Source: Eremomyces bilateralis CBS 781.70 | Taxonomy: Eukaryota; Ascomycota; Dothideomycetes; Eremomycetales; Eremomycetaceae | Length of the DNA stretch: 64,000 nt | Direction: 5' to 3' | Assembly: GCF_010015585.1 (NCBI RefSeq) | Contig: NW_022985067.1 | Span: 1,810,940-1,874,939, forward strand | The notes under the pieces: model-generated | Seen by the model: only the letters and a program-made list of their open reading frames with translations | Told to the model about the DNA's origin: nothing | The model's database searches: none | Translations under genes and position numbers: made by a program | In this document: piece after piece, positions 1 to 64,000 of the stretch | Layout of the letters: every line of letters starts with the position of its first letter | How positions within the stretch are numbered: the stretch's first letter is position 1

Positions 1-811
1 GAACTTGCGGATTACGGGGGACTCGGTATTGATATCGGCGAGGGAGACCTCGTCATTTCCTAGCCAGCACTATCTCTATGTCAGATTGTGCTCCATGAAC
101 CTTGCGCGGAGACATGCGTACCTGCTGGTAGTCCGTGGGATCGGTGTAATTGGTAATGGGGCAATAAGTGTGGAAAGAAGACTTTTGATTGAAAGGTGCG
201 GGGAATTGGGCGTAATCGACTGAACTACCCGGGCCAGGCCATGCGAGGTTATTCATTAGGATATCGACCATTAAAAACTAGAGGAAACATGATAAGCGAT
301 GAGCATCGATAGCTGCTGGCAGGTCCACTCACCATGCCCCGGTCGTGAAGCGCTTTCGAAAGGTCCTTCAAGTCCTCATCGGTCCCGAAATGTGAGTTGA
401 GTTGCGTGACATCTTGCTGCCAGAAGCCATGATAGTTCTCTCCGGCCAGTGGCGAATCTACACCTTTGACAACTGGCGATATCCAGACCTTTTCGTTTGA
501 CGTTAGATTAGGAATAGGGGTAGTTGCACTGGGGAACATACGGCAGTGAAGCCCATATCTTGGATATAGTCCAAGTGGTCGATTATACCTCGCCATGATC
601 CTCCACATCGCTTTTTGGCCTGCGTATCGCACAAGGCATCGGTACTGCCATCAGTGCGGGCGAAACGATCGGTGATAAGTTGGTAGATTGATCGGTCTCG
701 CCAGTCATCGGGCGATGCCGCGCTGGCGCTGTGGATTAAGGCAAATAGTATTAAAATAACATTGAATAAAACGAATGGATTCGACAAAGCCGTCGAAGAA
801 GCAGATACCAT
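1..811 (-). CDS. agtA: AgtA/AmyD-type secreted GH13 alpha-glucanotransferase/amylase, N-terminal part (runs off left edge)
   Basis: The first 217 residues are visible, in exons 811-542, 488-333, 277-122 and 69-1, all phase 0 with GT..AG ends. A hydrophobic signal peptide (residues ~10-32, ending SAASA) precedes the GH13 start [16 protein letters not shown], so the enzyme is secreted. Region I reads DILMNN (D147, N152), where ordinary alpha-amylases have a histidine (DVVxNH). That His-to-Asn change has been described for the GPI-anchored Aspergillus niger alpha-glucanotransferases AgtA/AgtB, which act on wall alpha-glucan. The catalytic regions II-IV and any GPI signal lie outside the window. 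Divergent pairing with an alpha-1,3-glucan synthase supports a wall role over starch digestion. Family is certain; the AgtA-like assignment is probable. Confidence 0.88.
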
Positions 812-3800
812 CGTGTTGATATCTCGTCAGGTCATCACGCAGATATGCTGAGTCGAAACGAGTTCCCCGGAGGTACCAAAGGGTGGAGGAGCTATAGGTA
901 GTGGGACAGCCACCACGAGAGATGAAATACGAGTGAGCACAAATCTGGAGAAGACGATGGGCGATCCTGGGAAGAAAAGCACTGGCACCAAACTCGACTC
1001 TTCCTCAAAAGTCAACACTCAGAAGCAGGACCTGTATTAACGAAAGACGGGAAACAAGTGGATCAAAAGAGGCCCAAAAGCACCGAGGGAACGACTGAAG
1101 AGTGAAGACTGAAGAGGTAGGAGGCTCAAACTGGACTGAGGGTCACAATGAAAAACCACAAAGCACGAGGAAAATCCTGCGATTCTAGCAAAGAGAAGGG
1201 GATCACACGCTACCAGAAGAGACCCCATTGTGATTGGCGAAGGTCTGAACTCTGAACTCTGAAGGATCGAATGCCATGCCACAGTCGGTTGCCAGGTAGC
1301 CAATACAATAGCCAGTAGCGAAGTCTAGTGCCATCGATTGGATCCATTAATATTAGCCTCTCCCCAAAGCGGTAAGGAGGACTTTGAAGGGGGCTCCTTG
1401 TGAAGGCGAATAGCGAATTAGCGATAATGGAAGGGCAAATTTGATAGAGAATGCCCGCTGACCAGCAGCAGGGCGTTCGTATTAGGTAGAGAGTCGGAAG
1501 ACCGAAGAGACAGAGAATTAATTCGGTTTGCTCTGTGATGATCCATTCATTGGCTTATGCCTGGGTCCGACGCTCAACCGCCAGGCAAGTCGGACCCCAA
1601 CTGAGTTCGGGCGTTCAGGTGTTCAGGAAGAAGGGGCTTTGTTGTTCCTCTTCATATGATCAGATGAGGGCAAGCTTGACGGAAATCAGGGGATGTTCCT
1701 GGGAAGTGGGACGTGAGAACTCTGGGGTGCTGCCCTATTAATAATGGTCGTGATCTCCATGGCCATCCAACGTTTGCAAACCCGACATGTAGATCTGCCA
1801 CCTTTGATATGCTGATGTCCTACATTACATGTGGAAATACGGAAATCGGTTTCAACATCAAGGAACGGGAGGGAAGAGAATGGGTTAATTACTCCAATGA
1901 AGATTCTGGACTCTTGTGCGATTCGGATAGAATGGAACTCTCACGGCCCGGCTTCAGTACCTTAGCTTCTCCCCAGGGTCAGTAGTGGTAATGACAGATG
2001 AGAAATAAGCTCAACAAAGAGGATCCAACAGGGCGGTTCCTTGCGAAGATAAGCACTACCCAGTGCGGCTTGCACGAAATTCACGCTAACGGCCTTAGCC
2101 GCCGTTCTGTCGGAGGTATAGTGGGTCAGGCAAGAACTGAACCGGGATAAAGCTGACATTGTGTACTAGCTTGGCATGCTTGGTACAATGGAAATGGACT
2201 AACGCGCATTAATCCCGCGCCACTCATTCTATTTCTCGGGACTCTCGCCTTCGGCCGTACAGGCATTACGGTCGTAGCGTGCCAATATTGCTTGACTGGT
2301 AATAAAAAGGTACAAGATACTAGAAGTTACATAATAATACGTCAGCAGTCAGCATTGTACCAACCCCCTTGCCTAACAACCTGGCAGCCTTACTGCCTTC
2401 TGGTCCCAAACGAATGCAAGCGAACCAGCAGTTCGCGTTTAACTTGACGACAAAAATACTCTTCTGCTCCTCATCGTATTATCTGTCTCAGTATGATTGT
2501 ATCAACCATTAAATGTTTGTCATGTCATGGAGCGTGCTCTGTGATTCCAAACTGCATGTAGTTCCGTCTGAGTCTGATCTCTGAATATCCACCATGGATC
2601 CCCTTATTCTGGCCAGGTCCCTTTCGGCTGTAATTTGTTATTTTCCGCTACGGAACTTGCTTATTAGTTATTTGGGTCTAGTCCCTGCTCCATAATTTCT
2701 CCCTACCCTCGTCTTCGACGATGCACCGCCCGGGTCCCTAAAATACCTAAAATACCTCCCTACCAGGAAGCCGAGCCTGATGGGCTGGGAACTCCAAGCT
2801 CATCCAAGCCCTTGATCGAGAAAAAAAGTGCTTGGTGCTTGGCCTTGCTGATACCCTCGCCACAGTGAGCGGGAGCTACACACGTAATCCTAAGTATCCC
2901 GTTTTAGCTTCACCGCCGTGCCCCGCCGGGACGCCTTGGATGTTTTCGATCGGTCCCGGTCCTTGTGTCAAGTCTATTGCATTCCCCCTGTATGAGCAGT
3001 TGAAGATCTGGTCAACTTCGAGAATGGTTCGACACCATCGTGCTGACATCTCCACCAACACCGGTGCTGGGTCAAGGGTGAGCCAAAAGTTTCTAGCGTA
3101 ATCCCCTTTTGCCATATCGAGAACATTTACTCTGTGCTGTTGGACCTTCACTCGCCTCTGTCTTTTGATGATTATTATTGAGACTCCCCTGAGCCCTTCA
3201 GTTGGTACGCTGGTTGCTGTCGCCAGTTTCCATACACTTTCTTATCCCGCTTTAGCACAGCTCTTCAAACATCTTGCTTCCGTCCATGCCCTATTAGTAT
3301 ACCGCCACTACTCCTTAGTTGATCTTTAGACATTGAGGAATTCTCCGCTTTGTGGCAAGCTGAGTAAACATCATGCAGCGGGAAGACCCTTTTCCACTCA
3401 ACGTGAACCCTGTCTAACTCCACATCCGGAAAAACACAACACATAGCTATTGTAATACAGTCCGGAGCTAGGGCATCGTGTCGCGAGCTCCGTTGTGTAA
3501 AGCAAAGCACGATATTCACCCAGGAGAGCGTAATCAGCGAGTCCTTTCATCCCTCGTCAGCACCTTATTGTTCCAAGCAGATCGTGCGCCGCAGAACGTG
3601 ATATACACAAGCCATGCTCTATCCGGTTGGGATAAGGATGAATAGACCCTGCAAACCTTGATCCGGGCATCCCCCGTGTTCGAAGGTCCTAACCAATTTT
3701 CGCACCCGCTACAGGGAGACGGGCAGATGGCGTTCCAGCGATCCGTCACATTGGTCCGAACCCATCCCTGCTACTTCTCAGCCGCTTCGACATTGGTCTC

Positions 3801-4245
3801 GACACCGCCCTCTGCAAGTTGGCATGTCACCAACCTTATGGCTGTTGCACGCGGACTCGTCGGTCAACATGGAGACTGGACAGACTAGCCACCCAAAGCT
3901 AGTGTCCAAGAGGCTCAGGGCTGAGCCAAAAATACAACAAAGCTGATGTCTGTTGTCCGCCTGTCCCCTCATATCAAATTTCATTTAGTGGAGATCTGAT
4001 GGTTAGGTAGGTAATCACCTTTCCTTACAGTCTTTTGGACAATCTTCGCAAGTCGCAACCTTCAACTTCAACTTCCCTAAACCTTCTGATATCGGGCGAA
4101 ATGCCATTTGTCGTTTGACAAGTTAACCGCTATACACTCTCCGTCTTTTATTCTTGGATTTGTTGCATTTTGCGAGCCTCTTCGGTGTAATATTTGGAGC
4201 ATCTTGCTTCGCCTAGGAGAGGCGAGGCATTCAAGCGATCTGGTC
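812..4245. promoter_or_regulatory. Long divergent intergenic region between the amylase and the alpha-glucan synthase
   Basis: The region holds 3.4 kb with no reading frame that resembles a protein family. The longest frames (about 90 codons near 1.7 and 2.9 kb) have no domain, no plausible splice partners and overlap each other on both strands. It must contain the promoters of both flanking genes. No clear repeat or RNA gene was seen. Confidence 0.5.
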
Positions 4246-7200
4246 ATGTTTTACCGTTCATTTCTTTTCGGCTTCTTCACATTCGCCTCTGGTATCAATG
4301 CTTTGAGGTACGACCCGGAATACGTGGATTGGAACCTGAACACGAATGAGTTCGCGACCAACCCGACCGACTATTCAGGGAAATGGGAAAACCATGATTT
4401 CCACATATCGCCTGATAACTGGCGGTTTCCATTTTACACCATCTTCTTGGATCGATTTGTCAATGGCGACCCCTCTAACGACAATATCAATGGAACGGCT
4501 TTCGAGGTGGACATACTTTCAAATCAGCTGCGCAATGGAGGGGACATCGCCGGTCTCCAGAATTCCTTGGACTACCTCCAGGGTATGGGTGTCCAGGTAT
4601 GCGACATCTATCTTTGATGAAAGTCGCCTTATGCTAAGCTGTCTTTAGGGTATCTACTTAGCAGGTAGTCCTCACATCAATCAACCTTGGTCGGCCGATA
4701 GTTTCAGTCCCTTGGACCTTACGATGCTCGATTGGCACTATGGTAATATTACTGCGTGGCGGGATCTAATAGACGATATGCACGCCCGTGGGATGTATGT
4801 CGTACTGGATAACACGATATCGACGTAAGTCTCTCCTCATGGTCTTCAACTAATGCTTGTGCTGACTTGCCTAAGTATGGGCGACCTGATTGGATTTGAT
4901 GGATATTTGAACACTTCAACACCCTTCAGCTTCAAGGAACATAAAGCTGTATGGAAAACCGACCGACAATATCTCGATTTTGTGATCGACGAAGACGAGA
5001 TGGAAGACTGCGAATACCCTCGCTTCTGGGACGAACGTGGTGAGCGCGTTGGCAGCAACGTCACTGACCTGATGACCTCGTGCAAGCGAAGCGACTTTGA
5101 TCAGGTATGATCATTTTCTACATCGATCTTGAGCAATAGCTGACATGGACATAGTACGGTGATGTCGCCTCCTTCGGTGAATACCCCGAGTGGCAGAAGC
5201 AACTCTCCAAGTTCGGTTTCGTACAGGACCGATTACGAGAATGGCAGCCGTCTGTTATGGATAAAATCGTTCGATTCTCCTGCCTTACCATTCAGATGTT
5301 GGACATCGACGGCTTCCGTATCGATAAAGCCTTAACCATCACCCTCGACGCCCAAGCCGAGTGGAGCAAACGGATGAGGGAGTGCGCAGCTGAAGTTGGG
5401 AAAACCAACTTCCTCATCACGGGCGAAATCGTCGCTGGTAATGCCCTCGCCGCTCTGTATCTCGGCCGAGGAAAGGAACCCCAAATGGCATACCGCGAAG
5501 TAGAGGATGCTTTCCTTGCTGACAACGACACCGACCTCGCCACCAACATTCGGGACATCAGTGCAATGGACTCAGCCACCTTCCATTATTCCGTCTATCG
5601 AAGTTTGACTCGGTTTCTGGGGATCGATGGTGTTTACGGTGCTCAAATGGATATCGCGATCAACTGGGCCAAAGGTTGGCAGGACATCCTGAAGACTAAC
5701 GACATGATCAACACGAACACTGGCAAATTCGATCCACTCCATCTTTATGGAACCACGAATCAGGACGTTTTCCGCTGGCCTGGCATCACGAACGGAACTA
5801 AAAAGAATCTACTCGGAAACTATGTGACGACTATGATCATGCCAGGCATTCCCATTCTGATGTGGGGCGAGGAGCAAGCCATGTATGTGCTTGAGAACAC
5901 TGTAGGCAATTACCTCTTCGGCCGTCAGCCATTGTCGTCCACGATTGCATGGCAACTCCACGGTTGCTACCGCGTGGGTTCCGAGAAATACGACAATTTC
6001 CCCTTCGACCAGTGTCTGTATGGCTGCGAGGACATGAATGTCAGCTTGGATCACCGCGATCCCTCGCACCCGATCCGCAATGTCATTAAGCGTATGTACG
6101 AGATCCGTCGTCAATTTCCAACGGTCAATGATGGATTTATGATGGAACAACTGTCCACTCAAACACATTGGGTCTACCTTCCCGGATCCGGTGGAACTGG
6201 TACCGAGCTCGGGATGTGGAGCAGCGTGCGTCGAAGACAGCCAGATCTCCAAGATTTCACCGGACAGGGTGCCGGAAACGAAATGGTTTGGCTTCTATTC
6301 AGCAACGAAAACCAGCTGACGACCTTCAACTTCGACTGTGCCACTAAAGAGTCAAACCGCGAGGACAACAAGACACTTGTTGCCCCTTTCGACGCCGGCA
6401 CCACGGTCAAGAATCTCTTCTATCCCTACGAAGAGTACACACTAGAATCTGGGGGTGTCGAGCACAACTTCGAGAATACCACCGGCTCTGGATGCCTATC
6501 GGCCATCGACATTCCTGCGTGGGGTTTTAAAGCCTTAGTTCAAAAGAAGGCGTTCAAGGAACCAGCACCGAGTGTCACCAAATTTCTCCCCGGACATGAC
6601 TACAGACTCCAGTCGAGGGTGGGCCCCAACGATAAGGAGTCTATCAAGATCGAATTCCACTTCTCAGAAATAATGGATTGTGACTCCGTGAGGGACTCCA
6701 TCTCGCTCACCTCTGAGACCCATGATGGCTCCGTTCCGATCGTCAATAGAGCCACTGTACAGTGCCTGACTTTGCCAGCGATCGATATGCCTGAATTTTC
6801 AGGAGAACCAGCGGGTGTTTGGCAATTTATCACCAACCTTGACAATTTGGCCAACGGTATCCACAGGATCACGCTGACGAACGCAACGAGCAAGGGGGGA
6901 GAGCCATCTGGAACTAAAGACAACTTTTTTCTTCGAGTGGGACAAGTAGACAACCCCATGGTGTTCCCACAAGGCGCAAACTATTCCACCAGCCTCGTCA
7001 AGAAGAGTGGCGACAAAATTCGTGTCGAACATCGCGCTCCCGGTGCGACCAAATTCCGTGTCAGTCGCGACTACCAATCCTCTTGGACCGATTGGATGCC
7101 ATATGACGGTAATACTCCTTATGAACCGGCGCCGCGGAACTGGACCGGAACGAAGAAGCAGGACTGGGAGGAGGAGCACATCATCGTTCAATACTGGAGT

Positions 7201-10200
7201 CACCTTGCTGGGAGCAGCCATCATCAACAGGAAGGTGACTTGATCGAGGGCAATGTTGAAGACTTTCCACCGCGACGGTTCCCCCACGTATTCATCAATG
7301 GCCTTTTCAACCAATTTGGCTTTGACTCCGGGATGAAGAACCAGATGTCACTCAACAAAACTGGCTTTTGGAATTTCGACTTCATGGCGGACTGGCCCAC
7401 CAATTTCCAGTTCAACATCTGGGGCATGAATCCCAGCGGCCAGCCTGACAAGACCTGGATCTACGGTGACGTCAACAAAGACAAGGTCTTGGACCGCCTT
7501 CCCCCTGGATCGTTGCTCGTCAACGTCGTGAACATTACGGAGTTTCCTAAACCTCCTTTCGCTGCTTGGCGTATTGTCCTGGACGATCGTGCCTTCAAGT
7601 ACACCCTCCTACCTACGGGGTCAAGCTCCGCGCAGTTAGCTCTGTTCTGTTTACTGTGGTTCTTCCCGCTCGCAATTGCTGCCGCCGTTGTGTATATCTT
7701 CATCAAGTCCTATTACCAAGTGAAGTTCAACGAGATCGGTGCCGAGGAAAAAAGTGGTGCCCTCATCCCGCTTGCTTTGCGAAACAAGCTCCGTCGCCTC
7801 TCATCCGATGGTCGGGAGAAGGACCGGGTGTTGGGTGCTGGCATCCGGGAATCCTTCGACTCTCACCGCAGTCCATTTGGTGCTCTTCAAGCAGACGCTG
7901 GAGATCCTGAACGTCGCACCGTCTTGATTGCTACCATGGAGTACGACATTGAGGACTGGAAGATCAAGATCAAGATCGGTGGTCTTGGTGTCATGGCCCA
8001 GCTCATGGGGAAAAATCTCGGTCACCAGGACCTCATCTGGGTCGTCCCTTGTGTCGGTGGCATGGATTACCCGATTGATCAAGTCGCGGAACCCATGTAT
8101 GTGACCATCCTAGGCAAAGATTACAAAATCGATGTCCAGTACCACAAGCTACGCAACATCACGTACGTCCTTCTTGACGCTCCGCTATTCCGACAGCAGA
8201 CAAAGAACGACCCCTACCCTGCTCGTATGGACGACTTGGACAGTGCCATTCTCTACTCCGCATGGAACTCGTGTATCGCTGAAGCCATTCGGCGATTCCC
8301 TGTGGATATCTACCACATCAACGACTATCACGGTGCCTTGGCACCTCTGCACCTTCTTCCCGAGGTCATCCCTGCCTGTCTGTCTCTGCATAACGCAGAG
8401 TTTCAAGGTCTCTGGCCGATGCGTACCGAGAAGGAGAAGGACGAAGTGTGCAAGGTGTTCAACATCGACCCTGACACTGCTGCCAAGTACGTCCAGTTTG
8501 GTGAGGTCTTCAACCTCCTTCACGCTGGTGCCAGCTATATCCGCGTCCATCAGAAAGGTTTCGGCGCGGTTGGTGTCTCCAAGAAGTATGGTAAGCGTTC
8601 ATATGCGCGTTATCCCATTTTCTGGGGTCTGTCCAAGATTCGCAGTCTTCCCAACCCGGATCCTTCGGATACAGGAGAATGGAATCCGAATGAGTATGCC
8701 GGGGCAACCATCACCGTCGATCGCGAATTCGAGGCAGGCCGAGGGGACCTCCGACGCCAGGCACAAGAATGGGCAGGATTGGAGCAGAATCCGACCGCGG
8801 AGCTATTCGTGTTTGTCGGCCGTTGGTCGATGCAGAAGGGCGTGGATCTCATTGCGGATGTGTTCCCATCGGTTCTGGCGAACAATCCCAATACCCAGAT
8901 CATTGCAATCGGTCCAGTCATTGACTTGTACGGCCGGTTTGCGGCGCTGAAGCTTGAGAAACTGACGAAGCTCTACCCTGGCCGTGTGTTCTCCCGTCCT
9001 GAGTTCACACAACTCCCTCCATACATCTTCAGCGGTGCCGAATTTGCTCTCATCCCGTCTCGTGATGAGCCTTTTGGTCTCGTCGCTGTCGAATTCGGTC
9101 GTAAAGGCGCACTCGGTGTTGGCAGCAAAGTCGGTGGTTTGGGTCAAATGCCTGGTTGGTGGTTCACCATTGAGTCGAACGCAACGAAGCACTTGATCAA
9201 GCAGTTCAAGACGGCCATTAATGAAGCTTTGGCTTCCTCCCAAGAGACTCGTTCGATGATGCGTGCTCGATCTGCCAAGCAACGATTCCCAGTCGCTCAA
9301 TGGGTCGAAGATCTCAGCAAGCTACAATCTACTGCGATCAGGACTTCCAGAGAGAATTGGAACAAGTCAAAGGCATCTTCTGTCAGGAATATTTTCTCCA
9401 GTCGCCCCGGTAGCCGAGCAGGTTCGCCAAATGCTAGCCAGCTGGACATCAGCTGGCCATTACACGGCAGCCCTGGCCAAGATCAAGCCTTGATGTCCGC
9501 ACCTCCTTCTCCACTCCTCACCCCGAGACTTCCATACAGCGACAATCCGTCTCCTCGTTTGTCGGTGGCGACCACAAGCTCGTTTGGCGACCTCGCGCCT
9601 CCTCCCATTTCCGAGCGTGGCCTTAGCATCTATGGCTCCGTGACGTCGGATCAGAAGAGGGAGAGGCGACTTTCAAATCTCAGTATCCATTCCGTTGTCG
9701 GTGAGCGGACAGATTTCGCCCTTCAGAAGGTTGACCCTTTCTTCACCGATTCCAGCGGACACTATTACCGCGAGTTCGAGAAGAAGCTCGACAATCTTGG
9801 ACCGAAGAACTCTGAGACAGACCTCTGCATTGAGGAAATTATCACAAAGAGCGAGAAAAAATGGTTCGAGGAATACAGAGGGGCGAAGCTGGGCCAGTCG
9901 TCCAAGAACGCCTCGTCGATTTCGCTGCACAAAGGGCTGAAGAGACCGAGTCCTGGACTTGAATCATCTGCCTCTTCCATCCGCTCGTTCAGCCGTAATG
10001 GCCGTGGTGGAGAGGATTCTTTCTTCCACCATTACTCCGACGATGAGCTCGACGACACGATGAGCACCACCAGTTCATACAATGAGGAGTTTGAACTCGG
10101 TGAGAACTACATTCCTCCGACGGGCCTGCGTCGCTTCATGCTCCGCAAGGTCCTTGACTGGCCCATCTACACCTTCGTTCTTGCGTTCGGGCAAATCATC

Positions 10201-11540
10201 GCTGCCAACTCGTATCAAATTACGCTTCTCACTGGTGAGGTCGGTCAGGGGGCCAGCACGCTATACGTTATTGCTAGCATCTATGCGATCACATCTGTCC
10301 TATGGTGGTTCGCGTTCCGTCGTCTAAAATCGCTTTGGGTTCTTTCCTTACCATTCGCCCTCTATGGTGTCGCCTTCCTTTTCATCGGGGTGGCGCCGTT
10401 CGTCAGTATGGCTGGTCGTGGTTGGGTCCAAAAGGTCGCGTCTGGTTTCTACACGACAGCATCATCCAGCGGTAGTATTTATTTCGCCCTAAACTTCGGT
10501 GATGAAGGTATGTCGATTTATTTTCCCCCTATATTTCCATCTGGCCAGCGCTAACTCGATACAGGTGGTGCACCTGTCAAAACATGGGTCCTCCGGGCAT
10601 GCATCATTCAAGGAACGCAACAGATCTACGTTAGCGCTCTTTGGTTTTGGGGATCGGCGCTTAGTCGCCTATCTGATGAAGGTGTCGAGACGACCAGTGT
10701 GGCTCCTACGGCAGTTATCGCTGGTGTTTGTCTGCCAGTTGCCGTCCTATTATTCGCACTAGCAGTGATCACCTTCATGGGGCTTCCAAAGTACTACCAT
10801 CAAGTTCCTGGCGCTGTGCCGTCGTTCTATAAGTCCATCTACCGACGAAAGATCATTCTGGTAAGTTTTTAGCATTCCAATGTGTCTCCTGGCGTATCCT
10901 GACATGTTTCTAGTGGTTCTTCGTCGCCGTCGTGATTCAGAACTTTTGGCTAGCCTCCCAATACGGTCGCAATTGGCGTTTCCTCTGGACAAGCCACAAC
11001 ACCCACAGTTGGCAGATCCTCATTCTCCTCCTCTTCTTCTTCCTTGGCGTCTGGGCCTTCTCTCTCTGGGTCTTGGGCCGCCTCACCAAAGCGCATTCCT
11101 GGATCCTCCCTATCTTCGCCATTGGTCTCGGCGCTCCTCGTTGGTGCCAGATGCTTTGGGGTACTTCTGGCGTCGCCGCCTACCTCCCCTGGACTTCCAG
11201 TCCAGTCACCTCCGCTCTTCTTGCCCGCGCCCTGTGGCTTTATCTCGGCGTGCTCGATGCTCTCCAGGGCGTCGGGTTCGGTATGATCTTGCTACAGACC
11301 ATGACCCGGTTTCATAATACTTTCGCCCTCATCGCGGCACAGTTCCTCGGTTCCATCGCAACCATCATCGGTCGCGCTATCGCCCCCAACAACCTCGGTC
11401 CCGGCCCTGTATTCCCGAATTTTGCGTTAGGAGCAGGTGGCTTGGCCAACGCTTGGTTTTGGATCTGCTTACTGATGCAAATCGCGATCTGCATCGGATT
11501 TGCCCTCTTCTTCAGAAGGGAACAACTTTCCAAGCCTTAA
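4246..11540 (+). CDS. ags1: Cell-wall alpha-1,3-glucan synthase
   Basis: Exons 4246-4596, 4649-4824, 4876-5104, 5155-10507, 10565-10860 and 10914-11540 give 2343 aa, close to the usual ~2400. A signal peptide (residues 1-19) leads an extracellular GH13 domain with region II DGFRIDKA and region III LITGEI. A single transmembrane helix follows at ~1075-1105, then a cytosolic GT5 glycogen-synthase-like domain (~1175-1640) with the nucleotide-sugar loop KIGGLGV and EPFGLVAVEFGRKGA. A Ser-rich linker comes next, and a multi-spanning C-terminal domain from ~1920 is thought to export the chain. This three-part layout is unique to fungal Ags/Mok proteins. The enzyme makes wall alpha-1,3-glucan at the plasma membrane. 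The ATG at 4246 is chosen because the signal peptide begins there; an in-frame upstream ATG (4108) would bury it. Confidence 0.97.
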
Positions 11541-12808
11541 AAGGCTCTCGGTTGGATATTTGTATGAAAATTAGGATGAGCTGGGAAATTGTAATGTCTA
11601 CTTTCTTATATGATAACCCTCCTTCATAAGGATCTCATTTGGTTCGGTTGCTTGGGTCGTTTTCGGCAACGGCATTTGGCAAACGCATGGCATTGGAGTT
11701 TTGAATGGAGAAGGTGGTTTTATTTTCTGTAAATAGATCAAGTAGATACAAAATGATCTCTTAATGATACCATATTGAACTCTACATGCTGCGCCTATGT
11801 ACTTCTCGTCAAAATCACAATCCATTAATAACTACATCAAAACACGTCGTGTGTACTCCAAAATTCAATCAATTGTGTATCAAAGTATGCTCTACCTCAT
11901 AATTTTTATTTTTTTACATGTCTATACTTGTGTCTAGTGGAAAACGCTAATATGTAGTGAACTTGGCCGCGCCGAAACCGTGATCTAGCCATGGTTCCCG
12001 AGTTACGGTCAAATGCACCTGGAAAACACGCATTAGATGTCATATAACGCCTTTCTCGATCGGTATTCACGCGAATATCCCATTTTTATGCACGATTTAT
12101 GTTCATATTTCCCATTCGAAGTAAGGCGATCTTTCGAAGGTGGATGCTATATAGCATTTAATATTTCTGGAGGACCTTCTTGCATCTAAGACACCCTTTG
12201 GCAAAAGTGTCATATTCTAGGCAGTGCCGTTATTTTGCCGCGGTGGCATCGGGCTCATCATCCCTTTAGATCGAATTGGACAGAGGCAGTGGCTTCGGGG
12301 CGCGAGATCCGTGTTCATAAATGGTAGGACGGAGAAGACCTAGGAATTAGCCCAAGATATCAAAATGGGAGTGTATACTCATCTCATTATGGGCCAAGAG
12401 ATCGCCGCCGGTTGGTTTCGGTCGATAGCAAGCAACCCGACTTTTAAGAAGCGCGTGTATATCGCGACTATGGATAGGCTCTCTTTGGTGACCTTCTGGG
12501 GAAGTAGTATCCGTCTACAGCATGTATGTCAATCTTAGTAGTAGTCTCGTCATAACTGCTGTATTAGAAGAGTATAGAAGATCCTCTATTAAAAGGGAAA
12601 CCTCGGGCTGCATCATTGACTGCTTTAAACCACGACAAGGGATACCATCCCCTCTGAAACCCCTTCCCATTGTCATAGAGCGCATTTCTGCGTGATTTGA
12701 AATGAGCTAGTGCTTAATATCTTCTCGATAGTCAAAATTATCATATATAAATATATAATATAGGCATTCAGTTGCTGACTATATCGATGGACCGTCCCCA
12801 AGTTATAA
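11541..12808. other. Intergenic region, no gene seen
   Basis: This stretch holds the 3' flank of the alpha-glucan synthase and AT-rich sequence with no recognisable coding, RNA or clear repeat signal. It borders the repeat-rich segment to the right. Confidence 0.4.
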
Positions 12809-13699
12809 TCAGTCGACATCTATACTGAGAGGCGGTAAGGATGCCTCTGCTTGTTCTGCCACAGTTTCGAGATGCCTGTGGACTCCCTTGTAGCCTTCAC
12901 AAACCCCAAACTGGTGAAGAAGATCGAGGATACACTGTTTCACGCCATTTGAATGTAGAAAAACACCAAATAAGTGGGGAAACTTGTTGCTCCCTTCTGA
13001 CGCCCGAGAATAGCAGAGAATGGACGTGATTATCGCAATCCTGTGGTTGAACTTGGCAGGATCCCGTGGTGGTCGATCTTTTCTCTCTGTCTTGGGCGCC
13101 ATGAGGCCTTTGAGCAATCCACATAGAAGAGGAGCACGAGTGTTAACTTGCTCGTACATCTGCCCAAACTGCATGTCGCCTAGCATGCGCTCGTAGTCCT
13201 TGACTTTCTGACCCTCTGACTGTTTCTCCCTCCCCACACCGGCAGGTGAAGTCTCCTCTTGGACACGGTCGACTTGGTAGGCACTAAACATACCTCCGGC
13301 TCCTTCCAGTTCCTTCATTTCCTTCCTCAGAGCCTTTACAGTGATAATTCCTGCCGCACCAGACGCGGGATGTTCTCGCAGTGCGTCTAAGACCTCTGGC
13401 TGACCGTAGACGGCCTCTGCGAGCCGTTTAGCACGCGTGGCAGGGCGCTCCCCATAACCACTTGACCCTTGAGTCGTCGCGTAGACATGGATAAATTCTC
13501 GTAATGTAATGTTTTTTTTCCGCATGAATTGGCATATCTCATTTACTCTCTGCGCCTTACTGCGTCTTTGAGACCCTCTTACCTTCTGACGAGGTGTATT
13601 AGATGTGTTTGAGGGTGCAATATGCTGAGGACTTGGAGCGGCTGGCAGGGTGAGCGGGTTCAACTGCACGCTCTGACAATGCTGGTTTTGGGCCGACAT
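12809..13699 (-). CDS. DUF6589-like protein, N-terminal half only (probable mobile-element remnant)
   Basis: This is one open frame of 296 aa. A Ser/Pro/Arg-rich leader is followed by a block near residues 50-70 (NEICQFMRKKNITLREFI) and a later block (LCGLLKGLM, then IAIITSILCYSRASEGSNKF and HLFGVFLHSNGVKQCILDLL). This order and style resemble the N-terminal half of the large DUF6589 proteins that are expanded in fungal genomes, often with repeats. Those are normally 700-1000 aa, and here the frame stops soon after the second block with no continuation visible downstream. It lies next to inverted-repeat elements at 13873-14737, which supports an origin in a transposable element. Function is unknown; the family assignment comes from pattern memory only. 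Confidence 0.45.
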   Translation of the reverse strand: MSAQNQHCQSVQLNPLTLPAAPSPQHIAPSNTSNTPRQKVRGSQRRSKAQRVNEICQFMRKKNITLREFIHVYATTQGSSGYGERPATRAKRLAEAVYGQPEVLDALREHPASGAAGIITVKALRKEMKELEGAGGMFSAYQVDRVQEETSPAGVGREKQSEGQKVKDYERMLGDMQFGQMYEQVNTRAPLLCGLLKGLMAPKTERKDRPPRDPAKFNHRIAIITSILCYSRASEGSNKFPHLFGVFLHSNGVKQCILDLLHQFGVCEGYKGVHRHLETVAEQAEASLPPLSIDVD

Positions 13700-13872
13700 G
13701 GCCCAAAATTAAACCAATTATGGAGAAAAAGCAGGGGAATCGAATTCTTATGTTTAATTGATGGAGCACTGTGTGGTTGTGGATAAAAATGGAGTTAAAG
13801 ATGGTCTTCCATTTGGGATGAAAGTTGCCCGCACACACGCAAAAACGATGGACAGAATCCTCAGGCTACATA

Positions 13873-14579
13873 TTTGTTACCTCAGCAAGCTGAGGCTATT
13901 TGTGGTCGTGCCTGAGGCAACTAACTACACTATACCTAATCGGTAAATGCAGTTCTCGAACAAATAGCGTGAGGATCCTGTCAATGACGCATACTGACTG
14001 TTCGATAATTTATATGTGTTTTTCACAATTTTGGAAACCTCACTTTTGCATATTCTTCAATAACAACACGAGGACTTATTATAATTGCCCTTAAATTCAC
14101 TGGGCTGTGCAGCAAGATATACTTTATCTAGAATTTGAATTTTTTCCACTCCGGATGCTTGTGACTTGCAAAAAAAGCTGATATGTAAGAAACCAAACTG
14201 CAACAGAATCGTCAACCAACCACCGCAGTTCGAGTACCAGTTCGTAGCTATTCTCTGCTCTCTGGAGACGTTGGGTTCAGTCGTACGCTGCGCCGAGAGG
14301 AGGTTCGATCTGAAATCGTCCAAATTTCACTGGGTTGTCAAGAAACGATAGAGGATTCGATTGAACGTGTCAATTTTACTGTGTGATAGCTCGTTGTGGA
14401 GGAAAACGAGGTTGAAGTGATAAAATTGCTCTCATACAAACGATCTCGACTTGGGCCAAAAATCAATGACAGGATCCTTAGGCTATTTGGTAGAGGACCA
14501 TACCAATTAGGTATAGCGCGGTTCGTTGCCTCAGGCACTACCACAGTCCACAATGGCCTGAGCTTGCTGAGGTAACAAA
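13873..14579. mobile_element. Foldback/MITE-like element with ~115-bp terminal inverted repeats
   Basis: The left arm (13873-13988) and right arm (14466-14579) are reverse complements over about 115 bp with scattered substitutions and small indels. Shared landmarks are the outer TTTGTTACCTCAGCAAGCT, then GTGCCTGAGGCAAC, CTATACCTAAT and AGGATCCTGTCA. The ~475-bp interior codes for nothing recognisable. The long arms and short unique centre are typical of foldback or non-autonomous DNA elements. No convincing target-site duplication was found, so the exact ends are uncertain. Confidence 0.75.
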
Positions 14580-14607
14580 GGGGTGAGCCGGTGAGGCTCA
14601 TTTCACA

Positions 14608-14850
14608 TCCTACTGTGCTCCATTCACACCCGCACCCCGCTCCATTTATTACCTCAGACTCTCAGGCACTTCGTGTGGGTAACCCATTTTGGGTTAGCGC
14701 CTTGGCGTCCCACGAAGGGCCTGAGAGTCTGAGGTAACTGTGAATGGAGCACAGAGAGAGAGAGAGATTCATACGCCCGTCAGGCCTCTCAGCGAGGCCC
14801 ATGTGGGGGTGAATGGAGCACAGCGGGGTGTGAAAGGAGCTTCACCCGTT
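14608..14850. repeat. Copies of a TGAATGGAGCACAG repeat in both orientations around the hairpin
   Basis: TGTGCTCCATTCACA lies left of the hairpin (about 14614-14628). The reverse complement TGTGAATGGAGCACA lies right of it (about 14740) and GTGAATGGAGCACAG recurs near 14811, followed by a GGGGTGTGAAAGGAGC variant. A short GA run is also present (about 14752-14766). The arrangement suggests nested or duplicated palindromic insertions. Confidence 0.6.
14649..14737. repeat. 89-bp near-perfect hairpin with TTACCTCAG tips
   Basis: The left arm starts TTACCTCAGACTCTCAGGC and the right arm ends GCCTGAGAGTCTGAGGTAA. Pairing continues inward for ~29 bp with one mismatch and a small length difference. 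The loop contains a second short hairpin (TAACCCA..TGGGTTA). The nine outer bases TTACCTCAG equal those of the 707-bp foldback element 70 bp to the left, which suggests one family of elements. Confidence 0.8.
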
Positions 14851-15649
14851 CCCAGCTGCTCAGGGCTCACCTGACACACAAGCCACGACCCCCTGAATCG
14901 CTCAAGCCACACGGTCTGAGCTCCTCTACTCTATTTTCAACTTTGACCTCGTAAACATTCTGTCTTCTTCTTCACGCAACGTCTTGAACCTATCACGCTT
15001 AGCTAGTAGACGTAGCGGTAGACTTACTAATATAACTCTATTTACTCCACCTCTATTGGTTCCGTGACAGCTTGAATCTCTCTCTCTCTCTCTCACACAG
15101 AACAATCAATCAATCATCATCACAACCAAACCAAACCATAGCGTTATGCAAGATTTTGGAATTTCCGGTTTTGGCTAATCAGAATATACTAGTATTTTTG
15201 TGTCACGTGATTTATCTGTGCAAGGGGGGTTATTGGAGGGATTAGAAGGGGTCATTCTAGCATTTCCCTATAAAGAATAGAATGAGCGTGTTTTCCTAAT
15301 CTAGTTAGCTGGCACCGAGTGCCAGTATTCTCTCAGTGTGAAATCCAAGTCTCCATCTTAGGTCGAAATTGAAACCAAGCGAATGAATCATAACTATTGT
15401 TCTCGCTCCCGAGATAAGAACGATAAGAATTGAAAACGATTATGCCCGTCACTGTAAGGGTCTCACTGTAGGGAATCTCCAATCGTGAGGCAAACATAAA
15501 ATTGTTGCTATGAAGGAGGCATCTATCTAAAGTGCGCGAGGCGTTATGTGTCCTCGTGCTGCAGAGCAAACGGGCCACAAGGCCACAAAACATCCAGGTC
15601 CACAGCCCTCTGATCCATCACAGTCACCTCAACATCCTCTATCGTCCTC
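14851..15649. other. Non-coding stretch with a short CT microsatellite
   Basis: No gene was recognised. A (CT)n tract of about 18-20 bases lies near 15077-15094. The remainder is AT-rich unique sequence. Confidence 0.4.
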
Positions 15650-15960
15650 CTAGGGGAGGAGGTCCTGGCCCGGCAAGAGAGATCCGTTATACTTAGCCTC
15701 CTTATGGGCTCGAGCAACCATGGCAGCCGAAGGGAAGTATTTGTCCAAATATGGCCAGAGCTCCAGGGATCCTGGGGTGTTGCGCCAGTCGCGCATCAGC
15801 TCTCCAAAAAGGGCAAACAACGATACAACCTGCACTCCAGCGTTTCTCATGCGGTGGTTTGCTTCGTCTCGGATGAATGTCGACGTCGTTGAAGATGCCT
15901 CCTGGTTGGCCCAGACGCTGTATCCGGCCTCGCGAAGAGAGAGGGCGACGAAGGTTGTAC
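15650..15960 (-). pseudogene. C-terminal fragment of an isochorismatase-family hydrolase
   Basis: An apparent acceptor (CTCAG before 15960) opens a frame of about 103 codons reading TTFVALSLREAGYSVWANQE, then TFIRDEANHRMRNAGVQVVS, FGELMRDWRNTPGS, YLDKYFPSAAMVARAH and a stop. This is the C-terminal part of fungal cysteine-hydrolase (isochorismatase-like) proteins. The N-terminal half, with the catalytic Asp, Lys and Cys, was not found in the ~1 kb upstream. It is therefore most likely a truncated relic. A retained but highly diverged upstream exon cannot be excluded. Confidence 0.6.
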
Positions 15961-16935
15961 CTGAGTATGCCAGTCAGCAATCTAGTCCGGAACCTCGCAA
16001 TGGGATACATTATTTATTCATTCTGTCATTATTTCCCGCGTTTGAGCCCAGACCTTTGATGGGGCGATTAGACACTCTCTACAAGACGTAGAGGGGAATT
16101 TGGAATATCATTGTCAACAAAACGAAATTCGGGAGATGCTGGCCTTAACACCAGACGTTGACTGTACTCTAACGATAAGAGTCAGCGTGACATTCCGAAC
16201 AAAATTATCAAGGACATTCGAATGGAAGCATTGGATTAGATATCACAGCGCCATGCTGCATAAGATGGCATCCCGATTCACATACCGGAATCATATTGTC
16301 GCTATTGGATAAAAGGCCTAGTATGCTCCCTACCGAGCTCCCTTAAATAATCGCGGGTGTGCTAGCCGCAAATCAGCCCAGGATTGATACCATATTGCGG
16401 GGGAACGAAATCCAGACCAACGGGATTTAAGACGAACATAAGTTACATGGAAGTTGGAACAGGCACATAGTTTGATCAGATCTTGGTTCGAGATCTACGT
16501 CGTAGCGAAATGAGGTGGTCGAACCGGTCTACGATTTATACGATGGAGGATCTTAGGATGAGCGTAGACTTGCTCAGAGTTGAAAATGAATTCCTTGCCA
16601 AATTATTCGAAACGTTGGATTCTTGCTCCGAGCTAGGAAGAGGAATTCTGACCGTATGTATTAGAATATGAAGCCTTTGAAAATGTAAGCTGATTTGGAG
16701 TTCACCATGAAAGCAGGCAGAACACCCTCATCATGTGACCCTTGGTCATAGGACAGGAGGGTCAACCACCGCAACTTCAATCGCTGCAACACATGTAGCC
16801 TCTGAGCCCAGAGGGGACAGCACACCATTCGAGAGTGCAGACTCCTTGTCACTACCCTCCACATGTGTCTAGTCCGGCAGCTGCCCCCAGTTTCTGAACG
16901 TCCCCTTCGGCCTGTCTAGTCTCAGTCGCATGTTC
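15961..16935. other. Intergenic region, no gene seen
   Basis: Searched for the missing first half of the isochorismatase-like gene and for exons of the coiled-coil gene, and found neither. It holds the 3' flank of the coiled-coil gene (minus strand, stop at 16936). Confidence 0.35.
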
Positions 16936-19900
16936 CTACTGTGGTGCTTGAGGTTCATCGACCTGCTTGTCTTCGCGTTCCGAAACAGGTCCATCCAGTC
17001 GATCAGCAGACCCCTCATGTCCATTCTCAATCGTGTCCAGCGCATCACCTTTCTCAGCCTCGCCTTCCGGACCGGGTACATTGCCTGTCACCCCCTCGAC
17101 GATGTTTCCCTCTGCAAACCGCACTTGTTTCCTGCCTGGAGAACCTTCGCCAGATTCTTCCCCGGATATATCAGCGGGTATAATCTCTGTGACAACGGTG
17201 ACTAGCTCAGTGTCCTTGGAATCAACTTCTTTAGGTGGTAACTTCGATTCTTGACCATTCACTGGAGCTGTTTCTGCCTTGGCACCGTCTACTACGATTA
17301 GACCGGGGTCTGAAGTGTGGTCGATGTCTGTCTCCAATGCAGGATCAGGCACGGCGCCGTTGCTCTGAGAATGGTCTGGTGGGCCATCAAGTAAGTTGTC
17401 GTCTTCCGTGACAATATCCGCTTCAAGAGGGTGGTTTGAAGCTAGCGTCTCATCATCGGCCCGCATTGATTCGCCTTGAACAGCTGATGAAGGCTGCGTC
17501 TCCGCAATTTTGTCTTCTGCACTGGCAGTGGCAGTTTTCTCCGTACCGGACGGTTGCTCCGTACCAGAAGGCTCCACCACAGTAGGAGGTTCCTCCACAG
17601 CAACAGGCTCCTCCACAGCAGCAGGCTCCTCCGTAGCTACAGATTCTACCGCAGCAGAAGGCTCCTCTACGGTTGGTTCCTCCGTAGCTGGTTCCACCGC
17701 GGGAGTGGGCCCCTTTGCAGAAGGTTCCTCTGCAGTGGAAGGCTCCTCCGTAGCAGAAGGCTCCTCCGCGGCTGGCTCCCCCACGGCTGGTTCCTCCGCA
17801 GTCGGTTCCGCAACTGCAGAATCTTCTACTCCGTGCTTGTGCTCTTGGGAACCTTGTGGTGTCTGCGCCTCGACAGATTCATCAACCCCAGGTTCAGCCT
17901 GTTGACCTGGAGAGGGTGCATCCACCTCTTTATTTCCAGGAGTTGCCGAGCCGGCAGGTTCTTCATCTTCCGTGTTATCCGTAGCACTCTTTGCCACAGC
18001 ACCGGCACCAACAGTTCCCAAGGCTCCGGCGCCTGCAACAGCAGCTGCCTCGCCCAAGGGCAAACCATCCTTTCCTCCCTCCTTCTCCTTCTCCAAGGCG
18101 TCTTCCAGCTCTTTAATCCGCAGTTTCGTGGCTTCGACGCCCGTAGACTGCTCAGCCAGCTGTGATCTCAATTGATCTACCAGATCTGCCGCTTCTTTGA
18201 GTTTCTTGAACTCCGCTGTTGCGTCATCGCGCTCCTTCAGCAGCGTCTGGAGCTGGGCAGTGTTTTTCTCAAGCTCCCCTTGGGCCTCTGCATGGGCTTT
18301 CTGTGCCTCGCCCAGCGCAGCAGCAGACTGGGACAACTGTTCGGTAATGTTTGCTAGGCTGGCGCTCCCGGCTTCAATCTCGCTCTTCAGGGATTCAATC
18401 TGTGACCTCGCCGCTTTCAAGTCCGATTCGACAGCTGCGTGGCCCTGCGCTTCGCTCTTGATCTGGTCGAGGGTGGCTTGGAGCCTAGTGTTTATGGCAA
18501 GATGGCTCTCCAGATCTCCGTTCAATGTTCCCAACTTTTCATTCGCAGTCTCCAGCTCCACCTTCGTGCTGGCATGCCGTGTCGTCTCCTCGGAAAGATT
18601 CGTTTGATGAATGGTCTGCGCCTGTTCGTAGTCTTTCGTGAGCCGTTCGAGCTTGTCCTTGACCGTAGCAAGCTCGGCGGTAGCACTAGTGTGATTTGTC
18701 TCCAGCTCACTGATCTTCACATTTGCAGCTTCGAGATCCGATTTTGCAGTGGCATGGATAGCAGTGACTTGACTAAGCTCGGCCTCCACTTTCGAGAGGG
18801 CTTCTTTTGCGCAAAGCAGTTGTTCACTTGATGCCTCGCCATTGACAGAGTTACTCGCAATGGTCTCATTCAGCTTCGCTATATCCGCTTGAGCTGTTTC
18901 AAGCGCCGCTTTGGCCGCATCATCGCTCTTGATGGCCGTCTCCAAATCTGACGCCAAACTTCCCGCCTTCGTATTTGCATTTGCGAGCTCCTCTCTTGTG
19001 CTATTGAGATCCCCGGTTACTTCGGCAAGTCTTGCGTCGATTTTGCCGTGCTTGGTCGTCCACCCCGAGATCTCATTCTGATTCGATTCCTCGATGGCTC
19101 GAACCGCATCCGCATGTGTCGATGTTAGTTGTTCAATCTCCGCTTCCTTCTCCGCAGACCGCTTCTTCGTCTCCTCTAGCTCCTTTCGCACGTCGTTGAG
19201 GGTAATCTGGGCTCTCGCATGATCTTGTTCCAAAGACTGGAGCTTATCTGCGTGAGAAGTAACCTCGAGTCGTTTGGATTCGAGTTCCTCGTTGATTGAC
19301 TGGAACTCCAACGCCAATGCATCAGCTTTTGCCTGAAGATCCGTTTTAAACTTCTGGCTCGCTTCAAGCTCTCTGGAACCCTGCTCTAGCTTCAGTAAAG
19401 CGTCCTGATGTTGAACCTTTAACGATCCTCGTTCCATGGTGAGGGACTCAACCTGGGATACAAGAGACGCGTTCTGAGAGGACAACTCGGCGTTCTCTGC
19501 ATTTGCAGCCTGTGATGAAACTTGCAACGATTCGAGCGCTTCTTTCGCAGCCTTCAGTTCATCTTTGATGGTCTGCAACTCCGCTCTCGCTTCGTCCAGT
19601 TCGGCTTTCGCTGGACTGTCCTCAACGTTGTCCCCGTTCAGCACCGCTTCACGCGAGGCATCTGGCGCAGCTCCATCGGAAACAACTAGCTTTTCCCCGT
19701 ATTCTTGCTTCACGCGATCCTGTTTGTCATCAGCACCACGTTTCGTGAAAAATGAAATCGCCAGGAGGTACCTACCAGCTCCTCTTGATGGGTTGCCTTC
19801 AATTTCTCCTCCACCGCCTCCCTTTCCACCTTCTTTGCTTCGTCAATTTTCTCCACCACATCTGCCGCGATTATTTCCTCCAGCTTGCTTCTCCGTTCCT

Positions 19901-20372
19901 CCAGCGCCTTCTCCTTGGCCGCATATTCTGCTTCCAACGTCTTCACATGACTCTCCAACTCTGCCAACCGCTCATCTTTCTCTACGATGGTTTCGCTCCC
20001 GTTGTGCTGTTCGGTTTCCGGATCTGTCGGTGAACCGGAAGTTTGGGCGGGCTTCGGGCTTTGCGGCCGTTGTCCGATCGTGCCACCAGAGTCGTGTTGG
20101 GATACGCTCGATTCGATCAGTCCATCGGCAATAGGAACTTTGCTGGCTCTAGATACTGCTCGTGTATTGGTTGCATCCGTGGATCTCTCAGTCACCCCTT
20201 TTCGCTCAACCGCCGACAAGTCTTTAGATTTGCTTTGCTTGTGTCCGAACACAAACCGGTATGCTTTCTTTAGACTATTCGTTCGCTTGTGGTTGAGACC
20301 ATGAGCGGCCGACTCCAAAGTTGATACTGGGCCGTCCATTTTGGGCGGTACGACTCTCGGCTTCTCGTGCAA
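16936..20372 (-). CDS. Large acidic coiled-coil protein with degenerate Glu-Glu-Pro repeats
   Basis: Exons 20372-19776 and 19719-16936 give 1126 aa. A basic N-terminus (NHKRTNSLKKAYRFVFGHKQ) is followed from residue ~115 by a heptad-patterned, Glu/Lys/Ala/Leu-rich segment of ~600 residues that should form long coiled coils. A short Ala/Gly-rich hydrophobic patch (AAAVAGAGALGTVGAGAVA) comes next. The acidic tail carries at least a dozen degenerate EEPxxxEP units. Similar fungal proteins are annotated only as M-protein-repeat or coiled-coil proteins. A scaffold or cytoskeletal role is possible but not shown. An alternative start is the ATG at 20339 (MDGPVST). The gene, its intron and its composition are clear; function is unknown. 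Confidence 0.82.
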
Positions 20373-22106
20373 TTTCCCTCGTAGAAATGATGTTCGAATA
20401 GAAGTGGGATGTGCAATTCTAATGAAGTCTCTTGTGGCGTCAAATATCTATCTCCTGGCGAACTCATTGTTAGCTCTACTGCTGGAAGATTTGTTGTTTC
20501 CAAGGGACTTACTCTACTCTCCTTCAAGAAAAAACATGCAGTGATCTCAAATGCTCATTGTACGATAATCGTCACTCAAGGGTCAAGATATCATGGAAAG
20601 AAAGGTGCCGAAAGATTGTACACAATTCCACATGCTTTGTATGTACAGCTAGCAGAAAAAGAAAATGGAAACGTACACGCGCCATCTCCTGCCATGACCA
20701 CCATCTTGCTCCATCGTTGCGTTCACATTGACTTTTCTCGTGCCGGTCCAATCACCAGCAGCCACAAATCATCCATGCGGACGTATATCACGGTGCATCG
20801 AATAAGGGGACATCACGTTGCTCCTATGGGGTGACGCAAGGGCCTTTGGGCGCGAACGGTTCAGAAAATCAGCAAATGGACCGGAAGCTAAAAGGTAGAA
20901 CAATGTATGGTTCGACTCCAGGAGGCTCCAAGGCCCGAGGAGAGGAAGAATGAAAGTAGCGGTGGAGGGCAGAGTGGAGAGACGTGGATTGATAGTTGGC
21001 GCAGGGATCGCTATGTGTGATGAGCTGGTTCATGTCGGGTGGAAGGGAATTGGATATTGATGCATGAACAGTCGCAGGTTCGCAGTGGTGAAGGGGCACG
21101 CATGAAAAGCGTGATCTTAGACTGTGAGTTTGAATACTTTCGATGCTAGATGGTTCTCCAGTTCCGGTTCTCGACAGCTTGAAGTTCAAGCACCCTGTTC
21201 CTGAGCTGCTCAAGTTCTGCTACTGTGTACTAATACCCAGAACCAGAAGCGCCCGGATTAGCATTATTGTCCCGATACGGAAATTTGAACCGTGATTAGC
21301 AAGAAGCTATGTGATATCCCCTACCCCCTAGGTGGCTAGGCCATCTCGTTGTCATGGAGTGTAGAGGTATCTGACTCGTTCGAATTGAACTGTGAATTGA
21401 AAATTTAAATGTGTAGAAATTCGAATGGAGATGAGGTGTTGCAGATCCACGAGTCATGTGCTGGACAAGCGTGGATGGACCTGACAACCAAGACGTCGTA
21501 CAAGAATCTCCAGGAGTCATTCTGCGACATCCATCTATCCTCAATTCTTCTTCGGCATATATTCCGTGCTCATTTTGTACTTATAATGTGCCTTAAGTAC
21601 CAAATACCAAGTACCAAGTATAGTCCTGCATTTCAATCCTGAAATGGAGACTATCAAACCTAGACCAGATTTGGTCTCCGTACAAGTGCGAATCTTATGA
21701 CTCATATATATGGAACCTGCTGCGATCTGTAGGGCGCGAGCGTGAATCCGAACAGTTGGGTTCAGCAATCGACCAACACATGTTCAATCACTTCATCCAT
21801 GACGCAAAACGCTTAGAAATCCAATCTCACCAAAACAAGCACAATGGAATGGTTGGATCTGTTAAGATGATTGAGATGGTATTGTGGAAGGGCGTACCAC
21901 GATTTCCGCCGGTGATTTCTCCGTTAAATATTTATACGCTTCATATCTCCGGGGGGTAGCCTCTGAATACTCTTTGTCTCTTCATATTCCGTACTCATAT
22001 TTCATTCTCAACCCGAGCGTTTCTAATCATTGCTCTAGTCACATTTTTCATGTCAAATCCCTATTATCACGTCTGGCACGGTACTACTCCAGTTCAATAG
22101 AGCACC
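20373..22106. promoter_or_regulatory. Divergent intergenic region (coiled-coil gene / epoxide hydrolase)
   Basis: This 1.7-kb stretch has no convincing gene. It contains the promoter of the epoxide hydrolase and one ATGACTCAT site. Small frames on both strands show no domain. Confidence 0.4.
21697..21705. promoter_or_regulatory. bZIP-type site ATGACTCAT, 410 bp upstream of the epoxide hydrolase
   Basis: This is an exact Gcn4/AP-1 palindrome and the first of nine sites of the form ATGA(C/G)T(A/C)AT along 21.7-41.6 kb. The binding factor is inferred, not known. Confidence 0.5.
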
Positions 22107-23330
22107 ATGGCACCTGACATTCAGCCGTTCAAAATCCACGTCTCCGAGTCTGCCATCGAGTCGCTGAACGACAAACTCGATGCATCCCAATTTCCCGAGG
22201 AGACCACCTTCTCCGATGACTGGAAATACGGCACTCCCTTATCCGATATCAAGCACCTGGCCCAACACTGGCGCGAGAAGTTCAACTGGCGGCAACAGGA
22301 AGCCAAGCTGAATGAATACCCGCAATACACTACGAGTGTCAACGTTGATGGCTTCGGCGAAGTCGAGCTTCATTTCCTCCATCAGCAGACCCGGAATGGG
22401 AACAGCATCCCTTTACTTTTTTGCCATGGCTGGCCGGGTTCCTTTCTCGAAGTTCTTCGCATCCTCCCCCTCTTGACCTCTACTGCCCCAGGAGCACCCT
22501 CCTTCCACATCGTCGCGCCGTCCCTCCCTAACTTCGGCTTTAGCTCGCTCATCCAAAAACCCGGCTTCTCGATCCCCCAATACGCCGAAGCCCTGCATTC
22601 CCTCATGCAAAAGCTCGGTTATTCGCACTACGCCGCGCAGGGGGGCGACTGGGGCTTCATTATCGTCCGCATGCTCGCCCAATTATATCCCTCCTCTCTG
22701 CTATTCCATCACCTCAACTTCGTGCGTGCAAATCCGCCCTCACCTACAGCACATCCGTTGCTCTACCTTCAACACGCCCTGACACCGTACACCGCTGCCG
22801 AGAAAAATGGAATCGAGCGCACCAAATGGTTCTGTGGCCCCGGTTTTGCGTACAACGACCTCCAGGCGCATAGCCCGCATACTATTGGGATAGCATTAAG
22901 AGATTCGCCACTCGCATTGCTAGCCTGGTTGCATGAACGGCTGGTGCAGTGGACGGACAATTATAAATGGGATCTAGACGAGGAGCTGACATGGGTGTCG
23001 TTATATTGGTTCTCAGTCGCAGGCCCCGGTGCAAGTGCGAGAATCTATCACGAGAGTCGATTCGCGGAGTTGGAGAAGCATGACAAGTGCTTCGAATATA
23101 ATGCAGGCGTGTTGCTGGGATTAAGTTATTTTCCTAGGGATCTCGTCGTTCCACCTACCATTTGGGGCAGAACTTTAGGAAAGGTGGTCTTTGAGAGAAG
23201 GCATGCTGATGGTGGGCATTTCGCCGCGTGGGAACGTCCGAACCTGGTTGCAGGAGATTTGCAGGATATGGCAAAGAGGGACCCGGTGAGGAGGATAGTA
23301 GAACAGCGGTTAGCAATCAAGCTGGCGTGA
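22107..23330 (+). CDS. Microsomal-type epoxide hydrolase (EHN + alpha/beta hydrolase)
   Basis: A single-exon protein of 407 aa, the usual length for this class. An N-terminal EHN lid domain (residues ~1-110) is followed by an alpha/beta-hydrolase core with oxyanion motif HGWPGS (107-112), nucleophile elbow GGDWG (Asp181) and catalytic His371 in GGHFAAWE. These are the hallmark residues of enzymes that hydrolyse epoxides to vicinal diols through an ester on Asp. No signal peptide or N-terminal membrane anchor is evident, so it may be soluble. It opens a run of oxidoreductases and hydrolases that could act on one pathway; the substrate is not predictable from sequence. Confidence 0.93.
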   Translation: MAPDIQPFKIHVSESAIESLNDKLDASQFPEETTFSDDWKYGTPLSDIKHLAQHWREKFNWRQQEAKLNEYPQYTTSVNVDGFGEVELHFLHQQTRNGNSIPLLFCHGWPGSFLEVLRILPLLTSTAPGAPSFHIVAPSLPNFGFSSLIQKPGFSIPQYAEALHSLMQKLGYSHYAAQGGDWGFIIVRMLAQLYPSSLLFHHLNFVRANPPSPTAHPLLYLQHALTPYTAAEKNGIERTKWFCGPGFAYNDLQAHSPHTIGIALRDSPLALLAWLHERLVQWTDNYKWDLDEELTWVSLYWFSVAGPGASARIYHESRFAELEKHDKCFEYNAGVLLGLSYFPRDLVVPPTIWGRTLGKVVFERRHADGGHFAAWERPNLVAGDLQDMAKRDPVRRIVEQRLAIKLA

Positions 23331-23710
23331 ACAATGCTAAGAAGGTCAGATCGTCGTGTTTGGGCAGCATTCTGATGCGCAAGGGCAATCGGTAGGTAAT
23401 CAATAATATTGCATGTCATTTTCTATGCTAACCTTTCCTCACTCCATCTTAGAATATTGTTTTGGCCGTCATTGAAGCTACGAACCCAGTCTTCAGTTCT
23501 AGCTCACCTGTATCACCAGTGAGAATACAAGATCGGATCAGGCTTTCAGCAAAAGTGACATCAACATTGCGGCGAAAAAGAAAGCCAACCAAGGTCGAAA
23601 ACGTAGTCATTTAACCTACGTCGAACATAGTCTACCGAGAAAAGTATAGGGTATCCTCCATCTTGCAACAGAACTCGATACTCAATGAAACCCGTAGTTA
23701 TTTGCTTTTC

Positions 23711-24728
23711 TTATAGTCTGGAGTAGACAGTTGAGCGCGAAGGGCCGTCCGTGAAGTCTGTACTCGATGCGAATGACTCCCATCCCTTCAATTCTTCGAG
23801 TGTGTCTGTACATTTTCTTTTTATTACCGTCAAAGCGTCGCTTCCTAATGGGATTCGTAAGGGGAACGTAGCAGGACTCGCGTACATCAAAGCCACCACA
23901 TCAAACACCTTTTGCGCAGCGAGAACTGGATTTCCCGGCTGCTTTCCGTCACTGTTTCGGTGCCTGCATCGTAGTTCTTCCTGAACATTAGCGTAGTCCG
24001 GGATCGCCGTCAAATTTATGGTCTTATTCTTGTTCGAGGGACTCAGAATGCCCGTACGGAACATTCCAAGCACAAGGACGTGGACGCGTATGCCTAAGTG
24101 TGTGATCTCTCGCGAAAGGCTTTCGGCAGCACCTGCCGATAATCATGTCAGTGTATGCTACACACAATGAGTACAGAAGCTACCTTCGACAGCGAATTTT
24201 GACGCGCTGTATGGTCCACCTGCTGCAACTCCGTGCCACCCAGCTATGCTTCCCATGAAAAGTATGACGCCCGAGCGTCTTGCCCGCATGTATGGAAGCA
24301 CGCACCGCACCATTTTCAGGGAACCATAAAAGTTGGTGTCGAATTGTCTACGTATATCGTTGTCGCTAACGAAGGTCAGTGAAATAACACTGTCGTCCTT
24401 GATAGGATCAATACCTGACTTCCTCCCAGACGCCCGAGAACACAAAACCGGCATTGTTGACCAAGACATCGATATGTCCTAAATGTCCGACTGCTCCGCG
24501 GATTTTAATGTAGAGTTCGCGCTCCGGCATGGTCACGTCCAGCTCGATCGGATGAACATTGTCGGCTGCGCCGTCAAGGGAATACATGTATTCTAGGTCC
24601 GAAAGCTTTCGTGCCGTTGGAATGACTTTATCTCCTCGACCAAGTATGGCAGTGACAAGCTCACGTCCGAGTCCCGACGAGCAGCCTGTGACGAGCCATA
24701 CCTTGGATGTCGAGGGCGTCTGAACCAT
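23711..24728 (-). CDS. Classical short-chain dehydrogenase/reductase
   Basis: Exons 24728-24415, 24365-24184 and 24132-23711 give 305 aa. The Rossmann motif TGCSSGLG (14-21), NNAG (91-94), Ser144 in GSIAG, and YSASK with Tyr157 and Lys161 make a complete classical SDR active site. It should interconvert an alcohol and a ketone with NAD(P)(H). The 24-kb position, between the epoxide hydrolase and the Old Yellow Enzyme, suits oxidation of a diol or secondary alcohol in a catabolic route; this is inference. All three junctions keep phase and restore conserved sequence. Confidence 0.92.
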
Positions 24729-25522
24729 ACTAACTAGTTTACTCGGGTTTAAAAAAGAGTAGAAGAGACTGTGGCCTGAATCAATGTTGACAAAAGAGTA
24801 TCGGCACCAGTCAGACCTTTCTCCCCAATCGATGGATGATGTGACTTGTAGGGGGCATGGACCTATAGATCATAGGGTAAAGTCAAATAAAGTCAAATTT
24901 TGCAAATTTTCGAAGCACATGAAGCGAAGATCGTATGTAACCTTGTATACAAATGCTCATAAATCATGGTGTAGCTTATCGGGGGTTAGTTAGTCGCGTT
25001 GCAGGGAAGACGGCGCACTCTAGGTTTCTTCATCGGTTCAAGAGCTTCTCTTGGTATATCAAGAAGAGATATTTGGTGTACGCACCGCGGCATGAGGTGT
25101 CAGTGGTCATCCTGTGTCAAAGTTGTTTGTCGACCAGAACTTCATGTTGTCTGTGGACGTTGGAGGTTGATTGTGGAGCCTTGAGTCCGGGCTTATCCAT
25201 ATGGTCTGGCATGACTCATTCAAATCAGGGACTGCTGTGCTACCAGTCAGGGATCATTCAGGGGTCACTCAGGGGCGGCAGACCACGGCATAGTACATGA
25301 CAAACAATGGAGCACTCTGCAAATATTTGCCCGACAACATATCACCGATGTTCTATTAAATCTATGTAACTAGATGACAGTTCCCATTGACTGCAGATGG
25401 TAGCGGGCGCCTCCAGAAGAGCAGTCCTAGAGGCTAGAAGTCAGCATTACGAGCCAGTCACTTGTCCTGATCTCAAAATTGCCAATAATAATAATGATAT
25501 TATCATCTACGCCGATGTTTTC
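24729..25522. promoter_or_regulatory. Intergenic region holding the SDR promoter
   Basis: The stretch is non-coding. It includes an ATGACTCAT site at 25211-25219 and the 3' flank of the Old Yellow Enzyme gene. Confidence 0.4.
25211..25219. promoter_or_regulatory. bZIP-type site ATGACTCAT, 483 bp upstream of the SDR
   Basis: An exact match to the same palindrome as at 21697, placed in the SDR upstream region. Confidence 0.5.
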
Positions 25523-26675
25523 CTAACCCTTGCTAAGAAATTCATCGCTGAAGTTGTAGTCGATATATCCATGCGGGTGCTTGGGCGTGTAGAATGTGTC
25601 TCTGTTGTACTCATTCAACTCGATTCCGGACCGGATCCTGAAAGGCAGATCTGGTGTCGAGATGAAGAATCGTCCGAACATGACAACAATATTCCTGTTC
25701 TTCTCCTCTTTGTCCACAAGACGACGAGCCGAATCCGGCCGGAAGCCACCAGCAACAAGAAGTGGTCCATTCCATATGTCATATGCAAAGTGGAGCTTGT
25801 CCGATGCCTCTACATCGGCGTTGCCAGAAATTCTCGACTCAACAAGGTGCAGGTAGGCAAGACCGAGTTTGTCCAATTTTTGTATAATGTCTGAAAATTG
25901 CGGCACTGGCTCGTCCATCCTCATGCTGTTGAAGCTACTCCAAGGACTGAGGCGAATGGCCGTGCGATCAGCACCGATCGCATCAATCACAGCTTGAACA
26001 GCCTGTACGCCAAACCGCGAGCGATTCTCGATACTACCGCCGTATTCATCCGCTCGCTGATTGCACTTGTCCTGGAGGAATTGATCGATCAAATAGCCGT
26101 TAGCACCATGTAGTTCAACGCCATCGAAGCCGGCCTCGATTGCGTTTCGGGCTGCCTGCGCGTAATCTTCGATGGTAGATTTGATCTGCTCGATAGTCAA
26201 AGAAGTTGGGACTGCATGCGCTGAGCTAACAGGGATGTCGCTTGAACTCGTGATGGTAATGTTCTCGGTTTTGGCGACGTCAGGGTTGGCGGTGCGCCCA
26301 AGCGCCCACAACTGACAGAAAATATGGCTTCCTTTGGCGTGCACGACTTTCGTTATTTTGCGCCATGCTTCGATTTGTGCGTCGTTATAGATCCCAGGAA
26401 CATTGGCGTATCCGCCTTGCTGCGGTGAGATGAATGTAGCTTGAGTCGTCTTAGTTATTGTGCGCTTACAGTTACAATAGGATGATTGGGAACTCACCCT
26501 CTGAGACTAAGAGCGTTCCTGGCACCGAGGCGCGTTGCTCGTAATATGTGGCCATTAAGTCTAGAGGTACATGCTCATCCGAAGCTCGATATCGGGTCAG
26601 AGGAGACATGCCCATTCTATGCCGCAACTCCACCCTCCCAACGGTAAGCGGCTCGAAAAGTCGTGAGTTGGCCAT
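25523..26675 (-). CDS. Old Yellow Enzyme-family ene reductase (NADH:flavin oxidoreductase)
   Basis: Exons 26675-26498 and 26439-25523 encode 364 aa forming one FMN-binding TIM barrel. The start matches the family (MANSRLFEPLTVGRVELRHR). The substrate-carbonyl binding pair of OYE is present in VELHGANGYLIDQFL (His170, Asn173), with QLWALGR at ~102-108 and the flavin phosphate-binding VAGGF and FGRFFIS near the C-terminus. Such enzymes reduce activated C=C bonds of enones. The ATG lies only about 80 bp from a transposon remnant, so its promoter may have been changed by the insertion; unlike its neighbours I see no ATGASTMAT site just upstream. Confidence 0.94.
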
Positions 26676-26756
26676 GATCGCTTTCGTGTATGGAAAAATG
26701 TCTGCTTCATCTTGGAAATCACAGAAGATATATACACATTAGCAATTTCACCCATC

Positions 26757-27272
26757 TCAGGTTCCACACGAGCATTTTTTGGTTTCCGAATTTGTCAGCT
26801 CAATATTGCCGCCATGATTAATAATGCGGAATATCACGTCCACTCTGAGACGCTTGGACTTCAGGGGCGAAAACACCGAAACATCTAGGGGCTGCAGGAG
26901 GTGAGACGTATGAGCCGGCAGAAACAAAAGAAATACTTGGTTTTCCTTGGCCAACTTCATGAACTCTACTGTAGCGTGAGAACCGTGTCCATCGCACACT
27001 AGAAGCCGCCATTCGTCCGCGGGGAAGTCTAGGGGAGTCCTGGCGGCGACGTCTTCTTCTATAATCCATTCGACGAGCCATTTCTCCTGATCTGGAGACA
27101 ATTTTTGAAACCTTTTGGCTCCATCCTGGTGGGATATTGAGCCATTCAGTCGGGAGCGAAGCGTTGATCTCTTGATGCCGTATTCATCCGCACCTTGGTT
27201 TAAGGAATCGAATTTTTCATCATGAAACGCCTGTATAGCGAGCTGTATAGCGACTTCATTCACACGAGGCAT
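26757..27272 (-). mobile_element. pogo/Fot1-like DNA transposase, internally deleted
   Basis: A 171-aa frame starts with a psq-type helix-turn-helix (MPRVNEVAIQLAIQ .. YGIKRSTLRSRL) and the beginning of a CENP-B HTH. It jumps at about residue 76 straight to the later DDE_1 core (LLVCDGHGSHAT, LPAHTSHLLQPLDVSVFSPL). Full proteins are ~500 aa; the rest of the CENP-B domain and the first catalytic Asp are missing although the frame stays open. Near 27351-27386 two GGTGCACGAAAA units resemble a terminal repeat; a matching left end was not found. This is a defective copy beside the Old Yellow Enzyme promoter. Confidence 0.85.
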
Positions 27273-27491
27273 TTTCAGTATAGCATCTCATTTTGTTGAA
27301 TTAATTGATGAAGTAGAGGATAGATCTATAGAAATCTACCTATCTTGGTTGGGTGCACGAAAATAGGGGTGCACGAAAACGGGGGTCGCTGACTTAGGCC
27401 TGATACGGTTATCGAGTAGCTATCGGGGCTTCCTGATACCGATTATCTAATAATACACGATAGTTTACGCATGTATCGTTATTTTAAACCC

Positions 27492-27948
27492 GGCTGGAGA
27501 GAATCCCCCCCCGTTTTTGGGATTTTCCCCCCTCAGAGGTATCAAAACCATCATATTTCAACTTCAACTCCAAGCAGCTCAACGCTAGCTTCGAAATAAT
27601 ATAATTTTTAAAAACTAAGAAGAATACTAAAGCCTGGATAACCGATCCTGCTATTTTAGAGCTCCAAATCCCCGTTGCGTTGTGGTTGAATTGTGTGTTG
27701 AACTTGATGAGTTGTATGAAAAAACTACCACGACGACTTCAATTCCAAATCACGCAACCCCGCAGCTTATTAGAATCAAATTTCGGGGTCCAAGAGCAAG
27801 AGGGAATTCTAAAGAACTCTCTCTGAGTTTTGAATTTGAAAATAATGGTGAAAATGTGGCTACATTGCCTTGTAAATTTCAAAACTGGTGATTTTGGTAC
27901 TTCTGAGGGGGGAAAATCTCAAAAACAGGGGGGAAAATCTCACCAGCC
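27492..27948. mobile_element. 457-bp MITE with ~60-bp inverted repeats rich in C/G runs
   Basis: The left arm (27492-27550) begins GGCTGGAGAGAAT and has two C-runs around GTTTTTGGGATTTT. The right arm (27888-27948) is its reverse complement with few changes. TAAACCC lies at both sides (27485-27491 and 27951-27957), but two bases separate the right copy from the element, so a target duplication is only possible. The interior has no recognisable coding. Flanking AT-rich sequence contains short TGATACG/CGATTATC inverted motifs that may belong to a second, older element. Confidence 0.75.
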
Positions 27949-28085
27949 AATAAACCCCAGCCCTCACAATCGTCGTGATATTTAATACCGATTATCGTAT
28001 CAGATTACCCGATAAAAATTATCGATGAAGCTCTGCACGTCAGAGGCAACTCCGAGCATCGGCCGATTTTGAGCTGGCTCTGAAC

Positions 28086-28094
28086 ATGAGTAAT
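28086..28094. promoter_or_regulatory. bZIP-type site ATGAGTAAT, 199 bp upstream of the AtuA-like gene
   Basis: The first of four identical ATGAGTAAT copies in the cluster (also at 37131, 39604 and 41614). Confidence 0.5.
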
Positions 28095-28284
28095 GCAATG
28101 CGCTAAAAAGATCGGCGTATGGAGAATCTGGGGTTCCTTCTCCCAAAGTGAGTTACGGATAGCAGACGGATATTCGGCGCAGCACGATGCTTGCCGTGCG
28201 AATGATTGCCAGTGGTATAACTTGATAGTTGATACGCTCATTCGCAACAGCGTTTGAGCTCTTGAGAATGAACGAACTTTCGCG

Positions 28285-30243
28285 ATGGGCTCTGTCACAG
28301 ACTTCAAACTACGCATTGCCTCAGCCTCTGGCGCGGTCACAGATCGCCGTCATGGCTTTGCTGACCTTGCAAAGAACGAAGATGTCAAGTACATCGTTGG
28401 CGACTGGATGTCTGAGTACAACATGACCACTCGCGGTGGTAGCAAGATCAACAACAGCGGAGCTTCGGACGAGTTCGAGGATTCATTCCTGGAAGCACTC
28501 GAGCCAGCCTTGCCATATCTGGCATCGAGGGGGATAAAGGTCGCTGTCAACGCCGGAGCCAGCGACACTCAGAAGCTATACGATATCGTGGTTGAAAAGG
28601 TCAAGGCTGCCGGCTTGGACCTGAAAGTTGCCTGGGTCGGTGGCGACGAGGTCATCGACTTGGTCAAGAGTGCCTCGAAAGAAGGAAACGATTTCAAGAA
28701 CTTAACCACCGGTACTGAGTTTGTCGCATTACTTTTTGGATATAACTAACGTATTTCCAGGCAAGGTCTTGAGCGACTGGGAATTCGAGCCCATCTATGC
28801 TCAGTGCTACCTGGGATGCTGGGGCATCGTCGAAGCTTTCAAGCATGGCGTAGATATCGTCTTGTGCGGTCGAGTTGCCGACGCCTCTCCAACGATCGCC
28901 TCCGCAGCGTACCACTTCGGTTGGGGCCGTGAAGACTACGAGCAACTCGCTCATGCTTTTGTTGCCGGACACTTTATCGAATGCTCTACTTACACTACAG
29001 GCGGAAATTTCTCCGGCTTCAAAAGTCTACCAGGCGCGTCCTTAAATCTTGGATATCCCATTGCTGAAATCGGCGCCAACGGCCAGTTCGATGTCACGAT
29101 GCAGAAAGAATGTGATGGTATGGTTACCATTGATACATGCAAGGCGCAGCTGCTGTACGAGATTCAAGGTCCACTCTATTACAATTCAGATGTAGTCGCT
29201 GTGTTGGACGGGATTAAGATCGAGCAAAACGGAGAAAACCGAGTGTGAGTCTGTCTCTATTTCGCAAATCGCGCTGCTGACTTCCTACAGACACGTTAGT
29301 AATGTGGGTTATCTGCGGCCTCCACCAACGACAAAGGTTGGCATCACGGCCAAAGGTGGTTACCAAGCAGAGGCACACTACTTCCTCTGTGGCCTTGACA
29401 TCGAGGAGAAGGCCCGCATGCTAGAGAGACAGGTGCGTGCGTCTCTAGACGAATCGAAATACCATTGCCTCAAGTTCAGGGTCAGTGGCCGATGCCCGGT
29501 CGATCCTAAAAATCAGGACGCCGCTACCGTTGATCTCCGGATTTTCGCGCAAGCTAGGAATGAAGCGGATCTAGCTACTGCAAAGTTCCTCCGACCTATC
29601 ACAAACACTGTCATGCAGAGCTATCCTGGAGCCACATTTGGTGTCGACTCCAGACAAGCAATTCCCAAACCGTACTACGAGTACTGGGTAGCGTTGCTTT
29701 CCCAAAGCAGTGTGAAGCATGTGTGCCATATTCCATCGGCGAAACTGGAAGTTCCCATTGCTGCCCCCACCAGTACACAGGACTTCCTGTATGTTCAAAG
29801 CACATATGAGACGGCAGATCCTCGCAAGCTTTCTGAATTCGGACCAACGACTCGGGTGCCTCTGGGTTACATTGTCCATGCGCGTTCAGGGGACAAAGGC
29901 TCGGATTGCAATGTTGGGCTATTCGTTCGCCAAGCTGACGAGTACGAGTGGCTTAGAAGCCTCCTGACTGTGGACAAAGTCCGCCAATTTTTGAACGAAG
30001 ATGATACAGGGAAGCCGATATTCCGCTTCGAACTTCCCAATATCTGGGGTAAGTGAACACGCTCATCTGAAGTTGGAATTCTACTGATTAAGTCTAGCCG
30101 TACATTTTCTTTTGAAAGATCACCTTGATCGAGGTGTATCGTCCAGCTCGACATACGATGTGCTAGGCAAGAATCTAGCAGAATATCTGCGTTGCAAACT
30201 GGTCGATGTCCCCGACAAGTTCCTTATCAGGGGCAATATTTAG
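28285..30243 (+). CDS. AtuA-like acyclic terpene utilisation family protein
   Basis: Exons 28285-28711, 28761-29244, 29291-30048 and 30098-30243 encode 604 aa. Residues ~8-430 match the AtuA family (DUF1446, PF07287), with KVAVNAGA, AWVGGDEV, GCWGIVEA, VLCGRVADAS and FSGFKSLPGASLNLGYPIAE. The last ~110 residues match the AtuA-like C-terminal domain (YIVHARSGDKGSDCNVGLFV). In Pseudomonas, AtuA belongs to the citronellol/geraniol degradation operon, though its reaction is not settled; fungal members are uncharacterised. Beside the ene reductase, monooxygenase and lactonase-like genes it points to branched or terpenoid acid catabolism. All junctions restore conserved sequence in phase. Confidence 0.92.
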
Positions 30244-30362
30244 GTGCAATATGCTCCGCAGGTCATCGTTCGTTATATGTGTATGAAATTATAAAGCTGA
30301 ATGAACACATCAAGAGTTCTTGCAAGTTCGGCACTGTAAAGATTATCAAGGCCAACCAGAAT

Positions 30363-30787
30363 TTAGGGCTGGACACGAATATTCGACTGCGAAAAATTTA
30401 GAATTTCCGCTTACTAATATTCGTAATTATTCGTCTATCTCTGAAGCTATTTCCATGTATCTCGCATCGGAAAGATGGTCGACAGAGAGCTTTGAGCTGG
30501 GGTCACTTGGCTTGCTGAATCGTCAGGAGTGATCAATTCGACGCTATTGATATGCTTTGTATCTCTTAGAGCTCAAATCCTCCAGATCGTGTTCGGGTAA
30601 ACAAAAGTCGCGACTGCTGGGCATTCATTCATTGGCTCGGCTTTTGCCGAATAAGTCTTGGCATTATTTACGAATATTCGCGAATAATACGAATAAAACG
30701 TCTCAAAACTTAGTCGAATACGAATAATCGTTCAAGAGGAAAAGTCGAATACGAATAGCCAAAATCCTTATTCGTGTCTAGCCCTAA
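30363..30787. mobile_element. 425-bp hAT-like MITE
   Basis: The ends are TTAGGGCTGGACACGAATA on the left and the complement of TTAGGGCTAGACACGAATA on the right (one mismatch). The flanks ACCAGAAT and ACCAGATG share 6 leading bases of a possible 8-bp target duplication, the size used by hAT elements. The interior is AT-rich with many ATTCG/CGAAT words and no coding. It sits ~120 bp after the AtuA-like stop codon. Confidence 0.72.
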
Positions 30788-31008
30788 ACCAGATGGTCAT
30801 CTTTCATGTCCAAGTCTGGAGGGCCGCACTCAATTTCAGAAGGTTTTTGAATTTCTCCACAGTAGCCAGGGAAATATGTATGATCCACGGTCCATACGAA
30901 GTAATTGTTGTACACATACGCGTTAGTCGAAGTTTTCGCTTAATAATAATAGGGGCAGAGAGCAGCTGCAAAAATAAAGAAAAGTTCAAGGAGTTACGTA
31001 CCCCTGAC

Positions 31009-31032
31009 ATTAGTCATGTCACTCATGACTAA
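31009..31032. promoter_or_regulatory. Paired bZIP-type sites upstream of the MFS gene
   Basis: ATTAGTCAT (31009-31017, complement ATGACTAAT, an exact consensus match) is followed by ATGACTAAG (31024-31032, one base off). They lie about 0.9 kb upstream of the transporter start. Confidence 0.4.
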
Positions 31033-31101
31033 GTCTGCTCATCAGTTCCTTACCTCCGGACAATCTGGGCGAGGTACACAAGAGGTCAACCGCGTTGGGG
31101 A

Positions 31102-31110
31102 ATGACTCAT
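31102..31110. promoter_or_regulatory. bZIP-type site ATGACTCAT, 814 bp upstream of the MFS gene
   Basis: An exact Gcn4/AP-1 palindrome, one of the sites in the transporter upstream region. Confidence 0.5.
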
Positions 31111-31419
31111 GTAATCTCTAGTATTTTCATCCATCCAATGTCCATCTCCGGGATGGCACGTGTAAAAAGATCTGACTTGCAATAATGGCGCACGTCAGTC
31201 CACAACAAAAATTGAAGAGGGTCAGGCTAGGCTAACGCGCATGAAACCATACTCAATTAACTCTAAGGTCCATAAGCTATGGACTAACTTACCCACAGCG
31301 TCACGTCATTAAGTGAGCTATTCCCTGCATTTACGCACGATTTTATTGCGAATTTCAGCCCCTTCCCACATCAAGCCCAGAAATATATTCAGCCAGGGAG
31401 AGAGTGCCCAATTCGAATC

Positions 31420-31428
31420 ATGAGTCAT
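31420..31428. promoter_or_regulatory. bZIP-type site ATGAGTCAT, 496 bp upstream of the MFS gene
   Basis: An exact match, the reverse complement of ATGACTCAT. The 30.8-31.9 kb interval contains no gene that I can recognise. Confidence 0.5.
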
Positions 31429-31915
31429 GTATGATAACAGTGCGGGGAAAGATATACCGGGAAACGGGGAAAGCTATGCGGGGAAGGATATGGGGGGAAA
31501 GGTGTACCGAACGGTTGGAATCAGGGGTTTGTTCGACGACGTGGAGCCTTCCCCAGGTTTTGATCTTCACTTTCTTGACTCTTTCCGTGGCAATTGCCGG
31601 CAGCAAAGCTCATTCTCCTCTCGGAACACGGCTGGGCATCTACCATGCAGGCAAGCTACCTCTAAACGATGGGGAGGCTCACAGTAAGCGTGTGTGCCGT
31701 GGGTATTCGGCTGAAGCGCCATATGCTGTCGCCACAACAGCAAACCTCCCTTATAATGGACAAGCGGACCATCCGCATGTGTGGAGATCGGCACAGGACG
31801 GATGCTGTATCTTGGAATGGGAGACTAATTCAAACGTCTGATTTTCATATTCACCGTTTTCCTCCTTCTCCAGCGCGTCACATATTCTCCTCTTGTTTAC
31901 ATGTCCTTCTGAGCA

Positions 31916-33844
31916 ATGCCAGAGAAAGTCATTGATAACGTCAAGCGGGTGGAGGATGTCTCTGAGAAGCCCACGATCGTGAAGGATTTCTCCGATAAGC
32001 CCGCGATCATAGAGGATGCCTCTGAAAACTCGCTCTCTCTAGACAAGACCGAAGTGGAGGAGGGCGATGTCGTTGTCAACCTTTCGGAAGCAGAACAGAA
32101 GGCGGCTATCCGCAAGGTTGATTGGCGAGTAGTGCCGTTACTCACTTTTCTTTACCTTGTTTCGTTCATTGACCGGTCCAATAGTAAGTTCCCAACCTAA
32201 ACCTTTACTGTACAGCACTGATTGCTGTTGTGTAGTTGGCAATGCAAAGATTGCCGGCATGAATGATGACCTCAATCTTCATGGTCTGCAGTACAATGCT
32301 GCCGTCACTTTATTCTACGTGCCGTACACACTCCTAGAAGTCCCTTCCAACATAGTACTCAAGCTTATGCGGCCCTCGCTGTGGATATCGATCCTGTTGT
32401 TCACTTGGGGCCTGGTAATGACGTAGGTTTCAATTGCCATGTCGCAACTCAACATGGATCTGACTTGAATAACAGTCTCATGGGGTTGGTAGAGTCATAC
32501 CAGGGCTTGCTAGCTGCTCGGTGGTTTTTGGGTGTCGCTGAAGTTCGTTGTTACCCAGACTCACTCGCACGGAAACTGACCGGCATTCTAGGCGGGATTC
32601 TTCCCAGCGGCGACTTATCTTCTGACTATCTGGTATAAGCGATACGAATATCAAAAGCGATTCGCGATATTCTTTTCCATGGCTTCTATGGCCGGAGCCT
32701 TCTCAGGTTTACTTGCATTCGCTATTGAGAAGATGGACGGAGTTGGCGGCCGGAAAGGATGGCAATGGATCTTCATCCTCGAAGGCTTGGTTCCTATCGC
32801 CACGTCTCTGGTCCTCTGGAAGATTCTTCCTGATTCCCCTGAGACAGCGACATTCTTAAACAAGCACGAGAAGAGATTCGTGATCGAAAGATTAGCTACC
32901 GATACCGGATCAGGAGAGGGTCGAGTTACCAACAATGAACGGATCAAGAAACACCACATTTACAGCGCGTTCAAGGAGTGGCGAGTCTGGGCTATGATCT
33001 TAGTATACTGGGGCAATAGTGTTGGTGTATATGGGTGAGATTCTTCTTGATAATTTCGTCGATGTGTACCGTGCTTATCATTTCCAGCTTCTCTGCAACG
33101 GTACCGACAGTGATTAACGAGTTGGGCTACACACAAGCTCAAGCGCAACTCCTTACTGTTCCAATCTACTTCTTTGCTGTTATCCTGGTCCTTGTTTTCG
33201 CTTTCCTATCCGACCATTATCAGGTTAGGTGGATCTTTATTATCATACCTTATACTATTGCATCCTGCAGCTTCATTGCTCAGCTTGCTATCCCACACCC
33301 TAGATACCCTGGTGTAGCTCTCGGATTCCTGTTCGGAATCGCAGGCGGTTTATATTCTGGGTTCCCGCCAACGGTCGCTTGGGTTGCCAACAACTTAGCC
33401 CCTTCGTCAAAGCGAGCTGTTGCAATGGTACGTTATTCCGAAATTTCCATAAGAAAGCAGAAAACACAGAGTGTCACCTTTTGGTGTTCTTCCATGATAC
33501 CAGCCTTCTCAGCTGTTAGTAGGCCCTCTGCTGTCAACAAAACTAACCGCTACGACCAGGCGCTGCTCATTTCTGTGGGCAATATGGGTGCAATCGCTGG
33601 TTCGAATGTCTATCTTGCACGTGAAGCTCCCGTGTACCACCTCGGGTTCGGAGCTTGCTTGGCTTTTCTGTGTGTTTCAATTATCATGACCGTTGTCTTG
33701 CGCTTGTCATATGGGCGGGAGAATGCTCGAAGAGACAGATTGGTGGAGGAGCTCGGCGGTGAGGTGGGTGTGAAGAGTCGCTACTCTGAACAGGAATTGC
33801 TCGATATGGGAGACCGCAGTCCATTCTTCAGGTACGCTCTTTGA
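31916..33844 (+). CDS. MFS transporter, Dal5/anion:cation symporter (ACS) family
   Basis: Exons 31916-32183, 32236-32422, 32476-32542, 32592-33034, 33088-33427 and 33560-33844 give 529 aa. A long acidic cytosolic N-terminus (~80 residues) precedes WRVVPLLTFLYLVSFIDRSN, the first helix with the family's DRSN signature. AGFFPAATYLLTIWYKRYE and WIFILEGLVPI are typical of the Dal5/Tna1/vitamin-H-like group, which imports carboxylates, allantoate, nicotinate or similar small anions. About 12 hydrophobic spans are visible. An uninterrupted reading through 32543-32591 shifts frame and ends early; treating it as a GTTCGT..TTCTAG intron restores the conserved VAEAGFFP. Its place suggests uptake of the cluster's substrate. 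Confidence 0.92.
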
Positions 33845-34455
33845 TCAGTTCGATGATCAGTTGCACGCGGTTGGAGGATGAAGCTTTTATGACGACGATT
33901 CAGAGGGTAGAGAATGAGCTTGTAGTAAATTAAGGGTTCAGCGTGTAGGCCGCTGCTCGTTCAGCCCCTATATAACATATACATTTTCATCATTTGATGC
34001 GCATCATGTGCATCATGTGCAAGAGCGTCCATACTTGCCAACCATCGGAGCAAAAGTAGCCTTCTCGTGCGGTCGGGGTCGGAAGGGGATCCTGCTGGGG
34101 CCGGGACACTTGTTTGCTCTGTTATTTATTCCACCCGTTACCATAATTGTGCCTTCTCGTGATTCATTAGCGTGTAAAATCGTCATGGGCATCGATTGAC
34201 CAGCACTGGATGATACGAGCACAATGAAAGGACTGAATTATGAGCAATTCTTGCAGTATGTACAAGAATTGCACAAGAAGTGTACCATGCACGCATGGCA
34301 GCGAATGGCTATGAGCACGTCCACTGCCCAGTCCATTAAGATCTCCAGTAGAACATTGGGAGACATGCTGTCATCAATTGTCTGGTTACCGATGTCACCC
34401 AGTGCAGTCTAAACAGATGCGATGACTGGCGCGAACTACACAAAAGCGGTCGCGC
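33845..34455. other. Convergent intergenic region (MFS / bZIP 3' ends)
   Basis: No coding sequence recognised; it contains the two 3' flanks. A short inverted repeat, GCAATTCTTG..CAAGAATTGC, lies near 34242-34275 and could fold as a hairpin. Confidence 0.4.
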
Positions 34456-36213
34456 TCATGTACCATAAATTGCTGATGCCATTGCAGGAAACCCCTCCAG
34501 AAATGTAGGTGAGACCGTCCAGTTTTTAAGATTTCGAAGGTGCTTCTCGAAGATGGAGTGTATTCGCTCATCACCATTGGCGTCTTCCACTGCGTCAAGG
34601 CTATCGAAGCCCCAGTTCACAGTGACATGCTCGGTGTAATATTTACCGACAACTTCGTAAGGGTACCGTTCAGGCTCTTCGATTAGCATATCTCGTACTC
34701 CAGGCCTTGACATCGTCAGCGCCTTTTACAATTGCGTGTCATTTTCATACCATGGAATGTTGGTGATCCAAATAGCATGCGGTACCGTCATCTGTATCGC
34801 GGTAGGCCGTAGCCAGGGCGGCATGTAGAGGTAATCCTTTTTATCGCGCGATATCAGCCACTGAAATTGTGAGTATGTATTGCATGATTCGCACAGTATG
34901 AAGTAGGACAAGCACCATACCCTCATCGTCTGACTCATCACCCAGAAGAAGGTCATCTTCTCCGCCATTTTCGTTGTCAAATACTTCGACAAGATTTCCC
35001 CTATGAGCCCAGCAAGAGCATGAGTGGGATCCCCCGTTTTCGGATTGAGCAGCTTTCGAAGAGTTGGCCTTTGCGGACCAATTACGTCTTGAACAGGCTC
35101 ACCATTCGCTATCATTGCTCTACGAGAGTTCATAAAGTTCAGTAGTATGTCGTCCAAGGGACATACGGGGGACGTAAATGGAGGGGTGACGGTGAAAATG
35201 GTAGGACTGGGTGAGGATTCAGGTCTCCGCTCGGGAATATCGGGTCGATTGATGGTTACTGTGCTGCTGGGGGTCGGAAGTGATACCGGAGGATCGTTTT
35301 GAGGCACCTCGCTCATGGTCCCGTCGAATTCACCACCCAGTGAGAGATGCGAGTCACTTGATCGCACAAGAGAGAGAAGATGGCCAACTGGCGTCGTAGA
35401 TGTGTGCCCATCACTGGCGCTCTGTGATGCATTTGGCGATGGATGGAAGGCCCAACTTCCTCGGCCTACCAGAGTCTCATGAGGACCGGCACTATGTGGA
35501 TCTGCAACCGGGGCTCGCTCGCACGCGTTGACGTGCATAGACATAGAATTTGTCCGAGGCTGGATTTCCTGGTGACTTCTCTCATCGTGCATAATGCCCG
35601 CTGACAGATGAAAAGCAGCACCGCCGGCAACAACTGAGTCGGTGACGGTCATACGGCTAGTGTCCTCATCAGGATGCGAAGTTGCCATCTGTAGACCCTG
35701 GACTCCAGATGAAGGAGCAACAATACCATTCTGCTCCAGCCGATCGCGTATAGATTCGATTTCATGCCTGAATTCGGACCCGTAACCATCATTTTGGCTA
35801 CCTGCGACGTACATTAGTATTGCTAAGAAGATCACCCGATTTGAGAGCGTACCTTCAGAGCGGCTTGTCAAGGCATCTTCGGAGGTCGTCACGCCAAGTG
35901 CCGTGGAGGTAGTATCAAGGATATTCCCGAGGGATTGAGACATAATTCGAACCCGCTCGCGCAGCATGGTTATCTGCTGCTGTAGCTCATTTTCCCTCTG
36001 ACTGGAAGCCTCTTGTAGACGAGCGTTCTCTTGCTCCAGGCTGATGATACTGTCTTTCATTCGCTGGCGAAAAGCGTGCTGAGCTTTCCTGTCCACCTGA
36101 CGTTTGTGTTGAACTTGTTCTTCGGTCAGGTTGGCTATCGTTCTCGATCTCTTGTTTGGGTTGGCCAGACGCTCCATGGCTGCTGCATCGCTCGCATCCC
36201 GATTTGCAGCCAT
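34456..36213 (-). CDS. bZIP transcription factor with C-terminal DUF3425
   Basis: Exons 36213-35853, 35801-34921, 34860-34751 and 34705-34456 give 533 aa. The basic region (residues ~37-53, KRQVDRKAQHAFRQR) is followed by a leucine-zipper-like stretch to ~90, a Ser/Thr/Pro-rich middle, and DUF3425 from ~330 (LRKLLNPKT, MSQTMRWLISRD, MPPWLRPTAIQMTVPH, IFEKHLRNLKNW). The usual DNA-contacting Asn of the basic region is Asp here, as in other bZIP-DUF3425 proteins. Introns 1 (51 nt) and 2 (60 nt) are multiples of three with no stop, so unspliced forms would still be open. It is the only regulator in the 22-43 kb run and a natural candidate for controlling it. Confidence 0.92.
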
Positions 36214-37404
36214 TATCGCACCACGGTCTCAAGCAAGAGCCACCGCCGACGTCTACAGCCTGGCGACTGTCATGTATAACTACCGTCCACAGAAGAAGCC
36301 ATTAGCATCCGGATTGTGAGGTTGAGTGCAGCTTTCCGTTGGATGGTCCGTGATTCTGAAATTGCGGGGACGGGGTACCCCACAGCGTGGCCCTGCCGAA
36401 CGGCTAAGGAAACGGGGACCATTCCAACACATCAGGACCAAAGGGCACGAACTGGTCTATGTATAATGAAAGTGGAAAATCATATCCAGCGACAGCGTTG
36501 TACCGAATATACCCTCTGCGGAGAGCTTCGGGCCTCAATTCAAACTTCGGCCAACACCCACTGGATTTAAGCGGAGACAAGGACTTTGAGATGAGGTCAA
36601 AATCGGGGGTTTCCTCCGCACCGAACTCTCTGGAAGGAGTTTCTCTTCACACTTCAGTCACACTAGACACGCAATTGTGTAGACAGCCACAGCTCCGCAT
36701 AGAAGAAGTGGACAAAAAGGGTTGTTAAGCAAGAAGACGACTGACGATGTAGCCACCATCGGTGGCGAATGATTCAGCAGGCGGGTCCTTAAAGAACGGA
36801 AGAGCATGAAGATTGATAGACAAGCCCGATCGCAAGGCATTGCTGAATGCCGATACTAGGTATTGGGTCCAACAGAGAGTGCTTGCCGAACGCGGATAAC
36901 ATCTCGGCTCTTCCAACCCAGTATGCTCGCTACTCAAACGACCTCCATATTACCCCGCACGGCATCATCTACAAGATGCAGATCCTGAGAATAATGTACT
37001 ATGTATGTAGAGCATCGAAGATCCGCAGTTCGCATTCCGGCCACCAACTATCCTTCGGGATTTAGAACATTGGCGTTGGGCTGGACTAGCGCGAATGAGG
37101 GCCAGCTGGTCCTTGCCGGCTTGCCCACGCATGAGTAATGTCAATGGCTGGGGCTCGGCGTTTCTGCATGTGATCACTTGCCCTGCGAGGACTGGGGAAT
37201 CGTCATATCGCTCCATAGAAAATCCAAAGGAGTGCAGCTACTAGCAACTAGCAAGGAATGGAGAAAGTAAAAGTGTGAGCGACATACTATGTTATTGTTA
37301 CTATGCTAACACGAAGTTATGGTACGTACTCCATGTGAAGATGCGCCAGCAAATACATACCTAGATGCACCAAAAGCCATGTCAGGTCCTTAGGTGCTTT
37401 GCAT
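36214..37404. promoter_or_regulatory. Intergenic region with the bZIP promoter
   Basis: This 1.2-kb stretch has no recognised gene. It contains an ATGAGTAAT site at 37131-37139, 918 bp upstream of the bZIP start and 266 bp past the monooxygenase stop. Confidence 0.4.
37131..37139. promoter_or_regulatory. bZIP-type site ATGAGTAAT upstream of the bZIP gene
   Basis: An exact copy. If functional it could allow autoregulation; the distance (918 bp) makes this weaker than the other sites. Confidence 0.4.
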
Positions 37405-39361
37405 TTAGTTCCGCAGTTGTACGCAGGCTTCTTGCAACAACAACCCAAGGTCCCGCTCCTTAGCCAGAAACCCCAAGCCTACGGCATAACACACGATGGC
37501 AGATTTCGATTGCAATAACCCAACAATTGATCTCCAGGCGCGTCTCAACCGCCAAAAGCTGTCTCCTCCTTTGAGTTTGAAGTCACTCCACTTGGGGAAG
37601 AGAGTCCGTCGCCAGAATGTAGCCGCGTAACCAGGCCACGAAGCGGAGTTCCTACCGGCTTTGTTGATGTACCAGTTGGAGCATCCAGCCGAGAAGACTG
37701 TATCATGAAGCTCGAGATCAATGCCTTCAACGAAGTAGTCTTCAGCGGCCTTCTCAACCTCCACAGTCCTCGCTCTTCTGTCCAGTAAGGGTTCGAATAG
37801 TGTCTTTGCAAGGTAATCAACTTGAACTTCCGAAGCAAAAATGACTGAATTGTGGGCCGGGAAGGTGTTTGGCCCAAACCTAAAATCGGATCAGCTTTCT
37901 TCTAACATATGGCCATCAATAGGCTCACATCAATGCGAAGTTGGGGAAGTTGTGGATGTGCATGCCCATGTAGGCTTGCGCACCAACGTGTGCATCCCAT
38001 TGCTTATGCAAATCGATACCACTTCTCCCAACAACTTTCAATGGCCCGAGGAAGCTCGAGACTTCGAAGCCTGTGGCGAGGACAATCACATCGAAGTCGT
38101 CATGCACACCAGACTCGCTAACAACACCAGTTGCGTCAAACTTCTGTATACCTTCAGCACGAAGAGTCATGTTGTGTGTGTGCAAGGCCTCGAGATAGCC
38201 GGGATCGAAAATTCGCCTCTTGCAGCCTGTACGACTGTTAGCCAATTGTGCCCAGGATGGACCTGCGTAGTGTTCTAAGTACCTAGTGGAAATTTCGGGA
38301 TGAGAATATCGTGGTACTTCTTTGGTGCCGTTGCCAAAATGTACTCCCTCGCAGCGCGCTCCGTGGCCTCACGCTGCTTTTGAGAGGCTTCGGAAGCTCC
38401 GTACGTTGTCATCAAGGCATCACTTGAGCTGAAAATCTGGTACCGATGATACCTCTGCCAGAGGGGGACATAGGTAAAACAGAACTTCTCGATGGCTGAG
38501 AACTCGCGATTCGGTCGTTCATGATACCACTGTTGGCCTCGCGCATATCTGCGTCAAAATTAGACGGATCATCTATATTCATAGGTCATGGACTTACTGA
38601 GTAACGTGCTTCACGTCTTTGACGACGCTAGGCACTACCTGGGCGGCCGAGCAGCCGTTACCGATAACGGCCATTCGCTTGCCCCTATAATCATACTTCG
38701 TGTTCCATCGTGCGGTATGAAAAATGGTCCCTTGGAATTCATCTTGGCCTGGAAATTTCGTCTTTCTGGGTTCTGATATACTACCAATAGCCGAGATGAA
38801 GATAGTCGCCTTCTTCGTGTACTTCCGCTTTGTTCTCTCGTCCAGAAGATGAACTTCCCATTTGTTTTCCTTCTCATTCCAAGTCGCACCTTCGCATGAT
38901 GTATTGAAAACCATATGGGGCCGCAAGCGAAACTTGTCTACCGTTGATTCCATATCTACGCCCATGGAATCAATCGTGTGAACGATAGGCACAGGCTGGG
39001 TCACTTACATTCAAGAATCTCCTCACGGTCGCAAAGCTCTTTCGACCACCGAGGATTCAAATTGAAACTGAAGGAGTACAAATGGGTGGGAATATCACAA
39101 CCACTGCGCACAAGATAAGCCTCAACTGGCGCCTTTGCAGTCAGACAATTGAATACGCACCATCCTGGATAAACATTGGTCCTCCATGTGCCGCCAGGTC
39201 CATCCAATTTCTCATACATCTGGACGCCCATTAGCAGAACTTCTTGCATGAAAGGCTTCACTAACCGTGAAGTTGTCGAATCCCAGCTTCTGCTTCAACT
39301 TGTGCGCCATAGCAATCCCCGACGGCCCGCCGCCGATGATAATCGCGTCAATAGAAGTCAT
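37405..39361 (-). CDS. Baeyer-Villiger-type flavin monooxygenase (class B)
   Basis: Seven exons: 39361-39266, 39219-39161, 39103-39009, 38955-38598, 38548-38283, 38226-37929 and 37879-37405, giving 548 aa, the usual size. FAD-binding GGGPSG (10-15), EKLDGPGGTW, the Baeyer-Villiger fingerprint FxGxxxHxxxW (F157-W167, FQGTIFHTARW), the NADPH-binding GNGCSA (182-187) and the second motif ATGF are all present. Such enzymes insert oxygen beside a ketone to make an ester or lactone. The metallo-beta-lactamase-fold gene starts divergently 579 bp away, which suits lactone formation followed by ring opening. The substrate is unknown. The gene model is supported at every junction by conserved sequence. 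Confidence 0.93.
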
Positions 39362-39940
39362 CTTGAGCTGTTGCAGCACAATCGGTCACTCTCAGACGAA
39401 TGAAGGATGCTCACAGTAAAAGTTTTGGAGTATGGGGTAAACCACGGAGTATACTTGGAAATATAACAACGCATTAGTAGCTCACTAGAGTGGCCACTCT
39501 AGACACCATGTTATTCGACTGCCATTGCCCATTCCACATCGAGAATACGTCGCCTTGCACAGGGACCAGTCGTCAACGGCTGTACATACTGGGATCCGCA
39601 AACATGAGTAATGTCTAATGTCTATCATGATTTCGCGCTTGCATACCCATGACTCGTGTGCCCCGGATCTTTGGTTAATACTACCTGGATGGTGCCGATG
39701 GCCACTTGCCGACTTGCCGTGCATTCCTGTACGGCAGCGGTCTATAACCCGTCCATGGTCTGTTAGACTGTAGACACAGTGGATCAAAATTGCTCTTCAG
39801 ATGGCAGCGTCATGCCACGCCAGGTAGGATATAGAGATGGAGATTGGAGTTAGGATCGTAGAGGTGGAGATTGAAGTTTATTTCTTGAGCCTACTATCCG
39901 CTTCATCGTCCAAATTTACAGGAAAGGGGAAAAATAAAAA
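39362..39940. promoter_or_regulatory. Shared divergent promoter of monooxygenase and metallo-hydrolase
   Basis: A 579-bp interval between two divergent start codons, with one ATGAGTAAT site. No coding seen. Confidence 0.55.
39604..39612. promoter_or_regulatory. bZIP-type site ATGAGTAAT between the divergent monooxygenase and hydrolase
   Basis: An exact copy, 243 bp from the monooxygenase start and 329 bp from the hydrolase start. Confidence 0.5.
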
Positions 39941-41134
39941 ATGGCCACAGCGGGGTTGACGCCAGAAGCCGCACCAAGACTCAATTTGCCGAAAGGGGTC
40001 GTCTCCTGCACAATCGCCGCTATCAATACAACATGCGACTTGACGGTTCCTATCGATACGCTGTGCGAACCATCGATAGACGACCATAACCTACTAAATT
40101 TGCCAACGATCGCTTTTCTGATCACGCATCAGCCCTCTGGGCGGCAGGTGCTCTTCGATCTAGGATGTCGAAAGGATTTCTGGAATCTGCCTCTTCCAAT
40201 CGCAGAAACTATCAAGGCAAAGGTGCCTGGTATCAGAGTTGACAAAAATCTGATCGACGTCTTGGTCGAAGGTGGTAGCGATATCGCAAACATTGAAGCA
40301 GCGATACTCAGCCATCATCACTACGATCATATTGGCCATCCGAGTACATTCCCGAAATCCTTAGATCTTATAGTTGGTCCTGGGTTCTCCGAAGAATTCT
40401 TGCCTGGCTACCCAACAATTACAACATCCCCCTTCTTCGAGAACGATTTCGATCGGAACGTGCGCGAGCTCGACTTCTCGGGCGGACTCATCATCGTCGG
40501 CTTCCGCGCCATCGACTATTTCGAAGATGGGAGTCTGTATCTCCTGGATTCTCCGGGCCATGCAGTTGGACATATTTCAGCCCTAGTGAGAACCACCGAT
40601 TCAATAGCAGCTATTGACACCTTCGTGTTTCTGGGGGGAGATATCTGCCATTTCGGCGGCTCTTTCAGAGCCACAAGATACCTGCCAATGCCATATATGC
40701 TTAGTCCATACGATGTGGGACAGAGCCCTGACAAATCGCCGACTCTGTGTTGCACACAGTTCACTGCCTGCCATCCACAGCAGGAAAATGCGAGAACATC
40801 GCCATACTACAAAGTTTGTAGCGGGTCCGACTCGTGGTATGAAAACCCGCCACTTGCACAGCAGAGCATCGAGAAGTTGAAGGTGATTGATGCCGACGAT
40901 CGGGTTCTCGTCTTGATCGCTCACGATTTGGCCATGCTGGACGTCATCTCTTTCTTTCCCAAAGGCACGATTAACGATTGGCACAACTTGGGATGGAAAC
41001 AGAAGCTACGTTGGCGATTCTTGAATGAGCTTCCCGTGGAAGGAAATGAGCGGAAAGAAGTTCTTGTCAACGGAACATACGTGGATGGGAAGCGTGTGAA
41101 GGACTTAGATGGCAAGTGTATGCAGCATCAATGA
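39941..41134 (+). CDS. Metallo-beta-lactamase-fold hydrolase, AHL-lactonase-like
   Basis: A single-exon protein of 397 aa. The zinc motif HxHxDH is seen as HHHYDH (residues 125-130) after LFDLGCRKDF, the usual start of lactonase-like members; DSPGHAVGH supplies a further metal His and LGGDICH another ligand. Members hydrolyse lactones, thioesters or related esters. No signal peptide, so probably cytosolic. Fungal paralogues often occur in secondary-metabolite or catabolic clusters. Paired with a Baeyer-Villiger-type enzyme, the simplest inference is a lactonase; other hydrolase activities of this fold remain possible. Confidence 0.9.
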   Translation: MATAGLTPEAAPRLNLPKGVVSCTIAAINTTCDLTVPIDTLCEPSIDDHNLLNLPTIAFLITHQPSGRQVLFDLGCRKDFWNLPLPIAETIKAKVPGIRVDKNLIDVLVEGGSDIANIEAAILSHHHYDHIGHPSTFPKSLDLIVGPGFSEEFLPGYPTITTSPFFENDFDRNVRELDFSGGLIIVGFRAIDYFEDGSLYLLDSPGHAVGHISALVRTTDSIAAIDTFVFLGGDICHFGGSFRATRYLPMPYMLSPYDVGQSPDKSPTLCCTQFTACHPQQENARTSPYYKVCSGSDSWYENPPLAQQSIEKLKVIDADDRVLVLIAHDLAMLDVISFFPKGTINDWHNLGWKQKLRWRFLNELPVEGNERKEVLVNGTYVDGKRVKDLDGKCMQHQ

Positions 41135-41732
41135 GGGGAGTGGACACTCCGTTTGTTTTGCAATGAGTGACTTAGACATATGATAGGGGAGCTTCAATAC
41201 ACCATTTTTGGTCAAGTTGCGATTTGCCCAGCTGCAAAGCGGTCACGCGACATCTTCGTGTTGAGCCGAGCGATCTTCGCTTATAGAGTGATATGACTGT
41301 ACAGGAGGGACGGAAGAAGCTACCTAACAAGTGTTGACCATTGCTGAGATTCGGTGAAGTCTAGGCAAGGACGACTTTAGGAATGAAATAAGAGTTCAAT
41401 CGGATGTCACTTGAATCGGGTGGGATTTCCAAAATCCAATTCCGTGCTTTGTAAGGAACATCAACAATCAAGAAATCGGGGTGCACCAATAATTGTGGCC
41501 GGATCTAATATATCGAGATATGTAAGCGTTGCTAAGCAAGGTTGGACTAGTTTCCTGTCTCCCAGAGTGCTGATCCCTGGATTGATGTCAGTCGACATCT
41601 TCATGACCACACAATGAGTAATATCAACCGGTCAGGGTCCTGACTAACAAGACTGGCTTGGAGTATTTAAATCAGAGGGGAAGAATTGTATAAAACACAG
41701 AGGTGATCTGTACGAACGTTGAAATCGCTGGA
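41135..41732. promoter_or_regulatory. Intergenic region with the Ecm4-like promoter
   Basis: Non-coding. ATGAGTAAT lies at 41614-41622, and AT-rich sequence follows near 41660. Confidence 0.4.
41614..41622. promoter_or_regulatory. bZIP-type site ATGAGTAAT, 119 bp upstream of the Ecm4-like gene
   Basis: The last copy of the motif in the run and the one closest to a start codon. Confidence 0.5.
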
Positions 41733-42939
41733 ATGTCAAGTCTGCTTCGCCGATTGCCACAACTAAGAAACCAGTTAACACCTCGATCTCCACCCACCAT
41801 AATCCTGTCCGCAAAGATGTCGACACACGATCCAGCCAAGAAGAACATCCTCAACTGGGTCGACCCCAAAGACAAGAGCGGGGAATTCAGGCGCCAACAG
41901 TCCCAATTCCGCGACGTCATCTCCTCCGATCCCAACGCCGCCTTCCCCGCCGAAAAGGACCGGTATCATCTCTATGTCTCGTATGCCTGCCCCTGGGCCC
42001 ACCGGACCCTCATCGTCCGGAAGCTCAAGGGCCTGGAGGAGCTGATCCCGTTCACGGCGGTGCACTGGCACATGGGCGAGCGAGGCTGGCGGTTCGTGAC
42101 GCCGGACGAGACGGTGCCGGGGGAGAACGCGGTGCCAGATCCGCTGCACCCGGAGTACACGCATCTGCGGGACATTTACTTCGAGAATGATAAGGAGTAC
42201 GGTGGACGGTTCACCGTGCCGACCTTGTATGACAAGAAACAGAAGCGGATCGTGAACAACGAGAGCAGCGAGATCATTCGCATGTTCTACCATGCCTTCG
42301 ACGCGTTGCTGCCGGAGAAGCACAGGAATCTCGATCTGTTCCCGAAAGCGTTGCAGCAAAAGATTGAGGAGACGAATGATTGGACGTACAACGATATCAA
42401 CAATGGTGTCTACAAGTCCGGGTTTGCGACGTAAGTAACACCTCCGCCAAAACGATTCAGGACACTAATTGTTTGACCAGTTCACAAGAAGCCTACGAGA
42501 AGGCGTGCACACAGCTGTTCAAGTCTTTGGACCGTGTTGAGGCACATCTCTCCTCATCTCCCGGACCCTACTATTTCGGCACCGAGATCACGGAGGCAGA
42601 TGTCCGGCTGTACACGACAATCGTCCGCTTTGACCCCGTGTACGTCCAGCACTTCAAGTGCAATATCCGCGACATCCGATCGGGATATCCTGCCATTCAC
42701 GCGTGGCTCCGGAAGCTGTATTGGGACGTCCCGGCGTTCCGCGAGACGACCCAGTTCGAACACATCAAATATCACTACACGAAGAGCCATAAGCAGATCA
42801 ATCAATTCGTATGTTGGCGCGTTCTAACTGTATGTGGCGCGAAGGCTGACATGACGTGCAGAGCATCACCCCTATAGGACCCCTTCCAGACATTCTTCCG
42901 AAGGATCAAGAAGTGGCGGCAGGAAAGGCATCAAAATGA
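41733..42939 (+). CDS. ECM4: Omega-class glutathione transferase / glutathionyl-hydroquinone reductase (Ecm4/Gto)
   Basis: Exons 41733-42430, 42481-42808 and 42862-42939. The thioredoxin-fold half carries the catalytic CPWAHRT motif, and the helical half contains [20 protein letters not shown], both diagnostic for xenobiotic-type omega GSTs and glutathionyl-hydroquinone reductases. Two in-frame starts are attractive: the ATG at 41733 gives an Arg-rich, acid-free leader ([14 protein letters not shown]) that could direct import into mitochondria, and the ATG at 41817 (MSTHDPAKK) matches cytosolic homologues. A third upstream ATG at 41703 is in frame but adds an acidic leader. It may reduce glutathionyl conjugates of quinones or reactive intermediates; whether it belongs to the cluster is uncertain, although its promoter has the shared motif. 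Confidence 0.92.
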
Positions 42940-43372
42940 GTGAGGTGAATGGGAATCCACGCTTAGTTTCGGAATAATAACGAGTAGTCTTTCATATTGC
43001 AAAGTCTTATCACGAGTTCACGACCATGTTGAATGAACTACGTAGCGTTATTTCACTACCTATGATTAATATACACATTCCCTCTACTTGGATGTCTCCG
43101 CGTAAGGCATTGCAGGTCATTAGCTCGTAAAGGCGTCACCATCTTCTCGCAAAGCGACTCTAAGCTCGCCTGGAAGCGTGCTGTACCGACCCATAACGCC
43201 AAATCATCAAGCTAGTGGCAACTGCCCCTCCTGCTAGTGGTATTGCCACGCCAAGCCCTAAGGCATGCTGTCGAACGCCAAAGTGAAAAAGTCCTCTATA
43301 ACCCAACGTATCGAGCCACCGACCTCAACGAAGGGAAAGTTGTATTAGTAAAGAAAGACATCAGCATCCTGC
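42940..43372. other. Convergent intergenic region
   Basis: Contains the 3' ends of the Ecm4-like and Lst4-like genes. Nothing else recognised. Confidence 0.4.
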
Positions 43373-46300
43373 TCACGACGAGAATCTATCCGCATCTTGC
43401 ATCCACCTGCGCACCCCCTCCCGCAAAATGGAGGAGTTGGTAGACACTTTGTGGCGATGACCCGGATTCCCCACCACCTCGGCCTCGACACTCTCGCCCT
43501 TTCCTCGCGCCATGTCCGCCGCGACGCTCTTGACGATATCTTCGAGAGCATCCATGACGAGCTGCTTGCATTCATAGTTGGTGAAGCCGAGCATGTTGAC
43601 GCCCGGCCCGACGTCCGGCTCGATTCCTGGGACTGCGGTCTCCATTGGAGGGCCGATGTCGATGCCGTTGGATGGAGTGGGCACGGTGGTATCCTCGGAC
43701 TGACGAGTCTGGTCTCTGCCGCGGCGAGAGCTCGATCTCGAGGAAGCAAGTGAAAGTGACAAATGTTGCTTGTCCGGCGAGAGTAGCTTCTTAAGGCACC
43801 GGGTTAGGATTGGATCCCGATCCGTCAGATTCTCCTCTGAAAACCTCTCCTCGACCACCGTCTCGCCTAAGTTGGAATATAGTGAGTGTGGTGCATCTGT
43901 GTGTGTATTCGGACGGAAACCACGGTGAGGCATGCCCCCAAAGCCGATTCCTGGAGTAGGATTCAATGCCGGGGTCACGGGCATGGACAACGGGAATATC
44001 TCGGAGAATGATGGCTTGACCAGCCGCTTCAACGTGAGTTTACGCACGGTAAATGTGGCCGTATCTGCAATGATCGTCGAGCAAACATTGACCCACCGCT
44101 CATGTGGCTTGACTTCGGCGGGATCGGGAGTATTCGATGGGCTAGTACAGGGAAGGCTGTTGGTTGGAGTAGGCTCGGCTCTCATGGTGTTGCGGATGTC
44201 TTTCTCGAGATCGGAGTATGGCAACACCGATTGCAGCTCGAAGTCCGGGTGGAATTTCTTGAGCCATCCAGCGACGTTTACTGCGTTGATATCCTTGCTG
44301 TGAAGACATGGGTTCATCGATGGGAAGGTACCTAGTTGACTGCCTGATCCGAACGAGCCAGGATCCACGCAATCAGACCCTCCAGCACTTGAAGATGAAT
44401 TGAAACCGGGGAGGAAAGGAGACTGGGCTGGTGAGGCCAACCCGAAGCCCGTTTCGAGTGTCGAGTCGAAGAATGGTATCTCGACGTCGATAACACCATC
44501 AGTCTCATTGACGGACATCTTCAGGGGCGAATAAGAGCTTTGAGAGCGCTTGCGCTCTGGTATCGCACGAGCCGCCGACGTTGCGGATGTCCCGGTGGTT
44601 GCTGTCGCCGACACGTTTGAAGTTGTATCCGAAGTGGCAATGCGTTGTTCCGGCGAGTCTTGTTCTGGGTCGAGGGCCGAAACATCCGGAGATAGAGCGC
44701 CAACCGAATCTTGCAGATCTTCGGGATACAGATCGCGATCAACGCCGGACAGCTGTTCGACCATACGTTCAAGCTCGTTTGGTTGGCGGTACGCGCTCCG
44801 GTTCGCCGTGGAAATTCCGAGGCCTTCGTCCGGTGTGTGCATGATGTCGCCGTAATCCGTAGAAGAGTCTTGACGGGTTCCGAGACTCCACAAGCTTTTG
44901 AAACTGCCCCATCGGCTTGCGGATTGGGACTCGTTGCTTTCATGGGCTGAGGTGGACCGATTGAGGTTGCTCATCAGATTCGCAGATGCGAGGCTACTAC
45001 TGCTACCAGGGCGAGGCAAAATGGAGGTTGCAGAGGGAGTACGTGGCATAGCGAAACGGACAGGGGTAGAAGAGGTCGGAGTAACCGTCGATGGTGTGGC
45101 AGCGCCGCTCTTTCGGACGGATGGATCGACATCAGCCGCTAGAGATAACTTAGGCAGGATTGGTCGTCCCTCCGACGCTGGACGGGATCCTGTCTCGTGA
45201 GCTGCCTCCCGGTCGTTGACCTTTGCAGGACTCCGTTCGTCAAGGGTATCTATGGTGGAGGTGCTATTGTTCCGTCCTCCAACCTGCTGCGGAGCCATGG
45301 AGGATGCACTCTTTCCTCTTCGATTGATCGTTCGCCGAAGGGATTCATTGCGGGAGAGTCCTACATTCATAGGCGGGGACTGAGAGTATGCTCGGAAAGA
45401 TGCGGACGTCGCCGGCCGACGCGGTGAGAACGCACCAGTTGGTTTGGGAGACGATGGCAGAAACTCAGAAAGAAAGAACACTAACCGCCGAGCTGCGATG
45501 GCATTGTTTGACACGATAACGGTTCTTGACGCGATGTCCTGGCTGTCTCCAGTTGAACGTCGTCGCTCCCAGTGCTTCTTGCGGTACTGCTTCGGACCTA
45601 GCGTATCAAGCCACTCTGTGTGACTTCCAAGGAACGAAGTTAAAAACGTTGCGAGGAAGTCATCTTTCGACCCGTTGAGGTTACTAAGCCACTTGGCCTC
45701 CTCTCGCCACAGCGCCCATTTCCCTTGGCCGGTCCGTACTCGAGGGATTATCATGCCTCGAACGATTCTCTCACCGGCAGACGTTGCAGCCCTTTTCAAG
45801 TCGTCGTCGAAGGCAAGGGTATAAGGCTTGAGGTAGACTCGTCTACGATATCGTGTGTTTGTAGATTGAGGTCCATTCGGGCTGGGCGAGCCAACATCCA
45901 CCGCCCTTAGTCTTGCTACGATTTTCTCTGCAGCAAGTTCGTGCAACGTAGCTAGACTCCTCACGATGACATCCCAGTGCCTTCCAACCAGGTCCACATT
46001 GTCATCCACATCACTCCCGAATGGCGACGAGAAGGAGTCGGAGCCGTAGATCGGGTCAACGAGCATCCACCCAGCTCTCCTGTCGGAGTCGAATGAAGAA
46101 GGTAATGATTCGGGACCAGGGGCAGAGGTTGGCCATTTGGCGTTCCATCGAGTTGCGGAACGACTCGCCAGAGATTGCGCCACCGGCAATTGGATAGCGA
46201 TGCATACACCGTACATCGGGGTTCTGGTCGTATTTCCGGCTATCGAACTCCTCCTGCTAGAAGCAGCTCTTGCGTTCATTGTAGGGAATGGAAATTCATG

Positions 46301-47257
46301 TGTTTTTCCGAGCGAGTTGGACGGCGTTGGTGTGCGATCATCGGCCAAGGCACCATCCTCGGATTCTGGTAGAGCAATCGAGAAGGTCCGCATCAGTAGC
46401 ACCGTCCTTCGTCGTGGGTCCTTTCGGTCTTGCGCGGAGAAGCCCAATCCCGCTGAAGTTTTGTCCGCGGGGGGGTCCGCGGGAGTGTAAGATATCGCGA
46501 GATTACTGCGTTTCCGACCATCAGCTCTACCGAAAGAGCCGAATCCGTCACCGAGAGAAGAGCTTTGTACGGCCGACCCATACTGCCTAGGCTCGAGTGG
46601 GATGACTTTGATCTTATTGCTTACCCCGCGATACCTGGAATATGCATTTTCGAACATGCATCCCAGCGCCACTTCCACTATCTTTTCCGACTCCTTCGCT
46701 CTGCTCTGTGATCCCTCGTCGATATTGGGCAGCGCCGAAGAAATGGAACCAGCTCGCGTTCGGCCCCATTGTAGCGGCCCCGCTGTCGGAGTGGTAGGCG
46801 AGCGAATTGCGCTGCTTTCGGAGGCGGTGGAGGACTTTCGAATGTGTCCGCGTGCAAATTTGGAATCGGAAGGGCGAGGGACCTGTTTATTCGAGCGAAG
46901 AACCGGGGATGTGGGAGATGAGGCGTTTGAATCAAACAGGACCACTTCCGGAAGAGCGCCGAACTCCCCTTGAGCAATGATTATGCGGATGTCTCGGGGA
47001 TTCTGTAAGTCATCGTGGGTGTCATTGCCGTCACACGACGCGGAAAGCGAAGGGCCATCGAGAGCTTCGAAGGGACGAGATAGAGTGTCCGGGAACAGGA
47101 GGTGTTGTGTATGTGCGGTTTCGGCGTATAGCTCAGTCTGAGAGAGATTCCGCGGGGTGGCGGTGTTCCGTCGAGCGGGATTGAAGGAATTGAGCAGATG
47201 GCCAAGCATGATGGCTTGAACTTGGGAATGGCTCCATGCAGGATGCTGGAGTACCAC
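43373..47257 (-). CDS. LST4: Folliculin-interacting protein homologue (Lst4/FNIP)
   Basis: A single frame of 1294 aa. The N-terminal FNIP block (IRIIIAQGEFGALPEVVLFD, then VALGCMFENAYSRYRGVSNK) and the C-terminal block (LVMDALEDIVKSVA .. ILREGVRRWMQDAD) match fungal Lst4/FNIP proteins. They are separated by long Ser/Pro/Thr-rich low-complexity linkers and DENN-like segments (EKIVARLRAVDV, FLATFLTSFLGSHTEWLDTL). With Lst7/folliculin it forms a GAP for Rag GTPases that signals amino-acid supply to TORC1 at the vacuole. A second likely start is the ATG at 47209 (MLGHLLNSFNP), which matches relatives better than the first 16 residues. Confidence 0.9.
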   Translation of the reverse strand: MVLQHPAWSHSQVQAIMLGHLLNSFNPARRNTATPRNLSQTELYAETAHTQHLLFPDTLSRPFEALDGPSLSASCDGNDTHDDLQNPRDIRIIIAQGEFGALPEVVLFDSNASSPTSPVLRSNKQVPRPSDSKFARGHIRKSSTASESSAIRSPTTPTAGPLQWGRTRAGSISSALPNIDEGSQSRAKESEKIVEVALGCMFENAYSRYRGVSNKIKVIPLEPRQYGSAVQSSSLGDGFGSFGRADGRKRSNLAISYTPADPPADKTSAGLGFSAQDRKDPRRRTVLLMRTFSIALPESEDGALADDRTPTPSNSLGKTHEFPFPTMNARAASSRRSSIAGNTTRTPMYGVCIAIQLPVAQSLASRSATRWNAKWPTSAPGPESLPSSFDSDRRAGWMLVDPIYGSDSFSSPFGSDVDDNVDLVGRHWDVIVRSLATLHELAAEKIVARLRAVDVGSPSPNGPQSTNTRYRRRVYLKPYTLAFDDDLKRAATSAGERIVRGMIIPRVRTGQGKWALWREEAKWLSNLNGSKDDFLATFLTSFLGSHTEWLDTLGPKQYRKKHWERRRSTGDSQDIASRTVIVSNNAIAARRLVFFLSEFLPSSPKPTGAFSPRRPATSASFRAYSQSPPMNVGLSRNESLRRTINRRGKSASSMAPQQVGGRNNSTSTIDTLDERSPAKVNDREAAHETGSRPASEGRPILPKLSLAADVDPSVRKSGAATPSTVTPTSSTPVRFAMPRTPSATSILPRPGSSSSLASANLMSNLNRSTSAHESNESQSASRWGSFKSLWSLGTRQDSSTDYGDIMHTPDEGLGISTANRSAYRQPNELERMVEQLSGVDRDLYPEDLQDSVGALSPDVSALDPEQDSPEQRIATSDTTSNVSATATTGTSATSAARAIPERKRSQSSYSPLKMSVNETDGVIDVEIPFFDSTLETGFGLASPAQSPFLPGFNSSSSAGGSDCVDPGSFGSGSQLGTFPSMNPCLHSKDINAVNVAGWLKKFHPDFELQSVLPYSDLEKDIRNTMRAEPTPTNSLPCTSPSNTPDPAEVKPHERWVNVCSTIIADTATFTVRKLTLKRLVKPSFSEIFPLSMPVTPALNPTPGIGFGGMPHRGFRPNTHTDAPHSLYSNLGETVVEERFSEENLTDRDPILTRCLKKLLSPDKQHLSLSLASSRSSSRRGRDQTRQSEDTTVPTPSNGIDIGPPMETAVPGIEPDVGPGVNMLGFTNYECKQLVMDALEDIVKSVAADMARGKGESVEAEVVGNPGHRHKVSTNSSILREGVRRWMQDADRFSS

Positions 47258-47462
47258 TATTGGAGACAGGATGGCAACTGAATGGGAGGAATGGAGAGAG
47301 GCTTGGACATGTTAACTGAAGAAAGCAGCATTTCTAGATCGTGTTCGGTGGGATGGCGCGGAGGAGTGGTTGGTGGGATGTGGTGGGATGCGGGCGGACA
47401 GGGACATGCACCGAGCATCACAAGCTCGTGGGTGTATAATCACTTGTCAGTAGCAATTTCGG

Positions 47463-47600
47463 AAGTGAAGAGGTGAAGGGATGAAGAGGTGAAGGGATGA
47501 AGAGGTGAAGGGATGAAGAGGTGAAGGGATGAAGAGGTGAAGGGATGAAGAGGTGAAGAGGTGAAGAGGTGGAGAGGTGAAGAGGTGAAGTAGTGAAGCC
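47463..47600. repeat. GA-rich minisatellite of 8/16-bp units
   Basis: Five tandem copies of GAAGAGGTGAAGGGAT are followed by six 8-bp units (GAAGAGGT and variants). The tract lies about 200 bp upstream of the Lst4 start. All frames across it remain open only because the period is not a multiple of three and lacks stop words; it is not coding. Confidence 0.9.
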
Positions 47601-48202
47601 GTGGAGTCTGGACTCTGAAGACGCGGTGAAGACGGCGAAGCTTGCCGCCCACTCACTATCTATCTCTCTCTGTCTCTAACCCATTCAAGAAACGCCTTGC
47701 ATACTGTAGTGACACTCAACTTGCAGCCAAACTCGAGGGGTGGTGCATTAAAGCTATTAATATTAATCTTCATTTCCCACATGTCATCGAAATGGCTTAT
47801 CGTCCGGGTAGTTACGAGTTAGGCTACACAGTTGAATGTGCCGTACAAGGCCGGGCCTGGCCCGGCATCCGGCTCCTGCGTACCCTAGTTGCTGTTGAAA
47901 TATTGATAGGGCATTGATACGAAATATTGAATGGGGGTATAGATGATGAGTTGACGCTCGCCATCGGACAAGCCAGAACGTGGTATCACAGAGACTAGAC
48001 ACGTTGGGCATACACCGCAGTATCATATATTACGGACTTACGGACTATATCAGTCATCCTTATTCCATACAATCCTCTTCTCTGGATGCACTATCATTCT
48101 TCTCATCGCTGAATCTGTCCTAGTCATTAGAATATGGTGGCCATTGTCAATGACTGGGTTCTCGGGACTTGAACCGTGTCTTTGAACCTTTACCACGGCC
48201 AA
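47601..48202. other. Intergenic region, no gene seen
   Basis: Unique sequence between the minisatellite and the glyoxalase-like stop. No RNA or protein gene recognised. Confidence 0.35.
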
Positions 48203-49054
48203 CTATTGATTGGTTGTACGGATGAATATCCCGCCCAACGAATCGCTGCCAGAGTCAATTTGAACGCGCCCTCCTGCCGGCGAATCACCCTTTCGGCCCA
48301 TCGTCAAATCCGACAAAAGATTCGCCGGCGCTCGATCCCCACTGCCCTGCCTTTGGATCCGGATGACAGGCTTGGGTGCTCCAGCGATCTCGTTGACTCT
48401 TCCCACAGTGAATACAGCGACGTCCGGCTCATCCGACGAGCTGCGGACTCCAAGCGCTGCCTCGTACGCCTGAGTGACCGACTGGAATCGATCCGACGGG
48501 ACGGTGACCACCAAGGATTCGACCCCGTATGTGCCCTCGGCCTGCCCGCGATGAGTCGTGGCCCGGTCCGATAATGGGATGCGAAGGTCCCGCGCTGTCA
48601 CGTCGTGGCAAAAGAACGGCATCTCTCCACGGGGACAGTTGGTGGGGAAGGTGATCTCCCACTTCACATCGACTCCGTCATCGCGCTTCCGGCCACCGGC
48701 CCTGGGAGGGTTGTAGCCGATGGAGGGGTCGCTCTGGTCGAGATCGCCGAAGCGCTGGGTCATGGAAGTGTAGTTGAATTGAGCACCGTCGGACGTTGTC
48801 AAGGCAAAGTCGATGGTTCCATAGCTCTTTTCCCCCCACCAATGCCCTTCTCTATTCTTCGGGTCATCGTCCACGAACGCAATCAGTTCAAGATAGCTGC
48901 CGTCACTGAAGAGGACGAGCTTGTTTTCAGTCTTCCCGTCCGCATGTCTTCCACCGGGAGAGATGGTGAAATGATTGGGTAGCCAGTCGGGAGAGTTTGC
49001 AAGGAATTTGTAGGGGACCAGAATGATGATGTGATCGAGAGACGGGAGAGGCAT
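48203..49054 (-). CDS. Glyoxalase-like domain protein
   Basis: A single-exon protein of 283 aa from the ATG at 49054, chosen because the domain begins at once (MPLPSLDHIIILVPY). The pattern LDHIIILVP .. HFTISPGGRHADGKTENKLV .. GSYLELIAFVD fits the glyoxalase-like family PF13468, a vicinal-oxygen-chelate fold that supplies metal ligands from paired beta-alpha-beta modules. A second, less conserved module follows (GVESLVVTVPSDRF). Many fungi have several uncharacterised members, and no substrate can be named. An in-frame ATG at 49153 would add 33 unrelated residues and is less likely. Confidence 0.85.
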   Translation of the reverse strand: MPLPSLDHIIILVPYKFLANSPDWLPNHFTISPGGRHADGKTENKLVLFSDGSYLELIAFVDDDPKNREGHWWGEKSYGTIDFALTTSDGAQFNYTSMTQRFGDLDQSDPSIGYNPPRAGGRKRDDGVDVKWEITFPTNCPRGEMPFFCHDVTARDLRIPLSDRATTHRGQAEGTYGVESLVVTVPSDRFQSVTQAYEAALGVRSSSDEPDVAVFTVGRVNEIAGAPKPVIRIQRQGSGDRAPANLLSDLTMGRKGDSPAGGRVQIDSGSDSLGGIFIRTTNQ

Positions 49055-49789
49055 ACTGATGACTTGATCTTTATGGTTTGAATTGTTCGATATACAGACT
49101 GATAGTTCGTATAGGGATCTTGGAACTGTAGTCTTCCGCTGTACTGATCTCAAGCCATTTACAAGATCGGCACAAACGAACGAGGCAACGGGAAGGATTT
49201 AAATGTCGATGGTTGAGAAGGTTTTGATGCCGAGATGTGCCCTACAGTTACTTACTCCGACTCTTTGAGTCACCATTCAGCATTCCGTATTGGTTTAGCG
49301 TACTCGTACTCTGGCAGCCCTACATACTATGTAGTGCAACCGCAACACAGCAATTGTCCAGCCATCCATCAAGTCCAGATCACCCTTCTCTAACGCCTAG
49401 TCGAACATGATTTCCGACAAGAAAGACGAAATCGGTGTGGCGGATGGTCAAATACGGATTGCTGGGGCATAACTTAGAAGTAATCAATATCAATATTAGG
49501 GGTTTTGGTTCGTTGAAACTTGGTTGAAGGTTGAAGGTTCAAGGGAGAAAAGCAGCCAGACCCTCACGCGGCCTCTAACCCAATGAGGCAAGCGCCGGTA
49601 ATTAGCCACGCCACCAGTTGAGAGTTGAGATCCGTTCAACTCCGCCAACCCTCTGAATACCAGAATCTCCCTTTCAACTTCGACATACTTCATGAAATAT
49701 ACCACAGTGCCAACAGTGATCCGTTCTTAATTCTCGACGTCGTTTCCCGTGGTCTCGACCCGGCCCTTGAATCGCATCGATCCCTCAAA
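49055..49789. promoter_or_regulatory. Divergent promoter (glyoxalase-like / KEI1)
   Basis: 735 bp between divergent start codons, no coding seen. It contains a TTGAGTCAC word near 49266 that is not an exact match to the cluster motif. Confidence 0.45.
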
Positions 49790-50839
49790 ATGGCTCGTCT
49801 AAGATCCCTCCGGGTCCCTCGCCCCAAGGTAACCTTCCCATCCCCGAATCACCGCTGTCCGTGACGATGCTCACCTCCGCAGAAATTCCTTCTCCTCCTC
49901 CCCATCTCCACCGCTAACACCCTCCTCCTCTTCGTCCTCCTCCTCAACAAGGCCTCCGGCATCTATGGCCTGCTCGCGCCCCTCACCGGCGCCCCCCTCT
50001 CCTCGCTACAAGCGACCATGTACATCTACTCCGTCCTCAGCCTCGTCTTCGTCCTCTTCTACCTCGTCCCTCACATCCGCGCCACCTCCTCCACCACGCC
50101 CGCCGACCCGTTCAAGACCCTCCTCTGGGCCTACTTCTACGCCCTCGACGCCCTCGTCAACATGCTCTTCACCGTCGCCTTCGCCTTCGCCTGGTTCTTC
50201 GTCGTCGCCCAGCACGACAGCAAGCCTGTCCCCGGCGCCCAAGGCGTCGAACAAAATGCGGGGTTCACCGCCCCAGAGCTCAACGTGTCGCGGGTCGAGA
50301 TCCTCGCGACCCCAAAACCAGGCCTCACACCGGGGCAGGAGGCAGTCGCGGTCGGGGCGCCCGACGGGCAGCCGACTGGTGACGCGTCCCTCGGGACGGT
50401 GCTCCTCCACAGCAGCAGCATCTTTAGCATCATGATCGTCGCCATCCTCTGGAGCCTGCGGATCTACTCGATCCTCGTGGTCATGGCGTACGCGCGCATG
50501 GTGGTGCGCAAGCACGTCGCACGCAGCGGGGAAAACACGTTCGACATTGCGTCCGGGAGCGGAACGGCGGAGATCGCGGAGGATCCGTTCCGCGCGGGGC
50601 GACCGGAAGGGGAGGGATGGAAGGGGAGAATGGGGCGGGCGTTCGTCGGGGTGAATCGGTCGTATTGGCTGGGGAAGGAGGAGACGGACGATGAGGAGGC
50701 GAGGTGGATGGAGCCGTTTAGCACGAGGTTTAAGAGGAGCGACGACCATATTGGCGTCAAGGAGAGGGAACGGAGGCGGAGGAGTGGGACCGACCCGCCG
50801 AAGCCGCGAGGCTTACCAGATGCGATCGAATTGCGGTGA
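49790..50839 (+). CDS. KEI1: Kei1-like inositol phosphorylceramide synthase regulatory subunit
   Basis: Exons 49790-49828 and 49883-50839 give 331 aa. A short basic N-terminus (MARLRSLRVPRPK) leads four hydrophobic spans: ~14-40, ~59-80, ~90-120 and ~190-220. A hydrophilic, charged C-terminal tail of ~110 residues follows. Order and sequence match fungal Kei1, the Golgi partner that holds Aur1 in the Golgi and is needed for inositol phosphorylceramide synthesis. Yeast Kei1 is 221 aa; filamentous fungal forms have longer loops and tails. The 13-codon first exon is supported by the exact GTAACC..CCGCAG intron and by the family N-terminus. Confidence 0.85.
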
Positions 50840-51287
50840 GGTGGATGAGGTGTGTAGTTTAGATAACTACTTGGGTGCAGCGAAGCATTTGTGGGTGGCA
50901 TGGCAGAGGCGCTTCTAATGAGTCGATTTTTGGTGTATTTTAGGCGGTTTGGCCAGCCGGAGTAACGGTTCTGCGATTCTTGCAGATGGGGGAATCCCAC
51001 ACATCATTGTCATGGTGAATCCGCTATTTCAACCCCTGCCCCACGACCAATGATGCATGTATCTGTACAAGTTCGACGAACCAAGGATTGGGGTACAAAT
51101 CAATATCGGCGGTAGCCAAGTCCTCGCGACTCTAGATGCCATGCTCTCCATGCTCTCCTTCAATCACCGTCCGGAACGCCATGCATCAAAGCAGTAGTCA
51201 CACCATCAGGACCCCAATGCGCCCGGAATTCAAATCCGGGGTCTCTCGCACCGCCATGTCCAAGTCGGAAACCTCGCTCAAATGGTA

Positions 51288-52169
<882 letters not shown>

Positions 52170-52873
52170 GGTGACGGGAAATAACCAGGCACGTTTCGTT
52201 GGCGCCTGGTGGAGGCGGATGGGGATGGGACAAAGGCGTCACGATGGGGAGCGTGTAGTAGTTGGAGAGGGGGTGGAGATCAGGACGAGAGGAGAATTGA
52301 ATATACGTTAAATTGATATATTAAGTTCAAAGAAGGGAGCGAGAAAGAGAAAAGAAATTGAACCTCCGGATGGGGGATTAGAACAGGTCATTGGAACAGG
52401 TAATCGGAACAGGTAATTGGAACAATGCAGCGGGTCTACCCTGACTTTACTTAGGGACAGTCGACACAGCCTTCGTCGGTTCGTCCGTGACTCTGTGTCA
52501 GACTGCCATGATTCTGTTGGATTGGGGGATGGTTACGTACCGTCACCACTCCACTAACTAAGTAACTAGCAATCACACAAGCAAGACTCCCACAGAAAAG
52601 ACAGGCACTCCTTAACGGTGCAGAATACTATTGTGACTATGCACTATTATGTAGAGCCTAGAGGGGCCCCGCCTGAGCCACCGCCCACAGCGGGCAATTC
52701 TATCCGCCACATCCCTGCACCGCCAAATCGATAATTTTTGCAGACGCTTCATCCTTCTGATATTGCTCCCACTTCCTTCATAAATCACCGTATAACCTCT
52801 CCGGAGCCACTGCAACCACTGCCTTCGTCCCTTCTGTCCTTGCCGTGACGGAATCAATCCCATCCATCCCATC
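52170..52873. promoter_or_regulatory. Divergent promoter (YPT6 / NOP53)
   Basis: About 700 bp between two housekeeping genes. No gene seen. A GGAACAGGTAAT-like word is repeated three times at about 52380-52424. Confidence 0.45.
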
Positions 52874-54323
52874 ATGGCCTCCCTTCTCCCCCCACAGCAG
52901 CACTCGCAGCCGTCGAGAAAGGGCAAGAAGGCCTGGCGCAAAAATGTCGACGTTTCCGACGTGCAATCCGGTTTGGACGAGATCCGAGAGGAGATCATTC
53001 AAGGGTATATATCGTCTGGGTCCGCTGCTTCGGCGCCTATCCACGGAAACTAATTCGTCTCTCAGCGGAACGGCGCTCGCTTCCCGCGACCTCGCCGACC
53101 TTTTCGCCCTCGACACCAAGGGCGACACGCACGCCCGACTCCAGTACCAGCGTGACCATCGCCTGAAGAAGCCCCTCAAGTCCGAGGAGATCCTCGCGCA
53201 ACGCTCGGCTGTGCCGGCCGTCGGCTCGAAAAAGCGACCGGCCCAGACCACTGATGGCGTCTTGCGGACGACGAAGAAGCAGCGCGGGGAAGGCATCTCC
53301 TATAAGGAGCTAGAACGGCTGCGGAAGATCGCATACGCAGGGACGCAAGGCCCGTCTCACGAGATCGGGAAGCCGGATCTGCACGAGCGAGCGAGCAAAA
53401 ACGAACTGAGCGATTTGTGGGCCGCGCCGGCCAAGGAACCCGCCACGGATGCGGAAAAATTCGATTTCCTCCCGAAGAAAAAGCCCACGCGGGCCCCCAA
53501 CACCATCAAGCGCGCACCGCTTGCGCTGTCCGCGAGCGGGAAACCAGTACGGTCGGTCGCGAAGCCGGACCCGGGCCGGAGCTACAATCCCCTGTTCGAC
53601 GACTGGACCAACCTGTTCGACCGGGAGGGCGCGAAGGAGGTGGAGAAGGAACGGCAGCGGCTCGCCAGCGAGGAGCGGGAGCAGGAGCGACTCGCGCGGG
53701 TGGCGGCTTCGGCGGCGGAGGCGGAGCGGAAGGAGGCGGAGGAGGACGCGTACTTCACGGAGAGCGAGTGGGAGGGGTTCAACAGCGAGCATGAGGAGGG
53801 GGAGGCGAAGACCGTGAAGGCATCGAAGCTGAAGTCGCAAGCAGAGCGGAACAAGATCAATCGGCGGAAGGAGGCGGAGCGAAAAGCGGTGCACGAGAAG
53901 AAAATGAAGCAGAAGGATGAGCAGTTGCGACGGGTGAAGGCGTTTGCGCAGGAGGTGCGCGAGAAGGAAAAGGCGAGGCAGGAGAAGTTGCGGCAGAAGG
54001 GCGAGATTAGTGATGAGGATAGCGCGGACGAGGAGACGTTGAGGCGAAAGAGTTTCGGCAAATCACAGTAAGTGGATCAACCACTATCGTTCTGGATCAT
54101 CGCTAACAGTATCAGAATCCCGGATCAACCGCTTGAGCTCGTCCTTGCCGACGAGTTACAGGAGTCCCTCCGCCTGTTGAAGCCGGAAGGCAACATATTG
54201 AAGGACCGTTTCCGAAGCATGATCGTCCGGGGCAAAATCGAGTCGAGGAAGCGGATCTCCCAGCACAAGAAACCCCAGCGCAAGGCCACGGAGAAGTGGA
54301 CCTACAAGGACTGGAAGCTGTAG
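52874..54323 (+). CDS. NOP53: Nop53 ribosome-biogenesis factor
   Basis: Exons 52874-53004, 53066-54067 and 54116-54323 give 446 aa. The N-terminus (GKKAWRKNVDVSDVQSGLDEI) and the SYNPLFDDWTNLF motif match Nop53/GLTSCR2. A long Glu/Arg/Lys-rich helical segment follows, then the C-terminal block PLELVLADELQESLRLLKPE with DRFRSMIVRGKIESRK. The protein is nucleolar; it recruits the exosome through Mtr4 to process 7S pre-rRNA and is needed for the 60S subunit. A longer frame from 52845 is a mixture of promoter and intron 1 and does not give the conserved N-terminus. Confidence 0.95.
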
Positions 54324-54603
54324 ATATGAGCAGGTGTATATCGACGAGCTTAAAATTCCATCTCTATTACGAGAATTTCTATTTCATATCTCTACATATC
54401 GGATTACGTGATCTCTGGAGATACCAAGTAGCTCTGACGGGGGTTGAAAAGCCAGACCTCCTGTGGATGCACTAGCTTTTGTACGACACATCCTTTGACA
54501 GATGCCCAAAACCTGCGATACGCTCAACGACCATGGGAACTCTTTCTAACTCCGTAAAGCACTTTTCCAAATCCGCTAAATGGACAATTGCCGGCTCCCA
54601 GCA

Positions 54604-56063
54604 TCAGAGTCGCGGCCGGTCCTTCTCCGGCGTCACCTTCTCGCCGCATTGCAGTCTCGCGCACCACGATGTGAGCCATTTCTCAATCTCCGAGCAGATC
54701 CCTTCGATCTGCTCCTCATTATTGCCGGCGTGCAAGCATACGCGGATCCGCGACGTGCCCTCCGGTACAGTGGGCGGCACTACAGCCCTTACCATATACC
54801 CGGCCTTCTGACAGTGCGTCGCTAGGCTCCGCGGATGGTCCGTCAACAGCGCAAAAACGGGGCTGCCTGGAATCTCGGACGGAACGGTCAACAGCCCATT
54901 GCGTTGGAGGGACTCGACGCCGCCGAATTTGGCCGCAAGGGCTTGGAGGCGGTGGAAGAGGATCTGCACTAGCTCATGCAATCGAGCGGCCAGCTAGACC
55001 CGGAGAAAAGAGATTGTCAACGCATGAAGAAAGAAGGCACTTACCGGACTAGTGGACTTACCGGTTCGGCTTCACCCGACTTGAGGAGCGAGTAGGAGGC
55101 TTGGATAGCGGCGAGGTTGGGGAAGGGCATGAAGGTGGTGTAGATCACGGGGCGGGAGTAGTTGATCAGATAAGATCGGACTAGAGGAGAACAGAGGATG
55201 ATTGCTGGAATGGACAATCAGTAAACCAATCTCAACGATCCAAAAAGAGCTGTTGGCCTACCACCGCTGCACGCCATCGATTTCCCAAACGTGTGAAGGC
55301 GGGCGAATATCCGGTTCTCCAATCCCTCCTGACAAACCAACCCTTTGCCTAGCGGGCCCAGGACGCCGGTTGAATGTGCTTCATCCACGATGATATGGCC
55401 ATTACCACGCGGTAGGACTTCGTCAACGACGTCGACCACCCGCTTCAACGGTACCAAATCCCCGTCCATGGAGTAGATTGCCTCGACCGCCACAAACACG
55501 CTCGCCTTCCCATCTCTTACTTTCTCGTCTTTTCCCCTCACATCCGTCAACACCCTCCTCAAATCCGCACAGTCATTATGCCGAAACATCACCGTCCGCC
55601 CCGCCGCCCGACTCAACCGCATCCCCTCCCGCACGCTCGCATGCACCAGCTCATCCCACACCACGACGTCCCCCGCCTGCGGCACGCAGCCGAACAAACC
55701 GACGTTCGCATCGTACCCCGAATTGCACAGCAGCCCGGCCTCCGCGCCATGGAATTCCGCGGTCGACCGCTCCAGCGCCTCCGCATACGGGGAGTTGCCG
55801 TCGAGGAGGCGCGAGCCGCCGGAGCCGACGGGGAAGGCGGGGTGGGCGTGGAGTTCGGAGAGGAAGGCGGTGCGGAGGAGCGGGCTATGGGAGAGGGAGA
55901 GGAAGTCATTGGAGGAGAAGTCGATGGAGTCGGGGGGTGGGATGGTGAGGGTGCGGTAGGTGGAGTTTTGGCGGCGGATGTGGAGGGCGGTAGTGAGGGT
56001 GGTGGTGAGAGAGGATGGGGATGACGAGGGGAGAGGGGAAGGGGGAGCTTTAAGATTAGGCAT
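54604..56063 (-). CDS. bioF: 8-amino-7-oxononanoate (KAPA) synthase, biotin pathway
   Basis: Exons 56063-55265, 55204-55062 and 54993-54604 give 443 aa. It is a PLP-dependent alpha-oxoamine synthase: NDFLSLS, GSGGSRLLDGN, EAIYSMDGD, DEAHSTGVLG and the Schiff-base lysine in HTFGKSMACSG are present. In biotin synthesis it joins pimeloyl-CoA with alanine. The C-terminus is PRL, one residue away from the canonical SRL peroxisomal signal; fungal BioF is known to need peroxisomes. A related aminolevulinate or serine palmitoyltransferase is less likely given the short N-terminus. The first intron uses a somewhat weak GTGGTA donor, but both sides are in phase and conserved. Confidence 0.88.
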
Positions 56064-56477
56064 CGTATTGGATGCTCTATTGTAGGTCAAAATGAGCGAC
56101 AAGATGATTGATTCTTTGTTTAGTAGTCAAGTCAATGAGATGATGCGGATGCTGAACGACTGCTCCATATTACATTTATTTAGAGCCTGGAGCTATCACC
56201 GGCCGACCTCGGACGAGCTGACCAGACGGAAGGACGGAGTATGTATTACGGTCTGCAACGGTCCGGTCGCTCGACAAGCATGCACGTCCATCACGATTCA
56301 TCGCCAACACATGCCGGCCAGAATGCACTCTTCCTTAACCTTGCGAGACAGTGAGACATTGATACCCTAAGACCTACTGAATATATAGCGATTCCACGTA
56401 TTTGGTTGTCCCGAAATCCATCCGTCCCACGCATGTTGGCAGCTCAACCCGTCCGGCCGTTTCGACCCGCCGTTCAT

Positions 56478-57137
56478 CTAGTCATCCTTCACGGGATTCT
56501 CGTTCGCTGTCCGCCGTCAGCCTCAACATCCCCTGCATCCAGTTCCCCATCGATCACCCAAGCTTACCTTCCAGAATCCCCTGCTGTACCAGCTCCTTCG
56601 GGTCGGGACGGTGCTGCAACCGCTTCTCCAAGCTGTCCTTCCGCATGTGCATCTCCAGCTCCTTCTGATGTCCCTGGAGTGCCGGGGCCGCGCTGGAGTC
56701 GGGGAGGATGTTGCCTGGGTCGCACCATTAGTGTCGAGGTATCTCACGGTATATAGGTGAGGTTCCATTACGTTCGACCAAGTCGTCGCGCTCGGGACGG
56801 CTCGCCAGATGCTTCTTCAGCGAGTCCGCCGCGCGTTGGCGCTCGAGCTCCTGCTGAGCGGACTGGAGGGCTCTACAGACGTGGTAAGTTTCATGGCACT
56901 CCTAAAGCATACGGCGGAATCCCGCGGTTCCGTGGGGTAGACGTACGGAGCGGCACTGGTGTCCAACAGGATATGGCGGTTCTTCAGATCCTGAGGCTCC
57001 GGGCGAAGTTGGAGTTGCTTCTCCAGCGAGTTCCTCCTTTCGAGACCCGCCTTGGACTGGATGGGGGAAATTGGAGTGTCGTCGACGGTGGGAGGGGCGG
57101 GGGAGTTGCTGGTGTTGATGGGTTGGGTAGACGTCAT
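56478..57137 (-). CDS. Small RPEL-repeat protein
   Basis: Exons 57137-56947, 56872-56772, 56714-56568 and 56506-56478 give 155 aa. Three repeats share the pattern SLEKxLxxRPxxxxLxxxxIL: RRNSLEKQLQLRPEPQDL, ADSLKKHLASRPERDDL and RKDSLEKRLQHRPDPKEL. The first two are followed by LDTSAAP/LPDSSAAP. RPEL motifs of animal MRTF and Phactr proteins bind G-actin; the fungal proteins are small, consist almost only of repeats and are uncharacterised. The last exon (9 codons) is chosen for a CTGAC branch and GGACAG acceptor; an acceptor 26 bp earlier would give a different short tail. Confidence 0.82.
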
Positions 57138-57702
57138 AGTGGGCGTTAAGCAGCGAGGGGTGTTGGACTCTTTGTTGGATCACCAAATGGTATCGGATTT
57201 ACAGATGGGTTGTAGGACACGATTGATTGAGTCGGCGTAATGTTGAATAAAGCAGGAGTGAGTACTGTAGGCAGGTAGATATCTGGGGGAGCGAAGGGAA
57301 GGAGAGCAATAGGATGTTGGCTGCTTTGTTTGTTGCTATGGCGGTGCTGACCTGCTTGCTGCTTGCTCCCTTCCGGTTGCTCACCTGTTCACGTTGCAAC
57401 AACAGAGGGCCGGTACACAACACTCAACGTTTCATCCCCGCATCCGACATGGAACAGGACATGGAACTGGATGACAGGAATGCGGGCCACGCCACATGCA
57501 TTGACCGATTCTTGGATGAAATGCAAATGAGTACATATATTGACATTGAACGAGATATGGAATTGAGAGAGATGGGTTTCCTATGATTTTCGCTCATATC
57601 ACAATATAACCCGTCAAATCGATTTCAGCCAAAGTACATGTCGGTGATATCACAAATACATCCCCTAGCCTCCAGAAACACATGAACGAAACGCTGTCCC
57701 AC
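57138..57702. other. Intergenic region
   Basis: Promoter of the RPEL gene and 3' flank of the acyl-CoA synthetase gene. A plus-strand 90-codon frame (57314-57586) starts with a hydrophobic stretch, but no homologue is recognised and it is not called as a gene. Confidence 0.35.
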
Positions 57703-59938
57703 TTATAACTTGGCCTCTCCCGCCACCAAAAGTTTCCACTCCCGCTCCCCAAACTTCTCATACGTATCGCTGCCCGGGCGCAGCCAGAAAAGATCCTCCG
57801 GAACCTTGCTCGGGTCCACGCCCTGGTCCCGCAAGTGGGTCTTCTGTTGCTTATTCGTCCCCGTGGTATTGGCGTCCGCATCCGTCGACATGCGCAAGAA
57901 GAGGGGCACGGCATACCGTGGTAGTCCCTTCGTCACGTGCTTCGCTACCTTTCGCAGCGTCACCGGGTCCGCCGATTTGCCCGCGTGGAAGACGATGGCC
58001 GCGCAGCCGGCACGACCGTCGTGGCCGGGGACCTCGACGCCATAGACGTTAGCTTCGGCGACGTCGTCGGCGCGGCCCAGCACCTCGGCCACCTCGGCCG
58101 TCGACACATTCTCCGACTTCCACCGGAAGGTGTCGCCGATGCGGTCGCAGAAATAGATGAGGCCGTCCTCGTCGCGGAGGACGTCGCCGGTGCTGAACCA
58201 GGCGTCGCCCTTGACGAGCACATCGCGGAGCACCTTCTTGGATGTGGCGCCGTCGTTGCGGTAGTAGCCCTGGAACCGCTCGTTGATGTTCTTCTCGTCC
58301 AGCTTGTAGATCAGCTCCCCGGGCTGTCCATCGGCGACTTTCGAGCAGAGGCCCGTTTTCGGGTCACGGACGGGCAGGTTGGTCTCGAAATCCAGCTTGA
58401 TGAACGCGATGCTCGAGCCGACGATCAGCTTGGCGAGGGCGCCGTTCCGTCCGACGGCACCGGTTGAAAACCCGTTGACGTCGCGATTCCACATGCCGGA
58501 CGGTCCCTCGGTGGCGGCGTAGAACTCGCAGACTTCTGCGACGTCGAATCGCTGCTTGAACTTGTTCCAGACATCGGGACGCATGCCGTTGCCATACGCG
58601 AGGCGTACCCGATTCTGCTTGTCGACGGGGGACTCCGGAGCGGACAACAGATAGCGGCAGGTTTCCCCGACATACTGGACCACGGATGCGTTGTGCTTCC
58701 GCACGTCGGCCCAGAACCCGGCACGTTGGAACTTCCGTCCAATGGCAATGGTGGAGCCTTGCGTGAGAGTGGACACGACTCCCAAGATTGCGGCGGAAGA
58801 ATGGTATAAGGGCATGCACTGCAATGTGTGAGTGACGTCCAGGACGAACGGACGATCAGCATACCGTGTAAACCACATCCCCCTGCTTCAATGGCAGCCA
58901 TTGCCCGATGAAACCCGCTCCTAGTCGGCACTTCCCCCAACTAACGATCGCAGGCTTCGGCAAGCCGGTAGTGCCGCTGGTGTAAATGAGGTTTGCCATG
59001 TCAGGCATCTTGTCTCCACTGCGATCCTCATCCGGAGCCCGGTATGGCTCCAGAGCCTCCACGTGGGCTCGGAGCGCGGCATCAAAGACGACAACCTCCG
59101 TGCTGCCTTCCCCATTTCCAAGGAAGTCAGGCGCCTCGAGAGCCGCCTTGATCTCCGGGGTGAGAGAGTTTTGCGCGGGTTCCTCCTCGATGACCAGCAG
59201 GTGCGTGCCCGCGGCGCGCACCGAGTGCAGGAGTGGCTCGTCCGTCAGGTTGTAGTTAATGAACGCTGGCTTCGCACCAATGCTCCATAGCCCGAACCAG
59301 ATGAACACGAACGCGTCGCCATTCATGAAATCCATCGCGATGACCTGGCCGGGTTGGACGCCCTTGGATTTGAACCATGCGCCATACCGTAGAGACATCT
59401 CATATGCTTGCTTGTACGTGTAGGAGTTGTCCCCGTACAGGACGAACGCCTGATCGGCTCGGTTGCTCTGGGCCCATTGTTCCAAGATATAAAAGACTGA
59501 AATGCGGTCTTTGTATTCGTTCCATCGTGCCTTGAAGATGTTACTGAAGAACTTCCCGAGGAGGTCCCAATCGTTCGAGATGCCGTAACGCGCGTCTACA
59601 TAGGATGCGGCTGCCGCGACGGCGGGTACGGTGAAGCTGAGAGGGACGGATCCCAAATATGGGAGAATCGACGCTGGGGGAGTTGGAATGTTAGCAACAA
59701 TAGAGGTCGGGGAAGTGGAGTAAATGCATTTGTGGAGCTGCAGCAACTGGAGCTTCGGCAGGAAACCGCCGCGGCTCCAGGCTCCTAGCATGCAGTAGTA
59801 CTACCAGACACCAGTCTACCACCAAGACAAGCCAGATGTATCATGTAAGAGAGGGATGGTGTTGAGGTTCAACGACACTTGGTTAGGGACGACCACACCA
59901 AGCGTCTACTTGAAGGACAAAGTACTCACAAGCCATGA
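57703..59938 (-). CDS. FAT1: Very-long-chain acyl-CoA synthetase / fatty-acid transporter (Fat1/FATP type) with PTS1
   Basis: Main exons are 59673-58865 and 58818-57703. The best start is a 7-nt first exon (59938-59932, ATGGCTT) joined over a 258-nt intron, giving MASSILPYLG and 643 aa. The AMP-binding motif YTSGTTGLPK, ATEGPSG, and the FATP/VLACS signature YFCDRIGDTFRWKSENVSTAEV are intact, after an N-terminal hydrophobic segment (~12-30). The C-terminus AKL is a canonical type-1 peroxisomal signal. The enzyme should activate long or very long (or branched) fatty acids for peroxisomal beta-oxidation. An alternative start is the ATG at 59791, which would add an unrelated leader. Confidence 0.92.
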
Positions 59939-61327
59939 TAATCAAGCCGGTAGTCCCTAGCTATTCCAACCCGGTGGGTATCAATTCTAAGGCGACAAGA
60001 GACCTCGGGATGCGGAAAATGTCCCAAGAGCCACCAATGTACAATTGACGGTTCCTCTCGAAAGATAGCGATGATCAACGAGGGCGATGTATCATGATCG
60101 GCCAAGTTTGCATGATATTACGACAAAGTCGAAAAATGCAAAGCCGACGCTCGACCGCGGATGGGCTGAGCAGATATATGACCCAGGGCCAGGAACGGCA
60201 AGTCTCTTGTCCGGATGGATTGTAAATGACACCTGTGACCTGTGACAATTGTGAGTACCGAGCAGGTAGCGTCACTGGCCTCCGCTGTCAGTGCTGGGCC
60301 AGGGGGTGGGCCGCGGGTATCGCTCGTATAGGTAAGGTAGCCAAACAACAAATGGGTCTGGGGTTGAACGTGAATCTCATGAATGAGATGTCCCCAGTTT
60401 TACGGCGGTAGGGTGCTATTAGTGGTGATATGAAAGTGATATGTATATTATTACTGTAGACAATAAAGACATGGCAGGATTGCTGAATTGAAAGACCAGC
60501 CATACCTAGGTAGGCAATTACGTTCCGAATTACACCATCACTGGCCTGACCCGTCATCTCCTGTCCACAGCGCAGGCGACATGGAAGACCTAGACTGGAC
60601 TGGATCCTCCACATGAAAGCCAAGGCAACACCGAAATAAGGTATGGACAAATAGGAATCATGGATGGGATCGTTGGACCGGTACGATGCCCGTCGAACGC
60701 CGATGAGGCGCACTACAGCGTCCCGGTGGGCACGGGACCGGAAACAGGAAGGCCGAACAGGCTGGTCGAATAAATAGAGACCGGCGAGAATCTAATGCAT
60801 GTTGCAAGGATGCAAGGATGAAGGAAAGAGGAGCAGAACGTGATGCCGAGTTACCATTTGCGTGGAAACCGGAATGGGTGGAGATGTTTAAGTCACGTGA
60901 TTTTAGGGAAATGTGGTGGAGCGGGGCGGGGCGGGAAAGTGGAGCGTTTGACATCAGACTGGATTGGAGTGAGATTCCACTCATGCGGTCAGGTCTTGGC
61001 TCAACAGTGATTCTGCGAATTCATAAATCGAATTATCATCATATCGATATAAGATGGCTATCGCGTCGAAATGAGTGAGATCCAAGCAGGTGTTAGATGC
61101 ATTCTCACATCCGCCGTCGCTATGTGCGCGAAGGACCATCAATCCCCCCAACTACCCGCTAGAGAGATACGATCCCCCATGTAGGAACGAACAATGGTGC
61201 GCCTTCAAAGCAAACCCGCCACCGTGGTACGCCGATGAACACGCTTTCGAAGAAATCTTGCCATTGCCCATATTTTCCTCGCCGATAAGATCGCATCGGC
61301 TCAAACTACCCTTCATTATCTCCCCGC
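59939..61327. other. Intergenic region, no gene seen
   Basis: 1.4 kb between two minus-strand genes, containing the acyl-CoA synthetase promoter. No domain, RNA gene or clear repeat recognised. Confidence 0.4.
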
Positions 61328-64000
61328 TTAACCCGTCCCCTTATCCTCCACTAACGTCGGCGCAATCCTCCTCTTCTTCGTCTGCCTCGTCTCCCCATCT
61401 TCCCCCTCATCCGCCCCCCTCTTCCTCTCTCCTCCATCTTTCTGCCCCTCTACCTCCCGCTCGCTCTCGCTCTCTACCGCCGTCTCACTGCTGGTAACGC
61501 CGCTAAGTGCAGTTCCGACAAAGCCGGCCCCTGATCCAATTCCGGAGATGCTGCTCCTCGCACTGTGCGTGCTCATTGCTCCAGGAACGGTGTTCGAAAT
61601 GCTGCTGGCCCCGGGCGTGAGCGGTGGCGTCCAGAGTGGCTGCATGCCGGGCACGGGTCCGGAATTTGTAGCGGCAACGCTGGGGATGGCGCTGAAGCTC
61701 GGTGTGGCCGCCCCCGGGACGATCGCGGCGGGCGTTGAAGGGTGGTTCGATGACGGAGGTTGAGCTGTGGAGGAAGTCGCTGATGCTGTAGAATTGTTAG
61801 GCGCTGAAGGCGGCACTGCAGCGACATGAGGTGCGAGAGAGGATGCGATGGAGCTCGCAGACATGCTACGGGCAGGCGAACGCGGTCGAGCGTACTCGGT
61901 GTTTGAGGCCGAGTGAATACTGCTCATTGGAGACGGCGGGGCGGGGAATGGATGGGGCGTGCTGGCGGATGGGAGCGAGCTAGCCGTGGTCGTGGCTGGG
62001 GTCGAGGCGATGGTGCTTGGCTTAGGGATCGTTGAGGATGTTGGGGTAGGGGTTGGGGTGGAGTGTGCGCTGGAAGCAGCGGTAGAGGTGTTGACAGCGA
62101 TACCGGAGTGAGACGGTGTCGGCGTTGGTCGAGATGCGGTCGGTACAGGACCTGTATAGACGGTCCCGAGCTCGTTTTGAGAGAATGCCAATGTCGAGCA
62201 GAACCCGTCTGAAGATGATATTATGAGGGTGTTGCCGTCGGATGACCTGCAGTATCGTTAGCATTGACGTTCGGATCTAGAAACGGACACGGGACAAGTA
62301 TACCATGTCAAGTCGGTGAAGATCGCATAATGGAGATTCGAGACGATGCAAAGCGGTAGAGTTTGCTGGGTGTCATAAATATGAACAGCATCAAGCGTCG
62401 CCACTGCATATACCATTCTATAAGGCAGCGCGAACGCAGATGTCGGGCCAGCAGATGGTGGTGCTGATGTAGGCGTTGTGTCCGGCTCCGATGCCTTCGG
62501 TGATGCCGCAAGCATGCTCGGAGAAGGTGAAGGGGCGCTGGTAAACGGCGGCGGGTCCATCGTTGACTGTGGAGTTCCAACCTTGTTCGGCAGGGCTGGT
62601 TCGGGAAGTGCGGCTATCTCTTCCTCCAACGACGAAGTATCGACGATGATATTTTTTGTCGGAACGGGGGATTGCCGAAGGGTGTAGTAGACAGGCGAGC
62701 ATTTTACAGCAATTGAAGGTTTCTTGTGTCCAGGCAGATATGCGATTGGGGGCTTGTTCAATCCTGCGCGTGTATATATATAAACCGTGTTGACGGTATC
62801 TTCGGATGGCCTGCCGAATTCCGAAGTGGCCGGGACGTGTGTTTTATATTGGCCTGCCGGAGTGAAAAGTAGCGCACCGTCGGAAGAGAAGGTGAGACGT
62901 CGGAAGAAGGAAATGAATGTTTCGTTGGCGTAGATGTTGGTGTTCTTGGTGACCGGGGCTCCGATGCCTCCAATACTCGGCGAGTTTCCAGGCATGACTG
63001 CAGGGAGTGGCACTGATGGTGCGGGAGATGCTGAGCGGCGCATGGACGGTGACGATTCAAATGAAGACCGCCGACTGCGCGATGACAGTGGCGGATTCAT
63101 TGGCAAGGCCAAGCTATTGGGTGTTCCAGGTGCGGAGGGAATGGGAGAGCCAATCCGGTTCTCGGTGTGGAAGCTTGTCCGATGTGGCATGTCGGGAGGT
63201 GCAGGGCTGTTGGACGAGATGCGACGAGAAGGGAGGTCCATCTTCGTCACTTTGCTATGGTTCGCCAAAGAGAATTGCCCATCTTTGGTTCTGAGGGTGT
63301 AGATGTGGACTGATCGGTCGGAGGACTGTGTAGCAACGAATTCGTTCAAAGGATCCCAAGCAACTCCTTGGACATAGTGGTTGTGTTCCGCGATTTGACG
63401 TACGGCTTGTCCTATAATCGGTCAGATTTGGCAATGCAATAGTTGATCCCCGACGAACCTGTGTGGGCATTGTATATCCGGGCAATATTGTCCATACTGC
63501 CCGTAATGAAGAATGTCCCATCAGGAGACCAGGCCATATCATAGATCTCGGATCCCATAGAGCGGAACATGTGCTTCACCCTCCATGTCTCCTTATTATC
63601 CAATCCATCTTCTCCGAATGTGGTTCGTTCCGGGTGCTCGGACGGGACCCATAGCAGTACATTGCCGTCATCTCCTGCACTTCCGAGAGTCTCGCCTACC
63701 GAATGTTTAGCACGCTGTCAAACGAGGGAGGGACGGGAGTAACCGTACCTCTTGGGCACCACCGAACGACATTGACCGTCTGAGTATGCTTCACAAGTGT
63801 TGAGAGATAAGATACCGACCGAGAGTCGCCATTCGATTCAACTTTCCACAGCTAGACTCCGTTAATATCGCATAGATGGGTGGGGGACGTTCGTGCAATA
63901 CTGACCCGAACATTACTGTCTCCTCCAGCAGTCGCTAGTCTCCCCTTTCCATGCGGTTCAAAGTGGCAGGAGTAGATGGGGGACTGGTCGTTGTGCCACG
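61328..64000 (-). CDS. CAC2: Chromatin assembly factor 1 subunit B (Cac2), lacking the first ~10 codons at the right edge
   Basis: Exons 64000-63906, 63851-63749, 63695-63459, 63411-62304 and 62246-61328 encode 819 visible residues. WD40 repeats are clear: WHNDQSPIYSCHFEP, HTQTVNVVRWCPRGETLGSA, IYDMAWSPDGTFFITGSMDN and AEHNHYVQGVAWDPLNEFVA. A long Ser/Pro-rich insertion (~180-260) is followed by RRLTFSSDGALLFTPAGQ and a last repeat (DGNTLIISSSDGF). The low-complexity Ser/Thr/Pro/Ala tail ends in a basic KKRRIAP patch, a likely nuclear signal. Cac2/p60 works with Cac1 and Msi1/RbAp48 to place H3-H4 on newly made DNA. The start codon lies just outside the window. Confidence 0.94.

What the first reader, a model, noticed from the sequence alone, without database searches (positions are those of the whole stretch)
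22107..42939. Candidate terpenoid/cyclic-ketone catabolic gene cluster
Seen: epoxide hydrolase, SDR, Old Yellow Enzyme, AtuA-like protein, Dal5-type MFS transporter, bZIP-DUF3425 regulator, Baeyer-Villiger-type monooxygenase, metallo-beta-lactamase-fold hydrolase and Ecm4-type GST lie side by side with all active-site motifs intact. Known: bacterial limonene/carvone degradation uses epoxide hydrolase, carveol dehydrogenase, an Old Yellow Enzyme ene reductase, a Baeyer-Villiger monooxygenase and a lactone hydrolase; AtuA belongs to acyclic terpene utilisation. Inference: this fungus has an equivalent, possibly undescribed, route. No PKS, NRPS, terpene synthase or P450 is present, so catabolism or detoxification is more likely than biosynthesis.
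Basis: partly seen in the sequence, partly recalled or inferred. Interest (0 to 1): 0.8.

Follow-up and report, generated by a model that had tools for sequence, protein, structure and literature searches.

The report
Fungal co-regulated small-molecule breakdown cluster
Nine neighbouring fungal genes that look made for uptake and breakdown of an unidentified small molecule share the same DNA switch in their promoters, so they are probably one jointly controlled pathway rather than chance neighbours, and one of them belongs to a little-understood family of carbon-carbon bond-cutting enzymes.

Summary
The nine genes are there, at the stated ends, with clean introns and no internal stops. New here: the 9-mer ATGASTMAT occurs at nine places in the window, all in the seven promoter regions of these genes, none in the other 55.9 kb. 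An exhaustive search over 9-mers with one degenerate position finds it in 7 of 7 promoters; 0 of 1000 shuffles do as well. In the 5.7 Mb listed, the best other 20-kb window holds two sites. So this is one regulon, probably run by the in-cluster bZIP-DUF3425 protein.
The modelled fold of an AtuA paralogue matches one solved protein, citramalate lyase CmlA, itself named AtuA family. Carboxylase genes flank 5 of 9 bacterial relatives but not the fungal ones; a second AtuA-OYE pair lies on another contig.
I read it as a catabolic or detoxifying cluster with an acetate-releasing lyase, ene-reductase, Baeyer-Villiger oxygenase and lactonase-like hydrolase. The substrate is unproven: limonene-type and acyclic-terpene-type pathways each fail a defining gene. 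No fungal relatives could be searched.

The parts
22107..23330 (+). epoxide hydrolase, EHN + alpha/beta-hydrolase, 407 aa, no intron
23711..24728 (-). short-chain dehydrogenase/reductase, 305 aa, 2 introns
25523..26675 (-). Old Yellow Enzyme, 364 aa, 1 intron; closest solved relative chanoclavine-I aldehyde reductase 4qnw
26760..27287 (-). pogo-type transposase relic (HTH_psq + DDE_1), lacking about 575 bp that other copies have, in the OYE/AtuA promoter
27492..27949 (.). short repeated element (about 455 bp, inverted ends; MITE-like), nine further long copies at 84-97% identity seen (a lower bound)
28285..30243 (+). AtuA family protein fused to AtuA_ferredoxin domain, 604 aa, 3 introns; predicted acetate-releasing lyase
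   Evidence: fold of a paralogue
31916..33844 (+). major facilitator transporter, anion symporter-like, 529 aa, 5 introns
34456..36213 (-). bZIP-like basic region (by eye) + DUF3425 regulator, 553 aa, 2 introns
37405..39361 (-). Baeyer-Villiger-type flavin monooxygenase, 548 aa, 6 introns
39941..41134 (+). metallo-beta-lactamase-fold hydrolase, lactonase-like, 397 aa, no intron
41733..42939 (+).
21697..21705 (.). promoter element ATGACTCAT, 401 bp before EH
25211..25219 (.). promoter element ATGACTCAT, 482 bp before SDR
28086..28094 (+). promoter element ATGAGTAAT, 190 bp before AtuA, 1410 bp before OYE
31009..31017 (-). promoter element ATGACTAAT, 898 bp before MFS
31102..31110 (.). promoter element ATGACTCAT, 805 bp before MFS
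31420..31428 (.). promoter element ATGAGTCAT, 487 bp before MFS
37131..37139 (+). promoter element ATGAGTAAT, 917 bp before the bZIP gene itself
39604..39612 (+). promoter element ATGAGTAAT in the divergent BVMO/MBL promoter (242 and 328 bp)
41614..41622 (+). promoter element ATGAGTAAT, 110 bp before GST

Best explanation
The nine genes are one regulon: a DUF3425-bZIP protein encoded in the middle binds a GCN4-like element (ATGA-S-TMAT) in every promoter region of the cluster, its own included, and switches on uptake and breakdown (or detoxification) of an organic acid or other small oxygenated molecule. Shown by sequence: gene content, intactness, and the shared element in all seven promoter regions. 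Inferred: that the in-cluster bZIP is the binder; that the MFS protein imports the substrate; that AtuA is an acetate-releasing carbon-carbon lyase (fold of citramalate lyase) acting on a tertiary 3-hydroxy acid; that the Old Yellow Enzyme reduces an activated double bond, the epoxide hydrolase opens an epoxide, the Baeyer-Villiger-type enzyme turns a ketone into an ester or lactone, the metallo-hydrolase opens that ester or lactone, the SDR handles the alcohol/ketone, and the GST deals with reactive by-products. A beta-methyl-branched (terpenoid-like) substrate would suit this set, but no substrate is shown.
For: Nine ATGASTMAT sites, all in the seven promoter regions, none in the other 55,950 bp of the window; exhaustive search over 9-mers with one two-fold degenerate position gives 7 of 7 promoters, 0 of 1000 dinucleotide shuffles do; with two degenerate positions 0 of 100. 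In the listed 5.72 Mb of the genome the density outside the cluster is 1 per 83.8 kb and no other 20-kb window holds more than 2. AtuA paralogue model: one PDB hit under E 0.001, citramalate lyase 9evf, E 6e-22, named AtuA family/CmlA. AtuA and OYE are divergent neighbours here and again on C3; chance of two such pairs within 2 kb about 5e-6, and the two OYEs are not close (32-38% in two segments, v. 52% to the C33 OYE; the C22 and C8 OYEs were not compared). MBL closest to AHL lactonases; BVMO closest to cyclohexanone monooxygenase.
Against: The core is also the classical GCN4 site (recalled): 4 of 9 sites are the exact palindrome, so a general bZIP such as CpcA could be the binder. The longer form CATGASTMATG is about two-fold over its reversed control genome-wide (68 v. 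31 strand matches), so other targets exist. The element was first seen by eye, then tested. OYE lies 1.4 kb from its site behind transposon debris. The GST is the only such copy found and may be an ordinary gene next door, though it has a site. No fungal genome other than this one could be searched, so conserved co-location in relatives is untested. The AtuA fold was modelled on a paralogue, not on the window protein, at moderate confidence (mean pLDDT 75). No expression data.
Confidence: 0.6

Rival explanations
1. Detoxification cluster: the same regulon defends against a reactive plant or microbial compound (enone, epoxide, lactone, quinone) rather than feeding on it.
For: OYE, epoxide hydrolase, GST and lactonase-like hydrolase are all detoxification-type enzymes; no CoA ligase, thiolase or other core beta-oxidation gene among the nine models.
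Against: The transporter resembles importers of organic anions more than drug exporters (all under cut-off); a carbon-carbon lyase (AtuA) is unusual in simple detoxification (inference).
Confidence: 0.25
2. Tailoring part of a biosynthetic cluster whose backbone enzyme is elsewhere or lost.
For: OYE is closest to an ergot-alkaloid pathway reductase (4qnw; pathway recalled); BVMO's best NCBIfam match is pentalenolactone D synthase, far below cut-off; cluster-specific bZIP regulators are known for biosynthetic clusters (PMC8406171, passages).
Against: No backbone gene among the 20 ORFs and models scanned; importer-like MFS; AtuA family function is degradative where named.
Confidence: 0.12
3. The genes answer to a general bZIP (GCN4/CpcA-like) through the same sites; the in-cluster DUF3425 protein has another role.
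For: Core TGACTCA at 4 of 9 sites; the long form is about two-fold over control genome-wide; rice-blast BIP1 shows a bZIP acting through GCN4-like TGACTC sites on cluster genes and others (PMC10833574, passages).
Against: Five of nine sites have the TAAT half, which is not the classical GCN4 half-site (recalled); the 9-mer as a whole is not enriched genome-wide (396 v. 408 for the reversed control).
Confidence: 0.25
4. Chance neighbours with no common role.
For: All families are common in ascomycetes (recalled).
Against: Shared promoter element in 7 of 7 promoter regions; AtuA-OYE pairing seen twice in the genome.
Confidence: 0.04

Closest known systems
Bacterial limonene/carvone degradation of Rhodococcus erythropolis DCL14 (PMC4097962, passages)
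   Same: same reaction types: epoxide hydrolase, alcohol dehydrogenase, ene reductase, Baeyer-Villiger monooxygenase, lactone hydrolase
   Different: epoxide hydrolase and candidate lactonase are of other folds (bacterial folds recalled); AtuA, transporter and bZIP regulator have no counterpart in the passages read; substrate unknown
Bacterial acyclic terpene utilisation (Atu) pathway (PMC4847356, passages)
   Different: no geranyl-CoA carboxylase, hydratase or CoA ligase among the nine genes; partner genes are OYE and a flavin monooxygenase
Citramalate lyase subunit A, CmlA (PDB 9erq, 9evf; entry names only)
   Same: fold of the AtuA domain (modelled on a paralogue), and the motifs GRxxD, xEC, LYE
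   Different: about 15% identity; the fungal protein carries a C-terminal AtuA_ferredoxin domain; activity unknown
Fungal clusters run by a bZIP protein through a shared element: xanthocillin/XanC (PMC8406171, passages) and ACE1/BIP1 (PMC10833574, passages)
   Same: bZIP-type site repeated through the promoters of one cluster; in-cluster regulator (XanC)
   Different: those are biosynthetic; here the site is ATGASTMAT and no backbone enzyme was found; XanC has no site before its own gene, the gene here has one
Second AtuA-OYE cluster in this genome, C3:980-1009 kb
   Same: divergent AtuA/OYE pair with flavin monooxygenase, hydrolase, and by eye MFS and regulator
   Different: OYE only 32-38% identical, luciferase-like monooxygenase plus flavin reductase instead of BVMO, Zn2Cys6 regulator (by eye), amidase and permease

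Membership tests
Bacterial limonene/carvone pathway | limonene-1,2-epoxide hydrolase (its own fold, recalled) | tested here: not met
   gene is EHN + Abhydrolase_1, closest to alpha/beta-hydrolase epoxide hydrolases
Bacterial limonene/carvone pathway | alpha/beta-type epsilon-lactone hydrolase (fold recalled) | tested here: not met
   among the nine genes the only lactonase candidate is metallo-beta-lactamase fold
Bacterial limonene/carvone pathway | Baeyer-Villiger monooxygenase | tested here: met
   closest to cyclohexanone and steroid monooxygenases; one fingerprint residue differs
Bacterial limonene/carvone pathway | carveol dehydrogenase and carvone reductase activity | tested here: inconclusive
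   SDR and OYE present, specificity not readable
Bacterial limonene/carvone pathway | induction by limonene | not testable with these tools
   no expression data
Acyclic terpene utilisation (Atu) pathway | AtuA | tested here: met
   PF07287 E 3e-166 over the whole domain
Acyclic terpene utilisation (Atu) pathway | geranyl-CoA carboxylase (AtuC/AtuF) | tested here: not met
   0 hits in the window and the C3, C5, C11 neighbourhoods; 5 of 9 bacterial loci have both subunits
AtuA/CmlA acetate-lyase family | AtuA domain and fold | tested here: met
   Pfam on the window protein; model of the C5 paralogue (51-52% identical) matches 9evf
AtuA/CmlA acetate-lyase family | lyase activity | not testable with these tools
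   needs an enzyme assay
Type I Baeyer-Villiger monooxygenases | two Rossmann motifs and FxGxxxHxxxW(P/D) | tested here: inconclusive
   all present except N for P/D at the last position (motif recalled)
bZIP-run fungal gene cluster | common element in the promoters of the cluster, absent around it | tested here: met
bZIP-run fungal gene cluster | regulator binds the element | not testable with these tools
   needs EMSA or reporter assay
Conserved fungal catabolic cluster | co-location in related species | not testable with these tools
   no fungal relatives held (stated)

The most novel reading that the evidence does not exclude
An undescribed fungal route for beta-methyl-branched (terpenoid-type) acids that replaces the bacterial carboxylase step: AtuA, fused to its ferredoxin-like partner domain, releases the branch as acetate directly, leaving a methyl ketone that the Baeyer-Villiger enzyme and the lactonase-like hydrolase take apart; the AtuA-OYE pair is a reusable module that this fungus has assembled at least twice with different oxygenases and under different regulators.
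Probability: 0.2. Interest if true: 0.75.

Novelty: new variant of a known kind. Interest (0 to 1): 0.52.

Why it matters
If right, it gives a fungal catabolic cluster whose limits are drawn by a readable promoter switch rather than by guesswork, a binding-site candidate for a DUF3425 bZIP protein, and a concrete, assayable chemistry (acetate-releasing lyase) for fungal AtuA proteins, which carry a bacterial terpene-pathway name that their gene neighbourhood here does not support. It makes the question of how fungi degrade branched terpenoid-like compounds directly testable.

Tried and rejected
Horizontal transfer of AtuA from bacteria: the one genome-contig scan (two short peptide patterns) found nine relatives, best-segment identity 26-32%, so no recent transfer is seen in what that scan reached. 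OYE beside bacterial AtuA: 0 of 9 loci by tblastn with the window OYE; the same call found a BVMO relative (25% identity) about 9 kb from AtuA in 1 of 9 loci (L041) and an SDR relative (29%) in 1 of 9 (L036), so the bacterial contexts are not wholly different. Three of the nine loci are cut short by contig ends (L033, L034, L039), and L036 and L038 lie on one contig. A second regulon elsewhere: the two other places with several long-form sites, C25:245-280 kb and C18:384-402 kb, look like ordinary genes by eye and held no relative of the cluster proteins by tblastn. Regions with two 9-mer sites close together on C2, C3 and C1 showed, by eye, nothing like this cluster. Shared element in the C3 AtuA/OYE promoter: absent there; one perfect copy lies instead about 260 bp before that cluster's Zn2Cys6 gene (start placed by eye). 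Literature on fungal AtuA/DUF1446 clusters: searches found no paper, and the rows listed (20, 15 and 7) showed none on such a fungal catabolic cluster; led only to an A. nidulans expression table naming a DUF1446 gene (PMC5371717, passages). A DUF3425 binding site was looked for in one search (12 rows listed). Paper behind PDB 9erq/9evf: not found, so only the entry names were used. Species identity: the rRNA search failed on the server and was not repeated because the searches left were used otherwise; the organism is not identified. A VIA-align check was not available. A structure for the metallo-hydrolase was not run.
Full report
What is there. The window lies at C1:1810940-1874939 of a 26.6-Mb, 62-contig fungal genome whose species I could not name. 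The nine genes of the finding were rebuilt exon by exon with GT-AG introns, most with a recognisable branch point, and give complete reading frames (the GST needed a one-base correction of its second intron end, read from the sequence and borne out). Pfam gives EHN + Abhydrolase_1, adh_short, Oxidored_FMN, AtuA + AtuA_ferredoxin, MFS_1, DUF3425, flavin monooxygenase models, Lactamase_B (just under cut-off) and GST domains. Left of the cluster are an alpha-amylase piece, an alpha-glucan-synthase-like gene (name by eye; glycosyltransferase domains), a frame without Pfam match and a coiled-coil-like gene; right of it a folliculin-interacting-protein gene, a glyoxalase-like gene, a Ras-family GTPase, an aminotransferase, an AMP-binding enzyme and a CAF1B/HIR1 propeller (ten flank frames were scanned, not all).

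One regulon. While reading the DNA I saw ATGAGTAAT recur. The form ATGASTMAT occurs at nine places in 64 kb (13 strand matches, mean of shuffles 2.1, largest of 100 shuffles 8). All nine lie in the seven promoter regions of the nine genes, none in their coding sequence and none in the flanks. Because the motif was chosen after looking, I searched all 9-mers with one two-fold degenerate position: the real promoters reach 7 of 7, and only with this motif; of 1000 dinucleotide-preserving shuffles none reach 7 (one reaches 6, without the rule that the word be absent elsewhere; with the rule the most is 5). With two degenerate positions the real score is 7 and 100 shuffles reach at most 6, three times. 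Genome-wide the 9-mer is at background (396 strand matches against 408 for the reversed pattern). The listing stops after 100 entries, 77 distinct sites in 5.72 Mb; outside the cluster the density there is 1 per 83.8 kb and no other 20-kb window holds more than two, against nine here; the rest of the genome was counted but not listed for the 9-mer. Four other neighbourhoods of this genome, 90 kb, hold two sites; 16 further loci, 58 kb and partly overlapping those, hold one, before the second epoxide hydrolase. The promoter bounds were set by my gene models, and the left bound of the first (20500) by eye. The sites stand 110-917 bp from the start codons except for OYE (1410 bp).

Who binds. The likeliest binder is the DUF3425 protein in the middle of the cluster, which has a site before its own gene and no close relative found in the genome (best other match E 3e-6). 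The core is GCN4-like, so a general bZIP is a real rival. Precedents for both exist: XanC with a cluster element (PMC8406171, passages read) and BIP1 with TGACTC sites including a divergent promoter (PMC10833574, passages read). The longer form CATGASTMATG has 47 distinct sites genome-wide, five in the cluster, and is about twice its reversed control (68 v. 31), so other targets are likely. Two outliers are suggestive only: a 9-mer about 230 bp before the only other EHN epoxide hydrolase found (C1:1518707; 52% and 40% identical in two segments; start estimated) and a perfect 11-mer about 260 bp before the regulator of the second AtuA-OYE cluster (C3:991205).

AtuA. The genome has four AtuA loci (nine exon matches) and five OYE loci (nine exon matches). 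Two of the AtuA genes stand head to head with an OYE: here, and at C3:991450-995626. By chance two such pairs within 2 kb would be expected with probability about 5e-6. The window OYE is 52% identical to the C33 OYE and only 32-38% to the C3 one (C22 and C8 not compared), so the pairing was perhaps assembled twice. The C3 surroundings hold a luciferase-like monooxygenase, flavin reductase, alpha/beta-hydrolase, zinc alcohol dehydrogenase, permease, deacetylase-like and amidase genes, and, by eye, an MFS and a Zn2Cys6 regulator. Nine bacterial relatives at 26-32% identity (best segment): in five, both subunits of a biotin-dependent carboxylase lie beside AtuA, as in the Atu pathway (two of the five are on one contig, and the probes came from one of the five); none has an OYE, one has a BVMO relative about 9 kb away and one an SDR relative. 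The window and the C3, C5 and C11 neighbourhoods have no carboxylase hit. Foldseek against the PDB returned one match under E 0.001: citramalate lyase 9evf (E 6e-22, probability 1.00, TM 0.59/0.71, rmsd 5.4, 15% identity). A profile of the same alignment finds the same protein by sequence (E 4e-6), and the entry is named AtuA family protein / citramalate lyase subunit A. Citramalate cleavage gives acetate and pyruvate (PMC8473912, passages on the clostridial enzyme), and AtuA is listed as an acetate lyase in the Atu pathway (PMC4847356, passages). The motifs shared with CmlA (GRxxD, xEC, LYE) are intact in the window protein.

Other enzymes. The epoxide hydrolase is of the alpha/beta EHN kind. 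The OYE is closest to chanoclavine-I aldehyde reductase. The flavin monooxygenase is closest to cyclohexanone and steroid monooxygenases. The metallo-hydrolase is closest to N-acyl homoserine lactonases. The GST is the only such copy found.

How it may work (inference). A bZIP activator turns on import; AtuA cuts a tertiary 3-hydroxy acid to a ketone and acetate; the Baeyer-Villiger enzyme makes an ester or lactone, the metallo-hydrolase opens it, SDR, OYE and epoxide hydrolase adjust alcohol, enone and epoxide groups, and the GST mops up. A beta-methyl-branched acid, typical of terpenoids, fits, but any order and substrate are guesses.

Compared with known systems. It shares reaction types with limonene/carvone breakdown (PMC4097962, passages) and one gene with the Atu pathway but fails defining features of both (see membership rows). 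It works like a regulator-in-cluster fungal pathway and I rate it a new variant of a known kind.

A scar. A pogo-type transposase relic and a roughly 455-bp inverted-repeat element sit between OYE and AtuA; they separate OYE from its site, which predicts weaker induction of OYE.

Limits. No expression data. Names given as by eye rest on no model search.

Noticed in passing
C3:980-1009 kb of the own genome (L024-L026): A second cluster with a head-to-head AtuA/OYE pair, a luciferase-like FMN monooxygenase (in two open frames), a flavin reductase, amidase and purine/cytosine-type permease; looks like another catabolic cluster.
   Followed up: partly
C5:528620-537919 (L027, L028): An AtuA paralogue sits between two inverted pogo-type transposase frames that are 99.3% identical (1650 of 1662 bases): a young inverted pair around a metabolic gene.
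   Followed up: partly
window 27492-27949: A roughly 455-bp repeated element with inverted ends; one search shows nine further long copies at 84-97% identity: a MITE-like family.
   Followed up: partly
window 12812-13708: A 299-aa open frame on the minus strand without any Pfam match.
   Followed up: no
C1:1517123-1518715 (L044): The only other EHN epoxide hydrolase gene found in the genome has an ATGAGTAAT element upstream and may belong to the same regulon.
   Followed up: partly
C2:258280-258321 (L045): Two ATGASTMAT sites 33 bp apart lie a few hundred bp before a frame that looks by eye like a Zn2Cys6 regulator; a possible further target.
   Followed up: no
C11:394711-399532 (L029, L030): The most divergent AtuA copy has a CoA-transferase family III gene about 1.6 kb away, a different partner from the OYE pairs.
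   Followed up: no
window, left and right of 44 kb: GC content is 47-52% left of 44 kb, cluster included, and 54-57% right of it.
   Followed up: no
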